In this document: piece by piece, positions 1 through 64,000 of the stretch
Layout: the number at the start of each line of letters is the position of its first letter
Numbering within the stretch: the first letter of the stretch is position 1
Source: Mucilaginibacter empetricola
Lineage (GTDB): Bacteria > Bacteroidota > Bacteroidia > Sphingobacteriales > Sphingobacteriaceae
Direction of reading: 5' to 3'
Assembly (NCBI RefSeq): GCF_024808665.1
Contig: NZ_JANUBZ010000017.1
Span: 1 to 64,000 of the forward strand
DNA: 64,000 nt
The notes under the pieces: generated by a model
Database searches by the model: none
The model's input: the letters and a program-made list of their open reading frames with translations, nothing else
What the model was told of the DNA's origin: nothing
Program-made: the position numbers and the translations under genes

Positions 1-69
1 TTTTGCCTGTGTAAACCAAAACAGAGTCTATGAAAAAAATTATCAAAGATTGCTTGCTTGAATCATAGA

Positions 70-212
70 AATCGAACGAGGGTACCGAGGAGAAACTATC
101 TCTTGAGCGATAGCGAAAAATCTTTTGCGCTTTGCCTAACCTGCTTTGCATTATTCGTCTTGCATAGGCTGTACAACCTGGCGCAGAAGATTTCTCCTAT
201 CGTCGAAAGGAC
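70..212. repeat. Dispersed palindromic intergenic element, copy 1
   Basis: The left arm (71-95) carries TCGAACGAGGGTACCGAGGA and the right arm (188-212) carries TTTCTCCTATCGTCGAAAGG, which are imperfect reverse complements. A relative lies at 22239-22350: the two left arms match at 21 of 25 positions. A 60-codon reading frame crosses the element, but it is made of arm sequence and I do not call it a gene. Confidence 0.6.
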
Positions 213-227
213 AAGGTGGTTTTGTTT

Positions 228-839
228 TTACTTAATATAAAAATCAAGCAGTTTCTGGTTTTCTATATAGCCTTCCAAATGATCGCCTACGTTTACTTTG
301 GCTACACCTTGTGGGGTGCCTGTATAAATAAGATCGCCTTTTTTTAGGGTAATATATTGAGAAACAAAAGCAATAATATAGCCAAACGGGAAAAGCATCA
401 ACGAAGTATTGCCCAATTGTCGTGTTTGACCGTTAACATCCAGCTTAAAATTAAGGTTATGCAAATCGGCAAACTGAGCTTTCGGCAAAAAATTGCTTAC
501 CGGCGCCGAGCCGTCAAATGCTTTGGCCAGTTCCCAGGGCAGTCCTTTTTCTTTATGGGCGGATTGTATGTCGCGGGCGGTAAAATCAACACCTAAAGCA
601 ATTTCCTCAAAATAACTATCGGCAAATTTTTCGCTGATATGTTTACCCTCTTTGCTGATCTTTATTACCACCTCAATTTCGTGATGAATATCGTTCGAAA
701 AATCAGGATGATAAAAAGGCTTGTTGTCTTTTAAAAGCGCAGTATCGGGCTTCATAAAAATAACCGGTACGCCAGGTACGGGGTTATTCAGCTCTTTGGC
801 ATGTTCGGCATAATTACGGCCTATTGCAATTATTTTCAT
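228..839 (-). CDS. Fumarylacetoacetate hydrolase (FAH) family protein
   Basis: This 203-residue cytoplasmic protein is a single FAH domain. Members are metal-dependent hydrolases, isomerases or decarboxylases of acylpyruvates and similar oxo-acids. Visible family marks are GRNYAEHAKE (residues 7-16), FMKP (28-31), the acidic metal ligands E54, E56 and D85 in HEIEVV and GVDFTARD, and TGTPQGV near 175. The length fits the short FAHD1-like members rather than full fumarylacetoacetase. It stands alone on the minus strand, and its promoter side carries a hairpin-type repeat (861-945). The exact substrate cannot be told from sequence. Confidence 0.88.
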   Translation of the reverse strand: MKIIAIGRNYAEHAKELNNPVPGVPVIFMKPDTALLKDNKPFYHPDFSNDIHHEIEVVIKISKEGKHISEKFADSYFEEIALGVDFTARDIQSAHKEKGLPWELAKAFDGSAPVSNFLPKAQFADLHNLNFKLDVNGQTRQLGNTSLMLFPFGYIIAFVSQYITLKKGDLIYTGTPQGVAKVNVGDHLEGYIENQKLLDFYIK

Positions 840-860
840 AATTGCGCAAATTATTAAAAT

Positions 861-945
861 AGTCTGAACTAAGATTTATTTGATTTAAAGATTATTTGAT
901 TAGTTAGTAAAAAGCTTAAAATCATTGAATTTTGCAAACCTACTT
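861..945. repeat. Word-type intergenic repeat, half copy
   Basis: GTCTGAACTAAGATTTATTT followed by GATTTAAAGATTATTTGATTAG is nearly identical to the left arm of the hairpin at 2284-2377. The matching right arm is eroded here, so this copy no longer folds well. It lies between the FAH gene and the TetR gene. Confidence 0.55.
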
Positions 946-1013
946 CAGGCAAATAACCACCCCCCGAATTCATACAGCAAAAAAAACAGCATCATTTATT
1001 TTCAACCAACAAC

Positions 1014-1027
1014 ATACCGATCGGTAT
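1014..1027. promoter_or_regulatory. TetR operator 1 (perfect palindrome)
   Basis: ATACCGATCGGTAT is a perfect 14-bp palindrome 32 bp before the TetR start. The same palindrome recurs at 1674-1687, with AAC in front of both. A possible -7 element, TATATTCG, follows at about 1034. Binding by the adjacent TetR protein is inferred from position and symmetry. Confidence 0.8.
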
Positions 1028-1058
1028 TTTCACTATATTCGTATAAAATTCAACAAAA

Positions 1059-1655
1059 TTGGCGCCAGATAACTTAAATACCCGCGATTTTATATTGCAA
1101 AAAGTAGCACCCATATTTAATAAAAAGGGCTACGCAGGCACCAGTTTGTCCGATTTAACTGAAGCAACCGGCCTAACTAAGGGAGCAATTTATTTTCATT
1201 TTGTCAATAAAGAGGAACTGGCTGTACAGGCGTTTAAACTAAATGTAAAAAAGGTAACCTCATCGCTTTCTGTTCAATTGGCCCAATATGATAATTCAAT
1301 TGATAAGTTACAGGTTTTAACAAATTATTACCGAAACTATTACGATGTTATTAGTATGAATGGTGGGTGCCCCATATTAAATATGGGAGCCGATTCTAAT
1401 AATATTAATCCTGCTTTGTTTGAGGCTGTAAAAAAGGTTTCAAAACGGTTGGAAATGGATTTAATAGGCATTATTCAAACCGGTATAAATAATGGTGAAA
1501 TACGTTCGAATATTGATGCCGACATGTATGGTAAAAATATTTATGCAATGATTGAAGGAAGCGTATTTATGGCTATTACCCGCCACGATGGATCATACCT
1601 CAATAACATGATGGATATGATTGATCAGTTAATTCAAGAAAAATTTATTAGATAA
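1059..1655 (+). CDS. TetR/AcrR family transcriptional regulator
   Basis: This 198-residue protein has an N-terminal TetR helix-turn-helix (about residues 9-55; core GYAGTSLSDLTEATGLTKGA, then IYFHFVNKEEL) and an all-helical ligand domain resembling the TetR_C group often seen in AcrR-like repressors of lipid or drug genes. The start is a TTG, chosen because the domain begins at once and no nearer ATG exists. A perfect palindromic operator lies before the gene and another between it and the downstream thioesterase, so it probably represses itself and that gene. The inducer is unknown; the thioesterase suggests an acyl compound. Confidence 0.9.
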   Translation: MAPDNLNTRDFILQKVAPIFNKKGYAGTSLSDLTEATGLTKGAIYFHFVNKEELAVQAFKLNVKKVTSSLSVQLAQYDNSIDKLQVLTNYYRNYYDVISMNGGCPILNMGADSNNINPALFEAVKKVSKRLEMDLIGIIQTGINNGEIRSNIDADMYGKNIYAMIEGSVFMAITRHDGSYLNNMMDMIDQLIQEKFIR

Positions 1656-1673
1656 AATTTTTTATAAACAAAC

Positions 1674-1687
1674 ATACCGATCGGTAT
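1674..1687. promoter_or_regulatory. TetR operator 2
   Basis: This is a second exact copy of ATACCGATCGGTAT, between the TetR stop (1655) and the thioesterase start (1699). An operator in this 43-bp gap suggests that the thioesterase has its own repressed promoter or that the repressor blocks read-through. Confidence 0.78.
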
Positions 1688-1698
1688 GCAAACTAAAG

Positions 1699-2184
1699 AT
1701 GATGGAAAAAATATTACATTCAATTACAAAAGTCCGTTTCCAGGATTGCGACCCCTTTAATCATTTAAACAATTCAAAATATATTGATTATTTTATGAAT
1801 GCACGGGAGGATCAGTTACTGGCAAACTACGACTTAAATATTTTCAAATTAGCCAATGAAGAAGGTTTAAGCTGGGTAGTTGCATCCAACCAGATATGTT
1901 ATTTAAATCCGGCAATTATTATGGAATCTGTATTGATTGATTCTCAATTAATAGCTTATACAACAAAAAGCCTGACCGTTGAATTGCGAATGTGGGGCGA
2001 CGGGCAAAGCCATTTAAAAGCCATGCTGTGGACCAGCTTTGTACATTATAACCTTAAAACAAAAAAAACCGAAACCCATTCGGCAACGCTTAGTAAACTT
2101 TTTAGCGATGTGGTTTTACCGGTAGAACAAACAACATTTGACGATCGTCGAAATTATTTAATAAGGCAACGGAATGGTCGTTAA
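1699..2184 (+). CDS. Hotdog-fold acyl-CoA thioesterase (4HBT/YbgC-FadM type)
   Basis: This 161-residue protein carries the hotdog thioesterase signature RFQDCDPFNHLNNSKYIDYF near residues 13-32, including the catalytic-type Asp18 and the HLNN turn before the long helix. Such enzymes hydrolyse acyl-CoA or acyl-ACP in the cytoplasm. Two adjacent ATGs (1699 and 1702) are possible starts. It lies downstream of a TetR gene with a copy of the same operator in front, so it is the likely regulatory target. Chain-length preference is unknown. Confidence 0.82.
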   Translation: MMEKILHSITKVRFQDCDPFNHLNNSKYIDYFMNAREDQLLANYDLNIFKLANEEGLSWVVASNQICYLNPAIIMESVLIDSQLIAYTTKSLTVELRMWGDGQSHLKAMLWTSFVHYNLKTKKTETHSATLSKLFSDVVLPVEQTTFDDRRNYLIRQRNGR

Positions 2185-2283
2185 GGGCAGGCTGTCTGCT
2201 CAAAATACTTAGTACTGTTATATTATCAAGCTACAAGCCTATTATAATTTCAGGAAACTGAGTAAGATTTATAAATTAAAATT

Positions 2284-2377
2284 GTCAGAACTAAGATTTA
2301 TTTGATTTAAGGATTATTTGATTAGCCAGCAAAAATCCTGAAATTCTTTAATCTTACTAATCTTAGTCCAGACAAAT
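2284..2377. repeat. Word-type hairpin repeat, full copy
   Basis: The left arm TTGTCAGAACTAAGATTTAT and the right arm ACTAATCTTAGTCCAGACAA are imperfect reverse complements, with repeated GATT words between. It lies between the convergent thioesterase and T9SS genes, where it may act as a terminator. A half copy is at 861-945. Confidence 0.6.
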
Positions 2378-2378
2378 A

Positions 2379-2879
2379 TTACAGTACCGAAATCCTTTTA
2401 ATTACCGATTCATTGCCGGCAATAACCCGCACAAAGTAAAAACCGCGGTTAAGTTTGCTATTAAGGGAGTAGCTGAAAGTTTTTTCGCCCGGTTCAACTC
2501 TTTGCGAAAACAGAGTGATAATATCATTACCCAACACATCCATTATTTTAATATTAACGTTTGCAGGGCGCGTTATTTCGTACTTCAAATTTATCTGATC
2601 AGTTACCGGGTTAGGGTAAACCTGTACGTTGTTGAGTAATTTATCGTCGCTTTTGTAAACGTTTATTTTGGTGGTTGATATCACCGCCGGCCTTAAAGGG
2701 GGCAACACCAGATGCAAAGCATTTTTCGAGGCCGATTTACCTGTCTTCGATCGTAAAAGATGCGTGTAAGTGGTATCGGTTTGTGAGTAGGCCGTAGTAT
2801 TTACAAAAGCAACACTCATGAATATTGCTATCGCAATTGTCAGGCTCCATGAAGTAGTAGTTGTAAAAATTTGCCTCAT
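2379..2879 (-). CDS. Small T9SS type A sorting-domain protein
   Basis: The 166-residue product begins with a signal peptide (hydrophobic stretch about 12-30). It continues with a short polar linker and ends with a type IX secretion sorting domain from about residue 86: VYPNPVTDQINLKYE, then DVLGNDI and a final VIKRISVL. The sorting domain directs proteins through the T9SS pore to the cell surface. What is odd is the absence of any real passenger domain: only some 55 residues separate the two targeting signals. It may be a truncated paralogue or a small secreted peptide carrier. Confidence 0.82.
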   Translation of the reverse strand: MRQIFTTTTSWSLTIAIAIFMSVAFVNTTAYSQTDTTYTHLLRSKTGKSASKNALHLVLPPLRPAVISTTKINVYKSDDKLLNNVQVYPNPVTDQINLKYEITRPANVNIKIMDVLGNDIITLFSQRVEPGEKTFSYSLNSKLNRGFYFVRVIAGNESVIKRISVL

Positions 2880-3020
2880 ATTTAATATTGTTTACAAAAA
2901 TATAAATAAAGCCTGTCACAACTTATAATACTTTTACTTTTGTTATCTGTTTTAACAATATTTAACAAAATAAAATTAAACAGACTATAAATTTAGTTCT
3001 TAAAACACAATTAACCACTA

Positions 3021-3053
3021 TTGGTTTATAGATTTAGTTTTTTAATATATTTA
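3021..3053 (+). promoter_or_regulatory. Candidate kup promoter
   Basis: TTG (3021-3023) and TATATTTA (3046-3053) stand 22 bp apart and resemble the Bacteroidota sigma pattern TTG / TAnnTTTG. The kup start follows 17 bp after the -7 element. This is pattern matching only. Confidence 0.45.
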
Positions 3054-3070
3054 AGTTTTACAAATAAGCA

Positions 3071-5023
3071 GTGTCGAGTCACAAAGATTTATCAAAATTA
3101 ACGGCAGCTGGTCTGCTTATCAGTCTTGGGATTATATACGGCGATATTGGTACATCCCCCCTATATGTATTTAAAGCCATAGTTGGTCCGCAGCATATTT
3201 CAGAAGTATTAGTTTTAGGGGGAGCCTCACTTATTATATGGACGCTTACCCTGCAAACCACGCTTAAATATGTGGTTATTACCTTACGTGCTGATAATAA
3301 AGGCGAGGGTGGCATATTTTCACTTTTTTCGCTGGTACGCAGGCGTTCCAAATGGCTCATTGTGCCAGCGGTAATTGGCGGCTGCGCTTTACTGGCCGAT
3401 GGCATTATAACTCCTCCTATCACCATATCATCCGCAATTGAAGGTTTGCAAACATCGTTTCCGCAAATACATACGGTGCCTATTGTTATAGCCATCATGG
3501 TGGCTTTGTTTATTATACAACAGTTTGGCACCTCGCTGGTAGGTAAGGCCTTCGGTCCCATGATGTTTGTATGGTTTACTATGATAGGTGTTCTGGGTAT
3601 TTTTTATATTGTGCAGGATCTCACCATTTTTAAGGCACTCAACCCATACTATGCCTTTATGCTGCTTACTTCAAATGTGCCGGGAGCGCATCCTCTTATT
3701 ATTATTGGAGCAGTATTTTTATGTACCACAGGCGCCGAAGCCTTGTATTCAGATCTGGGTCATACGGGCCGCAGAAACATACAAATAAGCTGGATTTATG
3801 TAAAAACAAGTTTAATTTTTAATTACCTGGGTCAATCCGTGTGGTTATTACAGCATAGTGGTCAAAAAATGGATCTCAACCTGCATAATCCGTTTTATGA
3901 ACTTATGCCACCCTGGTTTTTGACATATGGCATCGGTATAGCAACCATCGCCGCCATTATAGCCAGTCAGGCACTCATCTCGGGTTCATTTACGCTTATT
4001 GCAGAGGCTGTGAGGCTAAATCTATGGCCCAAGGTGCGCATCAATTATCCTACTATACAAAAGGGGCAGTTGTATGTACCCAGCGTTAACTGGCTTTTAT
4101 GTGCGGGATGTATTGGGGTAATTTTACTTTTTAAGCACTCCGATCATATGGAAGCGGCATATGGACTAAGTATTACCGTTGCCATGCTGATGACTACCAT
4201 ATTGGTATCACACTTTTTACGACGCAAAAAAGTACCCAATTATATTGTAAACATCTTTTTGGTGGTTTACCTGCTTATTGAAGGTACATTTTTAACCGGC
4301 AACCTGGTTAAGTTTGTGCATGGCGGTTGGTTCACACTGTCAATCGGGTTCTGTTTGTTTGCCATTATGTGGACCTGGCATACTGCCCGCAAAATAAGGA
4401 ACCGTTATGTTAAGTTCATTAATATTGACGACTACTTCGGCATTTTAAAAGAACTGAGCGATGATGAAACAGTGCCTAAATATGCATCGCAATTGGTGTA
4501 TTTAACCAGTGCTAATTTCGATTCGGAGATTGAATCAAAAATTATTTATTCCATTCTGCAAAAGCAACCCAAACGGGCCGATGTTTACTGGCTGGTGCAT
4601 GTTGATGTAGTTGACGAACCTTATAAAAAAGAATACGAGGTTAACTTTTTAGTGCCTAATAAATTGATAAGGGTTGACTTTAAACTCGGCTTCAGAATTG
4701 AGCAGCAAATAAACCTATTGTTTAGGCGCGTGGTTGAAGACCTGGTGAAAAAAGGCGAGGTTGATATTACCAGCACTTATAAATCATTAAACAAACATAA
4801 AATTGTTGGCGATTTCAGGTTTGTGGTGATTGAAAAGGTAATATCACGGTCACACAATTTATCGTTTTATGAAAGCTTTGTAATGAGTTTTTATGCATTA
4901 CTCAAAAAGCTAAGCCTTTCAGAAGAGCGGGGGTTTGGGCTCGACCTGAGTTTTGTTACCGTTGAAAAAGTGCCGTTAATGCTTACCCCTCCTGATACTG
5001 TTGAGATACACAGAATTGGTTAA
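3071..5023 (+). CDS. kup: KUP family potassium uptake transporter
   Basis: This 650-residue protein matches the KUP/HAK/KT family of low-affinity potassium-proton symporters in length and layout: about twelve membrane helices over the first 440 residues, then a cytoplasmic C-terminal domain. The signature GIIYGDIGTSPLYVFKA lies near residues 20-37, and TGAEALYSDLGHTGR in the fifth-sixth helix region is also typical. The start is GTG. It is transcribed alone; the next gene on the same strand follows after a gap with no evident ribosome site. Function as Kup is confident, physiological role inferred. Confidence 0.95.
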   Translation: MSSHKDLSKLTAAGLLISLGIIYGDIGTSPLYVFKAIVGPQHISEVLVLGGASLIIWTLTLQTTLKYVVITLRADNKGEGGIFSLFSLVRRRSKWLIVPAVIGGCALLADGIITPPITISSAIEGLQTSFPQIHTVPIVIAIMVALFIIQQFGTSLVGKAFGPMMFVWFTMIGVLGIFYIVQDLTIFKALNPYYAFMLLTSNVPGAHPLIIIGAVFLCTTGAEALYSDLGHTGRRNIQISWIYVKTSLIFNYLGQSVWLLQHSGQKMDLNLHNPFYELMPPWFLTYGIGIATIAAIIASQALISGSFTLIAEAVRLNLWPKVRINYPTIQKGQLYVPSVNWLLCAGCIGVILLFKHSDHMEAAYGLSITVAMLMTTILVSHFLRRKKVPNYIVNIFLVVYLLIEGTFLTGNLVKFVHGGWFTLSIGFCLFAIMWTWHTARKIRNRYVKFINIDDYFGILKELSDDETVPKYASQLVYLTSANFDSEIESKIIYSILQKQPKRADVYWLVHVDVVDEPYKKEYEVNFLVPNKLIRVDFKLGFRIEQQINLLFRRVVEDLVKKGEVDITSTYKSLNKHKIVGDFRFVVIEKVISRSHNLSFYESFVMSFYALLKKLSLSEERGFGLDLSFVTVEKVPLMLTPPDTVEIHRIG

Positions 5024-5178
5024 ATTTTGTTAAATTAATGTTAATCCAATATTACTACAGAATGTTGTTTTAATTTTGCCGCCGTTCCACGCCTGGTAGT
5101 TAATTGAGTTGCACCATTTTACAGCAGCTCATCATCTGGCCGGATACGGATTTGTGTTGCACATTAAATACGCTACTG

Positions 5179-5979
5179 TTGAAAAAAGTAATATTCGCTA
5201 TACTCTGCTTTTTGTTTTTTAGAGCCGATGCTCAGGTTACAGTCGATACTTCCAAAAAAAATGTGGTTGATACCTTAAAAAAGAACACCGTTGCAATACC
5301 CGATACCTGCAAGAAACTACATAAAAGTAGTTCATTGTCATACATCGTTCCAGGAGTATTGGTGGCTTATGGGGTATCGTCATTTGTGATACATCCGGTG
5401 CGCCGGGTTGATTATTATATTAATGATGAGATTCAAAAAAGTGACCCCCACTTTCATACCAATGCCGAAACATTTTTCCTGTTTACGCCAATTGCAGTAG
5501 TTGGTGTGCTTGATATTGCTGGCGTATCCGGTAAAAATACCCCTATTAACCAGGCTGCCTTATTGGGATTATCGGCTGGCTTTTTTGGCGTAACTGATTT
5601 GGTAACAAAGAATGCGACTCACCGCCTGCGCCCTAATGGTACCGACTATCTGTCGTTCCCCTCTGGCCATACAGGTGCTGCGTTTTTGGGCGCCCAGTTT
5701 TTGAGCGAGGAATATGGTGATCAATCAACGGTGTATACCGTAATTGGTTATACCACCGCTGTAGCCACCGGAATTTTCAGAATGTATAACCGCGATCATT
5801 GGTTTAGCGATGTGGTGGCCGGTGCCGGATTAGGTATACTTTCAACAAAAGCTGCCTACCTGGTTTACCCTTACCTGCGCAATGCGCTAACCCACAAAGA
5901 CAAAAAAGGACGCAGCACCATGCTGATACCCACCTACCAAAACGGTACTGCAGGGTTATCATTTGCAATGCAGCTGTAA
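5179..5979 (+). CDS. PAP2 superfamily phosphatase, secreted or membrane-anchored
   Basis: The reading frame opens at 5104, but the likely start is the TTG at 5179, directly before a signal sequence (KKVIFAILCFLFFRADAQ). The three PAP2 motifs are present in order: KNATHRLRP, SFPSGHTGAAF and RMYNRDHWFSDVVAGAGLG, which supply the catalytic histidines and the phosphate-binding arginines. Such enzymes dephosphorylate lipid phosphates or undecaprenyl pyrophosphate on the outer face of the inner membrane. The N-terminal part is Thr/Lys-rich. A second PAP2 protein lies at 19269-19928. Confidence 0.85.
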   Translation: MKKVIFAILCFLFFRADAQVTVDTSKKNVVDTLKKNTVAIPDTCKKLHKSSSLSYIVPGVLVAYGVSSFVIHPVRRVDYYINDEIQKSDPHFHTNAETFFLFTPIAVVGVLDIAGVSGKNTPINQAALLGLSAGFFGVTDLVTKNATHRLRPNGTDYLSFPSGHTGAAFLGAQFLSEEYGDQSTVYTVIGYTTAVATGIFRMYNRDHWFSDVVAGAGLGILSTKAAYLVYPYLRNALTHKDKKGRSTMLIPTYQNGTAGLSFAMQL

Positions 5980-6072
5980 CAACATTTTTAATGGCTTAGT
6001 TGAGATCAACAAGTACCATAACCCAAGCAAAGCCGCCACCGTATAAATCATTTGTATAAACCTTAAGTACAA

Positions 6073-6504
6073 ATGAGAAAACTTGCCCTAATTATATTAT
6101 TTACAGCCGGCACCTTTATATCCAACTCGCAAACACACGTTACCCTGGCCGATCAGCAGGCCATGACCATGCTGAAAAACTTTTATACCGCTTACATGAC
6201 CGAAGTTGCTACCGGCAGCGCACATAACTTTGTTAAAAAACTGCAAAAAATTCAAAAACAATATTGCACCCCCAAGCTGGTTGACAAAATACCCGCAATG
6301 ATTGATCGTACCAATATCGATCCGTTTTTAAAGGCGCAGGATAGTAATATTGAGAATTTAAAAAGCCTTACCTTTCAAAAAGATAGTCGCGCAGCCGATT
6401 TATTTATTGTTTCTTATACCGATATTTACAGGCACAACAAAACCACTATTAAACTAAGCGTAGTAAAGCAAAAAGACAGCTTTAAAATTGACGGCGTTTT
6501 TTAG
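6073..6504 (+). CDS. Small secreted protein, DUF3828-like
   Basis: The 143-residue product has a signal peptide (residues 1-19, ending near NSQT). A mostly helical-then-beta domain follows, with FYTAYMTEV and a C-terminal KLSVVKQKDSFKIDGVF strand. This layout resembles the DUF3828 group (NTF2-like secreted proteins). It lies 35 bp before an AraC-type regulator on the same strand, possibly co-transcribed. No catalytic residues are evident and the function is unknown. Confidence 0.6.
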   Translation: MRKLALIILFTAGTFISNSQTHVTLADQQAMTMLKNFYTAYMTEVATGSAHNFVKKLQKIQKQYCTPKLVDKIPAMIDRTNIDPFLKAQDSNIENLKSLTFQKDSRAADLFIVSYTDIYRHNKTTIKLSVVKQKDSFKIDGVF

Positions 6505-6539
6505 CGGAAGAAAAAGCATATAAACTAATTGTATCTGTA

Positions 6540-7385
6540 ATGCAAAAGCTGCAGCTCGAACAAGTGCAACCTGATATGGGCAGTTCATTTACCATATTGA
6601 ACCCTCATTTGAGCAATACTTTTTTGTGGCACCTGCACCCCGAGTATGAAATTGTTTATGTAGAAAGCGCCGGCGGACCACGCCATGTGGGTAATCATAT
6701 TTCGCGTTACGAAGGAGCGGATCTGGTGTTTATTGGCCCCAACATACCTCATCTTAATTTCGATTATGGCGTACATAGCAATTGCCGGCAAGTGGTGGTG
6801 CAAATGCGCGAAAACTTTTTAGGCGAGCCTTTTTTTAATAACCCCGAGATGGTTGCCATTAAGCAGCTTTTTAAACGTGCTTGCTACGGCATAGCTTTTT
6901 ATGGCCATACCAAACTTAAAGCAGCCGCTGCTCTTAAACAATTGCAAAGCCTAAACAGGTTCGATCAGTTATTGAGCCTGCTCAGCATATTTCAACTGCT
7001 GGCCACCAGCACCGAGGCGCAGTTGCTTAACCCAATACCGGCTGCCAATAAAGCTTTTGAAAAACAGCAAAAACGGATGGATTTTATTTATAAATATGTA
7101 GAACAGCATTACCATCAAAAAATTGATGTTAACCATATTGCCCGCCAAACAAACCTTACCACAGCTGCCTTTTGCCGTTATTTTAAAAAGCAAACCAAAC
7201 TCACTTTTACCGATTTTGTAAACCAATACCGCATCGGCGAAGCCAAAAATCTGCTGCTGCAACATAAAACCATAACCCAGGCCTGCTATGCTGCCGGCTT
7301 TGAACAATTGAGTTATTTTAACAAAACATTTAAAAAACTAACCGGCGAAAACCCGTCAACATTCAGAAAAAGAAATGTGGGTTAA
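6540..7385 (+). CDS. AraC family transcriptional regulator with cupin sensor domain
   Basis: The 281-residue protein has an N-terminal cupin-like domain (HLHPEYEIVYVESAGG, HVGNHISRYEGADLVFIGP) and a C-terminal double helix-turn-helix of the AraC type (about residues 185-280; IDVNHIARQTNLTTAAFCRY and TITQACYAAGFEQLSYFNKT). The KLTGENPSTFRKR ending is typical. Cupin-AraC proteins usually sense sugars or small carbon compounds and activate nearby catabolic genes, but no such genes are adjacent here, so its targets are unknown. Confidence 0.88.
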   Translation: MQKLQLEQVQPDMGSSFTILNPHLSNTFLWHLHPEYEIVYVESAGGPRHVGNHISRYEGADLVFIGPNIPHLNFDYGVHSNCRQVVVQMRENFLGEPFFNNPEMVAIKQLFKRACYGIAFYGHTKLKAAAALKQLQSLNRFDQLLSLLSIFQLLATSTEAQLLNPIPAANKAFEKQQKRMDFIYKYVEQHYHQKIDVNHIARQTNLTTAAFCRYFKKQTKLTFTDFVNQYRIGEAKNLLLQHKTITQACYAAGFEQLSYFNKTFKKLTGENPSTFRKRNVG

Positions 7386-7407
7386 ATAATATGGACTGAT
7401 TTTTTGC

Positions 7408-7456
7408 CCTGAACTTTCTGCTTTAAGCTTTCGGCTCTATGCTTTCCACTTTAAGC
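7408..7456. repeat. GCTTTC-word hairpin between convergent genes
   Basis: The words CTTTAAGCTTTC, GGCTCTATGCTTTC and ACTTTAAGCTC follow one another between the AraC stop and the stop of the minus-strand HTH gene. The GAAAGC word also builds the hairpin at 38279-38360. It may serve as a bidirectional terminator. Confidence 0.4.
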
Positions 7457-7819
7457 TCACCCCGCTTTCTGTTCGCTGGCTGAATTGTTTTGGTGTAGTT
7501 CTTTCAGTTCCATTTCAAAGGTACGCATGCGGGCATGCAGAATATCCAGCTCGGTACGCATCATTTGTATTTCGGTAATCAGCTTAGCCGATTCGGGTTT
7601 GTTGATTTTTTTTTCGCCTGTACCAAGAATGAGCCACTCGGGTGAATATTTAAGCTGAAAGCATAGCTTGCGGATAAGGTAGTAACTAACATCCTGCTTT
7701 TTGTTAATTACCTTGCTTATAAAGCCCTGGTCAACACCAATGGCGTGGGCCAATGCCAGCTGACCGCCATGTTCCTTAACTATTACCTTTAACCGTTTTA
7801 CTATTGCTTCGTCCGACAT
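7457..7819 (-). CDS. XRE-type HTH DNA-binding protein with C-terminal coiled coil
   Basis: This 120-residue protein has a Cro/C1-type helix-turn-helix in its first 60 residues (QLALAHAIGVDQGFISKVIN), continuing with SPEWLILGTGEKK, a pattern common in phage-repressor-like regulators. A helical tail from about 75 to 108 (MMRTELDILHARMRTFEMEL) looks like a dimerising coiled coil. No S24 peptidase domain is attached. It is monocistronic; targets are unknown. Confidence 0.75.
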   Translation of the reverse strand: MSDEAIVKRLKVIVKEHGGQLALAHAIGVDQGFISKVINKKQDVSYYLIRKLCFQLKYSPEWLILGTGEKKINKPESAKLITEIQMMRTELDILHARMRTFEMELKELHQNNSASEQKAG

Positions 7820-7946
7820 TTGGCTGCAATATTAATCAAAGAAGTGGAATAGTCAAATGATTTAGGCGGATTGGAGTATTTATGGCGATGATATTGATAT
7901 TGTTAAGCCGCAAGGCCAGCATTTAGTGGATTTGAGTGGATGCCTT

Positions 7947-8345
7947 TTAACAAGCCAATTCGAACGAACCACCTGAGCTATGTATCTGCTCCAGTAATTC
8001 ATCTAACCGAGCATTATAAACCTCAATAGATATCTGTCCGTTATTGTATTTTGATGATAGTAGTTTAAGTTCCTGTACTTTGTTTTGTCTGCGGGCTTCA
8101 CTTACACTGCCATAAATATCTTTCATGGTACCCGCGCCGGTCATGTTTTGCGGCGCGTCGTCAAAACGCAGCGCAGCTTTTAAGGCATCTATTTTTTGCT
8201 CAGTCGATTTGAGTAGAAACAATGGTGGTATGCTACGTGCTTCCTGCAAAACTGCATTTACCTTTACCGTTTGACTTTTATCAAACTTTAATATCAATAT
8301 CACAATGGCGGCCCCAACAACGGCACATAAAGCAAAAATATCCAT
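7947..8345 (-). CDS. Membrane-anchored protein with C-terminal SHOCT-like segment
   Basis: From the ATG at 8345 the product has 132 residues; the frame extends to a TTG at 8369, which would add eight residues. One N-terminal membrane helix (DIFALCAVVGAAIVILIL) is followed by a soluble helical region and a C-terminal segment, KYNNGQISIEVYNARLDELL, that resembles the SHOCT oligomerisation motif. No catalytic motif is visible. Function unknown. Confidence 0.6.
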   Translation of the reverse strand: MDIFALCAVVGAAIVILILKFDKSQTVKVNAVLQEARSIPPLFLLKSTEQKIDALKAALRFDDAPQNMTGAGTMKDIYGSVSEARRQNKVQELKLLSSKYNNGQISIEVYNARLDELLEQIHSSGGSFELAC

Positions 8346-8463
8346 AATTATAATCTCAAGTATAACCAAATCAGGGTTTGATCTGTTCTACTTTTACGAG
8401 AAAACAAAATAGGGGTTGCGCAATTTGCATAATTAATTTATAGCCTATAGTTGTGAAGACGGA

Positions 8464-8967
8464 TTAAAAGACCTGCTTGCTGTAGCAATAAAACCGCAGG
8501 TTGGGCCTAAAGCCCAGGCCAATTTCGCCCGCAAAGATATATCCCAATTTTGGGAAAAGTTTTTGCGTGGCCTGGTTTTGCGTATTGGTATCAATACGCA
8601 AGTGCTGAATGCCCTGGCTTTTGGCTACAAGTTCGGCTTGTTGCATCAACGCGGCAGCAACACCCCTACCCTGGTGGTTAACGCTTACGGCAAGGCGGTG
8701 TATTACAATGGCGGGCTCGTTAATGTCCCAGCCAACCTGAGTGTATTCGGCTTCCTGATCGGTAGTGATGGCAGCAATGCCCGCAATTTCGCCGTCGATA
8801 TCAACCACCCAAAGCTGGTTAAGAGCAATGTCGTTTTCAAAAACGGCAACATTTGGATACGCGTTGTCCCACTGGAAGTTTCCCTGGGCAATCATTACAG
8901 GCACCACACCTGCAATTAATTGCATTATGGCGGGTACATCGGCTAGGTTAGCAAGGCGGATAATCAT
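8464..8967 (-). CDS. GNAT family N-acetyltransferase
   Basis: The 167-residue protein is a single GNAT domain: the N-terminal IRLANLADVPAIMQLI start, an acceptor-site region, then the acetyl-CoA-binding segment VIHRLAVSVNHQGRGVAAAL, with QGRGVA as the pyrophosphate loop, and the final strand RIDTNTQNQATQKLFPKLGY. It transfers an acetyl group from acetyl-CoA to an amine that cannot be named from sequence. It is transcribed alone. Confidence 0.85.
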   Translation of the reverse strand: MIIRLANLADVPAIMQLIAGVVPVMIAQGNFQWDNAYPNVAVFENDIALNQLWVVDIDGEIAGIAAITTDQEAEYTQVGWDINEPAIVIHRLAVSVNHQGRGVAAALMQQAELVAKSQGIQHLRIDTNTQNQATQKLFPKLGYIFAGEIGLGFRPNLRFYCYSKQVF

Positions 8968-9227
8968 ATGGTTTCAAATGTAACAAGCGCCGGGCTAGTT
9001 TAAAAGCACAACGTCTTTTTTTGACTTGCCGTTAACCATCGCACTATTAAAATCTTTTAGCTAAATTTAATAGTAGTCTGCCGACGCTTTTTCTTACAAT
9101 TACCCATTTTCTACTAAAACCTCATCATTTTTATTTAATAAAGTAATAATATTAAATGGTAATTTAATTAAAACATTCCTAATACTTTTAACGTTTCAAT
9201 ATCAGCGCGGTGACATTGAATAAACAA

Positions 9228-9398
9228 ATGAAAGATACCCCTAAAAACGATCAGACTATGCCATTATGTAGACACTGCAATAAAGTATTTGATGATCGCA
9301 TAAAGCGCCCCATGTGGATGAAAGTCTTTCTTTTTTGGCTGCCAGTAAAACGCTATATGTGTTATAAATGCAAAAGAAGTAGCTATGTGCTGGGATAA
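9228..9398 (+). CDS. Small four-cysteine (zinc-ribbon-like) protein
   Basis: Two CxxC knuckles (CRHC and CYKC) in a protein of about 56 residues suggest one structural zinc ion. The reading frame can also start at the GTG at 9210. Between the knuckles lies a basic and aromatic stretch (RPMWMKVFLFWLPVKRY) that could pack on nucleic acid or membrane. The gene stands alone before the ars operon. No known family was recognised. Confidence 0.5.
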   Translation: MKDTPKNDQTMPLCRHCNKVFDDRIKRPMWMKVFLFWLPVKRYMCYKCKRSSYVLG

Positions 9399-9500
9399 TT
9401 TTGCCGCTATACAAATCTTATCTCTCCCCTTATTTAATTCTCTTTCAAACTTGATATAATTCGCCTACAGTCATTTTTTTTATTTGCTTTTGATTAATTA

Positions 9501-9516
9501 ATCGTAATATTGCGAT
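9501..9516. promoter_or_regulatory. ArsR operator 1
   Basis: ATCGTAATATTGCGAT is an imperfect inverted repeat (14 of 16 positions symmetrical), eight bases before the likely ArsR ATG at 9525. The related ATCGTAATATTACAAT lies before the next gene (9873-9888). Shared sequence and position suggest both are ArsR sites. Confidence 0.65.
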
Positions 9517-9524
9517 GTATTTAT

Positions 9525-9854
9525 ATGGGCACTACAAAATCAGAAATATATACCGACGAGCAAAACAAACTGGCTGTGCAATTAAAAGCAATTGCGCATC
9601 CGGCGCGTATCGCTATTTTACAGGAACTGATCAAAACTAACGCCTGTATCTGCGGCGATCTGGTAGAAGAGCTGGGACTGGCCCAGGCAACAATTTCGCA
9701 ACATTTAAAAGAATTGAAAAATGCAGGGCTTATACAAGGGACCATTGAAGGAGCAAGTGTTTGTTATTGCATAGAACCTAATGCCTGGAACAATCTTCAA
9801 AAAGATCTAAACGGATTATTTTCGTCCTATAAAAATATAAATAGCTGCTGTTAA
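9525..9854 (+). CDS. arsR: ArsR family arsenite-responsive repressor
   Basis: The product from ATG 9525 has 109 residues. An in-frame upstream start at 9510 would lie inside the operator and is unlikely. The winged helix is clear (AIAHPARIAILQELI, then LVEELGLAQATISQHLKELK). The metalloid-sensing type is shown by C41 and C43 in NACICGDL at the start of the DNA-contact helix, the classic ArsR CxC site; two further cysteines end the chain (SCC). It should release DNA on binding arsenite. It heads a five-gene arsenic operon. Confidence 0.9.
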   Translation: MGTTKSEIYTDEQNKLAVQLKAIAHPARIAILQELIKTNACICGDLVEELGLAQATISQHLKELKNAGLIQGTIEGASVCYCIEPNAWNNLQKDLNGLFSSYKNINSCC

Positions 9855-9872
9855 AATTTTTTGACGTCATCT

Positions 9873-9888
9873 ATCGTAATATTACAAT
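9873..9888. promoter_or_regulatory. ArsR operator 2
   Basis: ATCGTAATATTACAAT repeats the first eleven bases of the site at 9501-9516. It lies in the 49-bp gap between arsR and the DUF6428 gene, so the structural genes may have an additional arsenite-controlled promoter. Confidence 0.55.
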
Positions 9889-9903
9889 AATAAAACCAAA
9901 GCT

Positions 9904-10434
9904 ATGGATAAAACAGACGCAATTACCTGGAAAACTTTTAAGGATACATTATTACAAAATCCTGATCTCGATTTGCAATTCCAATATGCCCAAGGCAAAT
10001 TGGTTGATGCTGCTTACCATATCACCGAGATTAAGCAAGCGCCTATTACTTCGGTAGATTGCGGCGGGGTATTGAATAAATGGGCGGAGATTATTGTGCA
10101 ATTATGGGTACCCGAAAATGAGCAGCAGCTTAGCCCGATGAAAGTTAGCAAAGCCTTGTCGATTATAAACGTAGTAGAAAAAATGTTGCCCTTAAACCCT
10201 CACGGATTGGTAAAAATAGAGTTTGGCAATTCATCATTTGATACCCGCCAAATGTTTCCCGATGAAATGATCGTCGATGAAACCAGCCTTACGGTTGACC
10301 TGCGCCCTAACGCGGTTCAATGCAAAGCACAGTTACGTGGCGGAACATGCGGAACCGAAAAACCAAAAGTACAATTAGTTAATTTGGCCACACCAGCAGA
10401 AGCGTGTTGCACACCAGGCGGCAGTTGCTATTAA
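9904..10434 (+). CDS. DUF6428 family protein of the arsenic operon
   Basis: This 176-residue protein is of the DUF6428 type, which I know from Bacteroidota arsenic operons between arsR and arsC. The N-terminal region reads ITWKTFKDTLLQNPDLDLQF, and the conserved core includes AYHITEIKQAPITSVDCGG. The end is cysteine-rich (CCTPGGSCY, plus GGTCGTEK earlier), which could bind trivalent arsenic. The role as an As(III)-binding or chaperone protein is inference; no enzyme motif is evident. Eleven bases separate it from the acetyltransferase gene. Confidence 0.78.
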   Translation: MDKTDAITWKTFKDTLLQNPDLDLQFQYAQGKLVDAAYHITEIKQAPITSVDCGGVLNKWAEIIVQLWVPENEQQLSPMKVSKALSIINVVEKMLPLNPHGLVKIEFGNSSFDTRQMFPDEMIVDETSLTVDLRPNAVQCKAQLRGGTCGTEKPKVQLVNLATPAEACCTPGGSCY

Positions 10435-10444
10435 ATTTAAGACG

Positions 10445-10873
10445 ATGATTATTAGCAACGCACAACATTATAAAGAACAAGTAAAGGCTTTACTACAGGC
10501 TGGAAACCTGCCAGAAAGTGATCTGCCAGAAAGTTTTGATAACTTTTTGGTAGCTATTATTGACAACGAAATTGCCGGAGTAGCAGGCTTGGAAATTTAT
10601 GGCGAATATGGTTTACTACGCTCGGTAGCTGTTGGCCGCAAGCACCGCAACTTGGGCATTGCAGCAAAATTGGTTGATGAAATTATCACAATCTGCATTT
10701 CAAAAGAAATATCAACACTATATCTGCTAACAGAAACAGCAGCCGAATATTTCAAAAATAAAGGTTTTATACAGATTGGCCGGGAACAGGTTCCGGCAGA
10801 AATTAAAGCATCATCAGAGTTTAGTCATGTTTGCCCGGTATCGGCCATCGTAATGAAAAAATCAATCGCTTAA
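10445..10873 (+). CDS. arsN2: Arsenic-operon GNAT acetyltransferase (ArsN2-like)
   Basis: The 142-residue GNAT protein shows the acetyl-CoA loop VAVGRKHRNLGIAAKLVDE and a YFKNKGF segment. Its place between DUF6428 and arsC matches the ArsN2 acetyltransferases found in arsenic operons. ArsN-type enzymes acetylate arsenic-containing amino acids such as arsinothricin, or act in less defined steps of resistance. The name rests on context and general resemblance. Only two bases separate its stop from the arsC start. Confidence 0.75.
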   Translation: MIISNAQHYKEQVKALLQAGNLPESDLPESFDNFLVAIIDNEIAGVAGLEIYGEYGLLRSVAVGRKHRNLGIAAKLVDEIITICISKEISTLYLLTETAAEYFKNKGFIQIGREQVPAEIKASSEFSHVCPVSAIVMKKSIA

Positions 10874-10875
10874 AT

Positions 10876-11286
10876 ATGAAAAACATCTTGGTTTTATGCA
10901 CAGGAAACAGTTGCCGCAGTCAATTGGCCGAAGGCTATTTACGTTTTTTTGCAGGCAGCAAAGCAAACATCTATAGTGCCGGAATTGAAACCCACGGCGT
11001 TAATCCTAAGGCGATACAGGTAATGGCCGAAGATCATATTGATATTTCCAAACATACTTCAAACCATGTGGACGAGTACATGACTATTCCGTTTGATCAA
11101 GTGATAACCGTTTGCGATAATGCCAATGAGGCCTGCCCTTTTTTCCCGGGCAAAGTTGAACGTTTTCACCAAAACTTTCCTGATCCTGCTAAAGCTACCG
11201 GAACGCCGGAAGAAGTAATGAACGAATTTCGCCGCGTTAGAGACATGATTAAGGCTTATGCTGCCAATTTTGTAAAGAGCATTTAG
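10876..11286 (+). CDS. arsC: Arsenate reductase, thioredoxin-coupled (LMW-phosphatase fold)
   Basis: The 136-residue enzyme starts at ATG 10876 (MKNILVLCTGNSCRSQLAEG), although the frame extends upstream inside the acetyltransferase gene. The phosphatase loop is C8-TGNSC-R14. The resolving cysteines C80 and C87 in TVCDNANEACPFFPG match the thioredoxin-type ArsC of Staphylococcus and Bacillus, which relays electrons through three cysteines. It reduces arsenate to arsenite. Only one base separates it from the aquaglyceroporin start, so the two are surely co-translated. Confidence 0.93.
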   Translation: MKNILVLCTGNSCRSQLAEGYLRFFAGSKANIYSAGIETHGVNPKAIQVMAEDHIDISKHTSNHVDEYMTIPFDQVITVCDNANEACPFFPGKVERFHQNFPDPAKATGTPEEVMNEFRRVRDMIKAYAANFVKSI

Positions 11287-11287
11287 C

Positions 11288-11938
11288 GTGAAAAAATACA
11301 GCGCCGAACTGATCGGTACCTTTATTTTGGTGTTTTGCGGCACCGGCGCTATGGTTATTGACCAGCAAACGGGCGGCCAGGTGAGTCATGTGGGCGTAGC
11401 AATAACCTGGGGGCTTGTAGTGATGAGTTTAATATACAGCATAGGCGATTTATCCGGCTGCCATATCAATCCGGCTGTGAGTATCGCCTTTAGCTTATCG
11501 GGTCGTCTTAAGCCCCAATTATTGCCGGGCTATATTGCCAGTCAACTGTTGGGTGCATTGTTGGCCAGCCTGTTACTCCGGTTACTTTTTCCCACTTGTA
11601 GTTTATTAGGTGCAACCCTGCCAAAAGGTTCAGAAATACAGTCGTTCACTTTAGAATTACTGCTAACATTTTTTTTGATGTTGGTTATTTTGAGGGTAGC
11701 GCATGGCAGTAAAGAAAATGGCCAGTTTGCAGGCATTGCCATCGGTGCAGTTGTTGGATTGGAAGCACTATTCGCCGGGCCTATATGTGGAGCATCCATG
11801 AATCCGGCGCGCTCTATAGCGCCGGCAATAGTTTCCGGTAATCTAAATCATCTTTGGCTGTATATTATGGCACCAATAGCGGGTGCTGCACTGGCTATAC
11901 CTGTTTGCAAATATCTGGCGCCTAAAACCGAACAATAG
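11288..11938 (+). CDS. Aquaglyceroporin (MIP family), probable arsenite channel
   Basis: This 216-residue protein has six membrane helices and the two MIP half-helix motifs HINPAVS and SMNPARS. The start is GTG 11288, directly after the arsC stop. In this operon it occupies the place of an ArsB or Acr3 pump. A precedent is AqpS of Sinorhizobium meliloti, where ArsC makes arsenite that leaves down its gradient through the channel. I infer the same role here. No ArsA, ArsB or Acr3 gene is seen nearby. Confidence 0.88.
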   Translation: MKKYSAELIGTFILVFCGTGAMVIDQQTGGQVSHVGVAITWGLVVMSLIYSIGDLSGCHINPAVSIAFSLSGRLKPQLLPGYIASQLLGALLASLLLRLLFPTCSLLGATLPKGSEIQSFTLELLLTFFLMLVILRVAHGSKENGQFAGIAIGAVVGLEALFAGPICGASMNPARSIAPAIVSGNLNHLWLYIMAPIAGAALAIPVCKYLAPKTEQ

Positions 11939-11969
11939 AATGGTATATTATCGGCTTGAAAAATTACTT

Positions 11970-12746
11970 TTATTTACTCACCACTATTTTAGCCTTTTTT
12001 TCGCCATGCATTATATCAATAATACGGGCCACATTTTTCCACTCAAACAAGTGGATGATCCATATGGTAAAACGCACAAAGCCCGTGCTGTTGGTTAAAT
12101 CAAGTGCCAGTTTTTGTATGGTTTGGTCGCGCTGGGCTATACAGGTATTGTAATCGGCACCTTGCTTGGTTACCAGATCCTCGGCAAAGCACCAGGCGCC
12201 GTCGCGGGCATTATCAATGCTAAACTGTATTAATATAGATGCCTGATTACCGGCGTGCAGCCCCAGTAATGATAGCAGTGGCGAAACCCTGTCGATATCA
12301 TTTACCACCTGGTAGGTTAATGCCGATATAATGGTGTTAATGTCGTCGAAATCATTTTTCACACTGTCCAGTTGTCCGCCAGAAACCTGTGCGGCGGCAA
12401 TACCCAAATCCAAGTTAATATGGGCGTTCATACCCAGCAATAAATGCTGTAGTACCAGTAATGATGATTTTTGGGTGGCCTCAAACGCTACCTGCCACGA
12501 TGCACTTAGCGGTTGTTTGTTTTTCCAGGCGGTTAAAGCATCCAGATACCGGCTGGCAAAAATCACATCGAACTGCTCCATACGGGCGCCGTTTTGAAAA
12601 CGGTTGTTGGCAATGCCTTCTTTTACACTGGCCGTAACTTTATAATACAGGGCGGCAAAATAGCCCATCCTATCGTTATTCTTTATACTGTCGTCAATAA
12701 TGATTTGTAACTGGGCTATAACATCATCAATGGTTTGGGCGGGCAT
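11970..12746 (-). CDS. DUF5995 family protein
   Basis: The 258-residue cytoplasmic protein is all-helical, with the DUF5995 look: IDDVIAQLQIIIDDSIKNND at the start, LLGMNAHINLDLGIAAAQV in the middle and a C-terminal LFEWKNVARIIDI. The His and Asp of NAHINLDLG are the most conserved-looking positions. The fold recalls heme-oxygenase-like bundles, but that is a guess; the biochemical role is unknown. It lies convergent to the ars operon with 31 bases between. Confidence 0.7.
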   Translation of the reverse strand: MPAQTIDDVIAQLQIIIDDSIKNNDRMGYFAALYYKVTASVKEGIANNRFQNGARMEQFDVIFASRYLDALTAWKNKQPLSASWQVAFEATQKSSLLVLQHLLLGMNAHINLDLGIAAAQVSGGQLDSVKNDFDDINTIISALTYQVVNDIDRVSPLLSLLGLHAGNQASILIQFSIDNARDGAWCFAEDLVTKQGADYNTCIAQRDQTIQKLALDLTNSTGFVRFTIWIIHLFEWKNVARIIDIMHGEKKAKIVVSK

Positions 12747-13030
12747 ATTTATTTTTTGTAGTTAACAGGTACAAAGCGGTAATAATCATGGCAGCAACAG
12801 CCGCAGTAAAAATGCCTTATCGGCACAAACGGAAACATTACTTTTAATACAAAATTACGGTGAAGCTGTTTACTGAATCGGATTTTGCAGCATGGGCAAT
12901 ACGGAAATTTCATTATATTAAATAGGAGTTTAAATTACAGCCATCTCAATTAAATTTTAACCTGATAGGTTTACAAAAGATGCGACTATAAATTTATACG
13001 AAAAATTCCTGGCGATAGTTTCTGTCCTTT

Positions 13031-13183
13031 TTAATTAATGCGATATCCGCTCGCTTTATGTTTCAACTGTACCACCCATATCCACGCCAATAACACCAAT
13101 AAAGTATAAAAGCCAATATTTTGCGAAAAATTGCCTGCACTTAACTGGTTGGCTAAAAGGTTTATAATATGGGTTAGGTTCAT
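13031..13183 (-). CDS. Small single-pass membrane protein (50 aa)
   Basis: This 50-codon frame opens with ATG at 13183 (MNLTHIINLLANQLS). It has one clear hydrophobic helix, GFYTLLVLLAWIWVV, followed by a basic tail (QLKHKASGYRIN). The helix followed by positive charges suggests an inner-membrane microprotein with a cytoplasmic C-terminus. It lies in a gap of almost 600 bases with no other candidate. No homologue was recognised; coding status is inferred from composition. Confidence 0.45.
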   Translation of the reverse strand: MNLTHIINLLANQLSAGNFSQNIGFYTLLVLLAWIWVVQLKHKASGYRIN

Positions 13184-13328
13184 AAAAATTAACACAATAC
13201 GCTTTAACGAAACATGATGTATTACAGTTCAGGCAATGGTTTGTAGCTGCAAGATATACATTTACAGCAATTTATCAAAAAAGTATCATTTCTTATCGCC
13301 GTATATTACTGTAACACTAATATTACAT

Positions 13329-13796
13329 TTAAACCTCCGGTTCGGCATCCGTATCGGGGTAATATTGATAATAGTTGCATATAGTATCATAAACATCATC
13401 ATCATTACCTTTCACCCATCTTAATGATATGGTGATGAAGCTGCCATAATCCGAAACAAACTTAAGGCCTATTTTAACCAACGCGGAACTACGGCCACGT
13501 ATGAGGCTTATCTCATCAATATCAACCCAGTTAATGCTCACATTGCGAATGTAATCGCTTATCCCCTCACTATCCAACTGAAGCGCAATATCACCCCGCA
13601 AAGCCGGCAAAAGGCGCCGTACGGTTACCAAAGCAAACATCAGCAAAAAAATAAGGGCAAAAACACTAAAAATGGCCCAGCTTAAAAGGCTATTAGTAAC
13701 TAAAACGTTAACCAGCAGCAATGTAATAAATACAATCATCAGCACGAGCGTTGCAATGCTGTATTTAAGGCTATAGGGGTATTGGATAGTTTCCAT
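13329..13796 (-). CDS. Two-TM protein with PH-like cytoplasmic domain (STM3941-like)
   Basis: The 155-residue protein has two adjacent membrane helices (about 14-34 and 38-60), followed by a beta-rich domain: ALQLDSEGISDYIRNVSINW, then VDIDEISLIRGRSS and FVSDYGSFITISL. This arrangement matches the STM3941/PH-like membrane proteins, whose function is unknown. An acidic tail (DTDAEPEV) closes the chain. Confidence 0.6.
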   Translation of the reverse strand: METIQYPYSLKYSIATLVLMIVFITLLLVNVLVTNSLLSWAIFSVFALIFLLMFALVTVRRLLPALRGDIALQLDSEGISDYIRNVSINWVDIDEISLIRGRSSALVKIGLKFVSDYGSFITISLRWVKGNDDDVYDTICNYYQYYPDTDAEPEV

Positions 13797-13896
13797 TATA
13801 GTAAATATAACATTTTTTTAAAAAAAATATCACGTCACTATTTATAGCCTCTGGTTGTAAGTACTAAAGCGGGTTAAATACTATAAAGATATAAAT

Positions 13897-13925
13897 ATCT
13901 GAAAATCAGATGTCAGATATCTGAC
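13897..13925. promoter_or_regulatory. Nested palindromes, possible operator
   Basis: The inverted repeat ATCTGA-AAA-TCAGAT (13897-13911) is followed directly by the perfect 14-bp palindrome GTCAGATATCTGAC (13912-13925). The shared word TCAGAT links them. They lie upstream of the micro-ORF at 14132 and 101 bp upstream of the minus-strand gene starting at 13796, so either could be controlled. Confidence 0.4.
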
Positions 13926-14131
13926 CTCCTGTCCATGTTTAACTAGAAGTAAACCCACCAAACTGGTAGACATTGCCTTATTTTACCACTAATGAGGTTT
14001 GTTGCAAATTTAATATTACGTGCGGGTGTAACCTTGCCAATATTTGTAACGTATAATTAATCCCCACCAGAATACCGGGCTTAAGTGCCTGTAAAAAAAG
14101 GGGATGTGTGTTTTACCTAAATATTTTTACT

Positions 14132-14224
14132 ATGTTAATTGTTTCTTCTCTTTTAATCTTTTTTTCATTTATTGCGGCTTGCTGGGCGGTATACTGGGTT
14201 GTACTACTATTAAACAAGCAATAA
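14132..14224 (+). CDS. 30-aa hydrophobic micro-ORF with its own terminator
   Basis: The 30-codon frame (starts MLIVSSLLIFFSFIAACW, ends LLLNKQ) is almost entirely one membrane helix, like small accessory subunits of membrane complexes. An intrinsic terminator follows 58 bp after the stop (14283-14317). No other gene lies between 13796 and 14400, so a transcript with a terminator here needs a product. The ribosome site is not obvious, as usual in Bacteroidota. Function unknown. Confidence 0.42.
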   Translation: MLIVSSLLIFFSFIAACWAVYWVVLLLNKQ

Positions 14225-14282
14225 GTAATTGTGGCTTTTTAGCATCATAAGCAATTATTTAATCATCATAGATATTAAATGC

Positions 14283-14317
14283 GCTCCTGGCCGCTAGCCC
14301 GGAGCTTTTGTTTTTTA
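14283..14317 (+). terminator. Intrinsic terminator after the 30-aa micro-ORF
   Basis: GCTCCTGGC (14283-14291) pairs with GCCCGGAGC (14297-14305) at seven of nine positions, and a run ending TTTTGTTTTTT follows. It reads on the plus strand, where the only candidate upstream gene is the micro-ORF at 14132. Confidence 0.65.
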
Positions 14318-14399
14318 GGTAGATGCTATGACATTCGGTACTATCTTCGGGCACCAAAACTCTAAACGTCATACCTCCAAACCGCAGTGCCGCTCTCTT

Positions 14400-15101
14400 T
14401 TAATGATTATGTTTTTTATGGATATCTTTTACCAGGCATAACTTCTTTATGTCGATGATTTTTATGACGAAGGGTGCGTATTTTGGCTGACCATTAATCA
14501 TCTCAGTAATATTGTCTGAATGGGCAACCACCTCATCGGGATTATTACTGGCCAGCAGGCGCTTATACATTCGATACTCGCCCCATTCAATATAATATAC
14601 CTCGCCGGGTAATATTTTTTTATCATGAATAATTTTTAGTGCAACCCAACAGCCATTCTCCAAATAGGGATACATAGAGTGCCCCCAAACAGGTAAGGCA
14701 AAGTCACAATCCTCAATTCCCGGAAAATTCATATGCCCTACGGGCTGAGTATCGTTAATATCGCTATAAACCTCCACACCCGATGCCGTTGCAGTAATTT
14801 CATACATCGGTATGCCATCATTAAGCTTTCGAGGCTGGGCCACATCAGAATTTACTGTATTTTTTGCCAACAATAAATAACTTCCGTATTTATCTTTAAA
14901 AATCTTTAATTTTTCTGGATCAATATTTTGCCTGCTCTTTATAATCTCTGTAATTGAGCTGGCATTATTAAAGCCTAACGCTTCAGCAAGCTGTGCATTA
15001 CCGCTAAATGCTTTACCGCGAAGCTGATTATACAAAATAATAAACTCAAGCGTTTCGGGTCTTATCAGTTTTATTTTTTTTGGCTTTGATTGATCTTCCA
15101 T
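14400..15101 (-). CDS. LexA/CI-like repressor: HTH plus S24 peptidase domain
   Basis: The 233-residue protein has an N-terminal helix-turn-helix (about 33-60; NAQLAEALGFNNASSITEII) and a C-terminal S24 domain with Ser142 in GHSMYP and Lys180 in RMYKRL, the catalytic pair of LexA and phage CI. The cleavage-loop candidate is ATASG (about 104-108), where LexA has Ala-Gly. Such proteins repress until RecA-stimulated self-cleavage. It is divergent from three small ORFs across a 107-bp gap, the arrangement of a phage immunity switch. Confidence 0.85.
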   Translation of the reverse strand: MEDQSKPKKIKLIRPETLEFIILYNQLRGKAFSGNAQLAEALGFNNASSITEIIKSRQNIDPEKLKIFKDKYGSYLLLAKNTVNSDVAQPRKLNDGIPMYEITATASGVEVYSDINDTQPVGHMNFPGIEDCDFALPVWGHSMYPYLENGCWVALKIIHDKKILPGEVYYIEWGEYRMYKRLLASNNPDEVVAHSDNITEMINGQPKYAPFVIKIIDIKKLCLVKDIHKKHNH

Positions 15102-15208
15102 AATTGTGGATAACTATTTCTTTATTTTATATCGCAATAATACATAAAATTCTTTACTTTTGTATTGTTATTTCGCACTAAAGTAACACAATTTATTTAT
15201 TTAACAAC
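15102..15208. promoter_or_regulatory. Divergent promoter-operator region of the S24 repressor
   Basis: The AT-rich gap between the repressor and the rightward small ORFs contains TACTTTTG (15155-15162), a full match to the -7 pattern TAnnTTTG, 47 bp before the ATG at 15209. TTGTTA and TAACA-CAA flank the following bases as a loose inverted repeat that could be an operator. Confidence 0.45.
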
Positions 15209-15268
15209 ATGAACCTTACAGAATATACAGAAAAAAATATTTATTGGCCGATTACCGCCCATGTTTAA
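15209..15268 (+). CDS. 19-aa leader-type ORF
   Basis: The first ATG after the divergent promoter opens a 19-codon frame (MNLTEYTEKNIYWPITAHV). A hairpin follows at once: GTAAACGC (15271-15278) with GCGTTTAC (15288-15295). It could be a leader peptide whose translation affects that hairpin, or simply the remains of a longer gene. Nothing more is visible. Confidence 0.3.
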   Translation: MNLTEYTEKNIYWPITAHV

Positions 15269-15270
15269 TC

Positions 15271-15383
15271 GTAAACGCACTCATTGAGCGTTTACAGTTG
15301 TCAACTCACAGTTTTTCTTTTTTTATGGCAAGCCAGAAACAAAGCAGAAATGAAATGAACTGCAAACTGCGAGTCGGCAACTG
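15271..15383. repeat. Two hairpins after the leader ORF
   Basis: A short hairpin (8-bp stem, 15271-15295) is followed by a long one: CAGTTGTCAACTCACAGTT (15295-15313) pairs at 16 of 19 positions with AACTGCGAGTCGGCAACTG (15365-15383). The arms are made of AACTG words. Confidence 0.55.
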
Positions 15384-15435
15384 CAAACTGAGACCTTCCC
15401 CACAAACTAACAACAAACGCAAAAAACTAAACCCT

Positions 15436-15612
15436 ATGCACATCGCTTACTCCGCACTCAACGACAGCCGCCAGCAGCAAAATCAGGCACCACAAACTGA
15501 AAATGAACTCCAGCTCCGCTACCTGGCCTACCAAACCGTATGCAGCAAATACAGCCGCGAAATTGCCGCCATACAAAAACACCTCCCAGGCTGGATGCCC
15601 AAATTCAGATAG
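15436..15612 (+). CDS. Small hypothetical protein (58 aa)
   Basis: The frame is open from 15244, but the part before 15436 runs through hairpin arms, so the ATG at 15436 (MHIAYSALNDSRQQQNQ) is the likely start. The product is polar and Gln-rich at first, then helical (LRYLAYQTVCSKYSREIAAI), and ends in HLPGWMPKFR. It resembles small accessory proteins beside phage-type repressors, but I recognise no family. It precedes the 141-residue gene on the same strand. Confidence 0.5.
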   Translation: MHIAYSALNDSRQQQNQAPQTENELQLRYLAYQTVCSKYSREIAAIQKHLPGWMPKFR

Positions 15613-15624
15613 AACAAGGGTTTC

Positions 15625-15666
15625 TCATTGAAGAGTCAGATAACCTATAGACCAATGACTCAATGA
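15625..15666. repeat. TCATTGA-word hairpin
   Basis: TCATTGAAGAGTCA (15625-15638) and TGACTCAATGA (15656-15666) are imperfect reverse complements; CAATGACTCAATGAACTAAT continues the word series. It lies between two small ORFs. A similar word (TTGGTCATTGAATCATTTGG) forms the spacer at 48601. Confidence 0.45.
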
Positions 15667-15698
15667 ACTAATGACCAAATGGAACTAAAAACAAAAAC

Positions 15699-16124
15699 AT
15701 GATAAAACTTACCAAAAAACTAAAAGACGAATTATGGTGGCTTGTAATCTCTGTTGATTATGACTATAGCCGGATTGCCGTTGCCGATTATGACCTGAAC
15801 GACCAGCACCTGATACTTTGGCTGGAAGACAAACACGATTTTAAAAACACGCTCGTCGAATGCCTGCAATTGGATATTCCGGTTAAACAATTCGCCAGGC
15901 TGATAAAGGATGAGGGCTTTAACAGCTACGAGGGCAGCAAAATGCATGCTACTAAAAACTACGTATACAAGGCACGTATTGAAATTAACAAACCCATCGC
16001 CTGGTATCTTAATGATGCTACCATTACCGAGCAGCAATGGGCCCGCGAAGCGGTGGTAAAAAAGCTATTTACTCACTTGGTTGAAAGCGAAGCCAGGGGC
16101 ATTGATGAGCTTGATTTCTTTTAA
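15699..16124 (+). CDS. Hypothetical protein (141 aa), S24-repressor neighbourhood
   Basis: The acidic, soluble 141-residue protein has an N-terminal part rich in aromatic and Asp residues (ELWWLVISVDYDYSRIAVAD) and a helical C-terminus (ITEQQWAREAVVKKLFTHLV). No known domain is recognised. It is the last of three plus-strand ORFs divergent from the S24 repressor and ends before a strong hairpin at 16196. It may belong to a small satellite-like module. Confidence 0.6.
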   Translation: MIKLTKKLKDELWWLVISVDYDYSRIAVADYDLNDQHLILWLEDKHDFKNTLVECLQLDIPVKQFARLIKDEGFNSYEGSKMHATKNYVYKARIEINKPIAWYLNDATITEQQWAREAVVKKLFTHLVESEARGIDELDFF

Positions 16125-16195
16125 ATACCATTATGCCATTTGGAATTTTAAACATAATAAAATATTAAAACAGAAAACACACTAATATTCAACAA

Positions 16196-16219
16196 GCGAC
16201 CCGCCTTTAGGCGGGTCGC
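16196..16219. terminator. Bidirectional terminator hairpin
   Basis: GCGACCCGCC and GGCGGGTCGC form a perfect 10-bp GC-rich stem with a TTTA loop. It lies between the convergent genes ending at 16124 and 16274. A T-run is weak on both sides, so it may work by stem strength. Confidence 0.72.
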
Positions 16220-16273
16220 CCTCCATTTACATTGTAAAAAATGGAAAAAAGAATAATCTTTTTTATCCACTTT

Positions 16274-17209
16274 TTACGCCTCTTCTCTCGCATACAACGT
16301 TTCAGACATTAGCTTAATCCCGTCTTCGTAGCTGGTGGGTTTAATGTTAAAGGCTTTTTCAAATTTGGTTGAGTCGAAAATATAATCGTGGTTGTACTGA
16401 TAATACATTTCAACTGTGCCCATTACGGTTTTGTTAAACAGCCCGTATGCCCACAATAAAAACTTGTTTACTGCAAAGTATGATGGCTTAACTCCGTAAA
16501 TACTGGCGGTTATTTCTATTAACTGTTTGCCAGGCAGGGCTTGTGCGGTGGGCAAGTGCCATATCTGGTTATCGCTGTCGGGGTTTTGGCCAAGCAAATA
16601 CATGGCTTTGCCCATATCGGGTATAAAACTAAAGTTGTGCAGTTTCTTGGTGCTACCTACCCATTGGGCGCCTTGTTTTTTGGCATATTTATCCAGCACC
16701 ATCATATCAAAAAAGCTGTTCATGCTATCGGTACCGTAAAAATCAGCAGCGCGGGCAATGCTGGCACGTATGTTACCGGCTTTAGCTTCGGCCATTAGCT
16801 TATTGGCAATGGCGGCGCGTACTTTGCCTTTTTCACTACAAGGGTGGTAGGGCGTATCTTCTGTCATGCGGCCATTAACCAGGCCATACATATAAACGTT
16901 ATCAAAAAATATCAACCGGGCCCCAGTTGCTTTAGCCAGGTTAATAACGTTACCCATTATTACCGGCCATTGTTGCTGCCAAATATCTTTATCATAAACC
17001 AATCCGGCAGTTAAATAAATAACGGTGGATCCTTTTACAGCCTCCAGCAGTTCGGCATAGTTCAGCAAATCAGCCTTTTGCCAGGTAATATTTTTACCGG
17101 TAATGGCTACTGGTTTACGGCTCACCAGACGTACAGTTTCGTTGTTGTTTAATAACTCGCGGGTTAGTGCATTTGCTACCGCGCCACCGGCTCCTAATAT
17201 AGTGTGCAT
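16274..17209 (-). CDS. NAD(P)-dependent epimerase/dehydratase (atypical SDR)
   Basis: The 311-residue protein starts with the Rossmann loop HTILGAGGAVANALTRELL and keeps the extended or atypical SDR pattern (VRLVSRKP after strand 2, VIYLTAGLVYD, IFFDNVYMYG). YMYG occupies the active-site tyrosine region, though the usual YxxxK lysine is not obvious. It probably oxidises or reduces a sugar nucleotide or other small substrate, which is unknown. A Crp/Fnr gene follows on the same strand 138 bp upstream. Confidence 0.8.
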   Translation of the reverse strand: MHTILGAGGAVANALTRELLNNNETVRLVSRKPVAITGKNITWQKADLLNYAELLEAVKGSTVIYLTAGLVYDKDIWQQQWPVIMGNVINLAKATGARLIFFDNVYMYGLVNGRMTEDTPYHPCSEKGKVRAAIANKLMAEAKAGNIRASIARAADFYGTDSMNSFFDMMVLDKYAKKQGAQWVGSTKKLHNFSFIPDMGKAMYLLGQNPDSDNQIWHLPTAQALPGKQLIEITASIYGVKPSYFAVNKFLLWAYGLFNKTVMGTVEMYYQYNHDYIFDSTKFEKAFNIKPTSYEDGIKLMSETLYAREEA

Positions 17210-17282
17210 ATCTCTTTCTGTTTTTATTTACTCAAAGGTATGCCGCTGGCAAAGCCTAAAACGTTAACAAAAGATAAGAATT

Positions 17283-17322
17283 CGTCTGAATCAGAATTTA
17301 CTGAATTTAAGAATTAGAAAAA
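17283..17322. repeat. GTCTGAA-word repeat remnant
   Basis: GTCTGAATCAGAATTTACTG followed by AATTTAAGAATTAG resembles the arm at 45156-45200 (GTCTGAACCGGAATTCATAG...). Only one arm is present here, between the epimerase promoter and the Crp/Fnr gene. Confidence 0.4.
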
Positions 17323-17347
17323 TGTTTTGGGTAGATATTTTTTATTA

Positions 17348-17953
17348 TCACCTGGTTAATTCCAGTATCCTCCTCCGTATCCGTGACAGCGAAACCGGGG
17401 TAATGCCTAAAAAATTGGCAATATAATGTTGTGGCATGCGCTGTAATACTTCCCTGCCGTTGGTTAGCAAGTCCAGGTAGCGTTCCTCGGGTGTTTTGGT
17501 AATGAACGATGCCATGCGGTCCTCATAGCAAATCAGGTAATGTTCGGCTATCAGCCTGCCAAAACGCTCCATTTTATAGGCCAGCATAGGATTGTTGAGC
17601 ATTAGGTGCATATTTTTATGGCTGATAACAATGAGCAACGTATCGTCAAGCGCCTGAATATAGTTAACCGCAGGCTGTTGCGTTAAATAACTTTTGTACG
17701 AGCTAACAAACTCATTCTCAAAGCTGAAGTATCCGGTAATTTCTTCCCCATCTTTCACCATATAATACCTTACCGAACCCGATATAATAAAGCCTACATC
17801 ACAGCACACCTTGCCATATTCGGCAAAATGCTTTTTCTTTTTGAGCGATTGAAAGGTGAGGTGCTGGATAAAAATAATCCACTCAGCCTCATTAAATACA
17901 ACGTATTTTTCTAATTGCTGCCGAAAAATGGCCAAAGCGGTTGATGTATCCAT
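17348..17953 (-). CDS. Crp/Fnr family transcriptional regulator
   Basis: The 201-residue protein has a cNMP-binding-like beta barrel (about 25-120; GFIISGSVRYYMVKDGEEIT, YFSFENEFVSSYKSYLTQQP) and a C-terminal winged helix (HYIANFLGITPVSLSRIRRR). The barrel lacks the typical RTA phosphate-binding sequence of CRP, so it may bind another ligand or none, as is common in Bacteroidota Crp-like proteins. The adjacent epimerase gene is a possible target because its promoter lies 138 bp away. Confidence 0.85.
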   Translation of the reverse strand: MDTSTALAIFRQQLEKYVVFNEAEWIIFIQHLTFQSLKKKKHFAEYGKVCCDVGFIISGSVRYYMVKDGEEITGYFSFENEFVSSYKSYLTQQPAVNYIQALDDTLLIVISHKNMHLMLNNPMLAYKMERFGRLIAEHYLICYEDRMASFITKTPEERYLDLLTNGREVLQRMPQHYIANFLGITPVSLSRIRRRILELTR

Positions 17954-18304
17954 ATGCTTCTAGTATGTAGCGCTATTAATGTAAATATGCACATAAATGG
18001 CCAAAAAACGTAAAATGCCAGCTCAATTTACCATATCGCTCTACAACCCAAAACCACGGTCAATTTACATTTACAATGCAATCATAATCAACATTTTAAT
18101 ATTCAAAAAGGCGATATTTGTAGCTTATATACCATCAAAAATACTGTCATAATATCATCATTAATACCTGTCATACTTCTATCAAATCAAACCATATAGT
18201 ATTTTTTTAGTTTAATATGGTATGAATGTTGCTATGAGATATCTCCATAAATAATGATCATAAGCTCATAGTAGCTTGTTTAATTTTTTAAAAGAAGATA
18301 CAAT
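17954..18304. other. Intergenic, no gene seen
   Basis: This 351-bp divergent gap is AT-rich. ACCATATAGTA (18190-18200) and TTTAATATGGTATG (18210-18223) form a loose inverted repeat. I see no coding frame of note. Confidence 0.5.
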
Positions 18305-18961
18305 ATGAAAAAGATAATTTTAAGTTTAACCCTGCTGCTTTTTACCATTGCCGGTTTTAGTCAGCAGTTTAAGCCGGTAAAGGTTGATAGTCTGGTTACC
18401 GTTTCTATGCCTGCAGTTTATAAACAAACGGATACCCTAGGTCAGCATATTTATGCCGGCACAGGTACATTTGGCTACATGACAGTGATTGTTGCCCCTA
18501 ACGGCAAAAACAATACACCGCTTAAAAAGGAGAAAGACCTTAACAAAGTTTTAAAGGAGTATATTACCCATATTCAAAGTCAATCAAGCGGGGGCAGTGT
18601 ACAAAACATACGCGATACTACTGTAGGCACCTTAAAAGCAAAAGCGTTTACCCTAAAAAGTGACGATGGCGCCGGTGGTTTTCAGTTTATTAATTTTACG
18701 CTGATTTATACGCAGGATGCTACCTATACATTTGAATACATTTACCCGTCAGAACGGCAGGCATTAATGGGCGATGAGTATAAAGCTTTTATCTCATCCA
18801 TCAAACTATCACACGATTTACAGCGAAATGATCAGTACCTGGTGCCCGATACCGGCATGTCGACTATTACAAAACTCGAAATTTATGGTAGTGCTGCACT
18901 AGTAATAGCATTTGTTATAGTGCTGCTGGTACGCAGAAAAAATAATCTTGTTGTTGGATAA
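18305..18961 (+). CDS. Secreted/membrane-anchored hypothetical protein
   Basis: The 218-residue product has an N-terminal signal peptide (MKKIILSLTLLLFTIAGFSQ). Its periplasmic domain of about 150 residues resembles the PsbP/DcrB-like fold (VSMPAVYKQTD ... YTFEYIYPSERQALMGDEYK AFISSIKL type ending). A C-terminal membrane helix with an RRK stop-transfer (ALVIAFVIVLLVRRKNN) anchors it in the inner membrane, mostly outside the cytoplasm. Function unknown. Confidence 0.65.
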   Translation: MKKIILSLTLLLFTIAGFSQQFKPVKVDSLVTVSMPAVYKQTDTLGQHIYAGTGTFGYMTVIVAPNGKNNTPLKKEKDLNKVLKEYITHIQSQSSGGSVQNIRDTTVGTLKAKAFTLKSDDGAGGFQFINFTLIYTQDATYTFEYIYPSERQALMGDEYKAFISSIKLSHDLQRNDQYLVPDTGMSTITKLEIYGSAALVIAFVIVLLVRRKNNLVVG

Positions 18962-19125
18962 CCAATTAAACCGATATCAGGGTCAAAGCCTTAAGTCAAA
19001 CAGGGTATCAATATCTCTTTTTGATTTAAGGCTTTTTGCCGTGTTATTCTGTAGTCACAATCTCTTATAAAATAAATTAACTCCTGCTGTAGCACTAAAA
19101 TAGCTGACTTCGTATTAAGAATAAT

Positions 19126-19233
19126 ATGCGAGCCAAAGTATTTTCAGTTATAGCTGTTTCAGTCTTGTTTTTTCTGAGTATCAAGTTGCTGTTTTCCGCA
19201 ATCTTTGGCCGTAATCATTGGCCGCACTATTAA
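19126..19233 (+). CDS. 35-aa hydrophobic micro-ORF
   Basis: The 35-codon frame starts MRAKVFSVIAVSVLFFLSIK and has one membrane or signal-type helix preceded by two basic residues, then LLFSAIFGRNHWPHY. It fills an otherwise empty 307-bp gap convergent to the PAP2 gene. No terminator is obvious. The coding call rests on ATG start, charge pattern and helix only. Confidence 0.33.
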   Translation: MRAKVFSVIAVSVLFFLSIKLLFSAIFGRNHWPHY

Positions 19234-19268
19234 GCAGCGTCCATCTCTCTCACTTTTATTGTGCCACC

Positions 19269-19928
19269 TTATCCTTTCTGCAAAAGCCCTTTGTTCCATG
19301 CTGCTTTGTGCAAAAATGGTTTATTATCCAGCCAGGTAATCCAAAATATGGTAAGAAATACCCCCAAGGCTGAACCTGCTGTAACATCCTCAAAAAAATG
19401 CTCGCTCAAATACATGCGCGAATAGCCCACCAGTATCGCGGTAATAAATAAAAGCACACTCCAGCTTTTATTTTTAAGCAGATAGGTGATTACCACAGCG
19501 GTTGAAAATGCCGTAACCGTATGGCCCGACGGGAAGCTGTTAAACTTATCAATATACATCCCTTTTACAAAATGAATTTCGCTTAAGCGATTGCTGAAGA
19601 ATAATGCAGGCCGTGGCGCCTTAACTATATGTTTTATTATTTGTGCCGATAAGGAGGTTACAGCATAGGCGCTTCCTAACAGCAATGCTTTACGGTAGTT
19701 GAACAAAACTAATATAAGGGCAAGGCTTATGGTTGTCCAACCATCGCCCAAATCGGTAAGATAAGGCGCAATGGCATCGGCCCAATTGCTGTAATGGCTG
19801 TTTACGGTAAAGTATATGGTTTCTTTGGTAAAAAGCAGTTTAATAACCAGGCAGCACAGTAAAAGTATAAGGTAAAGGATAAAAAATAGCCTGATTTGTT
19901 TTAAAACATCTTTTATTCCTATATTCAT
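19269..19928 (-). CDS. PAP2 superfamily membrane phosphatase
   Basis: This 219-residue integral membrane protein has about five or six helices and the three PAP2 motifs: KHIVKAPRP, FPSGHTVTAF and SRMYLSEHFFEDVTAGSALG. These form the lipid-phosphate phosphatase site of the undecaprenyl-pyrophosphatase and lipid A 1-phosphatase families. Its active site should face the periplasm. It differs from the PAP2 protein at 5179 in lacking a long N-terminal extension. Substrate unknown; monocistronic. Confidence 0.88.
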   Translation of the reverse strand: MNIGIKDVLKQIRLFFILYLILLLCCLVIKLLFTKETIYFTVNSHYSNWADAIAPYLTDLGDGWTTISLALILVLFNYRKALLLGSAYAVTSLSAQIIKHIVKAPRPALFFSNRLSEIHFVKGMYIDKFNSFPSGHTVTAFSTAVVITYLLKNKSWSVLLFITAILVGYSRMYLSEHFFEDVTAGSALGVFLTIFWITWLDNKPFLHKAAWNKGLLQKG

Positions 19929-20112
19929 CGTGCAAAATAAGCATATCCTTATTCACTGCAAAAAAATCATTATGTTTACAATGGAAGTGTTGAATTAAAC
20001 CCAATGTAACAATGATTTTAAACGTTTATATACAAACGTTTGGTGAAAATATGCTGCTTTGATTTAATTTTGCAATCCATTACAAGTAACTGATCAAATA
20101 ATAATAAGATAA

Positions 20113-21825
20113 ATGTCGAAAAGCATATTCCGTAAAAAGTCTATTCACAAAATTTTAGTTGATGTTTCCAGTGGTTTTAGCGACGCTGAACATTCCGGCG
20201 GGTCGCATCTGAAAAAAGAACTAAATGTAAAGGATCTTACCTTAATGGGAATAGCAGCCGTAGTGGGCGCAGGGATATTTTCGACTATCGGGCTGGCCTC
20301 ATTCAACGGCGGTCCCGGTGTAACTATTCTGTTTGTAATAACTGCCGTTACCTGTGGCTTTTCGGCTTTATGCTATGCTGAATTTGCTTCCAGAATACCT
20401 GTTGCGGGTAGCGCCTATACTTATGCCTATGCCTCATTTGGCGAGTTAATTGCCTGGATAATTGGTTGGGATCTTTTAATGGAATATGCCATTGGTAACA
20501 TTGCCGTGGCTATATCATGGAGCACCTATTTTGTTAACCTGATGGAGGGTTTCCACATCCATATACCGGCATATCTTACTATGGATTATTACAGCGCCTT
20601 TAAAGCGCATAGCCAGGTGGCAGCGTTTACCGCCAGCCACAACCTTGCAGCCATAACCGATGAATTAAAACAAGGCGCAATGGCCTGGAGCAGCGCCCCG
20701 GGTTTTGGTGGGTTCAGGCTTATAGCCAACATACCGGCTTTGTTTATAGTGGTAGTTATTACCTACTTGGTTTACATTGGCATACGCGAAACTAAAAAGG
20801 CTACCAATGCCATGGTGATTTTAAAAATTGCCATAGTGCTGGCAGTAATATGTATAGGCTTTTTTTACGTAACGCCAGCAAACTGGCACCCATTTATGCC
20901 TAATGGCTTTGGCGGGGTAATGAAAGGCGTATCGGGCGTATTTTTCGCTTATATAGGGTTCGATGCCATATCAACCACGGCCGAGGAGTGCCAGAGCCCC
21001 CAACGCGATTTACCCCGGGGTATGATCTATTCGCTCATCATTTGTACAGTACTTTATATTTTAATTGCCATTGTACTTACCGGTATGGTAAGCTATAAGG
21101 ACCTTGCCGTTGGCGACCCTTTAGCTTATGTATTTAATAAAGTGCATTTACCCGGGATAAGTGGTATCATATCGTTCAGCGCGGTAATAGCTACTGCAAG
21201 CGTATTGCTTATTTTCCAGGTGGGTCAGCCCCGTATATGGATGAGCATGAGTCGTGATGGTTTGCTGCCTAAGGCATTTTCACGCATACACCCCAAATAT
21301 CATACACCGTCATTTGCCACAATTGTTACTGGCTTTGTGGTAGCTATACCGGCCCTGTTTATGAACCTTACTGCTGTTACCGATTTAACCAGTATTGGTA
21401 CACTGTTTGCCTTTGTACTGGTATGCGGCGGTGTACTACTGCTACCCCGCGAGGCTGCAAAAGCGGGCCGTTTCCATCTACCCTATTTCAATTCGAAATA
21501 TATTGTACCTGTTTTATTTGTTGTAGGTGTTTACTTTTTCAGGAATGATATATGGGCACTATTTACGGGTGCCAATGCGCACGAAAACTTTCCTATGTTT
21601 CTGTTCATTATTTTATCGGCGGTATTAACAGTAGCTTCATTTGTTAAAAACCTGTCGCTTATACCGGTTTTAGGTTTGCTAAGCTGCTTTTACTTAATGA
21701 CAGAACTGGGCTATACCAACTGGCTGCGTTTTTTAATATGGCTGGTAATAGGCCTGGTAATTTACTTTACCTACAGCTATAAAAACAGCGTATTGGGTAA
21801 AGAAAAAGCCCACACGCAGGAATAG
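20113..21825 (+). CDS. APC superfamily amino acid permease (CAT-like)
   Basis: The 570-residue transporter has about 14 helices. Its N-terminal cytoplasmic part ends with LNVKDLTLMGIAAVVGAGIF, the hallmark loop (GxGxxGxGIF type) of APC permeases. FFAYIGFDAISTTAEECQSP is the conserved helix 6-8 segment of cationic amino acid transporters (CAT/YfnA type). It probably imports amino acids with protons. A SemiSWEET gene follows 78 bp later behind a hairpin (21839-21873). Confidence 0.92.
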   Translation: MSKSIFRKKSIHKILVDVSSGFSDAEHSGGSHLKKELNVKDLTLMGIAAVVGAGIFSTIGLASFNGGPGVTILFVITAVTCGFSALCYAEFASRIPVAGSAYTYAYASFGELIAWIIGWDLLMEYAIGNIAVAISWSTYFVNLMEGFHIHIPAYLTMDYYSAFKAHSQVAAFTASHNLAAITDELKQGAMAWSSAPGFGGFRLIANIPALFIVVVITYLVYIGIRETKKATNAMVILKIAIVLAVICIGFFYVTPANWHPFMPNGFGGVMKGVSGVFFAYIGFDAISTTAEECQSPQRDLPRGMIYSLIICTVLYILIAIVLTGMVSYKDLAVGDPLAYVFNKVHLPGISGIISFSAVIATASVLLIFQVGQPRIWMSMSRDGLLPKAFSRIHPKYHTPSFATIVTGFVVAIPALFMNLTAVTDLTSIGTLFAFVLVCGGVLLLPREAAKAGRFHLPYFNSKYIVPVLFVVGVYFFRNDIWALFTGANAHENFPMFLFIILSAVLTVASFVKNLSLIPVLGLLSCFYLMTELGYTNWLRFLIWLVIGLVIYFTYSYKNSVLGKEKAHTQE

Positions 21826-21838
21826 GTTGGTGTTAAAA

Positions 21839-21873
21839 ATAACCGGGGCAGCGTAATAACTTAACCCGGCTAT
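21839..21873 (+). terminator. Hairpin between permease and SemiSWEET genes
   Basis: ATAACCGGG (21839-21847) pairs with CCCGGCTAT (21865-21873) at eight of nine positions. It lies 14 bp after the permease stop. There is no T-run, so it is a weak terminator or mRNA end-protection structure. Confidence 0.45.
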
Positions 21874-21903
21874 TGTATATTAGTTAATCTGTTTAAAAAC
21901 AAT

Positions 21904-22164
21904 ATGAATTTAAATACAATAGCCATTATTGGATACTGTGCTGCCTTTGGTACAACCATTTCGTTTTTGCCGCAGGCGATTAAAACCATTCAAACTAAAG
22001 ATACATCGGGTATTTCGTTACCCATGTATGCTCTTTTTACGGCGGGTACACTATTGTGGCTTATTTATGGCATTACGGCCAATAGTCTGCCCGTAGCCAT
22101 AGCCAATGCCATTACCCTCATTTTTGCCAGCATTATTTTGGTTTATAAAATAAGGTATAAGTAA
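21904..22164 (+). CDS. SemiSWEET sugar transporter
   Basis: The 86-residue protein has three membrane helices, the size of a single SWEET triple-helix bundle. The PQ motif is seen in TISFLPQAIKTIQTKDTSG near residue 20-38, and LLWLIYGITANSLPVAIANA shows the conserved W and N that line the sugar pocket. SemiSWEETs form homodimers that let sugars cross the inner membrane down their gradient. Substrate not determinable from sequence. Confidence 0.9.
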   Translation: MNLNTIAIIGYCAAFGTTISFLPQAIKTIQTKDTSGISLPMYALFTAGTLLWLIYGITANSLPVAIANAITLIFASIILVYKIRYK

Positions 22165-22238
22165 GTATGTTGAATTGCGAGGAATAGGCTCAGGAACATC
22201 GCCAAGTTTAAAGCAAGGTCTTCCTCTCTTCTCCCTTG

Positions 22239-22350
22239 TGTCATTTCGAAAGAGGATACCGAGTAGAAAACTTTTACGCTGCATATAGTCCGACGTGCAC
22301 AGCTTGCATGTTAACCCGCAAAGGGGTTCTCTCTATCGTTCGAAATAACA
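22239..22350. repeat. Dispersed palindromic intergenic element, copy 2
   Basis: The left arm TCATTTCGAAAGAGGATACC (22241-22260) and the right arm CTCTATCGTTCGAAATAACA (22331-22350) are imperfect reverse complements. The centre holds TTTTACGCTGCATATAG and ACGTGCACAGCTTGCATG. Copy 1 is at 70-212. Confidence 0.65.
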
Positions 22351-22416
22351 AAAGATTTTAATTCCTCTTTCCGACGAAGAGTTATAAAGGAAAAATTGCA
22401 AACCGAAAACCAATAA

Positions 22417-22860
22417 CTATTGCGTAGCCAATATCAAACCAACTTTGCGCTGCTGGGGACCACCAGCCGATTTAATCAGTGGCGAGTTCAAAAATATAAT
22501 ACTTTGTGAATAGCTGATAATAGTTACTGCAGAAACTACTCCTGGGGTAGCAAATGATTTAATATCAACTTCGCTATCAGATACCTGATTATAGCTTAGC
22601 GTATCCAATTTAGAGCCTTCTTTAGTATAAAGCAAACCACCTGAAGCAAACCTAAAATAGTCGCCGCTTTGTCCCTGGTAAATAATAGGATTGGTACCTG
22701 TATTAACGCCTGTGTAGGTAGTATCGCCAAATACGCTCCATGTTCCAACCACAGAAACATTACCGCTCGTGCTGATAACGGCCGGCGGACCATCTTTTTT
22801 GGAGCACGAATACATCAAAACCAATAAACTTGAACAAATAAGAAATATAAACGCTTTCAT
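22417..22860 (-). CDS. Small lipoprotein, tandem paralogue A
   Basis: The 147-residue product has a lipoprotein signal ending LLVLMYSC (lipid-modified cysteine at residue 19), a short polar linker and a beta-rich domain with VGTWSVFGDTTYTGVN and LYTKEGSKLDTLSYNQVSDS. The next gene (22900-23322) is a clear paralogue (LYTKEG versus IYTKEG, KLDTLSYN versus QLDTLSYH). The compact domain recalls lipocalin-like Bacteroidota proteins. Function unknown. Confidence 0.72.
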   Translation of the reverse strand: MKAFIFLICSSLLVLMYSCSKKDGPPAVISTSGNVSVVGTWSVFGDTTYTGVNTGTNPIIYQGQSGDYFRFASGGLLYTKEGSKLDTLSYNQVSDSEVDIKSFATPGVVSAVTIISYSQSIIFLNSPLIKSAGGPQQRKVGLILATQ

Positions 22861-22899
22861 AGTCAGCTAAAAAGATAAATTTAATAATATTTTTTTTTG

Positions 22900-23322
22900 T
22901 TACCTGCTCAATGTTATTTTTCTGCCAAAGATGCCACCTGGCGACAAAAACAACGGTGAAGCAATAACCAGACTGGTTGAAGTAAGGGTTTTAATGCTGC
23001 TCACCTGCGGTACCCCATTTGCAATAACACCGAATGAAGTAATAACAATATCTGTATCGGCCACCAAATGATAGCTTAGGGTATCCAGTTGCTGGCCCTC
23101 TTTGGTATAAATTATGCCCTTGGCGGTTATATTAAAATAGTCGCCGGGCTGCCCGGCATAATCAACCGGATGATTTAAATACCCTACACCCGAATAGGTT
23201 GAGTCGCTCACAATGTTCCAGTTGCCAACAATACTGCCGGGGCCACTATTGCTGCCCTTTGTACACGCATATAAACTAAGCAAGGTACCTATTATAAAAA
23301 CCCACCTGTATTTCGCCTTCAT
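22900..23322 (-). CDS. Small lipoprotein, tandem paralogue B
   Basis: The 140-residue lipoprotein has its lipobox at LLSLYAC and a domain starting IVGNWNIVSDSTYSGVG. It aligns with the downstream neighbour through YAGQPGDYFNITAKG, IYTKEGQQLDTLSYH and a late SPLFLSPGG, so the two arose by duplication. The genes are 39 bp apart and probably co-transcribed. Function unknown. Confidence 0.72.
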   Translation of the reverse strand: MKAKYRWVFIIGTLLSLYACTKGSNSGPGSIVGNWNIVSDSTYSGVGYLNHPVDYAGQPGDYFNITAKGIIYTKEGQQLDTLSYHLVADTDIVITSFGVIANGVPQVSSIKTLTSTSLVIASPLFLSPGGIFGRKITLSR

Positions 23323-23405
23323 TTAAACAGTTTAAGTGGTAACTATAATTTAATTACGCAACTGTGTTATCAAATGCTACAATAAAAACTAATTTTTATA
23401 AAATA

Positions 23406-23912
23406 TTATGGTTTAACGCTATACTCCTGGTTAGTAGCCGGCGGTGTATCTGGTATTTTAATTACATTGAACTGGTGATGGGTATTTTGATGGCAATTAT
23501 TACAGCTGTTTGTTAAAAACACAAAATTCATTTCAAACCGTTTCAAACTTTTGGCTTTTATGGCATTACTGATGCTATCCAGTGCAGGATAAATGATGGG
23601 TAGTGATTTTATTTCGGGGCGGTCGGTACAATATTTCTTTACATCTTCGAGGGTTTCTTTTATTTCGCCTACCTCAAAATTGGCCAGATCCCAGTTTTGA
23701 TTTTTTCCGGCAAACCAAATTTTGGCATGATGTACCTGTATGCCCGTCATAAACTCGCCCAAACCGGGTCGGTAAGTTTGCGCCAGCTGCTGTTTTAAGC
23801 TATCAACCTGGCGCTGCAAAGCTTCTTTTTGATTATCGGGCGATGACGAACATGCCGACAACCACATCATTAATAATACAATGCACGATAACGATAAATA
23901 TTTGATTTTCAT
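23406..23912 (-). CDS. Lipoprotein with a single c-type heme motif
   Basis: The 168-residue product has a lipoprotein signal (LLMMWLSAC), a coiled-coil-like stretch (QKEALQRQVDSLKQQLAQ), a helical domain (WDLANFEVGEIKETLEDVKK) and, near residue 137, CNNCHQNTHH. CxxCH is the covalent heme c attachment site, and the layout of helices before a late CxxCH recalls cytochrome c-prime-like bundles. Heme attachment would need export and the Ccm machinery. A structural metal site instead of heme is possible. Confidence 0.7.
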   Translation of the reverse strand: MKIKYLSLSCIVLLMMWLSACSSSPDNQKEALQRQVDSLKQQLAQTYRPGLGEFMTGIQVHHAKIWFAGKNQNWDLANFEVGEIKETLEDVKKYCTDRPEIKSLPIIYPALDSISNAIKAKSLKRFEMNFVFLTNSCNNCHQNTHHQFNVIKIPDTPPATNQEYSVKP

Positions 23913-23998
23913 TTTAACAGGGGCTTTTGTTTATAAAGTTAAACATCCCGGTAAATATCAGCAATGGTGCTGCTTAAGTTATTGCGCTCGCAGAGTTT

Positions 23999-24139
23999 AC
24001 TCACCCTGTCATCGCTACGCTCGACATCTCTCTATGGCAAGCCATAAAGAGGAAGTAGAAATAAAGAAAAAAGGGCTTCTCCCCAACCCTCTTTACTTCG
24101 TAAAGAGGGTCGACCAGCGCAGCGCCCGTCGGGGTGAGT
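23999..24139. repeat. Intergenic element with ACTCACCC/GGGTGAGT ends, full copy
   Basis: Its ends are exact 8-bp inverted repeats: ACTCACCC (23999-24006) and GGGTGAGT (24132-24139). Inside lies a perfect hairpin, ACCCTCTTTAC / GTAAAGAGGGT (24086-24110). Partial relatives are at 27554-27610, 28251-28308 and 40319-40380. No reading frame of a transposase is present. Confidence 0.68.
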
Positions 24140-24175
24140 ACACACGCCAATGCCAACCTCTTTAAAACAACAAAA

Positions 24176-24197
24176 CGGCCCTATTTTCATAAGGCCG
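24176..24197 (-). terminator. Terminator of the DUF2723 gene
   Basis: On the minus strand CGGCCTTA pairs with TAGGGCCG (one wobble) and a T-rich stretch follows. It lies 26 bp after the stop of the 1022-residue gene. Confidence 0.65.
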
Positions 24198-24222
24198 CTT
24201 CATTTTATATTATCGGGCTATA

Positions 24223-27200
24223 TTATTGCTGACGTTGCAATATCGAGCCAAATTTACTTTCGTAATCTTTTATCTGTTGTTTTAACTTGGCGCTCAATAC
24301 CGTTTGATGATTTTCATCTGTAAGGTTAGCCAGGCCGCTTATAAATGATATGCCGTACTGTACATCGCGGGCGCTTAACTCCCCCGAGTTATTTTGCAGC
24401 AGGTAATAATTGTAATCCAGCTGATCGGTTAAATAGTCATCAACATTGGTTACAAACTTATTGCCCAGTACAATATCATGCAGGTTGTATGCAGTTTGCG
24501 CCAAAATTATTTTACGGTCAGCAACATCCAAACCGGTATTAATGTTCGGCAATACTTCGTCATACTTGTGCAGTGCTTTTAAAGCCAAATCGGGGTGACC
24601 ATCCTTAATTAATCCTGTAGTTAAATCAAGGAAAGTGGTAACCATAACAGGGTAAAACATAGTGGTTGACTCATGATCCAAATATTTGGCGGTTTTGAAG
24701 TTACCGAATTTAAATTTGTTCATTACGTTATCGTACATCACCAAACTGTTTATCTTACCTAACTGATCACCGCGAGCGGTAACTGTGGTATCAGGTTTTA
24801 ATGGCAACAGGCGATAGGTATAACCTTCTTTGTACAGGTAAGGCTGCAAACCAATTAAATTTTCCTGACCAATTGTAGTAGTAAAGCAAATAGGCCTTTT
24901 CCAGTTATTATGTGCCAAAATATCCAGCATGGCCAGGTTTTCTTTGGTGATGTAGTTGGATGTATATTTCCAGTCAATTTCGGTAGCCAGCCTGTCTTTC
25001 TGCTCAGGAGTAATAACATGGTTAGCCATTACATCATCGGCATTAACCGTAAGCTTAAAGTTTTTAGTTGGCAGGAAGTTGCCATAATCGCCGCTTTGGT
25101 ATTGTACCTGGGTGGCTTTATCGTCCGATGTAATGAAATCAAATACATCTTTTACTTCAGTATAGCCCGGCAATTTTCTGTCATCAAAATAAATCACATC
25201 GCGCACACCTTCCTTATATTTATCATAAGGCATGGTAATAGGCAATGGTGCTGATTCATTCATCTGTTTTTGCATCTGGCGGATATACCAGTCGCCGGTA
25301 AACAAGCTCAGGTTTACGATGCGCACATCGGGCCTGATATTTTCAACCTCCTGGTCGTACCATAACGAGTAAGTATCATTATCGCCATAAGTAAACAAGA
25401 TAGCATTTTTAGGGCACGATATCAGGTAATCGTAAGCCATATCGTGTGGCGTCATTTTGGTTGAACGATCGTGGTCTTTCCACTCCTCTTTAGCCAGCAA
25501 CACCGGACCAGCCAGTAAACATATAACGGTAGCAATAATCGCAGCACCTTTTGGACTAACCTTTAATCTTATCAATTCGGCCAGGGCTATCACACCTAAG
25601 CCTATCCATATGGCAAAGGCGTAAAATGACCCTACATATGAGTAATCTCTTTCGCGCGGCTGTATGCTTGGCTGGTTAACGTATAACACAATAGCCAGGC
25701 CGGTAAAGAAAAACAAAAGCAATACTACCAGTGCATCGCGTTTTTTGCGTTGAAAATGATAAACTGCTCCCAGCAATCCAATTAAAAATGGCAATGCAAA
25801 TAAAGGAGTGTAAGTATATCCTAATTGTAAACCCTGACTTGGATCGACCGGACCACCGCCTACAACTGATTTAGGCAAATGACGGCCGCCATCAAAAATC
25901 CCGCTTGTCCAGTTACCATCAACCGCAGTCATACTTTGCTGACCGTCGGCATCGCTATAACGCCCCACAAAGTTCCAAAGGAAATAACGTGCATACATTT
26001 GATACATCTGCCAGCTAAACATCCATTTAATGTTATCAGAAAACGTAGGTGCCGCGCCATCACTCATTTGCAGCCATTGGCGGTAAAACTGAGGATCTTG
26101 TGCATCGTTACTGTACATACGTGGCAGAAAAGTAGTATGATCATACACGTAGTTGGTTTTCTTACCTGCGTTTTCGTATTTGGTTTCGCCTTTACGGTAA
26201 ATAGTACTGCCCTCGGTTTGATCAATCACCTTGGCATCAAAATACTGACCAAATAACAATGGCGATTCGCCATATTGAATACGGTTTAAGTAACCGTACA
26301 AGGTAAATGCATTGTCAGGATGCGAGTTATCCAGATTAGTACCCGCAGTAGCGCGGATAGGGATATAAGCAAACGAGCTATACCCTAAATAAATAAAGGC
26401 AATGCAAACAAACGCCAGGTTAAGTAATGTTTTTTTGTTTTTAATACTATAGTAAATACCTGCAACCAGCACGGCCACAATAATAAGGAACCATACCAAT
26501 GCGCCTGAACCAAAGCCCAAACCCAGGTTATTTACAAAGAAAAGATCGAAATAAGCTGCAATTTCAACTGTATAACCGCGTATACCGTATTGCACAAATA
26601 CCAATACTACTACCCCAATTAAAAAGGCGCCTATTGCACTGCCCAGGTTAATGGACTTAGCACGACGGAAATAGTAAACAAAGGCAATAGCCGGTATGGT
26701 TAACAAGTTTAACAAGTGAATACCTATTGATAAACCAATAACATAAGCAATAAAAACTATCCAGCGGTCGGCACCTGGCTCATCGGCGTGGGCATCCCAT
26801 TTTAAAATACCCCAGAACACAACGGCGGTACATAACGACGACAAGGCAAATACAATGGTTTCAACAGCCGAAAACCAAAAGGTATCGGTATAAGTAAAGG
26901 CTAGCGCACCAACCAAACCGGCACCCATTATCAGGTATACTTTTGATTGTTCAACAACATCGGTAGTTTTATCAGCTAAAAGCTTTTTAGCAAGTGCTGT
27001 AATGGTCCAGAAAAGGAACATAATGGTAGCACCGCTTGCTATGGCCGAACCCATATTGGTAAAGTAAGGCACCTTAGCGTTATTACCGAAAGACAACAGC
27101 GAAAACGCCTTGCCCAGCATAGCAAACAGCGGATAACCCGGCTGGTGGGCTACCTGTAAACGGTAGGCGCAGGAAATAAATTCGCCACAATCCCAAAAGC

Positions 27201-27291
27201 TTACAGAAGGTTCGAGCGTTAAAATGTAGGTAATTGAGGCTATAACAAAGCAAAGCCAGCCTAACAGATTGTTAATTTTATTGTATTGCAT
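24223..27291 (-). CDS. DUF2723 large membrane protein (GT117-like)
   Basis: The 1022-residue protein has about 12 or more membrane helices in the first 600 residues. The DUF2723 signature at the start reads EPSVSFWDCGEFISCAYRLQ and VAHQPGYPLFAMLG. The second half is soluble, with helical repeats near the end. DUF2723 proteins are typical of Bacteroidota and are grouped with GT-C type glycosyltransferases (GT117), probably using lipid-linked sugars outside the inner membrane; the acidic WDCGE fits the catalytic aspartate loop. Acceptor unknown. Confidence 0.88.
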   Translation of the reverse strand: MQYNKINNLLGWLCFVIASITYILTLEPSVSFWDCGEFISCAYRLQVAHQPGYPLFAMLGKAFSLLSFGNNAKVPYFTNMGSAIASGATIMFLFWTITALAKKLLADKTTDVVEQSKVYLIMGAGLVGALAFTYTDTFWFSAVETIVFALSSLCTAVVFWGILKWDAHADEPGADRWIVFIAYVIGLSIGIHLLNLLTIPAIAFVYYFRRAKSINLGSAIGAFLIGVVVLVFVQYGIRGYTVEIAAYFDLFFVNNLGLGFGSGALVWFLIIVAVLVAGIYYSIKNKKTLLNLAFVCIAFIYLGYSSFAYIPIRATAGTNLDNSHPDNAFTLYGYLNRIQYGESPLLFGQYFDAKVIDQTEGSTIYRKGETKYENAGKKTNYVYDHTTFLPRMYSNDAQDPQFYRQWLQMSDGAAPTFSDNIKWMFSWQMYQMYARYFLWNFVGRYSDADGQQSMTAVDGNWTSGIFDGGRHLPKSVVGGGPVDPSQGLQLGYTYTPLFALPFLIGLLGAVYHFQRKKRDALVVLLLFFFTGLAIVLYVNQPSIQPRERDYSYVGSFYAFAIWIGLGVIALAELIRLKVSPKGAAIIATVICLLAGPVLLAKEEWKDHDRSTKMTPHDMAYDYLISCPKNAILFTYGDNDTYSLWYDQEVENIRPDVRIVNLSLFTGDWYIRQMQKQMNESAPLPITMPYDKYKEGVRDVIYFDDRKLPGYTEVKDVFDFITSDDKATQVQYQSGDYGNFLPTKNFKLTVNADDVMANHVITPEQKDRLATEIDWKYTSNYITKENLAMLDILAHNNWKRPICFTTTIGQENLIGLQPYLYKEGYTYRLLPLKPDTTVTARGDQLGKINSLVMYDNVMNKFKFGNFKTAKYLDHESTTMFYPVMVTTFLDLTTGLIKDGHPDLALKALHKYDEVLPNINTGLDVADRKIILAQTAYNLHDIVLGNKFVTNVDDYLTDQLDYNYYLLQNNSGELSARDVQYGISFISGLANLTDENHQTVLSAKLKQQIKDYESKFGSILQRQQ

Positions 27292-27649
27292 GGATTACAA
27301 ATAATAGATTATTGCAGGGTAAATATCAGGATTTTTATAAGTTATTTTAAATAAACAGCTATTGGTTAACAACTTTTAACAATTTTAATTAATGATACAT
27401 TGTTTAAGTGCTGCAAATATGGTAAAATATAGTTATTCAGCGTGTATCATTTTAGGAGGAATATAGGGAAAGTTGAGGGATTGACCGGCTGTAGGTTAAG
27501 ATAATTTTTGTATTGGCTATTGGGATGGAGCGTGAATATCGCGCGTAGAATGGACTCACCCTGCCATCGCCACGCTCGACTCCCTTTCTTTGACAAGTCA
27601 TAAAGAGGGAAAGAAGAAAAGCTGCGAACTCAAAACTGCAAACTACAAC
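27292..27649. other. Intergenic, repeat remnant only
   Basis: This 358-bp gap upstream of the DUF2723 gene carries AT-rich promoter DNA (27292-27470), then a partial ACTCACCC element (27554-27610) and AACTGCAAACT words up to 27645. I see no coding frame. Confidence 0.5.
27554..27610. repeat. ACTCACCC element, left-end partial copy
   Basis: ACTCACCCTGCCATCGCCAC begins this copy. It continues through a region matching CAAGCCATAAAGAGG of the full copy at 23999. The right half is missing. It lies just after the stop of the lipoprotein at 27650. Confidence 0.55.
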
Positions 27650-28141
27650 TTATGGCACCCGGGTATAATAAGCATCGGATACCACTTTATTACCGTTGCT
27701 ATCGGTGTAGCGTAAATCAATAGTATTGACATCAACAAATGTAACAACCCAGGTAATTGAACCTGCCGGTATATTAATATTAAATAATATAGCCTGTGGA
27801 GTGAGGATTGCTGTTGAGCCCGAAATGGTATAGTTATAGGTAGTTAATGAAATATAATCTGGCCCGGCATTGCCGTCGCCTGGGTTAATAGCGCTCTGAG
27901 ATATATTAACAGTGTTATCCTTATTAAATTGGAGGTAATCATTTGCATTAAATGAAGCTGCTGTAATAGTATTATCGGTAACTGTACCATTACTGTTATT
28001 TTCAACTAAATGCAGCTTAACCTCATTCCACTTGCCGAGCAGTGCAGCGCTACTCATCGCGGGGATTTTATTGTCTTTTTTGCAGGCCGGTAAACAAAAC
28101 TCAATGACAACAATTGCTAATAAAATGTATTTAGTTTTCAT
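27650..28141 (-). CDS. Lipoprotein with LLGKWN-type domain, paralogue C
   Basis: The 163-residue lipoprotein has its lipobox at IEFCLPAC. Its domain begins ALLGKWNEVKLHLVENNSNG and continues with NDYLQFNKDNTVNISQSAIN and PDYISLTTYNYTISGS. It is a near twin of the gene at 28349-28867, including about 90 bp of upstream sequence, so the pair is a tandem duplication with a 726-bp offset. Function unknown; lipocalin-like fold is a guess. Confidence 0.72.
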   Translation of the reverse strand: MKTKYILLAIVVIEFCLPACKKDNKIPAMSSAALLGKWNEVKLHLVENNSNGTVTDNTITAASFNANDYLQFNKDNTVNISQSAINPGDGNAGPDYISLTTYNYTISGSTAILTPQAILFNINIPAGSITWVVTFVDVNTIDLRYTDSNGNKVVSDAYYTRVP

Positions 28142-28250
28142 TATTGGGTTTTATTACCATTACGAAACTAATTATAAAACGCTACAAGCCAGTGTATTTT
28201 TGTTTTGGAGGATGATAAGGGCATTGGTTTTAACACAGCTCGCAGAATTT

Positions 28251-28308
28251 ACTCACCCTGTCAATGCTACGCTCAACCTCCTTCTCTATAGCAAGCCATA
28301 AAGAGGGA
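28251..28308. repeat. ACTCACCC element, left-end partial copy
   Basis: ACTCACCCTGTCAATGCTAC (28251-28270) leads to AGCAAGCCATAAAGAGGG (28290-28307), as in the left half of the copy at 23999. It sits between the duplicated lipoprotein genes at the same relative place as the copy at 27554. Confidence 0.58.
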
Positions 28309-28348
28309 GGCGAAAAAGAAAAACTGCAAACTAACAACTGAAAGCTGG

Positions 28349-28867
28349 CTATTGCGCCCTGGTATAGTAAGTATCAATTATCAATCCGGGAGGATTCTTA
28401 CTATTAAGAGGCGCATTGCTGGAAGTAACGTGCAAAACAATATTATTGGCATCAATCTTAGTAACAGTTCGGGTTATTATCAGTGTATCGCCAGGTAATA
28501 CAACAGGGGTGGTAATTGCTCCGGTGAATGTTAATGTTATCACTGAACCAGAAATGGCATAGTTATACGTATTCATGGAAATATAATCTGGCGAAGCGCT
28601 GCCCGGTGCAGGATTACCGGCGCTTTGGGATATATTTACCGTATAATCATTATTAAATTGAGCATAATCACCTGCGCTAAAACCTGCGGTAATAGTGGTA
28701 TCACTAACTGCACCGCTACTGTTGGTTTGACTAGAGTATAACTTAACTTCATTCCATTTACCAACAAGGGTAGAATTATTAACGGTAGGATTTTGATTGT
28801 TCTTTTTGCAGGCTGTTAATGAAATTGCCGCGCCAGCAATCATTAATAAAATGTATTTGATCTTCAT
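28349..28867 (-). CDS. Lipoprotein with LVGKWN-type domain, paralogue D
   Basis: The 172-residue lipoprotein (lipobox AAISLTAC) is closely related to the gene at 27650: TLVGKWNEVKLYSSQTNSSG, GDYAQFNNDYTVNISQSAGN, PDYISMNTYNYAISGS and a final DTYYTRAQ against DAYYTRVP. It has a 20-residue insertion near the C-terminus (VLPGDTLIITRT region). The two loci share even the downstream repeat, so the duplication unit includes flanking DNA. Confidence 0.72.
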   Translation of the reverse strand: MKIKYILLMIAGAAISLTACKKNNQNPTVNNSTLVGKWNEVKLYSSQTNSSGAVSDTTITAGFSAGDYAQFNNDYTVNISQSAGNPAPGSASPDYISMNTYNYAISGSVITLTFTGAITTPVVLPGDTLIITRTVTKIDANNIVLHVTSSNAPLNSKNPPGLIIDTYYTRAQ

Positions 28868-29057
28868 AATTTGGGTTTATTACCATTACGAAGCTAATAA
28901 CAAAATGCTACAGGTCAGTATGTTTTTTATTTGGGGGATAATAGTTTTGCGGGTTGCGGTTGGTGTCGGTGTGAATGCTGCTCGCAGAGTGGCATCAGTG
29001 TCAATACCACAGCTGTCTGATATCCCCCCGCATCTGTCCTGCCAGCCAATACCACAA

Positions 29058-29471
29058 TTATAAATACCTAAGCACTTCATCAGGTGGTAAAACGGTTATG
29101 CCTGTGTCTTTAAAGTCCTTCAAATTGCGGGTAACAATAAAATCTAATGTTGTTATAGTGTTGGCAGCAAATATCTGAATAGCATCTTCAAAATCTTTAT
29201 GCTGCGATAAAAGGCTCTTTTTTATGACAGCAAAATCTATAGGAATAATAGTTACAAAATCCAGCAAAGAAAGCAATATCTCACGAAGTTCTTTTTCGGA
29301 TAGATATTTCTTTAATAGATAATGAGTTGTAGCATATGAATGTGACGAAGTATATAGCTTAATCCGCTTTTTTTCAGCTAATTCAAACAACTCAATGGCA
29401 AACTTGCTAAAAGGTTGCCTGTCAGCTATAAGATCCATTAAAATATTGGTATCAACAAACAGATTTTTCAT
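29058..29471 (-). CDS. vapC: PIN-domain ribonuclease toxin (VapC-like)
   Basis: The 137-residue PIN protein starts KNLFVDTNILMDLIADRQPF, with the first catalytic Asp at residue 7. Further acidic residues are in KDFEDAIQIFAA, and FIVTRNLKDF is the usual final motif. PIN toxins cleave RNA in a metal-dependent way. Its start codon overlaps the stop of the antitoxin gene by four bases (29468-29471), showing translational coupling. Confidence 0.85.
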   Translation of the reverse strand: MKNLFVDTNILMDLIADRQPFSKFAIELFELAEKKRIKLYTSSHSYATTHYLLKKYLSEKELREILLSLLDFVTIIPIDFAVIKKSLLSQHKDFEDAIQIFAANTITTLDFIVTRNLKDFKDTGITVLPPDEVLRYL

Positions 29472-29710
29472 AGATGCTTATTTTCAAAATAAGCTCTCAG
29501 TTCTTTCTTTTCATCAAAATCTGCAGGTAATTTAACCTTGCCAACTATTTTTTTTAGCGTAGGCGACAATGTTTTATCTGTATTTTCTTCTGTTAATGTT
29601 TCCAGGTAATTTTCTATCAATTCAGACAAACTTCTGCCACTGTGTTTGGCATACAATTTAGCCTTTTCAATTATGTTTTTTTCTACCGTTAATGTGAGCT
29701 TCGTTGTCAT
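29468..29710 (-). CDS. Antitoxin of the VapBC-type pair (DUF6364-like)
   Basis: This 80-residue protein is of the DUF6364 type: a ribbon-helix-helix N-terminus (TTKLTLTVEKNIIEKAKLYA, KHSGRSLSELIENYLETL) and a disordered, charged C-terminus (FDEKKELRAYF) that would wrap the PIN toxin. It should bind its own promoter; TATACGTATA (29731-29740) upstream is a perfect palindrome. It precedes vapC with a four-base overlap. Confidence 0.82.
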   Translation of the reverse strand: MTTKLTLTVEKNIIEKAKLYAKHSGRSLSELIENYLETLTEENTDKTLSPTLKKIVGKVKLPADFDEKKELRAYFENKHL

Positions 29711-29730
29711 ACACGTGCACTTTAATCAAA

Positions 29731-29740
29731 TATACGTATA
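29731..29740. promoter_or_regulatory. Palindrome upstream of the toxin-antitoxin pair
   Basis: TATACGTATA is a perfect 10-bp palindrome 21 bp before the antitoxin start. A second short palindrome, GTGCAC preceded by CACGT, lies nearer the gene. Autoregulation by the ribbon-helix-helix protein is inferred. Confidence 0.4.
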
Positions 29741-29768
29741 ATTATTATCTAAAAAAACATAAACAACA

Positions 29769-29792
29769 AAAGCGAGTATCACTACCCGCTTT
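29769..29792 (-). terminator. Terminator of the pst-phoU operon
   Basis: On the minus strand AAAGCGGGTA pairs with TACTCGCTTT (nine of ten), then TTGTTGTTTATGTTTTTTT follows. It lies 88 bp beyond the phoU stop. Confidence 0.6.
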
Positions 29793-29880
29793 GTCCTCAT
29801 TTATTAATCAAAGTAAACCTATTGATTGTCTTTAATTTCTTTTAAAAAAATCGCAAATCAAAAATCGTAAACCCTTACTA

Positions 29881-30564
29881 TTATTCGCCTTCAAGGTTGC
29901 GTAAACTGCTAGCCTGATGCTTTAATATTTTGGCCTCTACATAAAATATAATCTCTTCGGCTATATTTTTTGATTGATCGCCTACACGCTCCAGTTTACG
30001 GATGATAGATAAAATATAAAGTGCCTCAGGTATACTGTTTAAATCGCCTTTAATTACTTCAGCAACGGCAAGCGGTGCAGCTTCGTTAATATCATCCAGC
30101 ACATCGTCGCGTTTAAATATACTGCGAGCCAGCATGGTATCTTCTTTTTCAAAGGCAGTGCGGGTGTCAATCAAAATATTTACGGCTTCATCATACATGC
30201 GCAAAAGCGAGGTACTTTCCAAAGCCTTAACATCAAAATTAACCGACGACTCAACCACATAAATTGCTATACCCGCAGCTATATCACCTATACGCTCTAA
30301 ATTGGTATTTATTTTAAGCGCCGCCAATAAAAATCGTAAATCAACTGCTACGGGGCAGTACAGGGCGAAAATATTTTCGCAATCCAAATCGATTTTAAGC
30401 TCATATGAATTTACACGCTTCTCCTTAATCAAAACCTCGCGGGCAAGGTCCTTATCAAAGTTAACCATAGCTTCTTTAGCCTTGTTCAGTTGCGATTGAA
30501 CAAGAATCCACATATTAATAATCTCTTTTTTAAGCGCGGTTATTTCGTTTTCTAATGGTGTCAT
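29881..30564 (-). CDS. phoU: PhoU phosphate-signalling regulator
   Basis: This 227-residue protein is two three-helix PhoU bundles. Recognisable are the ERIGDIAAGIAIYV segment in the first half and KLERVGDQSKNIAEEIIFYV in the second: the E/DxxxD/N metal-binding faces of PhoU. It links the PstABC transporter to the PhoR-type kinase to shut off the phosphate response. It is the last gene of the pst operon, after pstB. A CCCCCT-type inverted repeat fills the gap between the two. Confidence 0.95.
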   Translation of the reverse strand: MTPLENEITALKKEIINMWILVQSQLNKAKEAMVNFDKDLAREVLIKEKRVNSYELKIDLDCENIFALYCPVAVDLRFLLAALKINTNLERIGDIAAGIAIYVVESSVNFDVKALESTSLLRMYDEAVNILIDTRTAFEKEDTMLARSIFKRDDVLDDINEAAPLAVAEVIKGDLNSIPEALYILSIIRKLERVGDQSKNIAEEIIFYVEAKILKHQASSLRNLEGE

Positions 30565-30569
30565 AATTT

Positions 30570-30676
30570 TAGCCCCCTAACCCCCTAAAGGGGGAATTTT
30601 TTAATTGTATTGTTAATTGTCTATTTAACATAGTTTACCCATCCTATAACTCCCCCTTCAGGGGGCCGGGGGGTTA
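30570..30676. repeat. CCCCCT inverted repeat between pstB and phoU
   Basis: AGCCCCCTAACCCCCTAAAG (30571-30590) and CTTCAGGGGGCCGGGGGGTT (30656-30675) form long imperfect complementary arms around an AT-rich loop. The right arm ends within the pstB stop codon (30674-30676). This type of block recurs in Bacteroidota genomes. Confidence 0.65.
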
Positions 30677-31432
30677 ACTAAACCTTCCGGTAATATAGTT
30701 TTGCGTGCGTACATCGCTTGGTGCGGTGAACATTTTCTTGGTATCATCAAACTCTACCAGTTCGCCCATGTAAAAGAACGCCGTTTTGTCGCTCACACGT
30801 GCAGCCTGCTGCATATTGTGAGTAACTATGATCAGGGTATAGTTTTCTTTCAGTTCGTGAAACAACTGTTCAACGCTCGAGGTAGATATAGGGTCGAGTG
30901 CCGATGTTGGCTCATCAAACAAAATTACTTCGGGCTCCATAGCAATGGCGCGGGCAATACACAAACGCTGTTGCTGACCGCCCGAAAGGAACGTACCTTT
31001 TTTATGCAATGAATCCTTAACCTCATTCCATAAGGCGGCTGATGTTAATGACTTTTCTACAATGCGATCCTGCTCAGCTTTGGCAACTTTTAAACCGTTA
31101 AGCTTGTAACCCGCTATTACGTTATCATAAATGCTAAGGTTTGGAAAAGGGTTAGGGCGTTGAAAAACCATCCCAATTTTATAACGTACATAAATGGGGT
31201 TCATGTTATAAACCTCATCGTCATATAATTTTAACGAACCTTTAGCCGTAGCACCCGGAATTAACTCGTGCATGCGGTTAATGCAGCGCAAAAAGGTAGT
31301 TTTACCGCAGCCCGATGGACCCATTACGGCAATTACCTGATTTTTATCAATGCCGATAGACACATCTTTTACCACGTGATTATCGCCAAACCAGGCATTA
31401 AATTTATTAGCGCTTACAACTGTATGTTCCAT
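30674..31432 (-). CDS. pstB: Phosphate ABC transporter ATP-binding protein PstB
   Basis: The 252-residue ATPase shows Walker [10 protein letters not shown], the Q-loop region [18 protein letters not shown], signature LSGGQQQRL and Walker [14 protein letters not shown], followed by the switch His in [14 protein letters not shown]. The start used is ATG 31432 ([16 protein letters not shown]); an upstream in-frame start would lie deep inside pstA. It overlaps pstA by 19 bp, so the two are coupled. It energises high-affinity phosphate import. Confidence 0.95.
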
Positions 31433-32259
31433 TTTCTTGTAATCAGTTTTGTAAATATGTTTAAAATTAACACAAACATTAATAATATAAATGATGCTCC
31501 CCAAGCCAGGTTGTGCCAGTCGTCGTACGGACTGGTGGCATAAGTGTATATCAGGTGCGGCAAGGTTTCCATCGGTTTGGTAATTGCTGTTGATAAATAT
31601 GGGTTACCAAAAGCGGTGAACAACAAGGGAGCAGTTTCGCCAACAATACGTGCTATTGACAGCATAATACCCGATAATATACCTGCAAAGCCGCAAGGCA
31701 CAATTACCTTTAATATTACGCGGTGATATGGCACTCCTAACGATAAGGCAGCCTCCTTAAGCGATGGCGGCAACAAGCGCAGTGTTTGCTCGGTTGATCG
31801 GATCACTATCGGCAGCATCATTATGGACAGCGCGATACTACCCGATATGGCGCTGAAGGTACCCAGCGGCTTAACTATCCAAAAGTAAACCACAATACCT
31901 ACAACAATTGAAGGTACCCCCTGCAAAATATCGACACATAAACCTGCGTAATATGATAGTTTGGTATGTGGGTTTTCGCTCAGGTAAATACCTGTCAGTA
32001 TACCAACCGGTATAGCCACTATTGATGACATTAAGACAATTATTAAACTACCCACCAACGCATTGCTTATACCACCGCCGGTTTCGCCAACTGGCGCCGG
32101 CACATTGGTTAAAAAGTGCCAGTTTACCTGGAAAATACCTTGTTTAATAATATAAAGCAATACTATAATTAAAGGCAGGGTAATTACAAAGGCTAAAAAC
32201 ACTATCAGCCCTTTAAATAAAATACTCTTGGTATTTCTTATTCCTATACGTGCATCCAT
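31414..32259 (-). CDS. pstA: Phosphate ABC transporter permease PstA
   Basis: This 281-residue permease has six membrane helices with the binding-protein-dependent transport domain. The EAA loop contacting PstB is visible in [20 protein letters not shown] (about 165-185), and [17 protein letters not shown] is typical of PstA. It starts four bases after pstC and overlaps pstB. Confidence 0.94.
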
Positions 32260-32263
32260 CGGC

Positions 32264-33181
32264 TTAGTGATTAGTAAATTTAGTGATGATACGTTTGCCT
32301 ATCAGGTTAATAACTACTGTTACAAAAAACAGTACCAAACCTAATTCAATAAGGGCCGATAAATATACCGTATGGTCAGCCTCAGTAAACTCATTGGCAA
32401 TAACGGATGCCATGGTGTTTCCCGGACCAAAAAAAATCTCTTTAAAACTATTGGCAATAGTACTGGTATTACCAATCAGCATGGTTACTGCCATGGTTTC
32501 GCCAAGGGCACGGCCCAACGACAAAAGTACACCGGCAAATAAACCTGAACGGGTATACGGCATAATTACACTGCGGATAACCTCAAAACGGGTTGCTCCC
32601 AGCGCATAAGCACCTTCTTTTAAAGGCGATGGCACCATACGTATCAAAGTGATACCCAATGATGCAGCATAAGGAATAATCATAACCGCCAATACTAATG
32701 ATGAGGTAAAAATACCCACACCATAAGGCGCTATGTGAATTTTCGCTTCGAACGAGCGTATAACGGGCACCAGTACAAATATCCCCCAAAAACCATAAAT
32801 AATAGATGGTACAGCAGCAATTAGTTCAATACTGTTTTTAAGCAGGTTTGACAACCAGCCTTTGGGATTGTACTCGCCCAGGTAAATTGATATCGCGTAT
32901 GAAAAAGGGACTGATATAAGAAGCGCCGTAAACGAAGTAAGCAGCGTGCCTATTAAAAATGGGTAAGCACCATAAATGTTGCTAACGGGATCCCATATTT
33001 TGCCCCACAAAAACCCTATGCCCAATGATTTTATTGATGGCATTGACTGCATAATAAGCGTTATTAATATGCCTACAACCAGCAATATTAAAATAGCACT
33101 CATTATGATCAGTATCCGCCTGAAAACGGTTTCCCATCTCATTTGGGCGTACGAAAGGTCTAATCTTTTATTTTTTGTCAT
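32264..33181 (-). CDS. pstC: Phosphate ABC transporter permease PstC
   Basis: The 305-residue permease has six membrane helices. PstC marks are LYLGEYNPKGWLSNLLKNSI, ELIAAVPSIIYGFWG, the EAA loop RMVPSPLKEGAYALGATRFE and GRALGETMAVTMLIGN. It forms the channel with PstA. A stem-loop separates it from pstS upstream, which could reduce the level of the membrane components relative to the binding protein. Confidence 0.94.
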   Translation of the reverse strand: MTKNKRLDLSYAQMRWETVFRRILIIMSAILILLVVGILITLIMQSMPSIKSLGIGFLWGKIWDPVSNIYGAYPFLIGTLLTSFTALLISVPFSYAISIYLGEYNPKGWLSNLLKNSIELIAAVPSIIYGFWGIFVLVPVIRSFEAKIHIAPYGVGIFTSSLVLAVMIIPYAASLGITLIRMVPSPLKEGAYALGATRFEVIRSVIMPYTRSGLFAGVLLSLGRALGETMAVTMLIGNTSTIANSFKEIFFGPGNTMASVIANEFTEADHTVYLSALIELGLVLFFVTVVINLIGKRIITKFTNH

Positions 33182-33251
33182 AAAAATCAGTTTCTTATTT
33201 ATCGCGTAGCGAATATTATCAAATCCGCAAAAAATTAAGCTGGGTTATACA

Positions 33252-33296
33252 ACACAATTACCAGTCCCGCTTTGGCAGATACTGGTAATTGCGTGT
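33252..33296 (-). terminator. Stem-loop between pstS and pstC
   Basis: ACACAATTACCAGT (33252-33265) pairs with ACTGGTAATTGCGTGT (33281-33296) with a two-base bulge. It lies in the 163-bp gap after pstS. It may work as a partial terminator or protect the pstS mRNA end. Confidence 0.68.
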
Positions 33297-33344
33297 CTTT
33301 ATTAAATTTACTGATTTAATAATTCATTAAACCGGTAACAATAA

Positions 33345-34394
33345 TTATAAAATTGCTTTACCGTCGTAAGTAGCTGATTTCAAAATTTTCTCAGCAACTT
33401 TTACAGCTGATTTTGAAAGCGGAGCATAATTTAACGGAGCGCAGTTTTTCTGTCCGTCGTGGATGTTATACCATAACAGTTCTAACACCGCTTTAGCACG
33501 GGCAGCAGAACGGTCGCTGTATTTTTGTTCTTTGTAAATTAAAGCCCAGGTAAAGCTGGTAATAGGGTAACCTTTAGGGTTATCAGTATTGGTTAATGAT
33601 ACTTCAGCATTTGCAGGCAACTCAACATTGCTTGATAATGTAGTAGTTTCCAAAGTTGGAGTGATAAATTTACCACCCTTGTTCTGGATATCAGCATAAG
33701 CCATTTTGTTTTGGATAGCATAAGCCAACTCATTGTAGCCAATAGCACCAGGAGTTTGTTTTACTAAACCGGCAACACCTTCGTTACCTTTGCCACCTAA
33801 ACCAGCTGGCCAGTTAACTGCAGAGGCTTTACCAATTTTTGAAGCCCACTCAGTATTTACTTTTGTTAAATAATCAGTAAAGATGAATGAAGTACCGCTG
33901 CCGTCTGAACGGTGGATAACTACAATTGGAAGATCGGGCAGGTTAGCACCTGGGTTAGTAGCTTTAATTTCGCCGCTGTTCCAGTTGGTGATTTTACCTA
34001 AGTAAATGTCAGCCAAATCTTTACCGGTTAATTTTAAAGTACCTTTAACACCCGGTACGTTGTAAGTAACTACAACCGCGCCAGAAGCCATAGGGATGTG
34101 TAAAACCGGTACACCAATTTTTTTAGCTTGTTCTGCATTTAAGGGGGCATCAGAACCGCCGAAATCAACTGTTTTATTGGTTAACTGTAATATACCACCA
34201 CCTGAACCGATTGACTGGTAATTAACTTTTACATCGTGTGTTTTGCCATACTCAGCAAATATCTTCGAGAACAACGGGTACACAAATGTACTGCCCGCGC
34301 CTAACAAAGTATTGTCCTGAGCCGAAGCTGAAAGAGTTATGCAACTTGCGGCAATGGCAACAATTGCTAACTGTAAACTTTTAATTACTTTCAT
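33345..34394 (-). CDS. pstS: Periplasmic phosphate-binding protein PstS
   Basis: The 349-residue protein has a signal peptide (residues 1-25, cut near SASAQD). The PstS motifs are ALLGAGSTFVYPLFSKIF-like at the start of the mature part, YQSIGSGGGILQLTNKTVDF, GGSDAPLNAEQ and IHRSDGSGTSFIFTDYL, which together hold phosphate. It delivers phosphate to PstCA. It follows the porin gene by 52 bp and precedes the stem-loop at 33252. Confidence 0.95.
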   Translation of the reverse strand: MKVIKSLQLAIVAIAASCITLSASAQDNTLLGAGSTFVYPLFSKIFAEYGKTHDVKVNYQSIGSGGGILQLTNKTVDFGGSDAPLNAEQAKKIGVPVLHIPMASGAVVVTYNVPGVKGTLKLTGKDLADIYLGKITNWNSGEIKATNPGANLPDLPIVVIHRSDGSGTSFIFTDYLTKVNTEWASKIGKASAVNWPAGLGGKGNEGVAGLVKQTPGAIGYNELAYAIQNKMAYADIQNKGGKFITPTLETTTLSSNVELPANAEVSLTNTDNPKGYPITSFTWALIYKEQKYSDRSAARAKAVLELLWYNIHDGQKNCAPLNYAPLSKSAVKVAEKILKSATYDGKAIL

Positions 34395-34446
34395 GGTTTG
34401 TTTTTTTGTTTTTAAATGAATTAGCCCCTTAATTATTTACTTTTTA

Positions 34447-35895
34447 TTATTTACCGAAAGTGAAGAAGAAAGTTAACCTGTAAACTAAAGTATGGTTATC
34501 AGCTAAGTAATTTTTGTTTGCAACACCATTGATGATTGCATCTTGCTGATCTTTGTATTGTACAAACCAAACGTTTGGCATAAAGTGTACATTTTTAGTT
34601 GGATTCCAATCTAAACCTGCAGTAACAAATTGCTCTTTAGTTGTTGGATCGTATGAACCATAGTTGGTGTTAACCGCATAACCTAACATACCGTTGAAAT
34701 CAGTATCAGGATTGTAAGTATCGTAACGAGCGAAGTAGTTTAAAGTTTTAGTGATACCACCTTTTACCCAAACTGATAAACCTTGTACTGTAGCGTCTAC
34801 AGGAGTTGCTACTTTGGTAGTAGGATCTGTAGCAGTAACACCGTTAGCCAATTTTTGAGTATAAGCTTCAACACCAATAGTAAATGGTTTAGCGTTGTAA
34901 GCAGCAAATATTTTAAACATGTTGTGATCTTGCGCACCTATAGCAGCAGTAGCAGCAGCAGTTTTAGCATAATCAGCATAAACGTCTACGTATAATTTTT
35001 TGTTAAGGAATTTAGCCCAGATATCACCGTAGAAAATTTTGTAAAAACCAGTATTGGCATTTGCAGCTGATAATAAGCTTGAAGTACTGTTGTTAGCTAC
35101 CATTAATACGTAACCAAAGTTTTTGGTTGCCGGGTCAAAAGTACCTTGTAATGAAGCACCTACGTCGTATGAGTTATTCTTGTGGAAATCGGTGATAGTT
35201 CTTTCAACTGAACGGTATCCCCAGGTTGCTTCTGAAAGTGAAGTTGGAGCGTTAGTTCCAGACTCGTTTAATGCGAAACCTGGAGTGCTTAGTTCGCCAA
35301 TTACGAAGTCAGTACCAGTCCAAAGATCTCTGTAACGGATGTTGAAGTTTTTAATGAAGAAACCCATTTTGCCATCAACAAGGTTATCGCCGTTTTGAAC
35401 GTTAGCTGATGTAGCGTTTGCAACGCTAGTGCTAGCAGTTGGCTCTGAAGATAACAACACTTCTGCCTTAAATCTTTTGGTTATTTCATAATCATAACCT
35501 AAGTAAATACGACGGAATTGGAAAGCGTTACGGTAAGTTGGAACCTGATAGTAGTTGTTCTCTTTACCTTGAGTTGAAGTTAATGCCGGTGAATGAGCAT
35601 CATAATAATAGTCACCGAATGCATAACCCCAAACTCTTCTTTGTGGTTTCCATGCAGTATCAACCGGATCGTCAGATTTTTTTACTTCTTTAGTATCTGC
35701 ATCAGTTGATTTAGTTTCTTTTTTAACTACCGGCATAGCAGTAGCAGTAGTTGAAGTAGTGGCGGCAACCGGAGCAGCAGTTTGCGCGTCACCTGATATA
35801 GAGGTTGACTGAGCATTAGCGGCAAAACCGATAACCGTTAAACCCATTAGTAGACCTGCACTAAAAAGTTTTGTAAAAGTTTTTTTCATAATCAT
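34447..35895 (-). CDS. Outer-membrane porin of the phosphate operon
   Basis: The 482-residue protein has a signal peptide (ends near FAANAQS), a 60-residue low-complexity Ala/Thr/Lys segment and a beta-barrel from about residue 85 (RRVWGYAFGDYYYDAHSPAL to the final VYRLTFFFTFGK). It has the general look of OprO/OprP-like or small-molecule porins. As the first gene of the pst operon it probably passes phosphate across the outer membrane; this role is inferred from context. A shorter start at the ATG at 35889 is equally possible. Confidence 0.82.
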   Translation of the reverse strand: MIMKKTFTKLFSAGLLMGLTVIGFAANAQSTSISGDAQTAAPVAATTSTTATAMPVVKKETKSTDADTKEVKKSDDPVDTAWKPQRRVWGYAFGDYYYDAHSPALTSTQGKENNYYQVPTYRNAFQFRRIYLGYDYEITKRFKAEVLLSSEPTASTSVANATSANVQNGDNLVDGKMGFFIKNFNIRYRDLWTGTDFVIGELSTPGFALNESGTNAPTSLSEATWGYRSVERTITDFHKNNSYDVGASLQGTFDPATKNFGYVLMVANNSTSSLLSAANANTGFYKIFYGDIWAKFLNKKLYVDVYADYAKTAAATAAIGAQDHNMFKIFAAYNAKPFTIGVEAYTQKLANGVTATDPTTKVATPVDATVQGLSVWVKGGITKTLNYFARYDTYNPDTDFNGMLGYAVNTNYGSYDPTTKEQFVTAGLDWNPTKNVHFMPNVWFVQYKDQQDAIINGVANKNYLADNHTLVYRLTFFFTFGK

Positions 35896-35945
35896 TTAAG
35901 GATTAAATAAATTTTGCCTCAAAGGTGCGCAGCAATCATTATCAC

Positions 35946-35991
35946 AATGTTAAGTTCACATTAACATTTGGTAACATTATGCCAATGTTAA
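35946..35991. promoter_or_regulatory. TTAACATT octamer cluster (Pho-box-like)
   Basis: Upstream of the porin-pst operon, AATGTTAA (35946-35953), TTAACATT (35961-35968), GTAACATT (35971-35978) and AATGTTAA (35984-35991) give four copies of one octamer in both orientations within 46 bp. Direct-repeat spacing near 10 bp is like PhoB sites, though the sequence differs from the E. coli box. Confidence 0.5.
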
Positions 35992-36114
35992 ATTGATATT
36001 TATTTAGTCCAAAATATATTAAAAATGACTTTTTTAAAACCTAAAATAACTGTAAATAACTATAAAACAGATGATTAAATTTGAAGTTAATTTATTTTCA
36101 CTGGTAATATTAAG

Positions 36115-36142
36115 TTAACATTGGCCGTATTTACTTAACATT
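36115..36142. promoter_or_regulatory. Further TTAACATT pair
   Basis: TTAACATT occurs at 36115-36122 and 36135-36142, 20 bp apart, between the porin promoter and the zinc-ribbon gene at 36368. The 473-bp gap from 35896 to 36367 otherwise shows only AT-rich DNA. Confidence 0.4.
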
Positions 36143-36367
36143 ATGCCCGCAGAGCGAAGAGTAGCCGTTAAAAAAAACAGATTTTCTACGGTTTTCCTTC
36201 CTGTTAAAATAGGATGTTTTTAGTGCAGGTATTTGTCGGTTTAAAATTAAATGTTGTTAATTTTACCGCCCAATTGCACGTATCAACTATTTGGACGCGA
36301 AATTTGCAGGCAGTACATTTGAATCCTTGCCAGTGAACCGCAAATTCAAAAGAAAATAATTTTTACT

Positions 36368-36601
36368 ATGGAACCCTTTTATTCTATTTTTTTTAAATGT
36401 CCCGAGTGTTATCATCAGGTTGAACAACACGCCAAAGCTGACGACAATTCATTTGAAGCATATTACGAAGAAAACGTACCACGTTTGGTGGCCAATACCA
36501 TTATAGGTAATACCATTTATTGCCCCAACTGCGGCGATAGGTTTACTATTGCAATTGATACCAACGCCACCACTGTGCCGCTATACTTGCGCAGAGGGTA
36601 G
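36368..36601 (+). CDS. Small zinc-ribbon protein (77 aa)
   Basis: The CPEC (near residue 11) and CPNC (near 55) knuckles form a zinc-ribbon pair around a 40-residue acidic segment (HAKADDNSFEAYYEEN). The chain ends in LYLRRG. It is transcribed alone, divergently from the pst operon. No known family was recognised; similar small ribbons often act in nucleic-acid or protein contacts. Confidence 0.6.
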   Translation: MEPFYSIFFKCPECYHQVEQHAKADDNSFEAYYEENVPRLVANTIIGNTIYCPNCGDRFTIAIDTNATTVPLYLRRG

Positions 36602-36639
36602 CCCGGGTAGCATTATGCGTTCGCAGTTTTCAGCCAGCA

Positions 36640-36734
36640 GTTTGCAGTTTTTCTTTACTCTCTTTTTGACGAAGAAAGAATAAGACCTCCTTCAGTATGC
36701 TTTAAGAAGCAGAGAAAAAGCAAAAACTGCAAAC
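36640..36734. repeat. CTGCAAAC-word hairpin
   Basis: GTTTGCAGTTTTT (36640-36652) and AAAAACTGCAAAC (36722-36734) are perfect 13-bp complements. Further CAGTTTTCAG and ACTGCAAACTG words extend both arms (36621-36763). It lies after the zinc-ribbon gene. The same word occurs at 15365, 27627 and 28322. Confidence 0.6.
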
Positions 36735-36880
36735 CGAAAACTACATACTGCAAACTGAAGCCTGCCCGGCCGAGTCCATGCCGTCCCATAAACCATCAAA
36801 CAACTTTTTTGAGCCAAAAATTAAAGTAATTATTTATAAAGATTTTTATAATATAAAATTAATACACACAACCCTGCAAC

Positions 36881-36888
36881 TTAACATT
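36881..36888 (+). promoter_or_regulatory. TTAACATT octamer before DUF47 gene
   Basis: CTTAACATTGCTTTAAT contains the same octamer seen seven times between 35946 and 36888. It is 51 bp before the DUF47 start, which suggests shared control with the pst operon. Confidence 0.35.
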
Positions 36889-36939
36889 GCTTTAATACAA
36901 CTATGCTAATTTTAAGGCATATCAATTAAGCGTTTATAG

Positions 36940-37578
36940 ATGGGCAGCTATTTCAGTAATTTTTTATCAAACCGAACCTTATTCTTCGACCTTTTCGACA
37001 AGGCGGCCAAAAACGTGGTGGATATGGCCACTCTATTATTAAAAGTGGTAAATAATCCGGGCGACGACTGTGAGGATATTGTAAAACACGTAGATAAACT
37101 GGAAAATACCGGCGATGATATTACCCATAAAATACGCTTAAATCTTGATAAGATATTGTTTGCACCGCTAAACCGTAATGACATTCATACCCTGGCGTCG
37201 GCCATTGATGATGTTGCCGATACCATTAAAGAGGCCAGCGGCCGCATTTATCTGTATAATATTGTTGATTTTGCTCCGGCCCTTAAAGAAATCGCTGCTA
37301 TTATATTAAAAGCCAGCCTTGAAATTGAAAGGGCCATAAATATGCTACGCAATGTTAAAAAGCCGGCCGAACTGATGGAAATTTGTCGTCACGTTAAAAC
37401 CTACGAACAGCAAAGCGACAAGGTATATTATAATGCCGTTGCCGGTTTGTTTGCCAATGAAAAGGATGCCATTACTTTAATTAAATACCGCGAAATATTG
37501 TCCTCGCTGGAAACATCGGTAAATAAATGCAAGCGCGTATCTGATGCGTTAAATCTAGTGCTGATTAATAATTTGTAA
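36940..37578 (+). CDS. DUF47 (PhoU-like) phosphate-transport accessory protein
   Basis: The 212-residue all-helical protein matches the DUF47/YkaA family, related to PhoU: FFDLFDKAAKNVVDMATLLL at the start, EDIVKHVDKLENTGDDITHK and HTLASAIDDVADTIKEASGR with the acidic metal-binding faces. DUF47 proteins are normally followed by a Pit phosphate transporter. Here the next gene is an unrelated lipoprotein on the other strand, three bases away, so the Pit partner is missing from this position. Confidence 0.87.
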   Translation: MGSYFSNFLSNRTLFFDLFDKAAKNVVDMATLLLKVVNNPGDDCEDIVKHVDKLENTGDDITHKIRLNLDKILFAPLNRNDIHTLASAIDDVADTIKEASGRIYLYNIVDFAPALKEIAAIILKASLEIERAINMLRNVKKPAELMEICRHVKTYEQQSDKVYYNAVAGLFANEKDAITLIKYREILSSLETSVNKCKRVSDALNLVLINNL

Positions 37579-37580
37579 AC

Positions 37581-38165
37581 TTATTTCAGTTTTAAATTAA
37601 AGCTGCCTTCAACACGGTAGTAGGGTGAGTTGACTTTATCATCTCTAGCTAAAAAGGTCACAAAAGTTCCTTTGGCTAACTGGCCAGCCTGATTATAAGT
37701 ATCCAGGTTGATGCTGCCGATATCATTATTTTGAGGGTATTTACTGAGTGACAACTGCATGGCCGGTTTCTGCGCATCAGTACTTAACAAAAACTGTCCG
37801 CCGGCTACATTACTGTTAATATTACTATTAGCATAGCCAGATGAACTGATACCGAAACTCATACTATGCGCCTTGTTAATGGCGGTAATACCAAAGTAAT
37901 TGGTATTGGCATCAACGTGTACATTTATAAAAGCGATGGAATCATGCGCAGCATCAAAAACGTAGGTGCTATCGTTAAATTTTATTTGTAAGGTGCCCGA
38001 TGCCGCCAGGAAGTTTCCGGGTGATGCTAACAGTGGACTATCGGCGTTTACAGTTGTTTTTGAATCGGGTTGGGCCGTAGCATCGTCCTTCTGGCATGAT
38101 GATATGATTGCCATTATAAGGATTAATACAGAAAATAACAGATACGTAAATCTCCTATTACCCAT
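37581..38165 (-). CDS. DUF6252-like lipoprotein
   Basis: The 194-residue lipoprotein has its lipobox at MAIISSC (Cys24) and a beta-rich domain with FNDSTYVFDAAHDSIAFINV, ITAINKAHSMSFGISSSGY and a final YYRVEGSFNLKLK. This layout matches the DUF6252 surface-lipoprotein type. It converges on the DUF47 gene, with two bases between stops. Function unknown. Confidence 0.65.
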   Translation of the reverse strand: MGNRRFTYLLFSVLILIMAIISSCQKDDATAQPDSKTTVNADSPLLASPGNFLAASGTLQIKFNDSTYVFDAAHDSIAFINVHVDANTNYFGITAINKAHSMSFGISSSGYANSNINSNVAGGQFLLSTDAQKPAMQLSLSKYPQNNDIGSINLDTYNQAGQLAKGTFVTFLARDDKVNSPYYRVEGSFNLKLK

Positions 38166-38278
38166 GATTAAGATTTGTTACTATAAATCTACTAAACTAT
38201 AAACGAATATAAAACATCAATGGTTGCCAATAATTATAATTTAATCAACTTTTTAACAAAATTTAACTTTATGATAGC

Positions 38279-38360
38279 GGAGAGCGGAAAGCAGAGAGCC
38301 GAAAGCGGGGAAAGGTAGGCAGTTGGCAGTATGCAAAAAGCTTTTCGCTTTAAGCTCTCC
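38279..38360. repeat. GAAAGC-word hairpin, likely terminator
   Basis: GGAGAGCGGAAAGCAGAGAG (38279-38298) and GCTTTTCGCTTTAAGCTCTC (38340-38359) are imperfect complements. It lies just past the stop of the outer-membrane barrel gene. Word relatives occur at 7408-7456. Confidence 0.5.
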
Positions 38361-38362
38361 CG

Positions 38363-39646
38363 TTAAAATATTTCGCCTACATTGATAAAAATACCGCGTG
38401 AGCCCTGCATGCCGAAGCCATAATCGATAGCAATATTTGTTTTAGATACCTTGTTCAATTTAAGCCGCACACCCGGGCCAAAGGCAGGCTGTATACTTTG
38501 CAACGATGTGCCCGGCGCTGCCGAAAATGACTGTGCATTAGCAAATACAACGCCGCCCAGTAAGCCGTTGCGGGTAATACCAAAACGGTACTCGGCCTCG
38601 GCGTAAAGCATCTGCGCACCGCGGAATCTTCCCTGTATGTAACCACGTCCGGTACCACTAAAAGTGTCCCAGGTGGTTGATGGCAGATCGAGGTAAGGTG
38701 GATAACCGCCAAGTACCAGCCAGTTGTAGCTCCAAAGCGCCAGTACATTGTCCGATTGGTCTGACAACTTTATATAGGTGCGCACATCCAGTACGATAGA
38801 TTGCCAATCGCGGGTGCTGCCAAAAACATCGGTGTTGTCTCTAAAGGTGGCCGCCGCGTACCAACCCCGAGAAGCGTTGATAGAATTATCGCGGCTATCA
38901 AACAAAGCGTTAAGCGTTGGGCCCGATGATATAGTATGTCCCTGTGCACCGTAGAGACCATAGCGCGATAAATCGCCATCAATAGTTCCTTTTTCGGTAA
39001 TATTAAAATGATCGTCAAAAATATAACCTATCCCCACAAAAAAGTTGGGACATAGGCGGCGCAGCACCGTTTCTGAAAATCGGAAAAATGAGTAGTCCAT
39101 CGGGTCTTCATCGCCAATGTTTGAATTACTGCCCAGCCCCCACGTACTTTCGGGATATTTCAAAAAACGGATATCGCCCACAAAATTATAGTCGTTACTT
39201 CTCGACCATATGCTTGATTGTATGGGGATGATGATCTGCTTAGTTTGCGTATAAGCGGTATTAATGATGATGGTGGATATTTTTGCATCCGGCGACATCC
39301 TGAATGCGATGTTACCAGCCAGCGTAAGTGCCAGTTTTGATTGCAGGGTATATCCCAGAGCAGGCACAACCGAAAATACCGGCTTTGCTCCAACTGAATC
39401 AACCTTTGAGGAGAGATTTTTTTTACCGAACCAGCTGCCAATAACGTCGTACAAATCAAGCTGGGTAATGGTATCAGCCTTGCGGGTAATTTTAACGGGG
39501 ACAATGGTATCTCCTTTTGGATGTTTAACCAGTGGGATAAACTTGCTATCGTCCTGCGCATGCAATAAAACCGGTATAAATAAAGTACCTGCAAGTATTA
39601 TACTTACACGTAAAAACCGGTTTATAATAGATAAACAATTTTTCAA
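38363..39646 (-). CDS. BamA/TamA-type outer-membrane beta-barrel (surface antigen)
   Basis: The 427-residue protein has a signal peptide (LAGTLFIPVLLHAQ) and a barrel domain of the Omp85 surface-antigen class: GPTLNALFDSRDNSINASRG (strand-loop with the conserved RD), WYAAATFRDNT, GGYPPYLDLPSTTWD and QSIQPAFGPGVRLKLNKVSK, closing IFINVGEIF. No POTRA domains are visible, so this is a short Omp85-like barrel rather than BamA itself. It may be an outer-membrane insertase or porin-like protein. Confidence 0.8.
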   Translation of the reverse strand: MKNCLSIINRFLRVSIILAGTLFIPVLLHAQDDSKFIPLVKHPKGDTIVPVKITRKADTITQLDLYDVIGSWFGKKNLSSKVDSVGAKPVFSVVPALGYTLQSKLALTLAGNIAFRMSPDAKISTIIINTAYTQTKQIIIPIQSSIWSRSNDYNFVGDIRFLKYPESTWGLGSNSNIGDEDPMDYSFFRFSETVLRRLCPNFFVGIGYIFDDHFNITEKGTIDGDLSRYGLYGAQGHTISSGPTLNALFDSRDNSINASRGWYAAATFRDNTDVFGSTRDWQSIVLDVRTYIKLSDQSDNVLALWSYNWLVLGGYPPYLDLPSTTWDTFSGTGRGYIQGRFRGAQMLYAEAEYRFGITRNGLLGGVVFANAQSFSAAPGTSLQSIQPAFGPGVRLKLNKVSKTNIAIDYGFGMQGSRGIFINVGEIF

Positions 39647-39764
39647 TCTTCAATAATGACAAATAAATCTGAGTTTTGTCTGAAGAAATTAATTTGATAA
39701 TATGTAAAAGCCCCCTCCAATATGCTTAAGCTCATCTTATCTCCACATGTTTTGCTAAAAATAT

Positions 39765-39795
39765 TTGCATTTTAAATCTTATTGTCGTATCTTTA
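39765..39795 (+). promoter_or_regulatory. Candidate promoter of the small-terminase gene
   Basis: TTG (39765-39767) and TATCTTTA (39788-39795) are 20 bp apart and match the Bacteroidota promoter pattern except for the last base. Transcription would start near 39802, which excludes the earliest in-frame start (39782). Confidence 0.45.
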
Positions 39796-39838
39796 CATCA
39801 TTCATATGCCAATAGGCATACTTATCATAATCAACTCC

Positions 39839-40279
39839 ATGTTACAGCCTATTTTTAAAACTGCCACCAAGTTGGCCTCAAAAGCTGATGCCTATTTTAG
39901 TTATATTGAAGGTGAATATCACCTCGAAACCGTGACCGGAAAAGAAAAAAAGATAACAGACCGCGATGCCGAACCTGCTACCCTTGCCGGACTAGCTCTG
40001 TTTTTAGGTTTTAACAGCCGGCAGGATTTTGAAGACTATGAACAAAACGGCGAGTTTGGCTACATACTTAAACGCAGTCGCTTAAGAGTAGAGGCCCTAT
40101 ACGAACGCAAACTACATCAGCAATCGTCCTCAGGTGCTATATTTGCACTCAAAAGCTTCGGTTGGAAAGAGAAAGCTGATGACAAAGCCACCGCTAGCGG
40201 TACTATAAAAAGCCTCAAAATAGAAATTATTGAAACCGGTCATCAACCTGCCGAAAGTGAGAAACAAGTGGCATTGTAG
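39839..40279 (+). CDS. Phage terminase small subunit-like protein
   Basis: From ATG 39839 the product has 146 residues. The start fits the promoter at 39765; an ATG at 39806 is a second choice. It matches Bacteroidota phage small terminases in layout: DRDAEPATLAGLALFLGFNS is the helix-turn-helix region, followed by YILKRSRLRVEALYERKLHQ and GAIFALKSFGWKEKADD. It would recognise phage DNA for packaging. The large subunit is truncated, so it lacks a working partner here. Confidence 0.78.
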   Translation: MLQPIFKTATKLASKADAYFSYIEGEYHLETVTGKEKKITDRDAEPATLAGLALFLGFNSRQDFEDYEQNGEFGYILKRSRLRVEALYERKLHQQSSSGAIFALKSFGWKEKADDKATASGTIKSLKIEIIETGHQPAESEKQVAL

Positions 40280-40318
40280 GCAGAGTTTTCAGCTCGCAGT
40301 TTTCAGTTATTTTTTTCA

Positions 40319-40380
40319 AACCCTCTTTACGAAGTACAGAGGGTCGACCATCCGCCTTTAGGCCCGCTGTTGGGGTGAGT
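40319..40380. repeat. ACTCACCC element, right-end partial copy
   Basis: ACCCTCTTTACGAAGTACAG with GAGGGTCGACCA and the end GGGGTGAGT (40372-40380) match the right half of the element at 23999. The left half is missing. It lies at the stop of a lipoprotein gene inserted among phage genes. Confidence 0.58.
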
Positions 40381-40397
40381 CAATACACTAATGCTTA

Positions 40398-40961
40398 CTA
40401 CCTTGTAAAATTAAACACCGTCGCAATTTCATAAGTTCCTGCGGCCGGGCTTGTCTCACTATACAGATAGTCTGTTTGCAACGTCAAAACCGACTGGCTT
40501 AATTGGCTTATTTTTACGGCATGCGATGCCAAACTATAAACTGGCGGTGTGCCAGAGCCATTGGTGCTGGTAGCAAAACCAGCCCCTCCCAAAATGATAA
40601 AACCTGCTATAGGTACATTCATGCTAAATTGATTACTGGCAAAACTGTACACACCACTGGTGCTATCACTTGCTACCTCTGGCGGTGCTGATAAGATGCC
40701 TCCTGTAGTTAAAGTGTTATAGTAACCCGAACTGGTAAAGGTGCCGCTTTTACCAAAATTGACATCCCCACGGTTAGCAGCTGATGCATTTATCGTAGTA
40801 TCGGTTTGCGTTACACCGTTAACAGATGCAACCATATGTTCCTGTTGCAAAATCCACTTACCCAATAAAAGGCTTTGTTGCGAAGGGGTACTATTGCTTT
40901 TGCCGCACGAATAAAGCAGGCAAATGAACAAGGCTATGGCTAAACAATAAATAGCTTTCAT
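40398..40961 (-). CDS. LLLGKW-type lipoprotein inside the phage island
   Basis: From ATG 40961 the product has 187 residues, with a lipobox at ICLLYSC. The domain starts LLLGKWILQQEHMVASVNGV, like the host lipoproteins at 27650 and 28349, then ANRGDVNFGKSGTFTSSGYY and a long Ser/Thr/Gly-rich segment. It is antisense to the flanking terminase genes and is followed by a partial intergenic element that is also found next to the host lipoproteins. It was probably captured from the chromosome together with its repeat. Confidence 0.68.
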   Translation of the reverse strand: MKAIYCLAIALFICLLYSCGKSNSTPSQQSLLLGKWILQQEHMVASVNGVTQTDTTINASAANRGDVNFGKSGTFTSSGYYNTLTTGGILSAPPEVASDSTSGVYSFASNQFSMNVPIAGFIILGGAGFATSTNGSGTPPVYSLASHAVKISQLSQSVLTLQTDYLYSETSPAAGTYEIATVFNFTR

Positions 40962-41018
40962 AATCAGGAAATACAAGGTCTACACACAAATATAAACTAA
41001 AAACTTAATTCAAAACAA

Positions 41019-41345
41019 ATGATAACCGATCAGCAGGCTTCCGTCCTATTTAACCATAACTACAAGGCTACGGGCCACGTGGTGGTTAACCAGGGCGGCA
41101 CAAGTTCGGGCAAAACATATGCTATTGAACAGGTATTATTTTGCGTGGCCTGCGAAACCGAAAAGTTAGTAATTACTGTTGTAGGCCAAGATATACCTAA
41201 CCTTAAAGCCGGAGCATTACGCGATGCGCAAAGCATTTATTACAACTCGGCCACGCTGCAAACTATGGTGAAAAGTTTTAACAAAACCGATCGCATTTTT
41301 GAGTTCAACAATGGCAGCGCAAAATATTTTAGCTCAAACCATTAA
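41019..41345 (+). pseudogene. Truncated phage terminase large subunit (ATPase N-terminus)
   Basis: The 108-residue frame starts ITDQQASVLFNHNYKATGHV and has a Walker A loop GGTSSGKT at residues 26-33, preceded by VVVNQ, as in PBSX-type large terminases. The family is normally about 400-450 residues with Walker B and an RNase H-like nuclease. Here the frame stops at FEFNNGSAKYFSSNH, before Walker B, and an unrelated minus-strand gene follows. I see no continuation in other frames. Packaging by this protein is therefore not expected. Confidence 0.78.
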
Positions 41346-41392
41346 CAGGGTTAAGTTATAAGCCGAAAGCCCGCTTGGGTAAATTTAACGAT

Positions 41393-41971
41393 CTATTTGG
41401 CATCAACAATAAGCGCCAGTAACGCTGCGAACATATCACCGCCTTTGGGTTTTAGGGCAAAGTCCATAATTTGTTTATTTGACGTCACTCTAAAATCTGT
41501 CGCCCACGAAGCTTTAATCCTGCTAATATCCTGGCTAGAGAGTGCATATAAGAAATGAGCAGAATAAAGTCCATTAGTAAACCCATTGTTTTGAATCTCC
41601 GGCGGTACAGCCAAAACGCCTCTGATATCGGTTAACGTCAGTATGCTATTATCTGCAAGTTTTATCATAACGCTGTTTCCACCAGCGTTAAAAAAAGCTG
41701 TAAAATCAGACTGATACGCAACAACCTGCAAATTCAAACAAACAATACCATTATTACCTTTTATAAAACTGCAAAACAAATTCACGCCTCCTGCTCCTGA
41801 TGGGTTATCAAAAGCGATGCTCTCAAAACTGGTAAATCGTAACGAATCATTAGTAAACTTATCTGTTATGGGTTTATTTAATTTTTGGCCAAAAGCAATA
41901 AAAGGAAATAATAGGACAACAAAAAAAGCTCTGGCTATTTTTTTAGGGCTAGATGGTTTCATAGGATACAA
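41393..41971 (-). CDS. Secreted hypothetical protein next to the terminase fragment
   Basis: The 192-residue product has an N-terminal signal peptide (IARAFFVVLLFPFIAFGQKL) after a short basic stretch and no lipobox. The mature part is beta-rich (LRFTSFESIAFDNPSGAGGV, GGNSVMIKLADNSILTLTDI) and ends DMFAALLALIVDAK. A start at 41962 is also possible. It replaces the missing 3-prime part of the terminase gene on the opposite strand. Family and function not recognised. Confidence 0.6.
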   Translation of the reverse strand: MYPMKPSSPKKIARAFFVVLLFPFIAFGQKLNKPITDKFTNDSLRFTSFESIAFDNPSGAGGVNLFCSFIKGNNGIVCLNLQVVAYQSDFTAFFNAGGNSVMIKLADNSILTLTDIRGVLAVPPEIQNNGFTNGLYSAHFLYALSSQDISRIKASWATDFRVTSNKQIMDFALKPKGGDMFAALLALIVDAK

Positions 41972-42063
41972 TGCTTTAATTTTTATCTAAATTATAAATT
42001 TACAGTCCTCCCATCTGTAACAAATCACACACAGAACACTAAAAAACAATTCATTCACTGTTT

Positions 42064-42297
42064 ATGAATATAAAAATTGCCAACACTCTTTTTAATGATG
42101 GTATTTTCTCGGCTATGTATAAAGCTGGCTTTATTACTGATAAAATTTTTCTGTACCGCGAAGTTTACCTTTGGATAAATGCCCAGATGCTAACCCGCGG
42201 CATCAGTAAAAACCAGGCAGTACTGGAAGCCGAAATAAAATTTAACCGCGACGAACGCACCATCTGGCGTGCGTTGAATAGTTTTCAGGAAAATTAA
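42064..42297 (+). CDS. Small HTH-like phage-associated protein (77 aa)
   Basis: The 77-residue protein begins with NIKIANTLFNDGIFSAMYKA and ends with a helix-turn-helix-like segment, QAVLEAEIKFNRDERTIWRA. I associate this type of small protein with Bacteroidota phage packaging regions, but from memory only. It is a possible DNA-binding accessory. It lies 56 bp before the lepB gene, on the same strand. Confidence 0.5.
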   Translation: MNIKIANTLFNDGIFSAMYKAGFITDKIFLYREVYLWINAQMLTRGISKNQAVLEAEIKFNRDERTIWRALNSFQEN

Positions 42298-42353
42298 AAA
42301 AAATTGTAACATTTAAGGTCCTTGGTTTATCTTATTGATAAACTACGTTTATC

Positions 42354-43451
42354 ATGAACTGGAAATTCCTGTCCAAAAAGAAAACCGATAGCGCTAAACC
42401 AAAAAAATCAAAAACCCGCGAGTGGGTTGATGCTCTTGTTTTTGCCGCTGTAGCTGCTACCATTATCCGCGGCCTGTTGTTTTCGGCTTATGCTATCCCT
42501 TCCGGGTCAATGGAAGGTACCGAGCTTACCGGCGATTATTTGTTTGTAAGCAAGTTTGCATACGGACCAAGGATGCCTATCACCCCTCTGTCTATTCCAT
42601 TTATGGAACCGGTGGTGCATGGTATTAAAACCTATATCAGCTCCTTACAGCTTCCCTATTTTCGTTTGCCTGGATTATCGGACCCTAAAAAAGGTGATAT
42701 TGTAGTATTTAATAAGCCGGAAGAAGCAGATGCCGGTATCCCTGTAGATCAGCGTACCACCCTTATAAAACGTTGCCAGGCAGCCCCCGGCGATCTTTTA
42801 ACTATTGTAAACGCGCAGGTTTACATCAATGGTAAAGCTGCTGTTAATGCACCCAACGCGCAAACGTCATACACAGTAGTCACTGATGGTCAGGACATTA
42901 ACCCGCAAATTTTTCAGGACCTGCATATCGAAGTTAGACAACAGTTGGCAATCAATACATACGAAATGATTATCCCAAATCAAAACTTGGCTACGCTGAA
43001 AGGCTATTCGAACATAAAAAGCATTACCCCGCTGGTGCAACCTGCAGGTGTAGTCGACCCCGAGATATTCCCGCATGATGCCAAATTTAAATGGAACCTG
43101 GATAATTTCGGCCCGCTGGTATTACCTAAAAAAGGCTGGACAGTTAAGTTAAATGATTCTACCCTTACCCTTTACCGCCGTGCTATTGAGGTTTATGAGC
43201 ATAACAAGGTACAAACCGAAGGCAAAGACATTTTAATAAATGGCCAAAAAGCCGACAGCTACACCTTTAAAATGAATTATTACTGGATGATGGGCGATAA
43301 TCGCCACGATTCCCTCGACTCCCGTTTTTGGGGCTATGTTCCCGAAGACCATATCATCGGCAAAGCTATAATCACCTGGATGAGCATTGACTCAACCCAG
43401 GATGCGTTCCACAAAATACGCTGGAACAGAATTCTTAAACCGATAAATTAA
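42354..43451 (+). CDS. lepB: Signal peptidase I
   Basis: The 365-residue enzyme has an N-terminal membrane helix (DALVFAAVAATIIRGLLF), the nucleophile Ser52 in IPSGSMEGT, the general base Lys139 in TTLIKRCQAAPGD, and box E GDNRHDSLDSRFWGYVPEDH near the end. The insert between the catalytic boxes makes it longer than E. coli LepB, as is usual in Bacteroidota. It removes signal peptides at the outer face of the inner membrane. It lies inside the phage island but looks like a normal host gene. Confidence 0.92.
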   Translation: MNWKFLSKKKTDSAKPKKSKTREWVDALVFAAVAATIIRGLLFSAYAIPSGSMEGTELTGDYLFVSKFAYGPRMPITPLSIPFMEPVVHGIKTYISSLQLPYFRLPGLSDPKKGDIVVFNKPEEADAGIPVDQRTTLIKRCQAAPGDLLTIVNAQVYINGKAAVNAPNAQTSYTVVTDGQDINPQIFQDLHIEVRQQLAINTYEMIIPNQNLATLKGYSNIKSITPLVQPAGVVDPEIFPHDAKFKWNLDNFGPLVLPKKGWTVKLNDSTLTLYRRAIEVYEHNKVQTEGKDILINGQKADSYTFKMNYYWMMGDNRHDSLDSRFWGYVPEDHIIGKAIITWMSIDSTQDAFHKIRWNRILKPIN

Positions 43452-43547
43452 GATATTCAAAAATCTTTTAGTTAAAGTTTAGTTAGTGAATCTTCAAATC
43501 TTTCTCCTTAGGGAGAGGGATTATGAAGATTTTACAATTTACTACAT

Positions 43548-44270
43548 CTACTTAATAAGTAAGGACAACAAGACCCCAAGTAATGCCGATGATGCAAAGC
43601 TAAACAAGGTGCCTACAAGAATATATTCTGTCTTCTTTTCGGCGTCTTTATCCTTGTCGCCAAAGCGTAATATAGATTTGGCGGTCATTAAAAAACCAAT
43701 GGCTGTATATTGATGGGTAAGTACAAAGGTTAGTATTAACGCCCTTTCGCAAATGCCTATCCATTTGCCTGCGTCGGCCAGCTCATCTGCCGCATCTTTT
43801 TTGGTGGTTAGGTTTTTTCGCCATTTCGCCGTAGCTATTCCTATCAGTATACCCAATGGCCAGGTTACAAAAACATAGCCGAAAGTAATTATCCAAAAAT
43901 TATCATTCAGTATGATGTTACATAGCTCTGTACGAACAGCCTCCCATTGATGCTCTGCAAGAAGCCATATGAATACGATGACCAAAACATGCATCGCCTG
44001 ATCTGCCAGGAAGGTATAGATGTTGTCGGGCAGATAAGATTTAACGGCATCGATAATATAATGAGTAATAAAAATCACGAGCGGTATCCACCAGCAGCCG
44101 TATAGTCCCGAAAAAACATAAGCAAACAGTGTAGTAAGAATTACATGCCATATAAGGCTTGTCGATTTTATTTTCTTTGCTTTTCTATCATCAACCCATG
44201 CTTTGGGTTGCAATACAAAATCAGTAAGTAAATGTGCAATCAACAGGCGTAATAAAAGACTGACAGACAT
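43548..44270 (-). CDS. DUF3307 membrane protein, SatD partner
   Basis: The 240-residue integral membrane protein has about six helices. Its DUF3307 marks are conserved His/Asp pairs in or near membrane helices: HLLTDF (13-18), HYIIDAVKSYL and DQAMHVLVIV. Such pairs resemble metal sites of membrane hydrolases, but no activity is established that I know of. It is downstream of satD on the same strand, 27 bp apart, so the two form an operon. A role as a membrane effector or transducer for SatD is inference. Confidence 0.75.
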   Translation of the reverse strand: MSVSLLLRLLIAHLLTDFVLQPKAWVDDRKAKKIKSTSLIWHVILTTLFAYVFSGLYGCWWIPLVIFITHYIIDAVKSYLPDNIYTFLADQAMHVLVIVFIWLLAEHQWEAVRTELCNIILNDNFWIITFGYVFVTWPLGILIGIATAKWRKNLTTKKDAADELADAGKWIGICERALILTFVLTHQYTAIGFLMTAKSILRFGDKDKDAEKKTEYILVGTLFSFASSALLGVLLSLLIK

Positions 44271-44297
44271 AGGGTTGTTTTTTGATAGATGTATAAA

Positions 44298-44936
44298 TTA
44301 CAACTTTTCTATTTCGGAACTAATAAAATTAATACCTTTTTCCACCTCTTTCCAACGGGCAAACCGCAGGCTATTGGCAACCGCTGGCTGGCTCACATTT
44401 AACTTTCCGGCTATTTTAGCCTGTGTGCCATCTACTGTGTTTAATAGATAATAAATGGTTTCAGCCTGGCTAATGGTCCATTGTTTTATAATCAGGTTAA
44501 TATACATTAAAATGATTTCGTAGGCGCTGTTTTTTTTCTCGTCGGAGGTTGTTAGTCTGATGATCTCGTTTTTATCCATCTCATCAAAACTTCGTCCCGA
44601 AAGGTGAAACGCCTGTCCGTCAGAATCCAGTACGCTATTACCCTTATAAGCTATTTCGCCAATGCCAATAGATAGCCGGGTGCCCAGTTGTTCTGTACTT
44701 TCCCTGTCCGAGTTTATTTTGAACCAGCATATCAGTTGTATGCATTTTCTTAATACTGTAGCAATATCATCCACAATAAATTGGTAACTATCACCACGAA
44801 ACATGCGGGCATCATTTTCATCGCCCACCATTGTTCTTAAAAGTTGCTCAGTTTCTATAACCAACTTCTCCCGCTTATGGTTATCTAAAGTGGTAAAGTT
44901 TTTTATGTCTCCTGTAACTACAGCGTATGTTTTCAT
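44298..44936 (-). CDS. SatD family protein: cyclase-like domain plus HTH
   Basis: The 212-residue protein starts VVTGDIKNFT with Asp10 and has FRGDSYQFIV with Asp49, then RLSIGIGEIAYKGN and GQAFHLSGRSFDEM. The order and spacing copy the metal-binding Asp, second Asp and strand-loop pattern of class III nucleotidyl cyclases. The C-terminus is a helix-turn-helix (TQAKIAGKLNVSQPAVANSL). It is annotated in databases as SatD, function poorly known. A three-unit 29-bp array lies just upstream and may be its operator. Confidence 0.72.
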   Translation of the reverse strand: MKTYAVVTGDIKNFTTLDNHKREKLVIETEQLLRTMVGDENDARMFRGDSYQFIVDDIATVLRKCIQLICWFKINSDRESTEQLGTRLSIGIGEIAYKGNSVLDSDGQAFHLSGRSFDEMDKNEIIRLTTSDEKKNSAYEIILMYINLIIKQWTISQAETIYYLLNTVDGTQAKIAGKLNVSQPAVANSLRFARWKEVEKGINFISSEIEKL

Positions 44937-44961
44937 CGGTACCCTATGTTTTAAATACTAT

Positions 44962-45048
44962 TTATAACCAAATACAGTTATTAAATACAATTATAATCAA
45001 ATTAAGTTATAATAGTAAATTATAATCAAATACACTTATAAATATCAG
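44962..45048. repeat. Three-unit 29-bp tandem array (operator or iteron type)
   Basis: Three 22-bp cores begin at 44962, 44991 and 45020, exactly 29 bp apart. Each starts TTATAAYCAAAT and ends with TTATWA, so the core is a loose inverted repeat of TTATAA. The spacers differ. The array sits 26 bp upstream of the satD start. It could bind the SatD helix-turn-helix; a replication-iteron role is a weaker option because no replication gene is nearby. Confidence 0.65.
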
Positions 45049-45103
45049 AATTTACAGGATTTGAGAATTGACAGAATCAAAATTCAGACAAATAATCAAC
45101 TAC

Positions 45104-45119
45104 TGACAAAACGCTGTCA
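45104..45119. repeat. TGACA hairpin, copy 1
   Basis: TGACAAAACGCTGTCA has TGACA / TGTCA arms. ACTGACAAAACG and the following TGTCACCA match the second copy at 45242-45257. It lies in the 442-bp gap between satD and the protease gene. Confidence 0.5.
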
Positions 45120-45155
45120 CCACCAAATAAAAAACAAGCACCGATATTTGTATTG

Positions 45156-45240
45156 TCTGAACCGGAATTCATAGAATTTAAGAATTACCAAAATTAAATT
45201 TGAAAAATTCCCCAATTCAAAAAATTCGAGTTCAGACCAC
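45156..45240. repeat. GTCTGAAC-word hairpin
   Basis: GTCTGAACCGGAATTCATAG at the left and AAAAAATTCGAGTTCAGACC at the right are imperfect complements, with AATT words between. It lies between the two TGACA hairpins. It has the same word family as 17283-17322. Confidence 0.5.
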
Positions 45241-45241
45241 T

Positions 45242-45257
45242 GACAAAACAGTGTCAC
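45242..45257. repeat. TGACA hairpin, copy 2
   Basis: TGACAAAACAGTGTCA repeats the copy at 45104 with two changes, followed again by CCA. The pair flanks the GTCTGAAC hairpin, so the whole block 45104-45257 is a nested repeat structure upstream of the capsid operon. Confidence 0.5.
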
Positions 45258-45378
45258 CATTACATAAAACAATTATCCCGACCTTTGATCTATGCCAACC
45301 GGCATTAAAAACACAATAGTCCACTAACCCCACTCCGGCAGTTTGCACCTACCAACTTCCGGAATCTTTTCAAGACAT

Positions 45379-46584
45379 ATGAGTTACAAAATTTATCTAT
45401 ACGATACCGATACGGATTGTATTGGCTCGGGCACCTTATCATCATCTTACATACAAGCACAACTGGAAATAGCTGCCGGACAGGATGTAGAAGTTCACAT
45501 CAGCTCTGTTGGCGGCAGCGCTTTTGATGCCATCGCTATTTATGATCTGCTTAAAAAATACCCAGGCAACGTAATCACTTATGTTGATGCTTTGGCCGCT
45601 TCGGCAGCATCAATAGTAGCGATGGGCGGCAAAACGGTAGTAATGAGCAAATACGCACTGCTCATGATCCACAAACCGATGGTAGGCACAGGCGGCAATG
45701 CCGATGAGCTTTTAAAAGATGTGCAGATGTTGAATATAGTCCAATCGCGCCTGGCACAGATTTATATGGACAAAACCGGGTTGGATGGCGTTACTATAAA
45801 CAACTTAATCAACGCCGTCACTTGGTTATCTGCCGATCAGGCCCTCGATCTGGGTTTTATCGATCAGGTAGAAGACTACAACGCTACCATCACCAATAGC
45901 GCCATCATTAAAAATTATATCAACACAGCACCGGCAGTTTACCAGCGGTGCATCAACAAAATCTTAACCCAAAAAAGCAACATGAACATCGAAAACAAAG
46001 AACTTATCGATAAAACCGCGTCGGTTTTAGATAAGATTATGAACTTCTTTAAGAAGGTAGTAAACAAACAAACCATTACCGATAAAGGCGTACTGCATCA
46101 TGCCGGTGAGCTGGACGAGGGCACCGAAGTTTATAACGACGAAGGCATGGACAGCCCGGCAGCGAGTGACACTTACACCACAGCCGACGGCAGTAAAGTA
46201 GCCGTATCGGGCGGCCAGGTACAAAAGATTATCCCGCTGGCAGCTGATCCTGATGCCGACCCAGATGCTGATGATGACGATGATGATGCACCATCAGACA
46301 AATTTAAAGCAGGTAAAAAACCAGTGAACGTTCAAAACAAACTGCAATCGGTTAAAGCCAAGCTGCATGCACAAAACGCCTTGTTATCAGAAGCTAAACA
46401 GGCGTTGGAAGCAGCAAACAGTCGCCTTAAAAAAACAAGAGACGAAGTGAGAAACGAAATCAAGTCAGACTTTACACCCGAGGGATCAAAACGCAGCAAC
46501 AAAGCAAAAACAGAGCCCGCTCCATTCTTCGCCCCGCAAACTCCGCTGGCTCAAAATGCAGTTAAAAAAGCGGTAGCGAAGTAG
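45379..46584 (+). CDS. Head maturation protease (ClpP-like S14) fused to scaffold
   Basis: From ATG 45379 (MSYKIYLYDTDTDC) the product has 401 residues; an upstream TTG-led frame is less likely. The N-terminal 190 residues are a ClpP-type prohead protease: oxyanion VGGS (44-47), nucleophile Ser75 in ALAASAAS, His98 in LLMIHKPM. The C-terminal half has an acidic run (about 290-305) and a long charged coiled coil (ALLSEAKQALEAANSRLKKT), as in capsid scaffolds. Protease-scaffold fusions are known in tailed phages. It directly precedes the capsid gene. Confidence 0.85.
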   Translation: MSYKIYLYDTDTDCIGSGTLSSSYIQAQLEIAAGQDVEVHISSVGGSAFDAIAIYDLLKKYPGNVITYVDALAASAASIVAMGGKTVVMSKYALLMIHKPMVGTGGNADELLKDVQMLNIVQSRLAQIYMDKTGLDGVTINNLINAVTWLSADQALDLGFIDQVEDYNATITNSAIIKNYINTAPAVYQRCINKILTQKSNMNIENKELIDKTASVLDKIMNFFKKVVNKQTITDKGVLHHAGELDEGTEVYNDEGMDSPAASDTYTTADGSKVAVSGGQVQKIIPLAADPDADPDADDDDDDAPSDKFKAGKKPVNVQNKLQSVKAKLHAQNALLSEAKQALEAANSRLKKTRDEVRNEIKSDFTPEGSKRSNKAKTEPAPFFAPQTPLAQNAVKKAVAK

Positions 46585-46679
46585 TTGATTTAGTGAGTTG
46601 TTGATTAGGCGAATAGTTTCTATTCATCATAACAATTTAACTCAATCAACTTAATCCAACTTAATAAACCCAATCAACT
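46583..46679. repeat. TTGATT-word hairpin between protease and capsid genes
   Basis: The left arm AGTTGATTTAGTGAGTTGTT (46583-46602) and the right arm with TCAACTTAATCCAACTTAAT and CAATCAACT (46646-46679) are quasi-complementary. The same words build the next spacer at 47906-48007. Confidence 0.58.
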
Positions 46680-46691
46680 TAAAAACAAAAC

Positions 46692-47900
46692 ATGGCTCAA
46701 TTTACATTTACAAACAACACCTATGCCGGTGAAGCACTGGCAGGGTTTATGGCAAGCACGCTGCTGGAAGCTGATTCAGTTAAGCGCGGGCTGCTAACGG
46801 TTATTAACGACGTAAAATCGCGCAAGATAATTCTTGATGTTGATGACAACGTAGTACTACAGGATCCATCGGGCATATTTACCGACCAGGGTACAACTGC
46901 CTTACAAAACGAAAGCTACCTTGACCCGGTAGTGTACGAATTTATGAAACAGGAACAGTGGGACAATCTGATTCAATCATGGGAGGCCCAAAGCCTTAAA
47001 CCTGGCGCCTTTATGGATTACGAAGGTGTGGTTGACCTGTCAGACTTTATGGTGCAGCGTTACCTCACTAAGCTACAAATAGCCAATGAGCGTTTGTACT
47101 GGCTGGGCAAAGGCTCAACTACCGAAGCATCCTTTACAGCTCCGTTTACCGGCTTATTGCCAACTATTTCGGCAGCATCGGGCGTTTACAAAGTGGGGCT
47201 GGGCAAACCGGCAACTTCAATGGCAGCAACAGCAATAGATAACACAGGCCTGGTAACCGTGTCTGATACATCAACCCTTGCCGATGGCGACGTGGTAACC
47301 ATTACCAACGTTACCGGCAGTATTAAAGATACAACTAACAGCACTGGCGGTATAGCTATTCAGGGTCAGTCGTACTTTATACAGATAGCCAGCGCCACTT
47401 CATTTAAACTGGTACGCAACTATAACGAGATCAATACCCGCAAACCGGCAACTTTTACCGGCACTGCAACAGCGGCCACCATAAGCTATATTAATGTAAG
47501 CAACGTGCTATCAGTATTAGGCAGCGTGTATGCACAGCTTGATCCGGCCGACCGTATCCAGGACGATTTTAACTTGCAGATACCTTTACATGTAGGTTAC
47601 GCATACGCTCAGGCACAGGCCAACAAAGCGCTGAATGTTATTAACGCATTTACGGATCTGAAAAAGATGGATTACCTGGGTATTCCACTACAGATCATGA
47701 ATTACTGGCAGGCCAACACTATTTTAGGCGCCCGCTCATCTAACCTGTTTTTAGGGGTCGATCTTTTAGGTGATGCTTCCGAACTATCAACCGTTTACAT
47801 GAAACCTTATACAAACGACGATGTGGTGCGCATGAAAGCCCGTATGAAAGCCGCCGTAAACTTCAAATTTGCTAACGAGCTGTTTTATTTATCAGCGTAG
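46692..47900 (+). CDS. Phage major capsid protein
   Basis: This 402-residue protein follows the protease/scaffold gene, as capsid genes do. It starts AQFTFTNNTYAGEALAGFMA and has long helices and a hydrophobic C-terminus (MKARMKAAVNFKFANELFYL). In the middle (about 185-280) an all-beta insertion, LADGDVVTITNVTG ... QSYFIQIASATSFKLV, resembles the FCCH/Ig-like domain found in phage surface proteins. HK97 fold is inferred from gene order and general profile, not from a signature. Confidence 0.72.
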   Translation: MAQFTFTNNTYAGEALAGFMASTLLEADSVKRGLLTVINDVKSRKIILDVDDNVVLQDPSGIFTDQGTTALQNESYLDPVVYEFMKQEQWDNLIQSWEAQSLKPGAFMDYEGVVDLSDFMVQRYLTKLQIANERLYWLGKGSTTEASFTAPFTGLLPTISAASGVYKVGLGKPATSMAATAIDNTGLVTVSDTSTLADGDVVTITNVTGSIKDTTNSTGGIAIQGQSYFIQIASATSFKLVRNYNEINTRKPATFTGTATAATISYINVSNVLSVLGSVYAQLDPADRIQDDFNLQIPLHVGYAYAQAQANKALNVINAFTDLKKMDYLGIPLQIMNYWQANTILGARSSNLFLGVDLLGDASELSTVYMKPYTNDDVVRMKARMKAAVNFKFANELFYLSA

Positions 47901-47905
47901 TGAAC

Positions 47906-48007
47906 GGTTGATTGGTTGATTAAGTGAATGGTGAAAACGCAACAACTTAATCAACCAAATCCAACCTTATCAACTTAATTAACACATTTAACTTAATCAA
48001 CCAATTT
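47906..48007. repeat. TTGATTAAGT-word hairpin after capsid gene
   Basis: TTGGTTGATTAAGT (47912-47925) and ACTTAATCAACCAA (47945-47958) are perfect 14-bp complements. A second exact ACTTAATCAACCAA lies at 47991-48004, so the left arm can pair with either copy. It fills the gap before the next phage gene. Confidence 0.7.
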
Positions 48008-48009
48008 AC

Positions 48010-48600
48010 ATGTCAACAATTTATAATAAAATAAATGCGGGCTTCAGTTTAGGAACTGCCTCGCCTGTTACCGCCGGTATTGAGGATGTGATTTACATCT
48101 TTAACCAGGATGATTTCACATTCACTTTTGATACCACCAATCCGCTCATTGTCACTGGCATCACACCAGTTGGCACCGCTAATATTTACCAGTTCCAGGG
48201 TACTAATAACAGTTTCAATACCAGCTCTAAACTGGCAAAAACATCAGTAGGGCCGCGCTATACTGAGGAAATTGATTTCAATATCGCAGGTTTTTCTGTC
48301 GATATTAAAACGCAGTTAATGGCTATGGGCTATGGCCGCGTATGTGCCATCGCGGTAAACAATTACGGTTCAAGCGATTCGGCAGTTGAGTTATTCGGCG
48401 CAGTAAACGGTTTAATTTTAACCGATGCCGAACGCAGCGCAGCCGATGAAACGGTAGACGGCGGTTACAAGCTAAAACTCACCAATCCCGATAAATTAAG
48501 GGAGCCTTATCCACCTCGCGCAGTATCAATTGCCCCAACAAGCGGCACGGCAACCTATGCCAGCACCATTGCAGCAATTGAAGCGTTGGTGGCAGCGTAA
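48010..48600 (+). CDS. Phage structural protein, tube- or head-like (196 aa)
   Basis: The 196-residue protein has a beta-rich profile: DVIYIFNQDDFTFTFDTTNP, PRYTEEIDFNIAGFSVDIKT and VDGGYKLKLTNPDKLREPYP. Such layouts occur in tail-tube and head-decoration proteins. Its position, right after the capsid gene, suits a decoration protein or a major tail protein. No definite family was recognised. Confidence 0.55.
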   Translation: MSTIYNKINAGFSLGTASPVTAGIEDVIYIFNQDDFTFTFDTTNPLIVTGITPVGTANIYQFQGTNNSFNTSSKLAKTSVGPRYTEEIDFNIAGFSVDIKTQLMAMGYGRVCAIAVNNYGSSDSAVELFGAVNGLILTDAERSAADETVDGGYKLKLTNPDKLREPYPPRAVSIAPTSGTATYASTIAAIEALVAA

Positions 48601-48665
48601 TTGGTCATTGAATCATTTGGTCATTAGTCATTAATCGGCTAATGGCCAAAATCAGGAATAACAAG
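48601..48665. repeat. TCATTGG-word spacer
   Basis: TTGGTCATTGAATCATTTGG and CTAATGGCCAAAAT contain partly complementary words (TTGGTCATT / AATGGCCAA). It lies between two phage genes. The related word series at 15625 is in the S24 module. Confidence 0.45.
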
Positions 48666-48681
48666 TAAAATTAATGACTCC

Positions 48682-48924
48682 ATGAAAAAGAAATTCAAAC
48701 TCAAACCCGGTATACATCAATTTGCTCCCGGTTCACATGCGGTGCATCATAATGGCAATTTGAGCGACGATGAAGCCGAATGGTATCTGGCAAAATATCC
48801 GCACATAGCAGCATTGTTTGAGGACGGGGTGAAAAAGGAAATCCCCATCGCTAACAAACCAGAAGCTTTGGAGACAGAGAAAGCTTCAGCGGCGGATATC
48901 TCCGGCCATTTTATAATTCAATAA
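48682..48924 (+). CDS. Small phage protein (80 aa)
   Basis: The 80-residue basic-then-acidic protein starts MKKKFKLKPGIHQFAPGSHA and has DDEAEWYLAKYPHIAALFED in the middle. It is common in phage capsid operons to find small proteins of this pattern (a hydrophobic-His segment followed by an aromatic pattern that looks like a SH3 or LysM-type turn), but no family is clear. It is 12 bp before the portal gene. Confidence 0.5.
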   Translation: MKKKFKLKPGIHQFAPGSHAVHHNGNLSDDEAEWYLAKYPHIAALFEDGVKKEIPIANKPEALETEKASAADISGHFIIQ

Positions 48925-48936
48925 AAACTAAACTTA

Positions 48937-50226
48937 ATGAAAACCTATTTACCACAAATTGAACGCAGGATACTGGTTAGGCCTAACCAAACTTTCGGCA
49001 TATTAAATTACGATATGGATAATGCCTATCCGCAGCGTATGCTCGAGTTGGTGGCCGCTTCTCCGACTGCCAAGGATTGCTGGAACAAAAGGGCTAAGTT
49101 TATTGCAGGCAACGGCTTTGAAGAACCCTGCCTTGGCAAACAGATCATCAATCAAAAAGGACTTACGCTGGCTAAATTATTAAAGGCGGTAGCAACTGAC
49201 AAGGCGCTGTTTACCGGCTTTGGTATTCATGTTAATTATAACGCTAATTTTAAAATAACGGCTGTAAACTACGTAAAGTTTGAGGATATACGGATGGGTG
49301 ATACAGATTGCCCGGATACTGCGGATAAATACGCTTTGTACTCCGACTGGGGACGCAAAACATGGAAAAATATCATGCGAAGCAAAATCACTTTCCTCGA
49401 CAAATATAATCCTGATGAAAATGTAATTAAACAGCAGGTATTAGCCGCAGGCGGATGGGATAAATACAAGGGACAGCTATATTTCTTTAATCCCGAGGTG
49501 GATGATTACCCATTAATTGAGGCCGATAGTGTTTGGGAAGATTTTGAGACCGAAGCTGGCATCAAGGTATTCAATAACCGCGAAGTGACTACCGGTTTTC
49601 TACCCTCAACTATGCTCTTCATGCAATCGCGCAGGGAAGAGGCCGATAACAGCAGGCCCGATGAAGATCAATACACGTATTCCAATTCGCCATCGCAGTT
49701 GGAAAAAGATTTAGGATCGTTCCAGGGAGCAAAAAGTGCTCAAAAGATCATCGTTATTGAATATGAGGATGAAACGTCAAAACCCGAATTTCAACCCTAC
49801 TCCATTCAAAACAACGACAAGCTCTTTGAAACCACCGAAAAATCAGTTGAGGCACGCATTATTAAGGGCTTTTCTATTCCTAAAGAATTAATTAATTCAG
49901 AAGGTACATCGGGATTAAGTAACGGTGGCGAAAAGCGCGAGGCCATCCGCGAATTCAATGACAATACCGCCCCCGACAGGTTGGAGTTATCAGAAGCTAT
50001 TGAAGAAATCTTCAGCCACTATTACCTCAACATTAATCCGGCAAATAACTGGAGTATTATTCCTGTTCCTGCCAATGCCGCAGATGATTTAACAGGTATA
50101 AAAGCAGGAGCCAGTATTAACCAATTATTATTGGCAGACATGCCTGCCGAAAACAAAATAGCCACACTGGTTTATGTTTACGGCTTTAAAACAAGTGAAG
50201 CCGAAGCTATGTGCCTCCAGGCTTAA
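48937..50226 (+). CDS. Phage portal-like protein
   Basis: The 429-residue protein resembles portal proteins of Bacteroidota phages: LELVAASPTAKDCWNKRAKF with IAGNGFEEP at the start, a middle domain of mixed type, and the helical stretch KSVEARIIKGFSIPKELINS with NGGEKREAIREFNDNTAPDR, typical of portal stem-wing regions. It would form the dodecameric DNA gate of the capsid. It lies after the capsid gene, an order different from the usual terminase-portal-protease-capsid order. Confidence 0.72.
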   Translation: MKTYLPQIERRILVRPNQTFGILNYDMDNAYPQRMLELVAASPTAKDCWNKRAKFIAGNGFEEPCLGKQIINQKGLTLAKLLKAVATDKALFTGFGIHVNYNANFKITAVNYVKFEDIRMGDTDCPDTADKYALYSDWGRKTWKNIMRSKITFLDKYNPDENVIKQQVLAAGGWDKYKGQLYFFNPEVDDYPLIEADSVWEDFETEAGIKVFNNREVTTGFLPSTMLFMQSRREEADNSRPDEDQYTYSNSPSQLEKDLGSFQGAKSAQKIIVIEYEDETSKPEFQPYSIQNNDKLFETTEKSVEARIIKGFSIPKELINSEGTSGLSNGGEKREAIREFNDNTAPDRLELSEAIEEIFSHYYLNINPANNWSIIPVPANAADDLTGIKAGASINQLLLADMPAENKIATLVYVYGFKTSEAEAMCLQA

Positions 50227-50239
50227 AGGTTTCAGGAGT

Positions 50240-50331
50240 CCATAGTCGATGGACCATAGACCATAGCTTTTTGAACTTTATTAACCTTCTCTTCAATAAC
50301 CCAACTATGGACTATCGACTATGGTCTATGG
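50240..50331. repeat. CCATAGACC-word hairpin after portal gene
   Basis: CCATAGTCGAT (50240-50250) pairs with ATCGACTATGG (50314-50324), and CCATAGACCATAG (50254-50266) pairs exactly with CTATGGTCTATGG (50319-50331). The two pairings share bases, so alternative foldings exist. The ATG of the longest frame (50321) lies inside the right arm. Confidence 0.68.
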
Positions 50332-50350
50332 ATTTTTTACGCCCAACAAC

Positions 50351-50983
50351 ATGAATCCGATATATCTTATCAACCAAACCACATTTCAGAATTACGAAGA
50401 CATCAGTGTAAACGTAAAACCCGAGCGTCTGAACGTATTCATCAAAAAAGCACAGGATCTGGATCTAAAACCTTTTTTAGGTCATGCCTTATATTATGAT
50501 TTTATCCAGAATTTTAATGCCGATGGTACCATTATGGATACAACCCCGCAGCAATACAAAGACCTGTTAAACGGTAGCGAATACCTGGACAGGTATGGCC
50601 ACATCGTATTGTACGAAGGCTTGATACCAACACTGGTTTACTTCACCTTTGCCCGTTTTATTGAAGCGGACGCAGTACACTATACTTCAACAGGTCCTGT
50701 GTTAAAGCATCATGATAATGCAGATGCCATTGCACCAAAAGACATAATAAAACTAGTACAACAACAACGCAGCGTAGCTAATGCCCACGCCAATGAGGTA
50801 GAAAAATTTTTGTGGGATAATAAAACCGAATTTCCGCTATGGCACTACAACGGCAAAAATAAAAGCAGCCGTCAGGCAGGTCCGCGCATCAGAAGTATTG
50901 ACCGTACCAATTTCAATTATCCATCAGGCTATGATCCTTCAGGCCTGGACAGCTATCTGCCAATCACTGAATTTATGAATTAA
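50351..50983 (+). CDS. DUF6712 family phage connector protein
   Basis: Start ATG 50351 (MNPIYLINQTTFQNYEDISV) avoids the hairpin arm; the product has 210 residues. DUF6712 proteins are found after portal genes in Bacteroidota phages and resemble head-tail connectors (gp6-like). Helical segments KPERLNVFIKKAQDLDLKPF and LYEGLIPTLVYFTFARFIEA are visible. A connector without any downstream tail gene is unusual. Confidence 0.72.
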   Translation: MNPIYLINQTTFQNYEDISVNVKPERLNVFIKKAQDLDLKPFLGHALYYDFIQNFNADGTIMDTTPQQYKDLLNGSEYLDRYGHIVLYEGLIPTLVYFTFARFIEADAVHYTSTGPVLKHHDNADAIAPKDIIKLVQQQRSVANAHANEVEKFLWDNKTEFPLWHYNGKNKSSRQAGPRIRSIDRTNFNYPSGYDPSGLDSYLPITEFMN

Positions 50984-51064
50984 GGCACTCTTTTAGGGGG
51001 TATATTGATTTACGACAAAAATCAGTGTAATCCTAAACAAATCAGTGCAATCAAAAAACACACT

Positions 51065-52234
51065 ATGCCTACAGACAAAAAAATAACCGACCTGCCAATA
51101 GCCACCGTCATTAATGCAATGGATGTTTCTGTTTTGGTTGATGGTGGGACCGATTATCAATATAATTTCACCCTGCTTTTGCAGTTTCTGGAAGCCAACC
51201 TGAATACCGGTGCGGGTATTTCATTCGGTACCGTTTTACCACAAAATACCAGCGGAAACAATGGCGACGTATTTGTAAATACTACATCCGGATCATTTGC
51301 GCAGAAAGTAGCCGAAACCTGGACTGTTGTTTATACCCTACCCAATCCAAGTGCGGCCGACGGCACCCTACTTTACGGCGCAGGAACACCAGCATCAACC
51401 ACCGGCAAAAATGGTGATAGTTATGTCAATACACTTACCGGCGTCTTTTACGAGAAAACGAATAACGCTTGGTCGCAAGTATTTTCCATGGCTAGCGGCC
51501 CGCAAGGACCACAAGGTATTGCCGGCACTAATGGCACCAACGGCATCAACGGCAACACACTCTTATACGGGACCACCAACCCAGCTAACAATACCACCGG
51601 CGCCGACGGCAATTTTTACATCAACACATCAAGCTACCTTATTTTTGGCCCCAGGGCAGCCGGAGTATGGCCCGCAGGTGTAAGTATGCTAGGCAATGAT
51701 GGAGCAACAGGCCCACAAGGCCCAGCCGGCCCAATTGGCGCGACTGGTGCGAATGGTCAGGGTGTACCCGCGGGGGGTACAACGGGACAAGTGCTGGCTA
51801 AAAACACAAATACTGATTACGATACAAGCTGGCAAAATAATTCTCATCCTACAGCCACCACCACAACTGCTGGGATAGCAGCATTAGCGACCGTTACAGA
51901 AGCGTTGGCAGGAACCGATAACGCCAACATAATGACAGCACTGACTACGTTGAGTGTAATTTTAGATCAGCAAAAAAATATACAGTATGGCATCAATCCT
52001 GTTTCCTTAAATGAAGTATCTATTTTAATGCAAAACGCCGGCAATGTACTTTCAAGCTTAATAGCGAATCTTACCAACTTGAAACTGAAAATAGGCTATG
52101 CTGCCAGTTATTCGACCGACGCCCAAACGTATCCTTTTGCATATAACGCAGGCGATACTGTATTGATAACCTATTCTTTTTCTGACCCCAATAATCTGAG
52201 GGGTAATTTAAAATTAATTTGCAGAGACAACTAA
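51065..52234 (+). CDS. Collagen-like phage fibre protein
   Basis: From ATG 51065 the product has 389 residues. The N-terminal region (KKITDLPIATVINAMDVSVL) is a phage-fibre attachment type. The middle has two collagen-like Gly-X-Y runs (GPQGPQGIAGTNGTNGINGN and GATGPQGPAGPIGATGANGQ) separated by repeats of the LLYGTTNPANNTTGADGNFY kind. GGTTGQVLAKNTNTDYDTSW is a typical phage fibre segment. It probably forms a trimeric rod for host-surface contact. It is 11 bp before the beta-helix gene. Confidence 0.82.
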   Translation: MPTDKKITDLPIATVINAMDVSVLVDGGTDYQYNFTLLLQFLEANLNTGAGISFGTVLPQNTSGNNGDVFVNTTSGSFAQKVAETWTVVYTLPNPSAADGTLLYGAGTPASTTGKNGDSYVNTLTGVFYEKTNNAWSQVFSMASGPQGPQGIAGTNGTNGINGNTLLYGTTNPANNTTGADGNFYINTSSYLIFGPRAAGVWPAGVSMLGNDGATGPQGPAGPIGATGANGQGVPAGGTTGQVLAKNTNTDYDTSWQNNSHPTATTTTAGIAALATVTEALAGTDNANIMTALTTLSVILDQQKNIQYGINPVSLNEVSILMQNAGNVLSSLIANLTNLKLKIGYAASYSTDAQTYPFAYNAGDTVLITYSFSDPNNLRGNLKLICRDN

Positions 52235-52246
52235 ATAATTTAACAA

Positions 52247-53977
52247 ATGAGTGCAACTTATAATTGGACATATAAACCGGGTTCAGATAATCCATATAAT
52301 TTCTCAATACCTTCAACTGAAGATAATGTCAGGCCTACAGGTTATTGCTATATAGCACTTTTTGGTAATGACGTAACTGGGAACGGTAGTCGTCAATATC
52401 CATTTAGAACTATGGGGGCTGCTATTGCTACGTTCCCTAACCAGTTTTATATTATCGGTGGCGGTACTTACCGAGAATCAACTCGAATATCTAATATTAT
52501 TGGCGACGGCGATGTAACTATTGACTTTTCATATCTAGGGAGTTTCGGAGGGACTAACATGAATGCTTATAATATTAAATTTATAGGTAATGGTGTATCC
52601 AATGCAGGCCTTTCAGGAGGAGGGGACGCATATTACAAAGATTGCGCATTCACTTATTGTGGACCGGTAGGGCAAGATTGCACATTAGTCAATTGTATAG
52701 TCGCCAATTTTTCAGGCACATTAATCTCCCAGACCGCATATAGAAGTTGGACAAATTGCACATTTTATAAATGTTTGTACATATATATCAAAAATCAAAG
52801 TTATGTATATCCATTGCGCTCAAGCTGCATTTTTTACGAATGTAATATTTCATTTAATGACACCTGTCCTAATATAATTTATTCGCTTTTTTGGAATTGT
52901 ACATTCGCTTTTTCAAGTATTACCCCCACTATATTTTATCCTTCGATAAGCACAGGGTATACTTATTATACTTCTATAGAGGCATTAATTACCGCTTTGA
53001 ATATTAGTTTTCCAGGCATTGTTTTACCCTTGAATCGATGCATTATGGCTGATCCTCTATTTAACAATATCAACATATTAGATTTTAGCCTTTCACTTTC
53101 AAGTCCTGCGCAAAATTTAAGCTATTATGGAACTTTTGCGGGAGCATCAAGCATTGGATCGTCTATAAAAGCGAGAGCTATTGAAGCCGATGGCAGCTTT
53201 GATTTCTCTACCAATAGTAATCTAAATATTGCTGACGACAGCATAACTTTTGCTAATTCCACTATTGATGGACAAATTGACACACGTCCACAACTCAATA
53301 ATATGGGTCGCATTATAAGCAAAATACCGACTTTTGGTGTAAATGCTGACAGAAATGGTCAATATGTCGATTCTATTCCCGATTTGTCAACTAGTACCTT
53401 AGACACCACAGCTACACTGGTTTATCCGGGAAGTTATTTGGTTGAGAATGGCTCAATATTAAATAACGGCAACACTTATCAACCTGGTGATAGATTTACC
53501 ACGGCGTCAACTGATTTAACTTTTAGCAGTACTACAGGCGGTGTAGTAAGGGAAATTTTAGAAGCCCCCGAACGTCATACCATTATGGCAAGGTTTAATA
53601 ATGGTGGCAATTTTGCATTAAATACGGATGCTTTAGTAGCTGGCTATTGGTACTTTGTTGTCTCTGGCACGGCTTCTTACAATTCTGTTGATTACGAGGC
53701 AAACTCATACTTTAAAGCCGTAGATAACAATAACTGGTCGGGAGAGGCAGTCGTGGAATTGGCTTTTCCTGATGAAATCACTTTACCTTTTCAACATTAT
53801 GATCCTGCATTTACTCCAACATCAAACAATATGGGAGATGTAAGTAGCGGTGCTATCTTAAGGGGTAATGGGGACCCTGCGTACGTCCGGGGTGGTATAG
53901 GCATCGATGAGTTCAACATAAGTTCTAAGCATATGATATTTAGATATTACCTAAGGGCATCAAATTTAACTCCGTAA
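52247..53977 (+). CDS. Parallel beta-helix phage spike/fibre protein
   Basis: The 576-residue protein has the GNDVTGNGSRQYPFRTMGAA opening of DUF1565/pectate-lyase-like right-handed beta-helix proteins, followed by turns rich in N, C, S and aromatic residues up to about residue 300, and a C-terminal beta domain. Such proteins in phages bind or cleave surface polysaccharide. No catalytic triad can be assigned. It follows the collagen-like gene without a promoter gap. Confidence 0.75.
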   Translation: MSATYNWTYKPGSDNPYNFSIPSTEDNVRPTGYCYIALFGNDVTGNGSRQYPFRTMGAAIATFPNQFYIIGGGTYRESTRISNIIGDGDVTIDFSYLGSFGGTNMNAYNIKFIGNGVSNAGLSGGGDAYYKDCAFTYCGPVGQDCTLVNCIVANFSGTLISQTAYRSWTNCTFYKCLYIYIKNQSYVYPLRSSCIFYECNISFNDTCPNIIYSLFWNCTFAFSSITPTIFYPSISTGYTYYTSIEALITALNISFPGIVLPLNRCIMADPLFNNINILDFSLSLSSPAQNLSYYGTFAGASSIGSSIKARAIEADGSFDFSTNSNLNIADDSITFANSTIDGQIDTRPQLNNMGRIISKIPTFGVNADRNGQYVDSIPDLSTSTLDTTATLVYPGSYLVENGSILNNGNTYQPGDRFTTASTDLTFSSTTGGVVREILEAPERHTIMARFNNGGNFALNTDALVAGYWYFVVSGTASYNSVDYEANSYFKAVDNNNWSGEAVVELAFPDEITLPFQHYDPAFTPTSNNMGDVSSGAILRGNGDPAYVRGGIGIDEFNISSKHMIFRYYLRASNLTP

Positions 53978-53980
53978 TAT

Positions 53981-54352
53981 ATGGCTTTCAATATAACAAG
54001 CGGAATGATAGAAGCTAATATGCTTTATCAGGTTAGCGGTTCAATAAGTTATAATTCGGAGACCTATACCAATCAAAACTTCAGGGGAGTAGCGGATGTT
54101 ACTAATTTTTCGGGAGCCGGTATTGTTATTGAGGTCACTGAATTTACAGGGGGAACTGTACTATTTGTGCAGGACCATGATAAGGGCTACAAATTTCCCG
54201 ACCCTCCTGTAACTATGTTGGGCGCAGCTATAAACTTCCAACAAGATTCACAAGATACTATTTTCAATGAGGTCACAAAGATAGAAGGCATGTCGGTAAC
54301 ATTTGCCGATTTTCCTTTTTATCAAATCGACATAATGGAACAAAAAGGGTGA
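53981..54352 (+). CDS. Phage fibre-associated protein (123 aa)
   Basis: The 123-residue protein starts three bases after the beta-helix gene. It is beta-rich: LYQVSGSISYNSETYTNQNF and RGVADVTNFSGAGIVIEVTE. Two short segments of the upstream protein resemble it (YWYFVVSGTASYNSVDYEAN), so it may be a C-terminal fibre module or chaperone derived from that gene. Function unknown. Confidence 0.6.
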   Translation: MAFNITSGMIEANMLYQVSGSISYNSETYTNQNFRGVADVTNFSGAGIVIEVTEFTGGTVLFVQDHDKGYKFPDPPVTMLGAAINFQQDSQDTIFNEVTKIEGMSVTFADFPFYQIDIMEQKG

Positions 54353-54374
54353 TTGATCATTATTTTCAAAAATA

Positions 54375-55478
54375 TCAATTCTTAAACCGTTCTTTAAATT
54401 TCAAAAATCTTCGTTCATAAAAAAAATAGGATATATACGCTATAAGCAAACAAATTGGTATGTTAAAAAGCGGTGAATCAGAATATTTAAATAATCCTCT
54501 CCATGGTTGCTGATTTGTAAACAATTGCTGCCAAACATAAATACTGTAAGATAAGATCCCAATTTTAACCATTATTGGATGATTAAGTATTTTGGACAAT
54601 AAATTATCGTTTTTTAAATTCAATATAATAGTAAGACCGATTAAAAATGCGAATAAATATTCCTTTATGTAATCATTTAAAAAAACTTGATAACGTAATA
54701 TTATAGCGGCAACAAAAACAAAAAAACTAAAAAAGTAGGTGGAAGAATATTTCAAAACAATTATTTTCTTGAAAAGAAATATTGACATGGCCGCTCCTAT
54801 CAAAATTGAGGCTGTTCCCAGTGCAAATAAAAAAGCAAAAAGCCTAATAAATTTAAAAAACAAAGGATAGTTGTTGTATACATTCAATGGTAATAGCCCG
54901 ATCAAAACGATAAATGGCAGAATCAACAAAAACACACCTATAAAACCCAAAAATCTGCTAGGATTTTTGATCAAGAAGAATGGAAAAATCAAATAAAATT
55001 GTTCTTCCACGGACAAACTCCAAAAATGGGCTGTTTGCCAGTTCTTTCCATATGCTATTGGAATATTAACTATATACAATCCCGCAGACAAGAACATTTT
55101 AAAGGTTGTATCAAGGTTAAAAACGATTGTGATAAGGAATAAACAAAATAGGTATAGATAAGCGACGGGAAAAATCCTTAAAGCTCGTCGAACATAAAAT
55201 CGTTTCAATGATACTTCTCCGAATTTAACTTTTTCCTTTAAAAGTAGTGTTGTAATAAGGAAACCACTTATCACAAAAAAAATCTCTACACCTATCTCTC
55301 CATCGAAATATTTTGACCAGCTGAATTTAAATAAATGACTTATTACCACGATTATTATTGACACCGCCCTCAACCCATCCAGTCCTGGGAAATAAGATGG
55401 TTTTAAAATTTCAGGGATTTCTGTGATGTCTGAAGTTAATTTATTCCAAAGTATGTTTAGTTCTTTTTTCAAAACCAT
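54375..55478 (-). CDS. Membrane O-acyltransferase (acyltransferase_3/OafA-like), copy 1
   Basis: The 367-residue membrane protein has about ten helices. Its acyltransferase_3 marks are YFPGLDGLRAVSIIIVVISH with the active-site His, GVEIFFVISGFLITTLLLKE, RRALRIFPVAYLYLFCLF and HFWSLSVEEQFYLIFP. It transfers acetyl or similar groups to surface polysaccharide. It is closely similar to the gene at 55850 throughout and antisense to the phage genes. Phages often carry such genes to change the host surface (lysogenic conversion), which is inferred here. Confidence 0.86.
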   Translation of the reverse strand: MVLKKELNILWNKLTSDITEIPEILKPSYFPGLDGLRAVSIIIVVISHLFKFSWSKYFDGEIGVEIFFVISGFLITTLLLKEKVKFGEVSLKRFYVRRALRIFPVAYLYLFCLFLITIVFNLDTTFKMFLSAGLYIVNIPIAYGKNWQTAHFWSLSVEEQFYLIFPFFLIKNPSRFLGFIGVFLLILPFIVLIGLLPLNVYNNYPLFFKFIRLFAFLFALGTASILIGAAMSIFLFKKIIVLKYSSTYFFSFFVFVAAIILRYQVFLNDYIKEYLFAFLIGLTIILNLKNDNLLSKILNHPIMVKIGILSYSIYVWQQLFTNQQPWRGLFKYSDSPLFNIPICLLIAYISYFFYERRFLKFKERFKN

Positions 55479-55539
55479 ATCGCCAAATAAACCAATTAAA
55501 AATGAAATTTTTCTGCATTAAAAACAACTAATCAAACAC

Positions 55540-55580
55540 AGGAAACGCTACTTGTCTTTTTAAATCTTTGGGATTAAGGA
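55540..55580 (+). pseudogene. Remnant of duplicated holin gene start
   Basis: AAAAACAACTAATCAAACAC with AGGAAACGCTACTTG and TTTTTAAATCTTTGGGATTA copies the leader and first codons of the holin gene at 57018 (AACAACTTATCAAACACATG). The ATG has become AGG and the frame is broken by small deletions. It marks the left end of the duplicated 1.48-kb unit. Confidence 0.65.
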
Positions 55581-55849
55581 AATCAAGCAATATCTATTTC
55601 CTAAGATAAGTTAGTTAGAAACTAAACTCACAATTTCACAGCGTACTTTGAGCTAACTTTAACTAGCACTCAACCATAGCATTTATTTTTTATCTCCAGA
55701 ATGGTAACATTATTACTTTCATAATAGAATAAATGAATTTGGGACAAAAATGGTTTCACATTGACCAATTCTTAAGGATTAAATTTTCACTTCTTTATCT
55801 ACTACTTTTTTTAATACGCTATACATGTATAGTAAACAATCCTTAAATA
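55581..55849. other. Intergenic between duplicated acyltransferase genes
   Basis: This 269-bp AT-rich stretch has no counterpart after the first copy. AGTTAGAAACTAAACTCAC and TTTAACTAGCACTCAACC hold short related words. I see no gene. Confidence 0.4.
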
Positions 55850-56959
55850 TTACACAGTGCTATATTTTCTTTTAAGTTTTAAAAATTTACGTTCATAAAA
55901 ATTATAAGAACAGTAAGCCACAATAAAAAGGACAAGCAAATTCAATAAAATGTTATCACTATACTTAAAGTGCCCACGCCAGGGCTGTTCACGAGTAAAT
56001 AGCTGCTGCCAGATATAAATACTGTAAGAAAGGACTCCAAGTTTAATCATCAACGGATGATTAAGTATTATGGAAAAAAAATTATCCTTTTTTAAATTTA
56101 GTATAATGGTATATCCTATTAAAAGTGCAAACAAATACTGCTTTATATAATCATTCAAAAAGTCCAGGTAGCCTATTACCATCGCAACAATAAAAATAAA
56201 AAAACTTAAAAAGTAAGCTGAAGGCCATTTCAAAACAATCATTTTTTTAAAAAGCAATATTGAAATCGCTGCGCCAATCAGAATGCAGGAGGTTCCCGTC
56301 GCAAATAGAAATTCAAAAAGACGGATAAATTTATGGATTAAAGGATGATTATTATAAAAGTCTAATGGCAGTACCCCTACTAAAACAATCAATGGTAAGA
56401 CCAATAAAAACGCGGCAATAAAAATTAAAAATCTGCCTGGATTTCTGATCAGAAAGAATGGAAAAAGTAAGTAAAACTGTTCTTCCACAGACAAACTCCA
56501 AAAGTGTCCTGTTTGCCAATTTCTTCCATAAACTAATGGAATATTGACTATATACACAGCAGCCGACAAGAACATTTTTAAGGTGGTATTGAGGTTGAAA
56601 ATAATAGTTAGTATTACTAAGCAAAACAGATATAGATAAGCAACTGGAAAAATCCTCAACGCTCTCCTAATGTAAAATTGCTTCAATGATACCTCGCCAA
56701 ACTTAACTTTCTCTTTTAAAAGAAGAGTTGTAATCAGAAAACCACTAATTACAAAAAAAACTTCCACGCCTAGGTCGCCACGAATATATTTTGCCAACTC
56801 CGATGTATAATATACGTGACTTATCACTACGAGAATTATAGACACAGCTCTTAATCCATCTAAGCCGGGGAAGTAGGAGGTTTTTAAAATTTCGGGGATT
56901 TCTGTGATATCCGAGGTCAATTTATTCCAAAGTGTGCTTAGCTCTTTTTTCAAAACCAT
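55850..56959 (-). CDS. Membrane O-acyltransferase (acyltransferase_3/OafA-like), copy 2
   Basis: The 369-residue protein is a close paralogue of the one at 54375. They share MVLKKEL, LWNKLTSDITEIPEILK, YFPGLDGLRAVSIILVVISH, GVEVFFVISGFLITTLLLKE and HFWSLSVEEQFYLLFP. Differences are mostly conservative and concentrated in the second half. The gene and its upstream DNA were duplicated together: starts are 1481 bp and ends 1475 bp apart. Substrate is likely a surface glycan, as for copy 1. Confidence 0.86.
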   Translation of the reverse strand: MVLKKELSTLWNKLTSDITEIPEILKTSYFPGLDGLRAVSIILVVISHVYYTSELAKYIRGDLGVEVFFVISGFLITTLLLKEKVKFGEVSLKQFYIRRALRIFPVAYLYLFCLVILTIIFNLNTTLKMFLSAAVYIVNIPLVYGRNWQTGHFWSLSVEEQFYLLFPFFLIRNPGRFLIFIAAFLLVLPLIVLVGVLPLDFYNNHPLIHKFIRLFEFLFATGTSCILIGAAISILLFKKMIVLKWPSAYFLSFFIFIVAMVIGYLDFLNDYIKQYLFALLIGYTIILNLKKDNFFSIILNHPLMIKLGVLSYSIYIWQQLFTREQPWRGHFKYSDNILLNLLVLFIVAYCSYNFYERKFLKLKRKYSTV

Positions 56960-57017
56960 ATCCCCAAATAAACTAATTATAAATGATTTTCTTCACTAAA
57001 AACAACTTATCAAACAC

Positions 57018-57239
57018 ATGAAAACTTCATCTCTTTTCTCTTTAAATCTTCAGGATTTTGCCAAGGGACTTATCGTGGCTGTTGGCGGGGCTGTAATTGC
57101 GGCCATTCAATCTAGTATCCAGGCTGGTTCCCTTACTTTTAACTGGCAGGTTATCGGCAGCGTTGCTTTGGCCGCGGGTTTGTCGTACCTCGGCAAAAAT
57201 TTCTTCACACCTGCCCAAATTGTAAGATCGGTCCAATAG
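57018..57239 (+). CDS. Phage holin-like protein (73 aa)
   Basis: The 73-residue protein has two membrane helices (LIVAVGGAVIAAIQSSI and VIGSVALAAGLSYLG) joined by a short turn, with a short N-terminal amphipathic part and a polar C-terminus. It is directly upstream of the lysozyme gene, the usual place of a holin that forms the membrane hole at lysis. Its leader and first codons occur again as a broken copy at 55540. Confidence 0.72.
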   Translation: MKTSSLFSLNLQDFAKGLIVAVGGAVIAAIQSSIQAGSLTFNWQVIGSVALAAGLSYLGKNFFTPAQIVRSVQ

Positions 57240-57326
57240 CAAACCTTAAAGCGCATTGACCGCCCGGTCATTTGAAATAAAAAAGCGCATTCAAACACCT
57301 TTTCTTAAACATCAAATTAAAAATCA

Positions 57327-57791
57327 ATGAAACTAAGTGATCGTGGCTATGCCATTATTAAAAATTTCGAGGGGCTGCGTTTGTCCGCTTACCGCGATGT
57401 TGCCGGCGTTTGGACTATCGGCTACGGTTCAACCCGATACCATGATGGTAAACCTGTAAAGCCCGGCGACCAATTATCAGGCGAAATGCAGGCCGACGCC
57501 ATTTTCAGAAATACCATGAGCCCGTATGAGGACGCGGTAAATGAGGCAGTAAAAGTCCCTTTAACGCAAAACCAGTTTGATGCCCTGGTTTCCTTTACCT
57601 ATAACGAGGGCACAGGCGCATTGCAGGAGTCGACATTATTAGTAAAACTCAACGAAAAAAACTACGTCGAAGCTGCAACACATTTTATGGCATGGGACAA
57701 AATAACCGATCCGCAAACAGGCAAAAAAATAATTTGTGACACGCTGGTGCAACGCCGTAAAGAAGAAAGCCAGCTATTTATGGCTGCCTGA
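57327..57791 (+). CDS. Phage lysozyme (endolysin, GH24)
   Basis: The 154-residue enzyme has the complete T4-lysozyme-type triad E15, D24, T30 with the normal spacing E-8-D-5-T (NFEGLRLSAYRD, VWTIGYGST). NQFDALVSFTYNEGTGALQE is also typical. It cuts the glycan strand of peptidoglycan. It has no signal peptide, so it depends on the adjacent holin. Confidence 0.93.
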   Translation: MKLSDRGYAIIKNFEGLRLSAYRDVAGVWTIGYGSTRYHDGKPVKPGDQLSGEMQADAIFRNTMSPYEDAVNEAVKVPLTQNQFDALVSFTYNEGTGALQESTLLVKLNEKNYVEAATHFMAWDKITDPQTGKKIICDTLVQRRKEESQLFMAA

Positions 57792-57819
57792 TTGTTAAAT
57801 CTATTAAACATAAACACAG

Positions 57820-58146
57820 ATGACAACAATTGAACACCGCGAGCTAAAGGGCATCACAGTAAAAAATCTGGTGGTAACGGTTATGAGTACGGCCAGTATT
57901 GTAGCATCGGTAATGACTACCTACTTCGGTTTGAAAAACGATATACGCGACATTAAAAGCAGCCAGGAAATTGAAGCCAGAATCAATAATCTTCGCATCA
58001 AAATGCTGGAAGATGAGGTATCGTTGCATCAAAAAGAAGTGGAAGAAATTAAGATAGTTAATCCGGGCGGCCGTCAAACCAATAGAAATTTACGGGTATT
58101 GAAAACAGCAGAACCTGTATTATTGAGTGCTATTCAAAACAAATAA
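57820..58146 (+). CDS. Membrane-anchored lysis-cassette protein (108 aa)
   Basis: The 108-residue protein has a single N-terminal membrane helix (NLVVTVMSTASIVASVMTTY), then a charged coiled coil (RINNLRIKMLEDEVSLHQKE) and a polar tail. The layout of one helix plus periplasmic coiled coil resembles inner-membrane spanins or holin-type proteins such as Gp24.1-like ones. It sits in the lysis block after the endolysin gene. Spanin function is inference. Confidence 0.58.
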   Translation: MTTIEHRELKGITVKNLVVTVMSTASIVASVMTTYFGLKNDIRDIKSSQEIEARINNLRIKMLEDEVSLHQKEVEEIKIVNPGGRQTNRNLRVLKTAEPVLLSAIQNK

Positions 58147-58171
58147 ATAATCAAACTAAAACAAAAATAAA

Positions 58172-58633
58172 ATGAGCTTAAAAACTTTTATCGATAAAAT
58201 ATGGGCCGAAATTAAAACCTTATTTAATGGCTTCCCTGCCGAAATGCAAATAGCTGTTCACATTGGTGTCATAGTGACCGAAAACATTAAAAACTTTGTA
58301 GACTCGCCCGCGGCGGATGTGCTCACTGCTATTATCCCAGGCGACATTGACGACGACGTAAAAAACTGGCTGAGAGCCAAGCTGCCAGGCGTATTAACCG
58401 AGCTTAAACTAGCCGACAGTTGCGCCGGTTTAACAGATGCCAGTCAAATTACCGCATGTGCCATAAAAGTTTTGCAAGGATTGGATGGCGACATACAGAG
58501 CGCATTCCTTCACAATCTATCCATTTTTATAGCGAAAATTGCATCAAATGGTAAACTTACCTGGGGCGATGGTGTTACGATTTTAGAATGGTATTATCAG
58601 AATGAGTTTAAAGCTGCTACGCCAGCAGCTTAA
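58172..58633 (+). CDS. Hypothetical lysis-region protein (153 aa)
   Basis: The 153-residue mostly helical protein contains LKTFIDKIWAEIKTLFNGFP and TLFN...EMQIAVHIGVIVTENIKNFV in the first half and SCAGLTDASQITACAIKVLQ in the middle, with two cysteines. No membrane helix is evident. It is the last plus-strand phage gene. Function unknown. Confidence 0.55.
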   Translation: MSLKTFIDKIWAEIKTLFNGFPAEMQIAVHIGVIVTENIKNFVDSPAADVLTAIIPGDIDDDVKNWLRAKLPGVLTELKLADSCAGLTDASQITACAIKVLQGLDGDIQSAFLHNLSIFIAKIASNGKLTWGDGVTILEWYYQNEFKAATPAA

Positions 58634-58677
58634 GTTAAATCGTTCAAACTTATCCTCTGCAATTTATTGATTTATGA

Positions 58678-59790
58678 TTAACTGTTGCCGGCTGTTTTTA
58701 GTTTGCCAAAGCGTGTCTTCAATTTCAGAAAATACTTTTCATAAAAGAAATAAGATAAACAAGGCACAATTATGATGAATATTAAATTGGAAGGATAAGT
58801 AACTAACCAATGTGGCCATTTTGAACTGCCGTAAACAAACATCTGCTGCCAAATATAAACGCTGTATGACAGCACGCCCAAAAATGATAAGAATCTATTA
58901 TTAAGAAACTTATAAATAAAATCAGTTGAGGGAACTATATTGGCAATGATGATATAAGCCACCAAAACGGATATAATTAAATTGATAAACATTGATTTAA
59001 CGCTATAAAACTGATCGAACCCAAGGTAAAAAATCAGAAAAATAGCCACCAAATTTCCGAATAGTTTATACTGTAACAACCATTTAAAATTTAATTTTTT
59101 ATCGAAAGCAAGCATAGATAGTAAGCAACCAACTGCTATACTTTGAAATTTGATAAAATAATGGGTAAAATAGTATAAAGCCCCGTTTGACAGCGGCTTA
59201 TATAATTCCTGCACACAGCAAATTAGCGGCAATATAGCCACTATAAATATAATGGACCAAAAGAAGGCTTTGTAGCTTTTTTTCAAGATAAACGGGAAGA
59301 TAATATAAAACTGCTCCTCCACAGCGAGCGACCACATATGATTTAATTCGGGCGCATTTTGGTTTTTCCTGAAGTAACTAAAATTCAGAATGTAGCATAT
59401 GGCACCGGCGTATTGAAACCAGGCCGCTGGCGAGTGGTAAAAATAATTGAGAAGAAACACTACAAGGATATACAGGTAAGCCACCGGGAATATTCGTAGT
59501 AAACGCCTAATGTAAAAATCCTTTAATAACAGTGTACCAGTTTGCCTTTGTTCTTTTAAACATAAGGTAGTTATTAAAAATCCACTCAAAACAAAGAAGA
59601 TACCTACCCCCAAGCCTCCATTAAAAATAGTAAGGTAAAAATAATTGCCAGTGAGGCTGAGATGCATAAACACCACCATAATTATGGAAATGCCTCTTAA
59701 ACCATTTAACGAAGGGTAATATTTCTCGTTGAGGGCATCAGAAACAGTAGTTGGCGTATTTGTTGGAGCAGTGGGATTTTGAATTAACAT
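58678..59790 (-). CDS. Membrane O-acyltransferase (acyltransferase_3/OafA-like), copy 3
   Basis: The 370-residue protein has the same motifs as the other two: YYPSLNGLRGISIIMVVFMH, GVGIFFVLSGFLITTLCLKE, RRLLRIFPVAYLYILVVFLL and HMWSLAVEEQFYIIFP. It is more divergent, so it arose earlier or came from elsewhere. Its N-terminal QNPTAPTNTPTTVSDALNEK is longer and Thr-rich. It lies between the last phage gene and the strong terminator at 59912. Confidence 0.84.
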   Translation of the reverse strand: MLIQNPTAPTNTPTTVSDALNEKYYPSLNGLRGISIIMVVFMHLSLTGNYFYLTIFNGGLGVGIFFVLSGFLITTLCLKEQRQTGTLLLKDFYIRRLLRIFPVAYLYILVVFLLNYFYHSPAAWFQYAGAICYILNFSYFRKNQNAPELNHMWSLAVEEQFYIIFPFILKKSYKAFFWSIIFIVAILPLICCVQELYKPLSNGALYYFTHYFIKFQSIAVGCLLSMLAFDKKLNFKWLLQYKLFGNLVAIFLIFYLGFDQFYSVKSMFINLIISVLVAYIIIANIVPSTDFIYKFLNNRFLSFLGVLSYSVYIWQQMFVYGSSKWPHWLVTYPSNLIFIIIVPCLSYFFYEKYFLKLKTRFGKLKTAGNS

Positions 59791-59911
59791 CAGCTATTGT
59801 GAAAAGATACATATTCAGCACGCCAAAATATGTAATTATTTTTTTGTGTATTGAAATATATTATCAATTTATTAAAACAACTAACATCACTTTCATCAAA
59901 CTGTAAATACA

Positions 59912-59941
59912 AGCCCGGCATTAAAGAATGCCGGGCTTTTT
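59912..59941 (+). terminator. Strong intrinsic terminator at the island end
   Basis: AGCCCGGCATT (59912-59922) pairs perfectly with AATGCCGGGCT (59927-59937) and TTTTTG follows. It is preceded on the plus strand by the antisense acyltransferase gene, so it may once have ended the phage transcript at 58633. Confidence 0.85.
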
Positions 59942-59979
59942 GTTATATAATGCTGTATTAAAAAAAGGTTATAAAAAAA

Positions 59980-60025
59980 TTGCGTAGTTAAATAACTACA
60001 TTTATATTTGTAGTCAAATAACTAC
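59980..60025 (+). promoter_or_regulatory. Promoter with two ArsR-family operators
   Basis: TTG (59980-59982) and TATATTTG (60003-60010) form a full Bacteroidota promoter with a 20-bp spacer. The operator GTAGTTAAATAACTAC (59984-59999) fills the spacer and GTAGTCAAATAACTAC (60010-60025) follows the -7 box. The gene starts at 60029. This indicates direct autorepression. Confidence 0.78.
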
Positions 60026-60028
60026 GTA

Positions 60029-60352
60029 ATGAATTTAAGAAGAGATGTTTTTCAGGCAATTGCTGACCCAACAAGGAGAGCTATTTTGTTATTGGTGGCT
60101 TCTCAATCAATGACGGCGGGCGCCATAGCAGCAAATTTTGATACCGCCAGGCCCACCGTTTCAAAACATCTGCAAATACTCACCGAATGCCAATTATTGG
60201 AACAAAAGCAAAACGGCAGGGAAATTCACTATAACATTAATGCACAAAAAATGAGAGAAGTAGCCGATTTTATTGAGCCGTTCCGCCAAATGTGGGACGA
60301 CAGATTTAATAAACTGGAAAGTATAATGAAAGCATACAAACCAAAAAAATAG
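60029..60352 (+). CDS. ArsR family transcriptional regulator
   Basis: The 107-residue protein is a winged helix: [20 protein letters not shown] and [20 protein letters not shown], with [11 protein letters not shown] as the dimer helix. It lacks the CxC site of metal sensors, so it belongs to the non-metal ArsR group that precedes SRPBCC/AHSA1 genes. Two identical-type operators overlap its promoter. It heads an operon of four close genes (60029-61717). Confidence 0.9.
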
Positions 60353-60358
60353 CCTAAT

Positions 60359-60829
60359 ATGGAACTAAAAACAAAGATCAATGCCGAAGATGGCAAGCAA
60401 GATATAACGATCACAAGAGAGTTTGATTTGCCGTTGGAATTGCTTTTTAAAGCTTATGCGGAGCCAGAACTTATTGAGCAATGGATGGGAACCAAGGTAT
60501 TGAAGCTGGAAAGCAAAAAGCATGGTAGCTGGCAGTTTGAAACAACCGACGCTAAAGGCAATGTTGTATTTAAAGCTAACGGGGTGATCCATGAATTTAT
60601 CCCCAACCATAAGATTACACGCACATTTGAAATGGACAATACATCGTTTGGCGTCCAGTTAGAGATAACGGAATTTGAAAAACTTACCGATGACACCAGC
60701 AAAGTCAATATGCATGTAATATACGAATCAGTTGCACAAAGGGATCAGCTGTTAAAATTACCATTTGCACAAGGCTTAAACATGGCACACAACCGAATAG
60801 AAGCACTATTAAAAACCTTAAATAATTAA
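60359..60829 (+). CDS. SRPBCC/AHSA1-domain protein
   Basis: The 156-residue protein is a START-like SRPBCC domain of the AHSA1 type: ITREFDLPLELLFKAYAEPE, LIEQWMGTKVLKLES, HGSWQFETTDAKGNVVFKAN and QLEITEFEKLTDDTSKVNMH. These domains bind hydrophobic ligands. It starts six bases after the ArsR gene and is typically co-regulated by it. Confidence 0.88.
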   Translation: MELKTKINAEDGKQDITITREFDLPLELLFKAYAEPELIEQWMGTKVLKLESKKHGSWQFETTDAKGNVVFKANGVIHEFIPNHKITRTFEMDNTSFGVQLEITEFEKLTDDTSKVNMHVIYESVAQRDQLLKLPFAQGLNMAHNRIEALLKTLNN

Positions 60830-60832
60830 AAA

Positions 60833-61216
60833 ATGGAAAAAAGAAAACTAATTTGGTATTGGATAATTACTATAATATTATCCTTTTGTATTTTTTCGGG
60901 AGGGTTTGCGCAGGCTTTGCAAGTAAAAGGAGTAGTGCAGGGTTTTAAACCATTGGGGTATCCTAATTATTTTATTTCGATCATCGGCATTTGGAAAGTA
61001 TTGGGCATAATCGCCATATTGATACCTAAATTTAAATTACTAAAGGAATGGGCCTATGCGGGTATTTTTTTCACGATGACGGGTGCCGTGATTTCGCATA
61101 TTGCAAGTAATGATGTTTCTGTGCAAATAATTGCTCCTTTTGTGTTGGCCATTTTTACTGTGTTATCATGGTATTTGAGACCTACCGACAGAAAAATCAC
61201 AGCATCTGATCAATAA
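60833..61216 (+). CDS. DoxX-like membrane protein
   Basis: The 127-residue membrane protein has four helices of the DoxX/DUF417 type: FCIFSGGFAQALQVKGVVQG, YFISIIGIWKVLGIIAILIP and LSWYLRP at the end. Such proteins are often in ArsR-SRPBCC-VOC operons of Bacteroidota and may act in stress defence. It starts three bases after the SRPBCC gene. Confidence 0.82.
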   Translation: MEKRKLIWYWIITIILSFCIFSGGFAQALQVKGVVQGFKPLGYPNYFISIIGIWKVLGIIAILIPKFKLLKEWAYAGIFFTMTGAVISHIASNDVSVQIIAPFVLAIFTVLSWYLRPTDRKITASDQ

Positions 61217-61279
61217 AATTTATAACAACCGACACATATAATTATTCAAAATATCCAATTATCATAAAAACCTATAACA

Positions 61280-61717
61280 ATGGCAAGCGTATCAATTTAT
61301 TTAAACTTTAACGGCAATGCCGAAGAAGCATTTAATCATTACAAAAAAGCTTTCGGAACGGAATTTTCTACTCCAATAATGCGTTTCAAAGACACTCCGC
61401 GACAGCCCGGCGCACCAGAGCTGTCAGAAGCCGACCAAAACAAAGTAGCACACGTGGCATTGCCTATACTTAGCGGCATCCAGATAATGGGAACCGATAT
61501 ACTGGAAAGCATGGGGCAAAAACTGGTAGAAGGCAACAATTTTACCATCAATTTGAGCCCCGATACTACAGAAGAGGCTGATAAATTATTCAACGATCTA
61601 TCGGAAGGCGGAGCGGACAGCGTGCCACCACATGATGAATTCTGGGGATACTGGGGTACTTGTAAAGACCGTTTTGGTATCCGTTGGATGTTTAATATTG
61701 TTAAACAACAATGGTAA
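61280..61717 (+). CDS. PhnB-like VOC superfamily protein
   Basis: The 145-residue protein has two glyoxalase-like betaalphabetabetabeta modules: ASVSIYLNFNGNAEEAFNHY and SGIQIMGTDILESMGQKLVE, then NNFTINLSPDTTEEADKLFN and the final WGTCKDRFGIRWMFNI. It is the PhnB/YjdN type. It is probably the fourth member of the ArsR operon, 63 bp after DoxX. Substrate unknown. Confidence 0.86.
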   Translation: MASVSIYLNFNGNAEEAFNHYKKAFGTEFSTPIMRFKDTPRQPGAPELSEADQNKVAHVALPILSGIQIMGTDILESMGQKLVEGNNFTINLSPDTTEEADKLFNDLSEGGADSVPPHDEFWGYWGTCKDRFGIRWMFNIVKQQW

Positions 61718-61751
61718 TTTTAATTTAATAACATCACAAAAAAAGTTAAAT

Positions 61752-61787
61752 TCTGATCTTGCTGAAGCAATCTTTAGCAAGATCAGA
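61752..61787 (+). terminator. Terminator of the ArsR operon
   Basis: TCTGATCTTGCT (61752-61763) and AGCAAGATCAGA (61776-61787) form a perfect 12-bp stem with a 12-base loop, 34 bp after the VOC stop; ACATTTTATAA follows. Confidence 0.75.
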
Positions 61788-61870
61788 ACATTTTATAACT
61801 TTACGGTGAGTCGCCTACCGGTCACAATAACACGCGGGTTAACGTTACATAAAAGAAACATACTATTATA

Positions 61871-62458
61871 ATGAATACCATGAATCCTAAGGTTAACTTC
61901 TTTTTTGATAAAGCCAAACAATGGCAGGAAGAGTATGAGAAATTACGAACAATAGCGCTCAACTGCGGTTTAACGGAAGAATTAAAATGGGGTTGCCCCT
62001 GCTATTCGTTGAACAAACAAAACATCGTTTTGATACATGGTTTTAAAGAATATTGTGCATTCCTATTTTTTAAAGGCGCTTTGCTAAATGATGCGCATGG
62101 CATACTGATTCAGCAAACCGAAAACGTACAATCGGCCCGGCAGGTCCGGTTTATCAATTTGCAAGAGATATTTGAGTTAGAAACCGCATTGAAAGAATAT
62201 ATTTATGAAGCCATAGAAGTTGAAAAAGCCGGCTTAAAAGTAGAACTTAAAAAGACCGAAGATTTCAAGGTTGCTGAAGAATTTCAATATAAACTGGATC
62301 ATATCCCAGCCCTTAAAACTGCATTCGAAGCACTAACACCGGGAAGACAAAAAGGGTACCTGCTCTATTTCTCGCAGGCCAAACAGGCAAAGACCCGCCA
62401 AGATCGGGTTGAAAAATATATTCCTCAAATTTTGAGCGGAAAAGGGCTAGACGATTAA
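61871..62458 (+). CDS. YdeI/DUF1801-type protein
   Basis: The 195-residue protein has the DUF1801 core (LTEELKWGCPCYSLNKQNIV, HGFKEYCAFLFFKGALLNDA) and the C-terminal helical YdeI/OmpD-associated segment (AFEALTPGRQKGYLLYFSQA, DRVEKYIPQILSGKG). This family is found in many Bacteroidota and Gram-positive bacteria without clear function. A second ATG lies three codons on. It follows the operon terminator, so it probably has its own promoter. Confidence 0.85.
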   Translation: MNTMNPKVNFFFDKAKQWQEEYEKLRTIALNCGLTEELKWGCPCYSLNKQNIVLIHGFKEYCAFLFFKGALLNDAHGILIQQTENVQSARQVRFINLQEIFELETALKEYIYEAIEVEKAGLKVELKKTEDFKVAEEFQYKLDHIPALKTAFEALTPGRQKGYLLYFSQAKQAKTRQDRVEKYIPQILSGKGLDD

Positions 62459-62460
62459 CA

Positions 62461-62484
62461 ACAACGGCCCTACTGCGCCGTTGT
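62461..62484. terminator. Bidirectional terminator
   Basis: ACAACGGC (62461-62468) and GCCGTTGT (62477-62484) form an 8-bp stem between the convergent genes. The stem includes the last codons of the minus-strand gene. Confidence 0.68.
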
Positions 62485-62877
62485 TTCTGCTACAGGAGAA
62501 CGTGAAAATATAATCCAAAAACACAGAGCAAAAATTGCATAAACACTTGCTGCAATCCATAAATAGCCTGGTAAATTTTGATTTCGCAACAGGGCTTTAA
62601 TGAGCGCCATTGCACCAATAAAATAATGTGCAAAATTAGCTATGGAAATAGGTTTGTTGTATATCCCGCCAATTATGCTCCCTTTAGACATCCAATTAAG
62701 CATCGCAAAACCAAAATATAATCCCCCCAATAATTGTAAAATAACTTGAAAATTAATTGCTGAACCTAAGCCTATCCACACCGATACCTCTACCGGGCAA
62801 AATGTAAGTGCTACTCCTATAGCACCCAGGGTTATGGCGCTCAATGTCATAATTAGTTTGGTGTTTATTCTCAGCAT
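62470..62877 (-). CDS. Four-helix membrane protein, DUF4345-like
   Basis: The 135-residue protein has four membrane helices: LIMTLSAITLGAIGVALTFC, ILQLLGGLYFGFAMLNWMSK, FAHYFIGAMALIKALL and YLWIAASVYAIFALCFWIIF. The pattern is of small DoxX/DUF4345-like membrane proteins. It has no catalytic motif. It is convergent with the DUF1801 gene. Confidence 0.65.
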   Translation of the reverse strand: MLRINTKLIMTLSAITLGAIGVALTFCPVEVSVWIGLGSAINFQVILQLLGGLYFGFAMLNWMSKGSIIGGIYNKPISIANFAHYFIGAMALIKALLRNQNLPGYLWIAASVYAIFALCFWIIFSRSPVAETTAQ

Positions 62878-62990
62878 AAGTTTAAAGTGCAGGTTTATTT
62901 TATAATGTTATTAATGCCTAATATAACAGTTTAATAGATACAGGATAGAAAGGTGGCAACAAGTTTTTAATTAAGGAATAATTATGCTGA

Positions 62991-63833
62991 TTACTTTTCA
63001 TTTAACAATCGAATAATTTTCTCTATATCATTATTCATCATGCCGGCGTCTTTTAATTCTTTAAAATCTTCAAAAAATTCATCTTTGTAAGTCGGCATAG
63101 TTTTATCAAATGGCAGGTCCTTGTATTTCAAATATAATGCTTTCGCTTTTTGGTAATGGTTAGTCAATAAAAACAGCAGTGGCAAATTTGAATAAGGATA
63201 CCTGGAACCGGGGTTATATTTAATGCTTTGATTTAAATAGTATTCTACACTACCAAACTGCTGCGTGAGCATACTGTACCATCCCAAACTATTATAATGA
63301 TGGGCCATTTGAATTCGCCCCATGCTATCGGATGCAATTTGATAATATACAGAATCTAAAGCCACCAAATTATAATAATGCGCCCGGATATATTTATTTG
63401 ATTTTAAGGCTGAAATATTATACTTCAAAAAATATGTTCTGTACTCCTCAAGCCTGCCGGTGTTTGAAAGAAAAAGCAATTTAGTTTTGGTATCAGATGT
63501 ATAACTGTAGGAAATCAAGCTTATTTTATATTTCAACTCAACAGTGCTATCTTTCTTCAGCATATCATACATCAATGTGTCGGCCCTTGGTTCATCTTTT
63601 TTTTTGAGATACAGTTGGTAATAAGTTAGCATTTGCCACACGCTTTTACCCCGCACAAGAATTGACGTACTTTCTTTCTTATTATTGAATTCATCATCAG
63701 CGGTATCTCTATTTGTTGTTTTTATCTGCGTTAAATCTCTCCGAATATTCCACGACGCATTATACACCCAAGCCTTTGAATTAAAACCACTTAGTGTAAG
63801 TAAAGTAAATATTAATATTATTTTAGATGGCAT
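62991..63833 (-). CDS. Secreted TPR-like hypothetical protein
   Basis: The 280-residue protein has a signal peptide (IILIFTLLTLSGFNSKAW) and helical repeats: HYYNLVALDSVYYQIASD, HHYNSLGWYSMLTQQFGSVE and NHYQKAKALYLKYKDLPF have the size and small-residue pattern of tetratricopeptide repeats. It may take part in a periplasmic complex. No lipobox is seen. Function unknown. Confidence 0.6.
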   Translation of the reverse strand: MPSKIILIFTLLTLSGFNSKAWVYNASWNIRRDLTQIKTTNRDTADDEFNNKKESTSILVRGKSVWQMLTYYQLYLKKKDEPRADTLMYDMLKKDSTVELKYKISLISYSYTSDTKTKLLFLSNTGRLEEYRTYFLKYNISALKSNKYIRAHYYNLVALDSVYYQIASDSMGRIQMAHHYNSLGWYSMLTQQFGSVEYYLNQSIKYNPGSRYPYSNLPLLFLLTNHYQKAKALYLKYKDLPFDKTMPTYKDEFFEDFKELKDAGMMNNDIEKIIRLLNEK

Positions 63834-64000
63834 TTTTTATGTTTTTGCAGCTGCTGAATAGTTCGTTGATTTTATTTTATAAAGCTAATGTAAGGTGTAG
63901 CAAAGCTAAAAAACGGTATAGAACGGCTATCTTTCTGGGAGCTGGTAAGTTTATTCGTTAATAAGCTGTAAACTATTATGCTTATCTGAAAATCATTTTA
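63834..64000. other. End of window, no feature seen
   Basis: This AT-rich upstream region of the minus-strand gene shows no open frame. AAGCTAATGTAAGG and AAAGCTAAAAAACGG hold the word AGCTAA twice. Confidence 0.4.

Follow-up and report, generated by a model that had tools for sequence, protein, structure and literature searches.

A vertically inherited packaging cassette of siphophage descent in Mucilaginibacter, probably GTA-like where intact and freshly truncated in one strain

The window, a stretch of 64,000 nucleotides from Mucilaginibacter empetricola, contains an island of phage-like genes in which capsid, portal and lysis genes stand beside an incomplete terminase. What kind of element is this? 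The initial annotation offered three answers: a decaying prophage, a satellite that borrows packaging from a helper, or a domesticated particle. We consider it probable that the island is a copy of a packaging cassette of siphophage origin, vertically inherited at one ancestral locus and lacking integration and replication genes, that its intact copies resemble gene transfer agents (GTAs), and that the window copy has been freshly deleted. The features of this copy are listed here; counts out of 20 refer to the window region plus 19 compared regions.

7460..16109 (no strand given), ancestral left flank of eight genes (c32, one unnamed, c43, c57, c58, c20, c25, c21)
37581..38165 (-), cluster c22 gene, immediate left neighbour of the cassette, in 8/20 regions
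39782..40279 (+), small terminase subunit, c10 (Pfam GP3_package PF16677, 9.7e-14; phrog_606, 1.1e-17)
40398..40976 (-), antisense accessory gene, cluster c16, placed by clustering
41019..41345 (+), large terminase (TerL) stub, 108 aa (phrog_979, 7.3e-5), TerL as far as EFNNGS and thereafter out-of-frame tape-measure sequence
41318..41319 (+), deletion joint A, TerL ending ...AATGGCAGC fused to GCAAAATATT of the tape-measure end
41320..41361 (+), tape-measure remnant, last 14 codons (QNILAQTINRVKL plus stop), from comparison with relatives' tape-measure ends
42064..42297 (+), c8, small conserved cassette gene, 77 aa, in 18/20 regions
42354..43451 (+), signal peptidase I accessory gene, c36 (PF10502, 2.9e-40), present too in G027, G120 and G130
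43548..44936 (-), two accessory genes, DUF3307 and a 212-aa protein, sharing no cluster with the 19 other regions
45343..46584 (+), c4, C-terminally extended ClpP-like head maturation protease (PF00574, 4.7e-27; phrog_94, 5.1e-59)
46692..47900 (+), c0, 402 aa, putative major capsid protein (lies after the protease; phrog_11320, 6.8e-17)
48010..48600 (+), tail-tube-like protein, c1, 196 aa (predicted fold; profile match to phi46:1 gp05)
48682..48924 (+), c17, small conserved gene, 80 aa, in 11/20 regions
48937..50226 (+), portal protein, c2 (phrog_11226, 8.6e-80; 548 homologues)
50321..50983 (+), c5, head-tail region, DUF6712 protein (PF20459, 1.4e-35)
51005..52234 (+), collagen-like fibre, c6 (PHROG tail-fibre matches)
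52247..53977 (+), 576-aa protein next to the fibre on its downstream side (weak match to the tail family phrog_4577, 0.0031)
53981..54352 (+), 123-aa protein without family match
54375..56959 (-), pair of accessory acyltransferase genes, cluster c14, with a GC of 0.31 (the first phrog_3333, 3.2e-36; the second via clustering)
57018..57239 (+), small protein preceding the endolysin, c31, holin-like by position only, without family match
57327..57791 (+), GH24 endolysin, c23 (PF00959, 2.7e-41; phrog_7, 1.3e-53)
57820..58633 (+), c15 and c19, two small genes at the cassette end (clustering; tblastn with relatives' genes)

Most of the names first given to these genes were right. The small terminase, the large-terminase stub (68% identical to residues 2-106 of a relative's 406-aa protein), the protease, the portal, the DUF6712 protein, the collagen-like protein and the endolysin were all recognised correctly, and the reading frames of the island are open. 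The island had been drawn as far as 59941; the gene at 58678-59790 groups with acyltransferases by clustering, so that the phage part stops at about 58633. The proposed holin has its position before the endolysin in its favour, and no family match. The placing of the portal after the capsid, which had been remarked upon, is correct but not unusual, since the same order is found in two related phages, phi46:1 of Cellulophaga (NC_021800) and BS-TP3 of Bacteroides (PQ571276). In 52 of 74 regions (a set that leaves out G117, a 3.3 kb contig), the c5 member matches the phi46:1 virion protein gp08. The 576-aa protein varies among relatives, its cluster spanning 2 of the 20 regions; the 212-aa accessory protein has a sub-threshold HTH match, and a c16 member in one relative matches Lipocalin_4.

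The capsid and the tail require more comment. Full-length matches to c0 within the genus are 71-92% identical, and its position and its match to phrog_11320, a family of unknown function, make it a putative major capsid protein. The other comparisons were negative or marginal: there is one weak phage match, the fold model (pLDDT 48) was left unused for fold search, the profile found two chance-level hits in the PDB and nothing beyond, and its probabilities against the capsid-position proteins of BS-TP3 and phi46:1 were 0.1% and 17.8%. The statement that no tail is visible holds only in part. The predicted fold of c1 (pLDDT 75) matches a "Major tail protein" in BFVD (E 2.2e-8, TM 0.63) and, weakly, neck and tail-tube proteins in the PDB (best E 2.1e-3), where it has no sequence relative; its profile matches phi46:1 gp05 with a probability of 96.8%. 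Together these predictions point to a tail-tube-like protein.

The terminase had been called broken. It is incomplete but not eroded, having been cut by one clean joint between 41318 and 41319, at which large-terminase codon 100 meets the tape-measure gene 14 codons from its end. Judged from relative G027, about 12 kb is missing, comprising the remaining terminase, c9, c13, c11, c12 and all but the end of the tape measure, and a genome-wide search for the rest of the large terminase and for tail gene c12 found neither anywhere else in the draft genome. Because this loss removed terminase and tail genes, the cassette of this strain (genome G000) cannot package by itself. Its capsid, portal and lysis frames are still open and 1 of 13 residues of the tape-measure remnant is changed. 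Such nearly unchanged remnants make the deletions look young, with little time for decay. Judged from its sequence the window deletion is a single recent event; the copy is freshly truncated, and in this strain the decay proposed by the initial annotation is at its start.

Is the truncated state typical? A portal at least 70% identical (70-100%) occurs in 75 of 149 Mucilaginibacter genomes and in 68 of the 117 high-quality ones, and the cassette is single-copy in every carrier genome, one MAG excepted. Outside the genus, in a family sample of 301, portal matches were found in only 7 genomes, at 28-38%. The comparison among related Mucilaginibacter that had been suggested at the outset showed the gene order of the cassette and its intactness in most carriers examined: among 64 regions, that of the window being one, which extend 15 kb or more upstream from the portal, all 11 scored genes are full length in 45, including a large terminase of 388-429 aa and the tape measure. 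The Walker A and nuclease motifs searched for are kept in 51 of 51 full TerLs. Broken or split copies are those of the window, five other joint carriers, G076, G146, G025, G051, G062 and G104; the terminase of G122 is found at a distance of about 118 kb.

These data bear on the satellite. cf-PICIs carry head genes without a full tail, and the window copy, taken alone, looks like such an element using the tails of a helper phage, with its head genes and little tail. However, head and packaging genes without a tail are not the normal state of the cassette; relatives hold their own tape measure and tail genes, and neither a tyrosine integrase nor a relative of the phi46:1 primase was found. Because close relatives have a complete terminase and tape measure and the loss is a recent deletion, the proposal of helper packaging is unsupported, and we regard a capsid-forming satellite as extremely improbable.

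The position of the cassette is informative with regard to its origin. A tRNA-Leu(GAG) gene lies downstream in 19 of 26 and in 31 of 38 regions (overlapping sets) and is absent beside it in 7 of each; this count excludes L314-L316 and those named loci that are shorter than 21 kb. tRNA genes are a usual type of attachment site, and accessory genes differ between copies. Both facts would suit an active, host-specific temperate phage or satellite that re-enters the tRNA-Leu site with integration provided in trans. Against this, a search limited to tyrosine recombinases (PF00589) found one inside the cassette in 0 of 11 genomes; in nine genomes the portal has none within 85 kb, and the nearest one in G036 is about 31 kb off. 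Relatives of the phi46:1 integrase, repressor, primase, helicase and DnaA were found in 0 of 74 regions, as far as the regions reach. Other families of integration and replication genes were judged from 25 of the 69 families in a Pfam scan of accessory proteins, which took in 84 of the 114 representatives that are 90 aa or longer (159 clusters, 18 genomes). There is one copy per genome and the flank genes are conserved, those of the window genome matching the relatives' locus; by tblastn of G127 and G120 genes against contig C17, the order in the left flank is that upstream of the G127 cassette. In addition, the cassette tree largely follows that of the hosts. For 30 chosen carriers, 18 of 27 splits are common to the rpoB and cassette trees (shuffles gave a mean of 0.3 and a maximum of 3), with one conflict at a support of 90 or more and weak deep nodes in the rpoB tree. 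The cassette has thus been inherited vertically at one ancestral locus, with a history largely congruent with that of its hosts, and an actively re-entering element is quite unlikely.

A second possibility is that a phi46:1-like phage once entered at tRNA-Leu, lost its integrase and replication genes and has since been rotting lineage by lineage. The module order is phi46:1-like, the copies listed above are broken or split, and many genomes have no cassette: a close portal is missing from 49 of the 117 high-quality genomes, including G018, the rpoB sister of this strain, and presence or absence changes at least 17 times over 60 tips, 30 of them picked for absence. These scattered losses are more than expected for a valued system and count against the GTA-like reading. 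Ordinary decay is nevertheless difficult to reconcile with 45 of 64 regions remaining complete over distances at which synonymous sites often approach saturation, with the absence of integration and replication modules from every examined copy, with the largely host-congruent tree, and with the strength of selection. Values of dN/dS are 0.01-0.07 for the capsid (20 pairs), 0.02-0.07 for the portal (18 unsaturated pairs) and 0.00-0.13 for c1; many dS values exceed 1 and the cassette ratios are several-fold above those of rpoB. The cassette genes are under purifying selection. We therefore assign gradual decay of an ordinary prophage a low probability, and at the level of the genus a domesticated particle fits better. 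The initial annotation had named a complete large terminase, tape measure and integrase elsewhere in a contiguous prophage, or relaxed selection in the capsid genes, as grounds for giving up its reading; no complete terminase was found elsewhere, the 90-kb contig C17 of the window genome has no PF00589 tyrosine integrase, as had been observed for the island, and capsid and portal dN/dS are far below 1.

Might the deleted copies themselves have acquired a function, as head-only particles formed from capsid, portal and lysis genes? Protease and full capsid are retained in 3 of 6 deleted genomes, and G000, G127 and G064 have open head genes whose rates of evolution for the most part do not exceed those in intact relatives. 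By relative-rate counts the deletion genomes show no general acceleration; the exceptions are the capsids of G000 (22 unique changes versus 10 in its relative) and G039 (11:1) and the c1 of G039 (9:4), while in G055 and G008 several genes differ in the opposite direction. The G000 excess speaks against a head-only function, as do the youth of the deletions, which have left little time to decay, and the loss of the capsid N-terminus in a second class of deletions (joint B, below). We judge this explanation very improbable.

One copy at one locus, a largely host-congruent tree, purifying selection and the lack of a tyrosine integrase and of recognised replication genes are better explained by a GTA-like particle than by a prophage, a satellite or a relic. 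The domesticated particle of the initial annotation thus survives for the genus, though not for the truncated window copy. By analogy, we infer that intact copies would give rise to tailed particles, with non-specific packaging of host DNA and its release through lysis.

A separate puzzle is the recurrence of the deletion, apart from any GTA-like role. Two nucleotide-exact joints, A (terminase to tape-measure end) and B (terminase to capsid), are found in 11 or more lineages of a single tree, and no other joint was seen at the terminase site. The tree omits G146 and G025, and L258, which matches none of its genes, was kept out of the 11 events. In G076 there is an inversion from c11 to the capsid, close to site B but not at it. 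A priori, a deletion allele might have passed between species. The stubs of G064 and G039 are nearest to their own relatives (88% and 86%), and those of G000, G127, G008 and G055 have background matches only (72-76%), not led by same-joint genomes; the best match of the G008 stub is G000, a joint A genome, ahead by 0.1 point. Transfer was rejected on this basis. Homologous or microhomology deletion was also rejected, since no shared sequence spans the joints, as was conservative site-specific recombination, since the crossover lacks shared core bases; neither it nor short repeats explain the pattern. Nor do the sites appear to be maintained for recombination, since their wobble positions show no excess conservation (window percentiles 5 for TerL, 68 for the capsid and 27 for the tape measure). 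Single glutamine codons are above average in conservation at two joint sites.

That the joints fall at identical nucleotides with zero overlap, in no fewer than 11 lineages, suggests a specific cutting mechanism. A loose register, GANNTYNNNAAN, is common to the three sites, with cut offsets 4 apart, noticed post hoc and without a control; it would be compatible with joining after the fill-in of 4-base 5' overhangs. Ku is encoded in 11 of 11 genomes tested, so that cutting and end joining are possible, and we suppose that both ends may be cut at fixed sites and rejoined by host Ku-type end joining. An off switch, in which a sequence-specific double-strand cut in TerL and at a partner site (tape-measure end or capsid) is followed by fill-in and Ku joining, would give exact deletions arising independently across species and would halt particle production and lysis; we advance it as a speculation that is more probably wrong than right by a wide measure.

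How does the cassette compare with known systems? Its likeness to a cf-PICI, head genes without a full tail, is confined to deleted copies; unlike a cf-PICI, it has intact relatives with tape measure and tail genes, and no integrase was found. With phi46:1 and BS-TP3 it shares the protease, the capsid position, the portal, a small structural protein and the lysis genes, and with phi46:1 it further shares the succession of TerL, two structural proteins and tape measure. The portal is only 28-32% identical to theirs, and the structural module is related to that of phi46:1 and similar in order, capsid and tape measure finding no match by phmmer. An integrase is present in both phages, joined in phi46:1 by a primase, a helicase and an HTH protein, whereas the integrase, repressor and replication genes of a phi46:1-like temperate prophage were not found in the cassette. 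GTAs are known from Rhodobacterales, Bartonella, Brachyspira, Desulfovibrio, Caulobacter and Methanococcus (PMC12946183), and no described case in Bacteroidota was found in the literature searched. If our reading is true, a GTA-like system would extend this mode of gene exchange to Bacteroidota, in culturable Mucilaginibacter carriers with intact copies available for testing. As in known GTAs, the cassette is a defective siphophage-like cluster of structural and packaging genes in the chromosome, vertically inherited, under purifying selection and without integration or replication genes; a phage-derived cluster of head, packaging and tail genes is kept intact in the genus, though not in the window copy. 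It differs from known GTAs in its Bacteroidota host, presumably in its phi46:1-like ancestor, and in being often lost and hit by a recurrent, exact deletion.

The phage-derived part of the window runs from a small terminase to a lysis end, with accessory genes interspersed among its core genes. Its features are listed below.

39782 to 58633: phage-derived island, small terminase through lysis end
Within this span: large-terminase stub of 108 aa
Core genes: ClpP-like head protease, putative capsid, tail-tube-like protein, portal, DUF6712 protein and collagen-like fibre
Between the fibre and the lysis end: two further proteins
Lysis end: GH24 endolysin
Accessory genes: lipocalin-type gene, signal peptidase, DUF3307 protein and its neighbour, acyltransferases

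The capsid is called putative because it was identified by where it lies and by its match to a functionally uncharacterised family. Structure prediction for the 196-aa protein produced a usable model (pLDDT 75) resembling predicted viral proteins, one of them named a major tail protein (E 2.2e-8, TM 0.63), and in profile comparison the protein matched gp05 of Cellulophaga phage phi46:1; this modelling suggests a tail-tube-like protein. In several genomes the cassette contains lipocalin-like genes (40398-40976; cluster c16 in relatives) on the antisense strand, at points that differ. Three acyltransferase genes, one matching O-antigen acetylase-type families, cluster on the minus strand at or beside the lysis end (54375-56959 and 58678-59790), where relatives repeatedly carry similar genes. 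In several genomes a RES/Xre toxin-antitoxin-like pair (clusters c27 and c28; for example L122:1756-2798) lies immediately upstream of the cassette.

Cassette regions were fetched from 74 genomes, including that of the window. They share the order small terminase, large terminase, c9, c13, c11 (about 700 aa), c12 (about 685 aa), tape measure and c8, followed by protease, capsid, the tail-tube-like protein c1, c17 (absent from some copies), portal, DUF6712, fibre, variable genes and lysis genes. The large terminase is 388-429 aa long in complete copies, and in the relative G009 both a full terminase and a tape measure were recognised. We scored completeness wherever a region extended 15 kb or more upstream of the portal (64 regions), using 11 genes and length floors, and 45 regions had all 11 genes above the floors. 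Of the 19 incomplete regions, six carry one of two deletion joints (see below), in four a single gene is split (G025, G051, G062 and G104) and three are otherwise rearranged (G076, G122 and G146). The remaining six lack the terminase alone or the terminase and c9, in at least four cases because the fetched stretch stops there. In the G076 region (L160; Mucilaginibacter sp. E4BP6) both c11 and the capsid gene are split by an inversion running between them, whose capsid breakpoint is about 20 bases from the joint B deletion site.

In the window's genome the terminase was found only as the stub, and c12 was not found. The terminase sequence stops at EFNNGS (codon 100) and is followed, from 41318|41319, by GCAAAATATT, with which the tape-measure gene ends. 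This joint A is identical in Mucilaginibacter sp. OK098 and sp. L196. Joint B, present in G008, M. oryzae and M. segetis, starts at the same terminase base but enters the capsid gene at base 260. Judged from relatives, joint A removed about 11.9 kb (G027) and joint B about 13.5 kb (G009). An exact pattern scan of viral contigs found three with joint A and five with joint B, one of each being a genome already counted. Among terminase sites fitting the pattern, in a redundant set of loci, 47 were intact, 12 had joint A, 16 had joint B and none had another joint. On a single tree of 78 copies, joint A arose independently at least four times and joint B seven times. The joints show neither overlap nor repeat, and their sites show no excess of synonymous conservation. 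Ku is encoded in 11 of 11 genomes tested versus 1 of 14 controls, so that end joining is available. Tape-measure remnants next to the joints are almost unaltered, and the deletions are therefore taken to be young. The initial annotation had seen the right genes; the satellite design that it offered as one option was not borne out, and what the window copy lacks was removed recently, by an exact deletion, from a domesticated cassette that is widespread.

A protein collection held 548 portal homologues; the 120 matches listed were all at least 82% identical, and several were named Mucilaginibacter. Assignment to this genus derives from named matches, which include M. rigui, M. pineti, M. lappiensis and M. 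oryzae. At E 1e-3 a portal match occurs in 83 of 149 genus genomes (75 of the 117 of high quality), and at 70% identity or more in 75 of 149, 68 of these being of high quality as counted from the same table. There is one copy per genome, save in one fragmented MAG. A family sample of 301 genomes yielded seven portal matches outside the genus, with identities of 28-38%. A MAG labelled Methylococcaceae (L307) has a 66% identical portal with a related capsid and c1, perhaps through binning contamination.

Downstream of the cassette, tRNA-Leu(GAG) is present in 19 of the 26 long regions and in 31 of the 38 named loci, two sets that overlap; in the others it was not seen within the stretch examined. 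In the window's genome the left neighbours (7460-16109) are ordered as in G127. On the right side, the tRNA-Leu pair, a BNR-repeat gene and tRNA-Lys are at 80.9-83.0 kb of the contig in inverted order. Over contig positions 59.9-83 kb (the window end plus L132 and L133), the conserved right flank is inverted and more than 20 kb from the cassette, which suggests that an inversion had one of its breakpoints where the cassette ends.

For 30 hand-chosen carriers, 18 of 27 splits are common to the rpoB tree and to a combined tree of portal, c1 and DUF6712, against a mean of 0.3 and a maximum of 3 over 1000 label shuffles; a single conflict reaches support of 90 or more, and the distance correlation is 0.76. 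Across 60 genomes, 30 of them selected for lacking a close portal, presence switches at least 17 times, and G018, the rpoB sister of the window's strain, has no close portal. Cassette pieces survive in some such genomes, including a full capsid in G089 and a 51-residue piece in G047 (C1:295137-295289) that is identical to the N-terminus of the window's capsid. We read this history as vertical descent with frequent loss.

Pairwise dN/dS in 20 pairs, many with dS above 1, was 0.01-0.07 for the capsid, 0.02-0.07 for the portal, where two pairs were saturated, 0.02-0.12 between full-length terminases and 0.15-0.45 in the tape measure. For rpoB these pairs gave 0.004-0.03, lower than the cassette genes. 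Between the window's strain and G027 the values were 0.06 for capsid, 0.04 for portal and 0.09 for protease.

No tyrosine recombinase was found inside the cassette in 11 genomes searched, or on the window's 90-kb contig; the closest to the portal was about 31 kb away in G036 and more than 85 kb away in nine genomes. The related phage phi46:1 has a similar module order, and when its proteome was matched against the open frames found in all 74 regions, its protease, portal, tube-like protein, DUF6712-like protein, terminase and c12 were matched in many. Phage phi46:1 also has an integrase, and this protein, its HTH protein, primase, helicase and DnaA had no match in any of the 74 regions; nor, at the sensitivity used, did its capsid and tape measure.

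Gene transfer agents are described as domesticated defective phages (PMC8987985), and RcGTA has been linked to headful packaging (PMC7947584). Those that PMC12946183 gives as characterised are from Rhodobacterales, Desulfovibrio, Brachyspira, Bartonella, Caulobacter and Methanococcus; the same 2026 paper reports lateral transduction in Bacteroidota and warns that such agents are difficult to distinguish from defective prophages. The literature matches listed, a scope outside which most subscription papers and preprints fall, included no described agent in Bacteroidetes, Bacteroidota or Mucilaginibacter. What counts most against a strongly useful system is its absence from about two fifths of the high-quality genomes of the genus. 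By analogy, an intact capsid, portal, terminase and tail set, under selection at one locus and without mobility of its own, looks like a gene transfer agent, with a putative role in DNA transfer.
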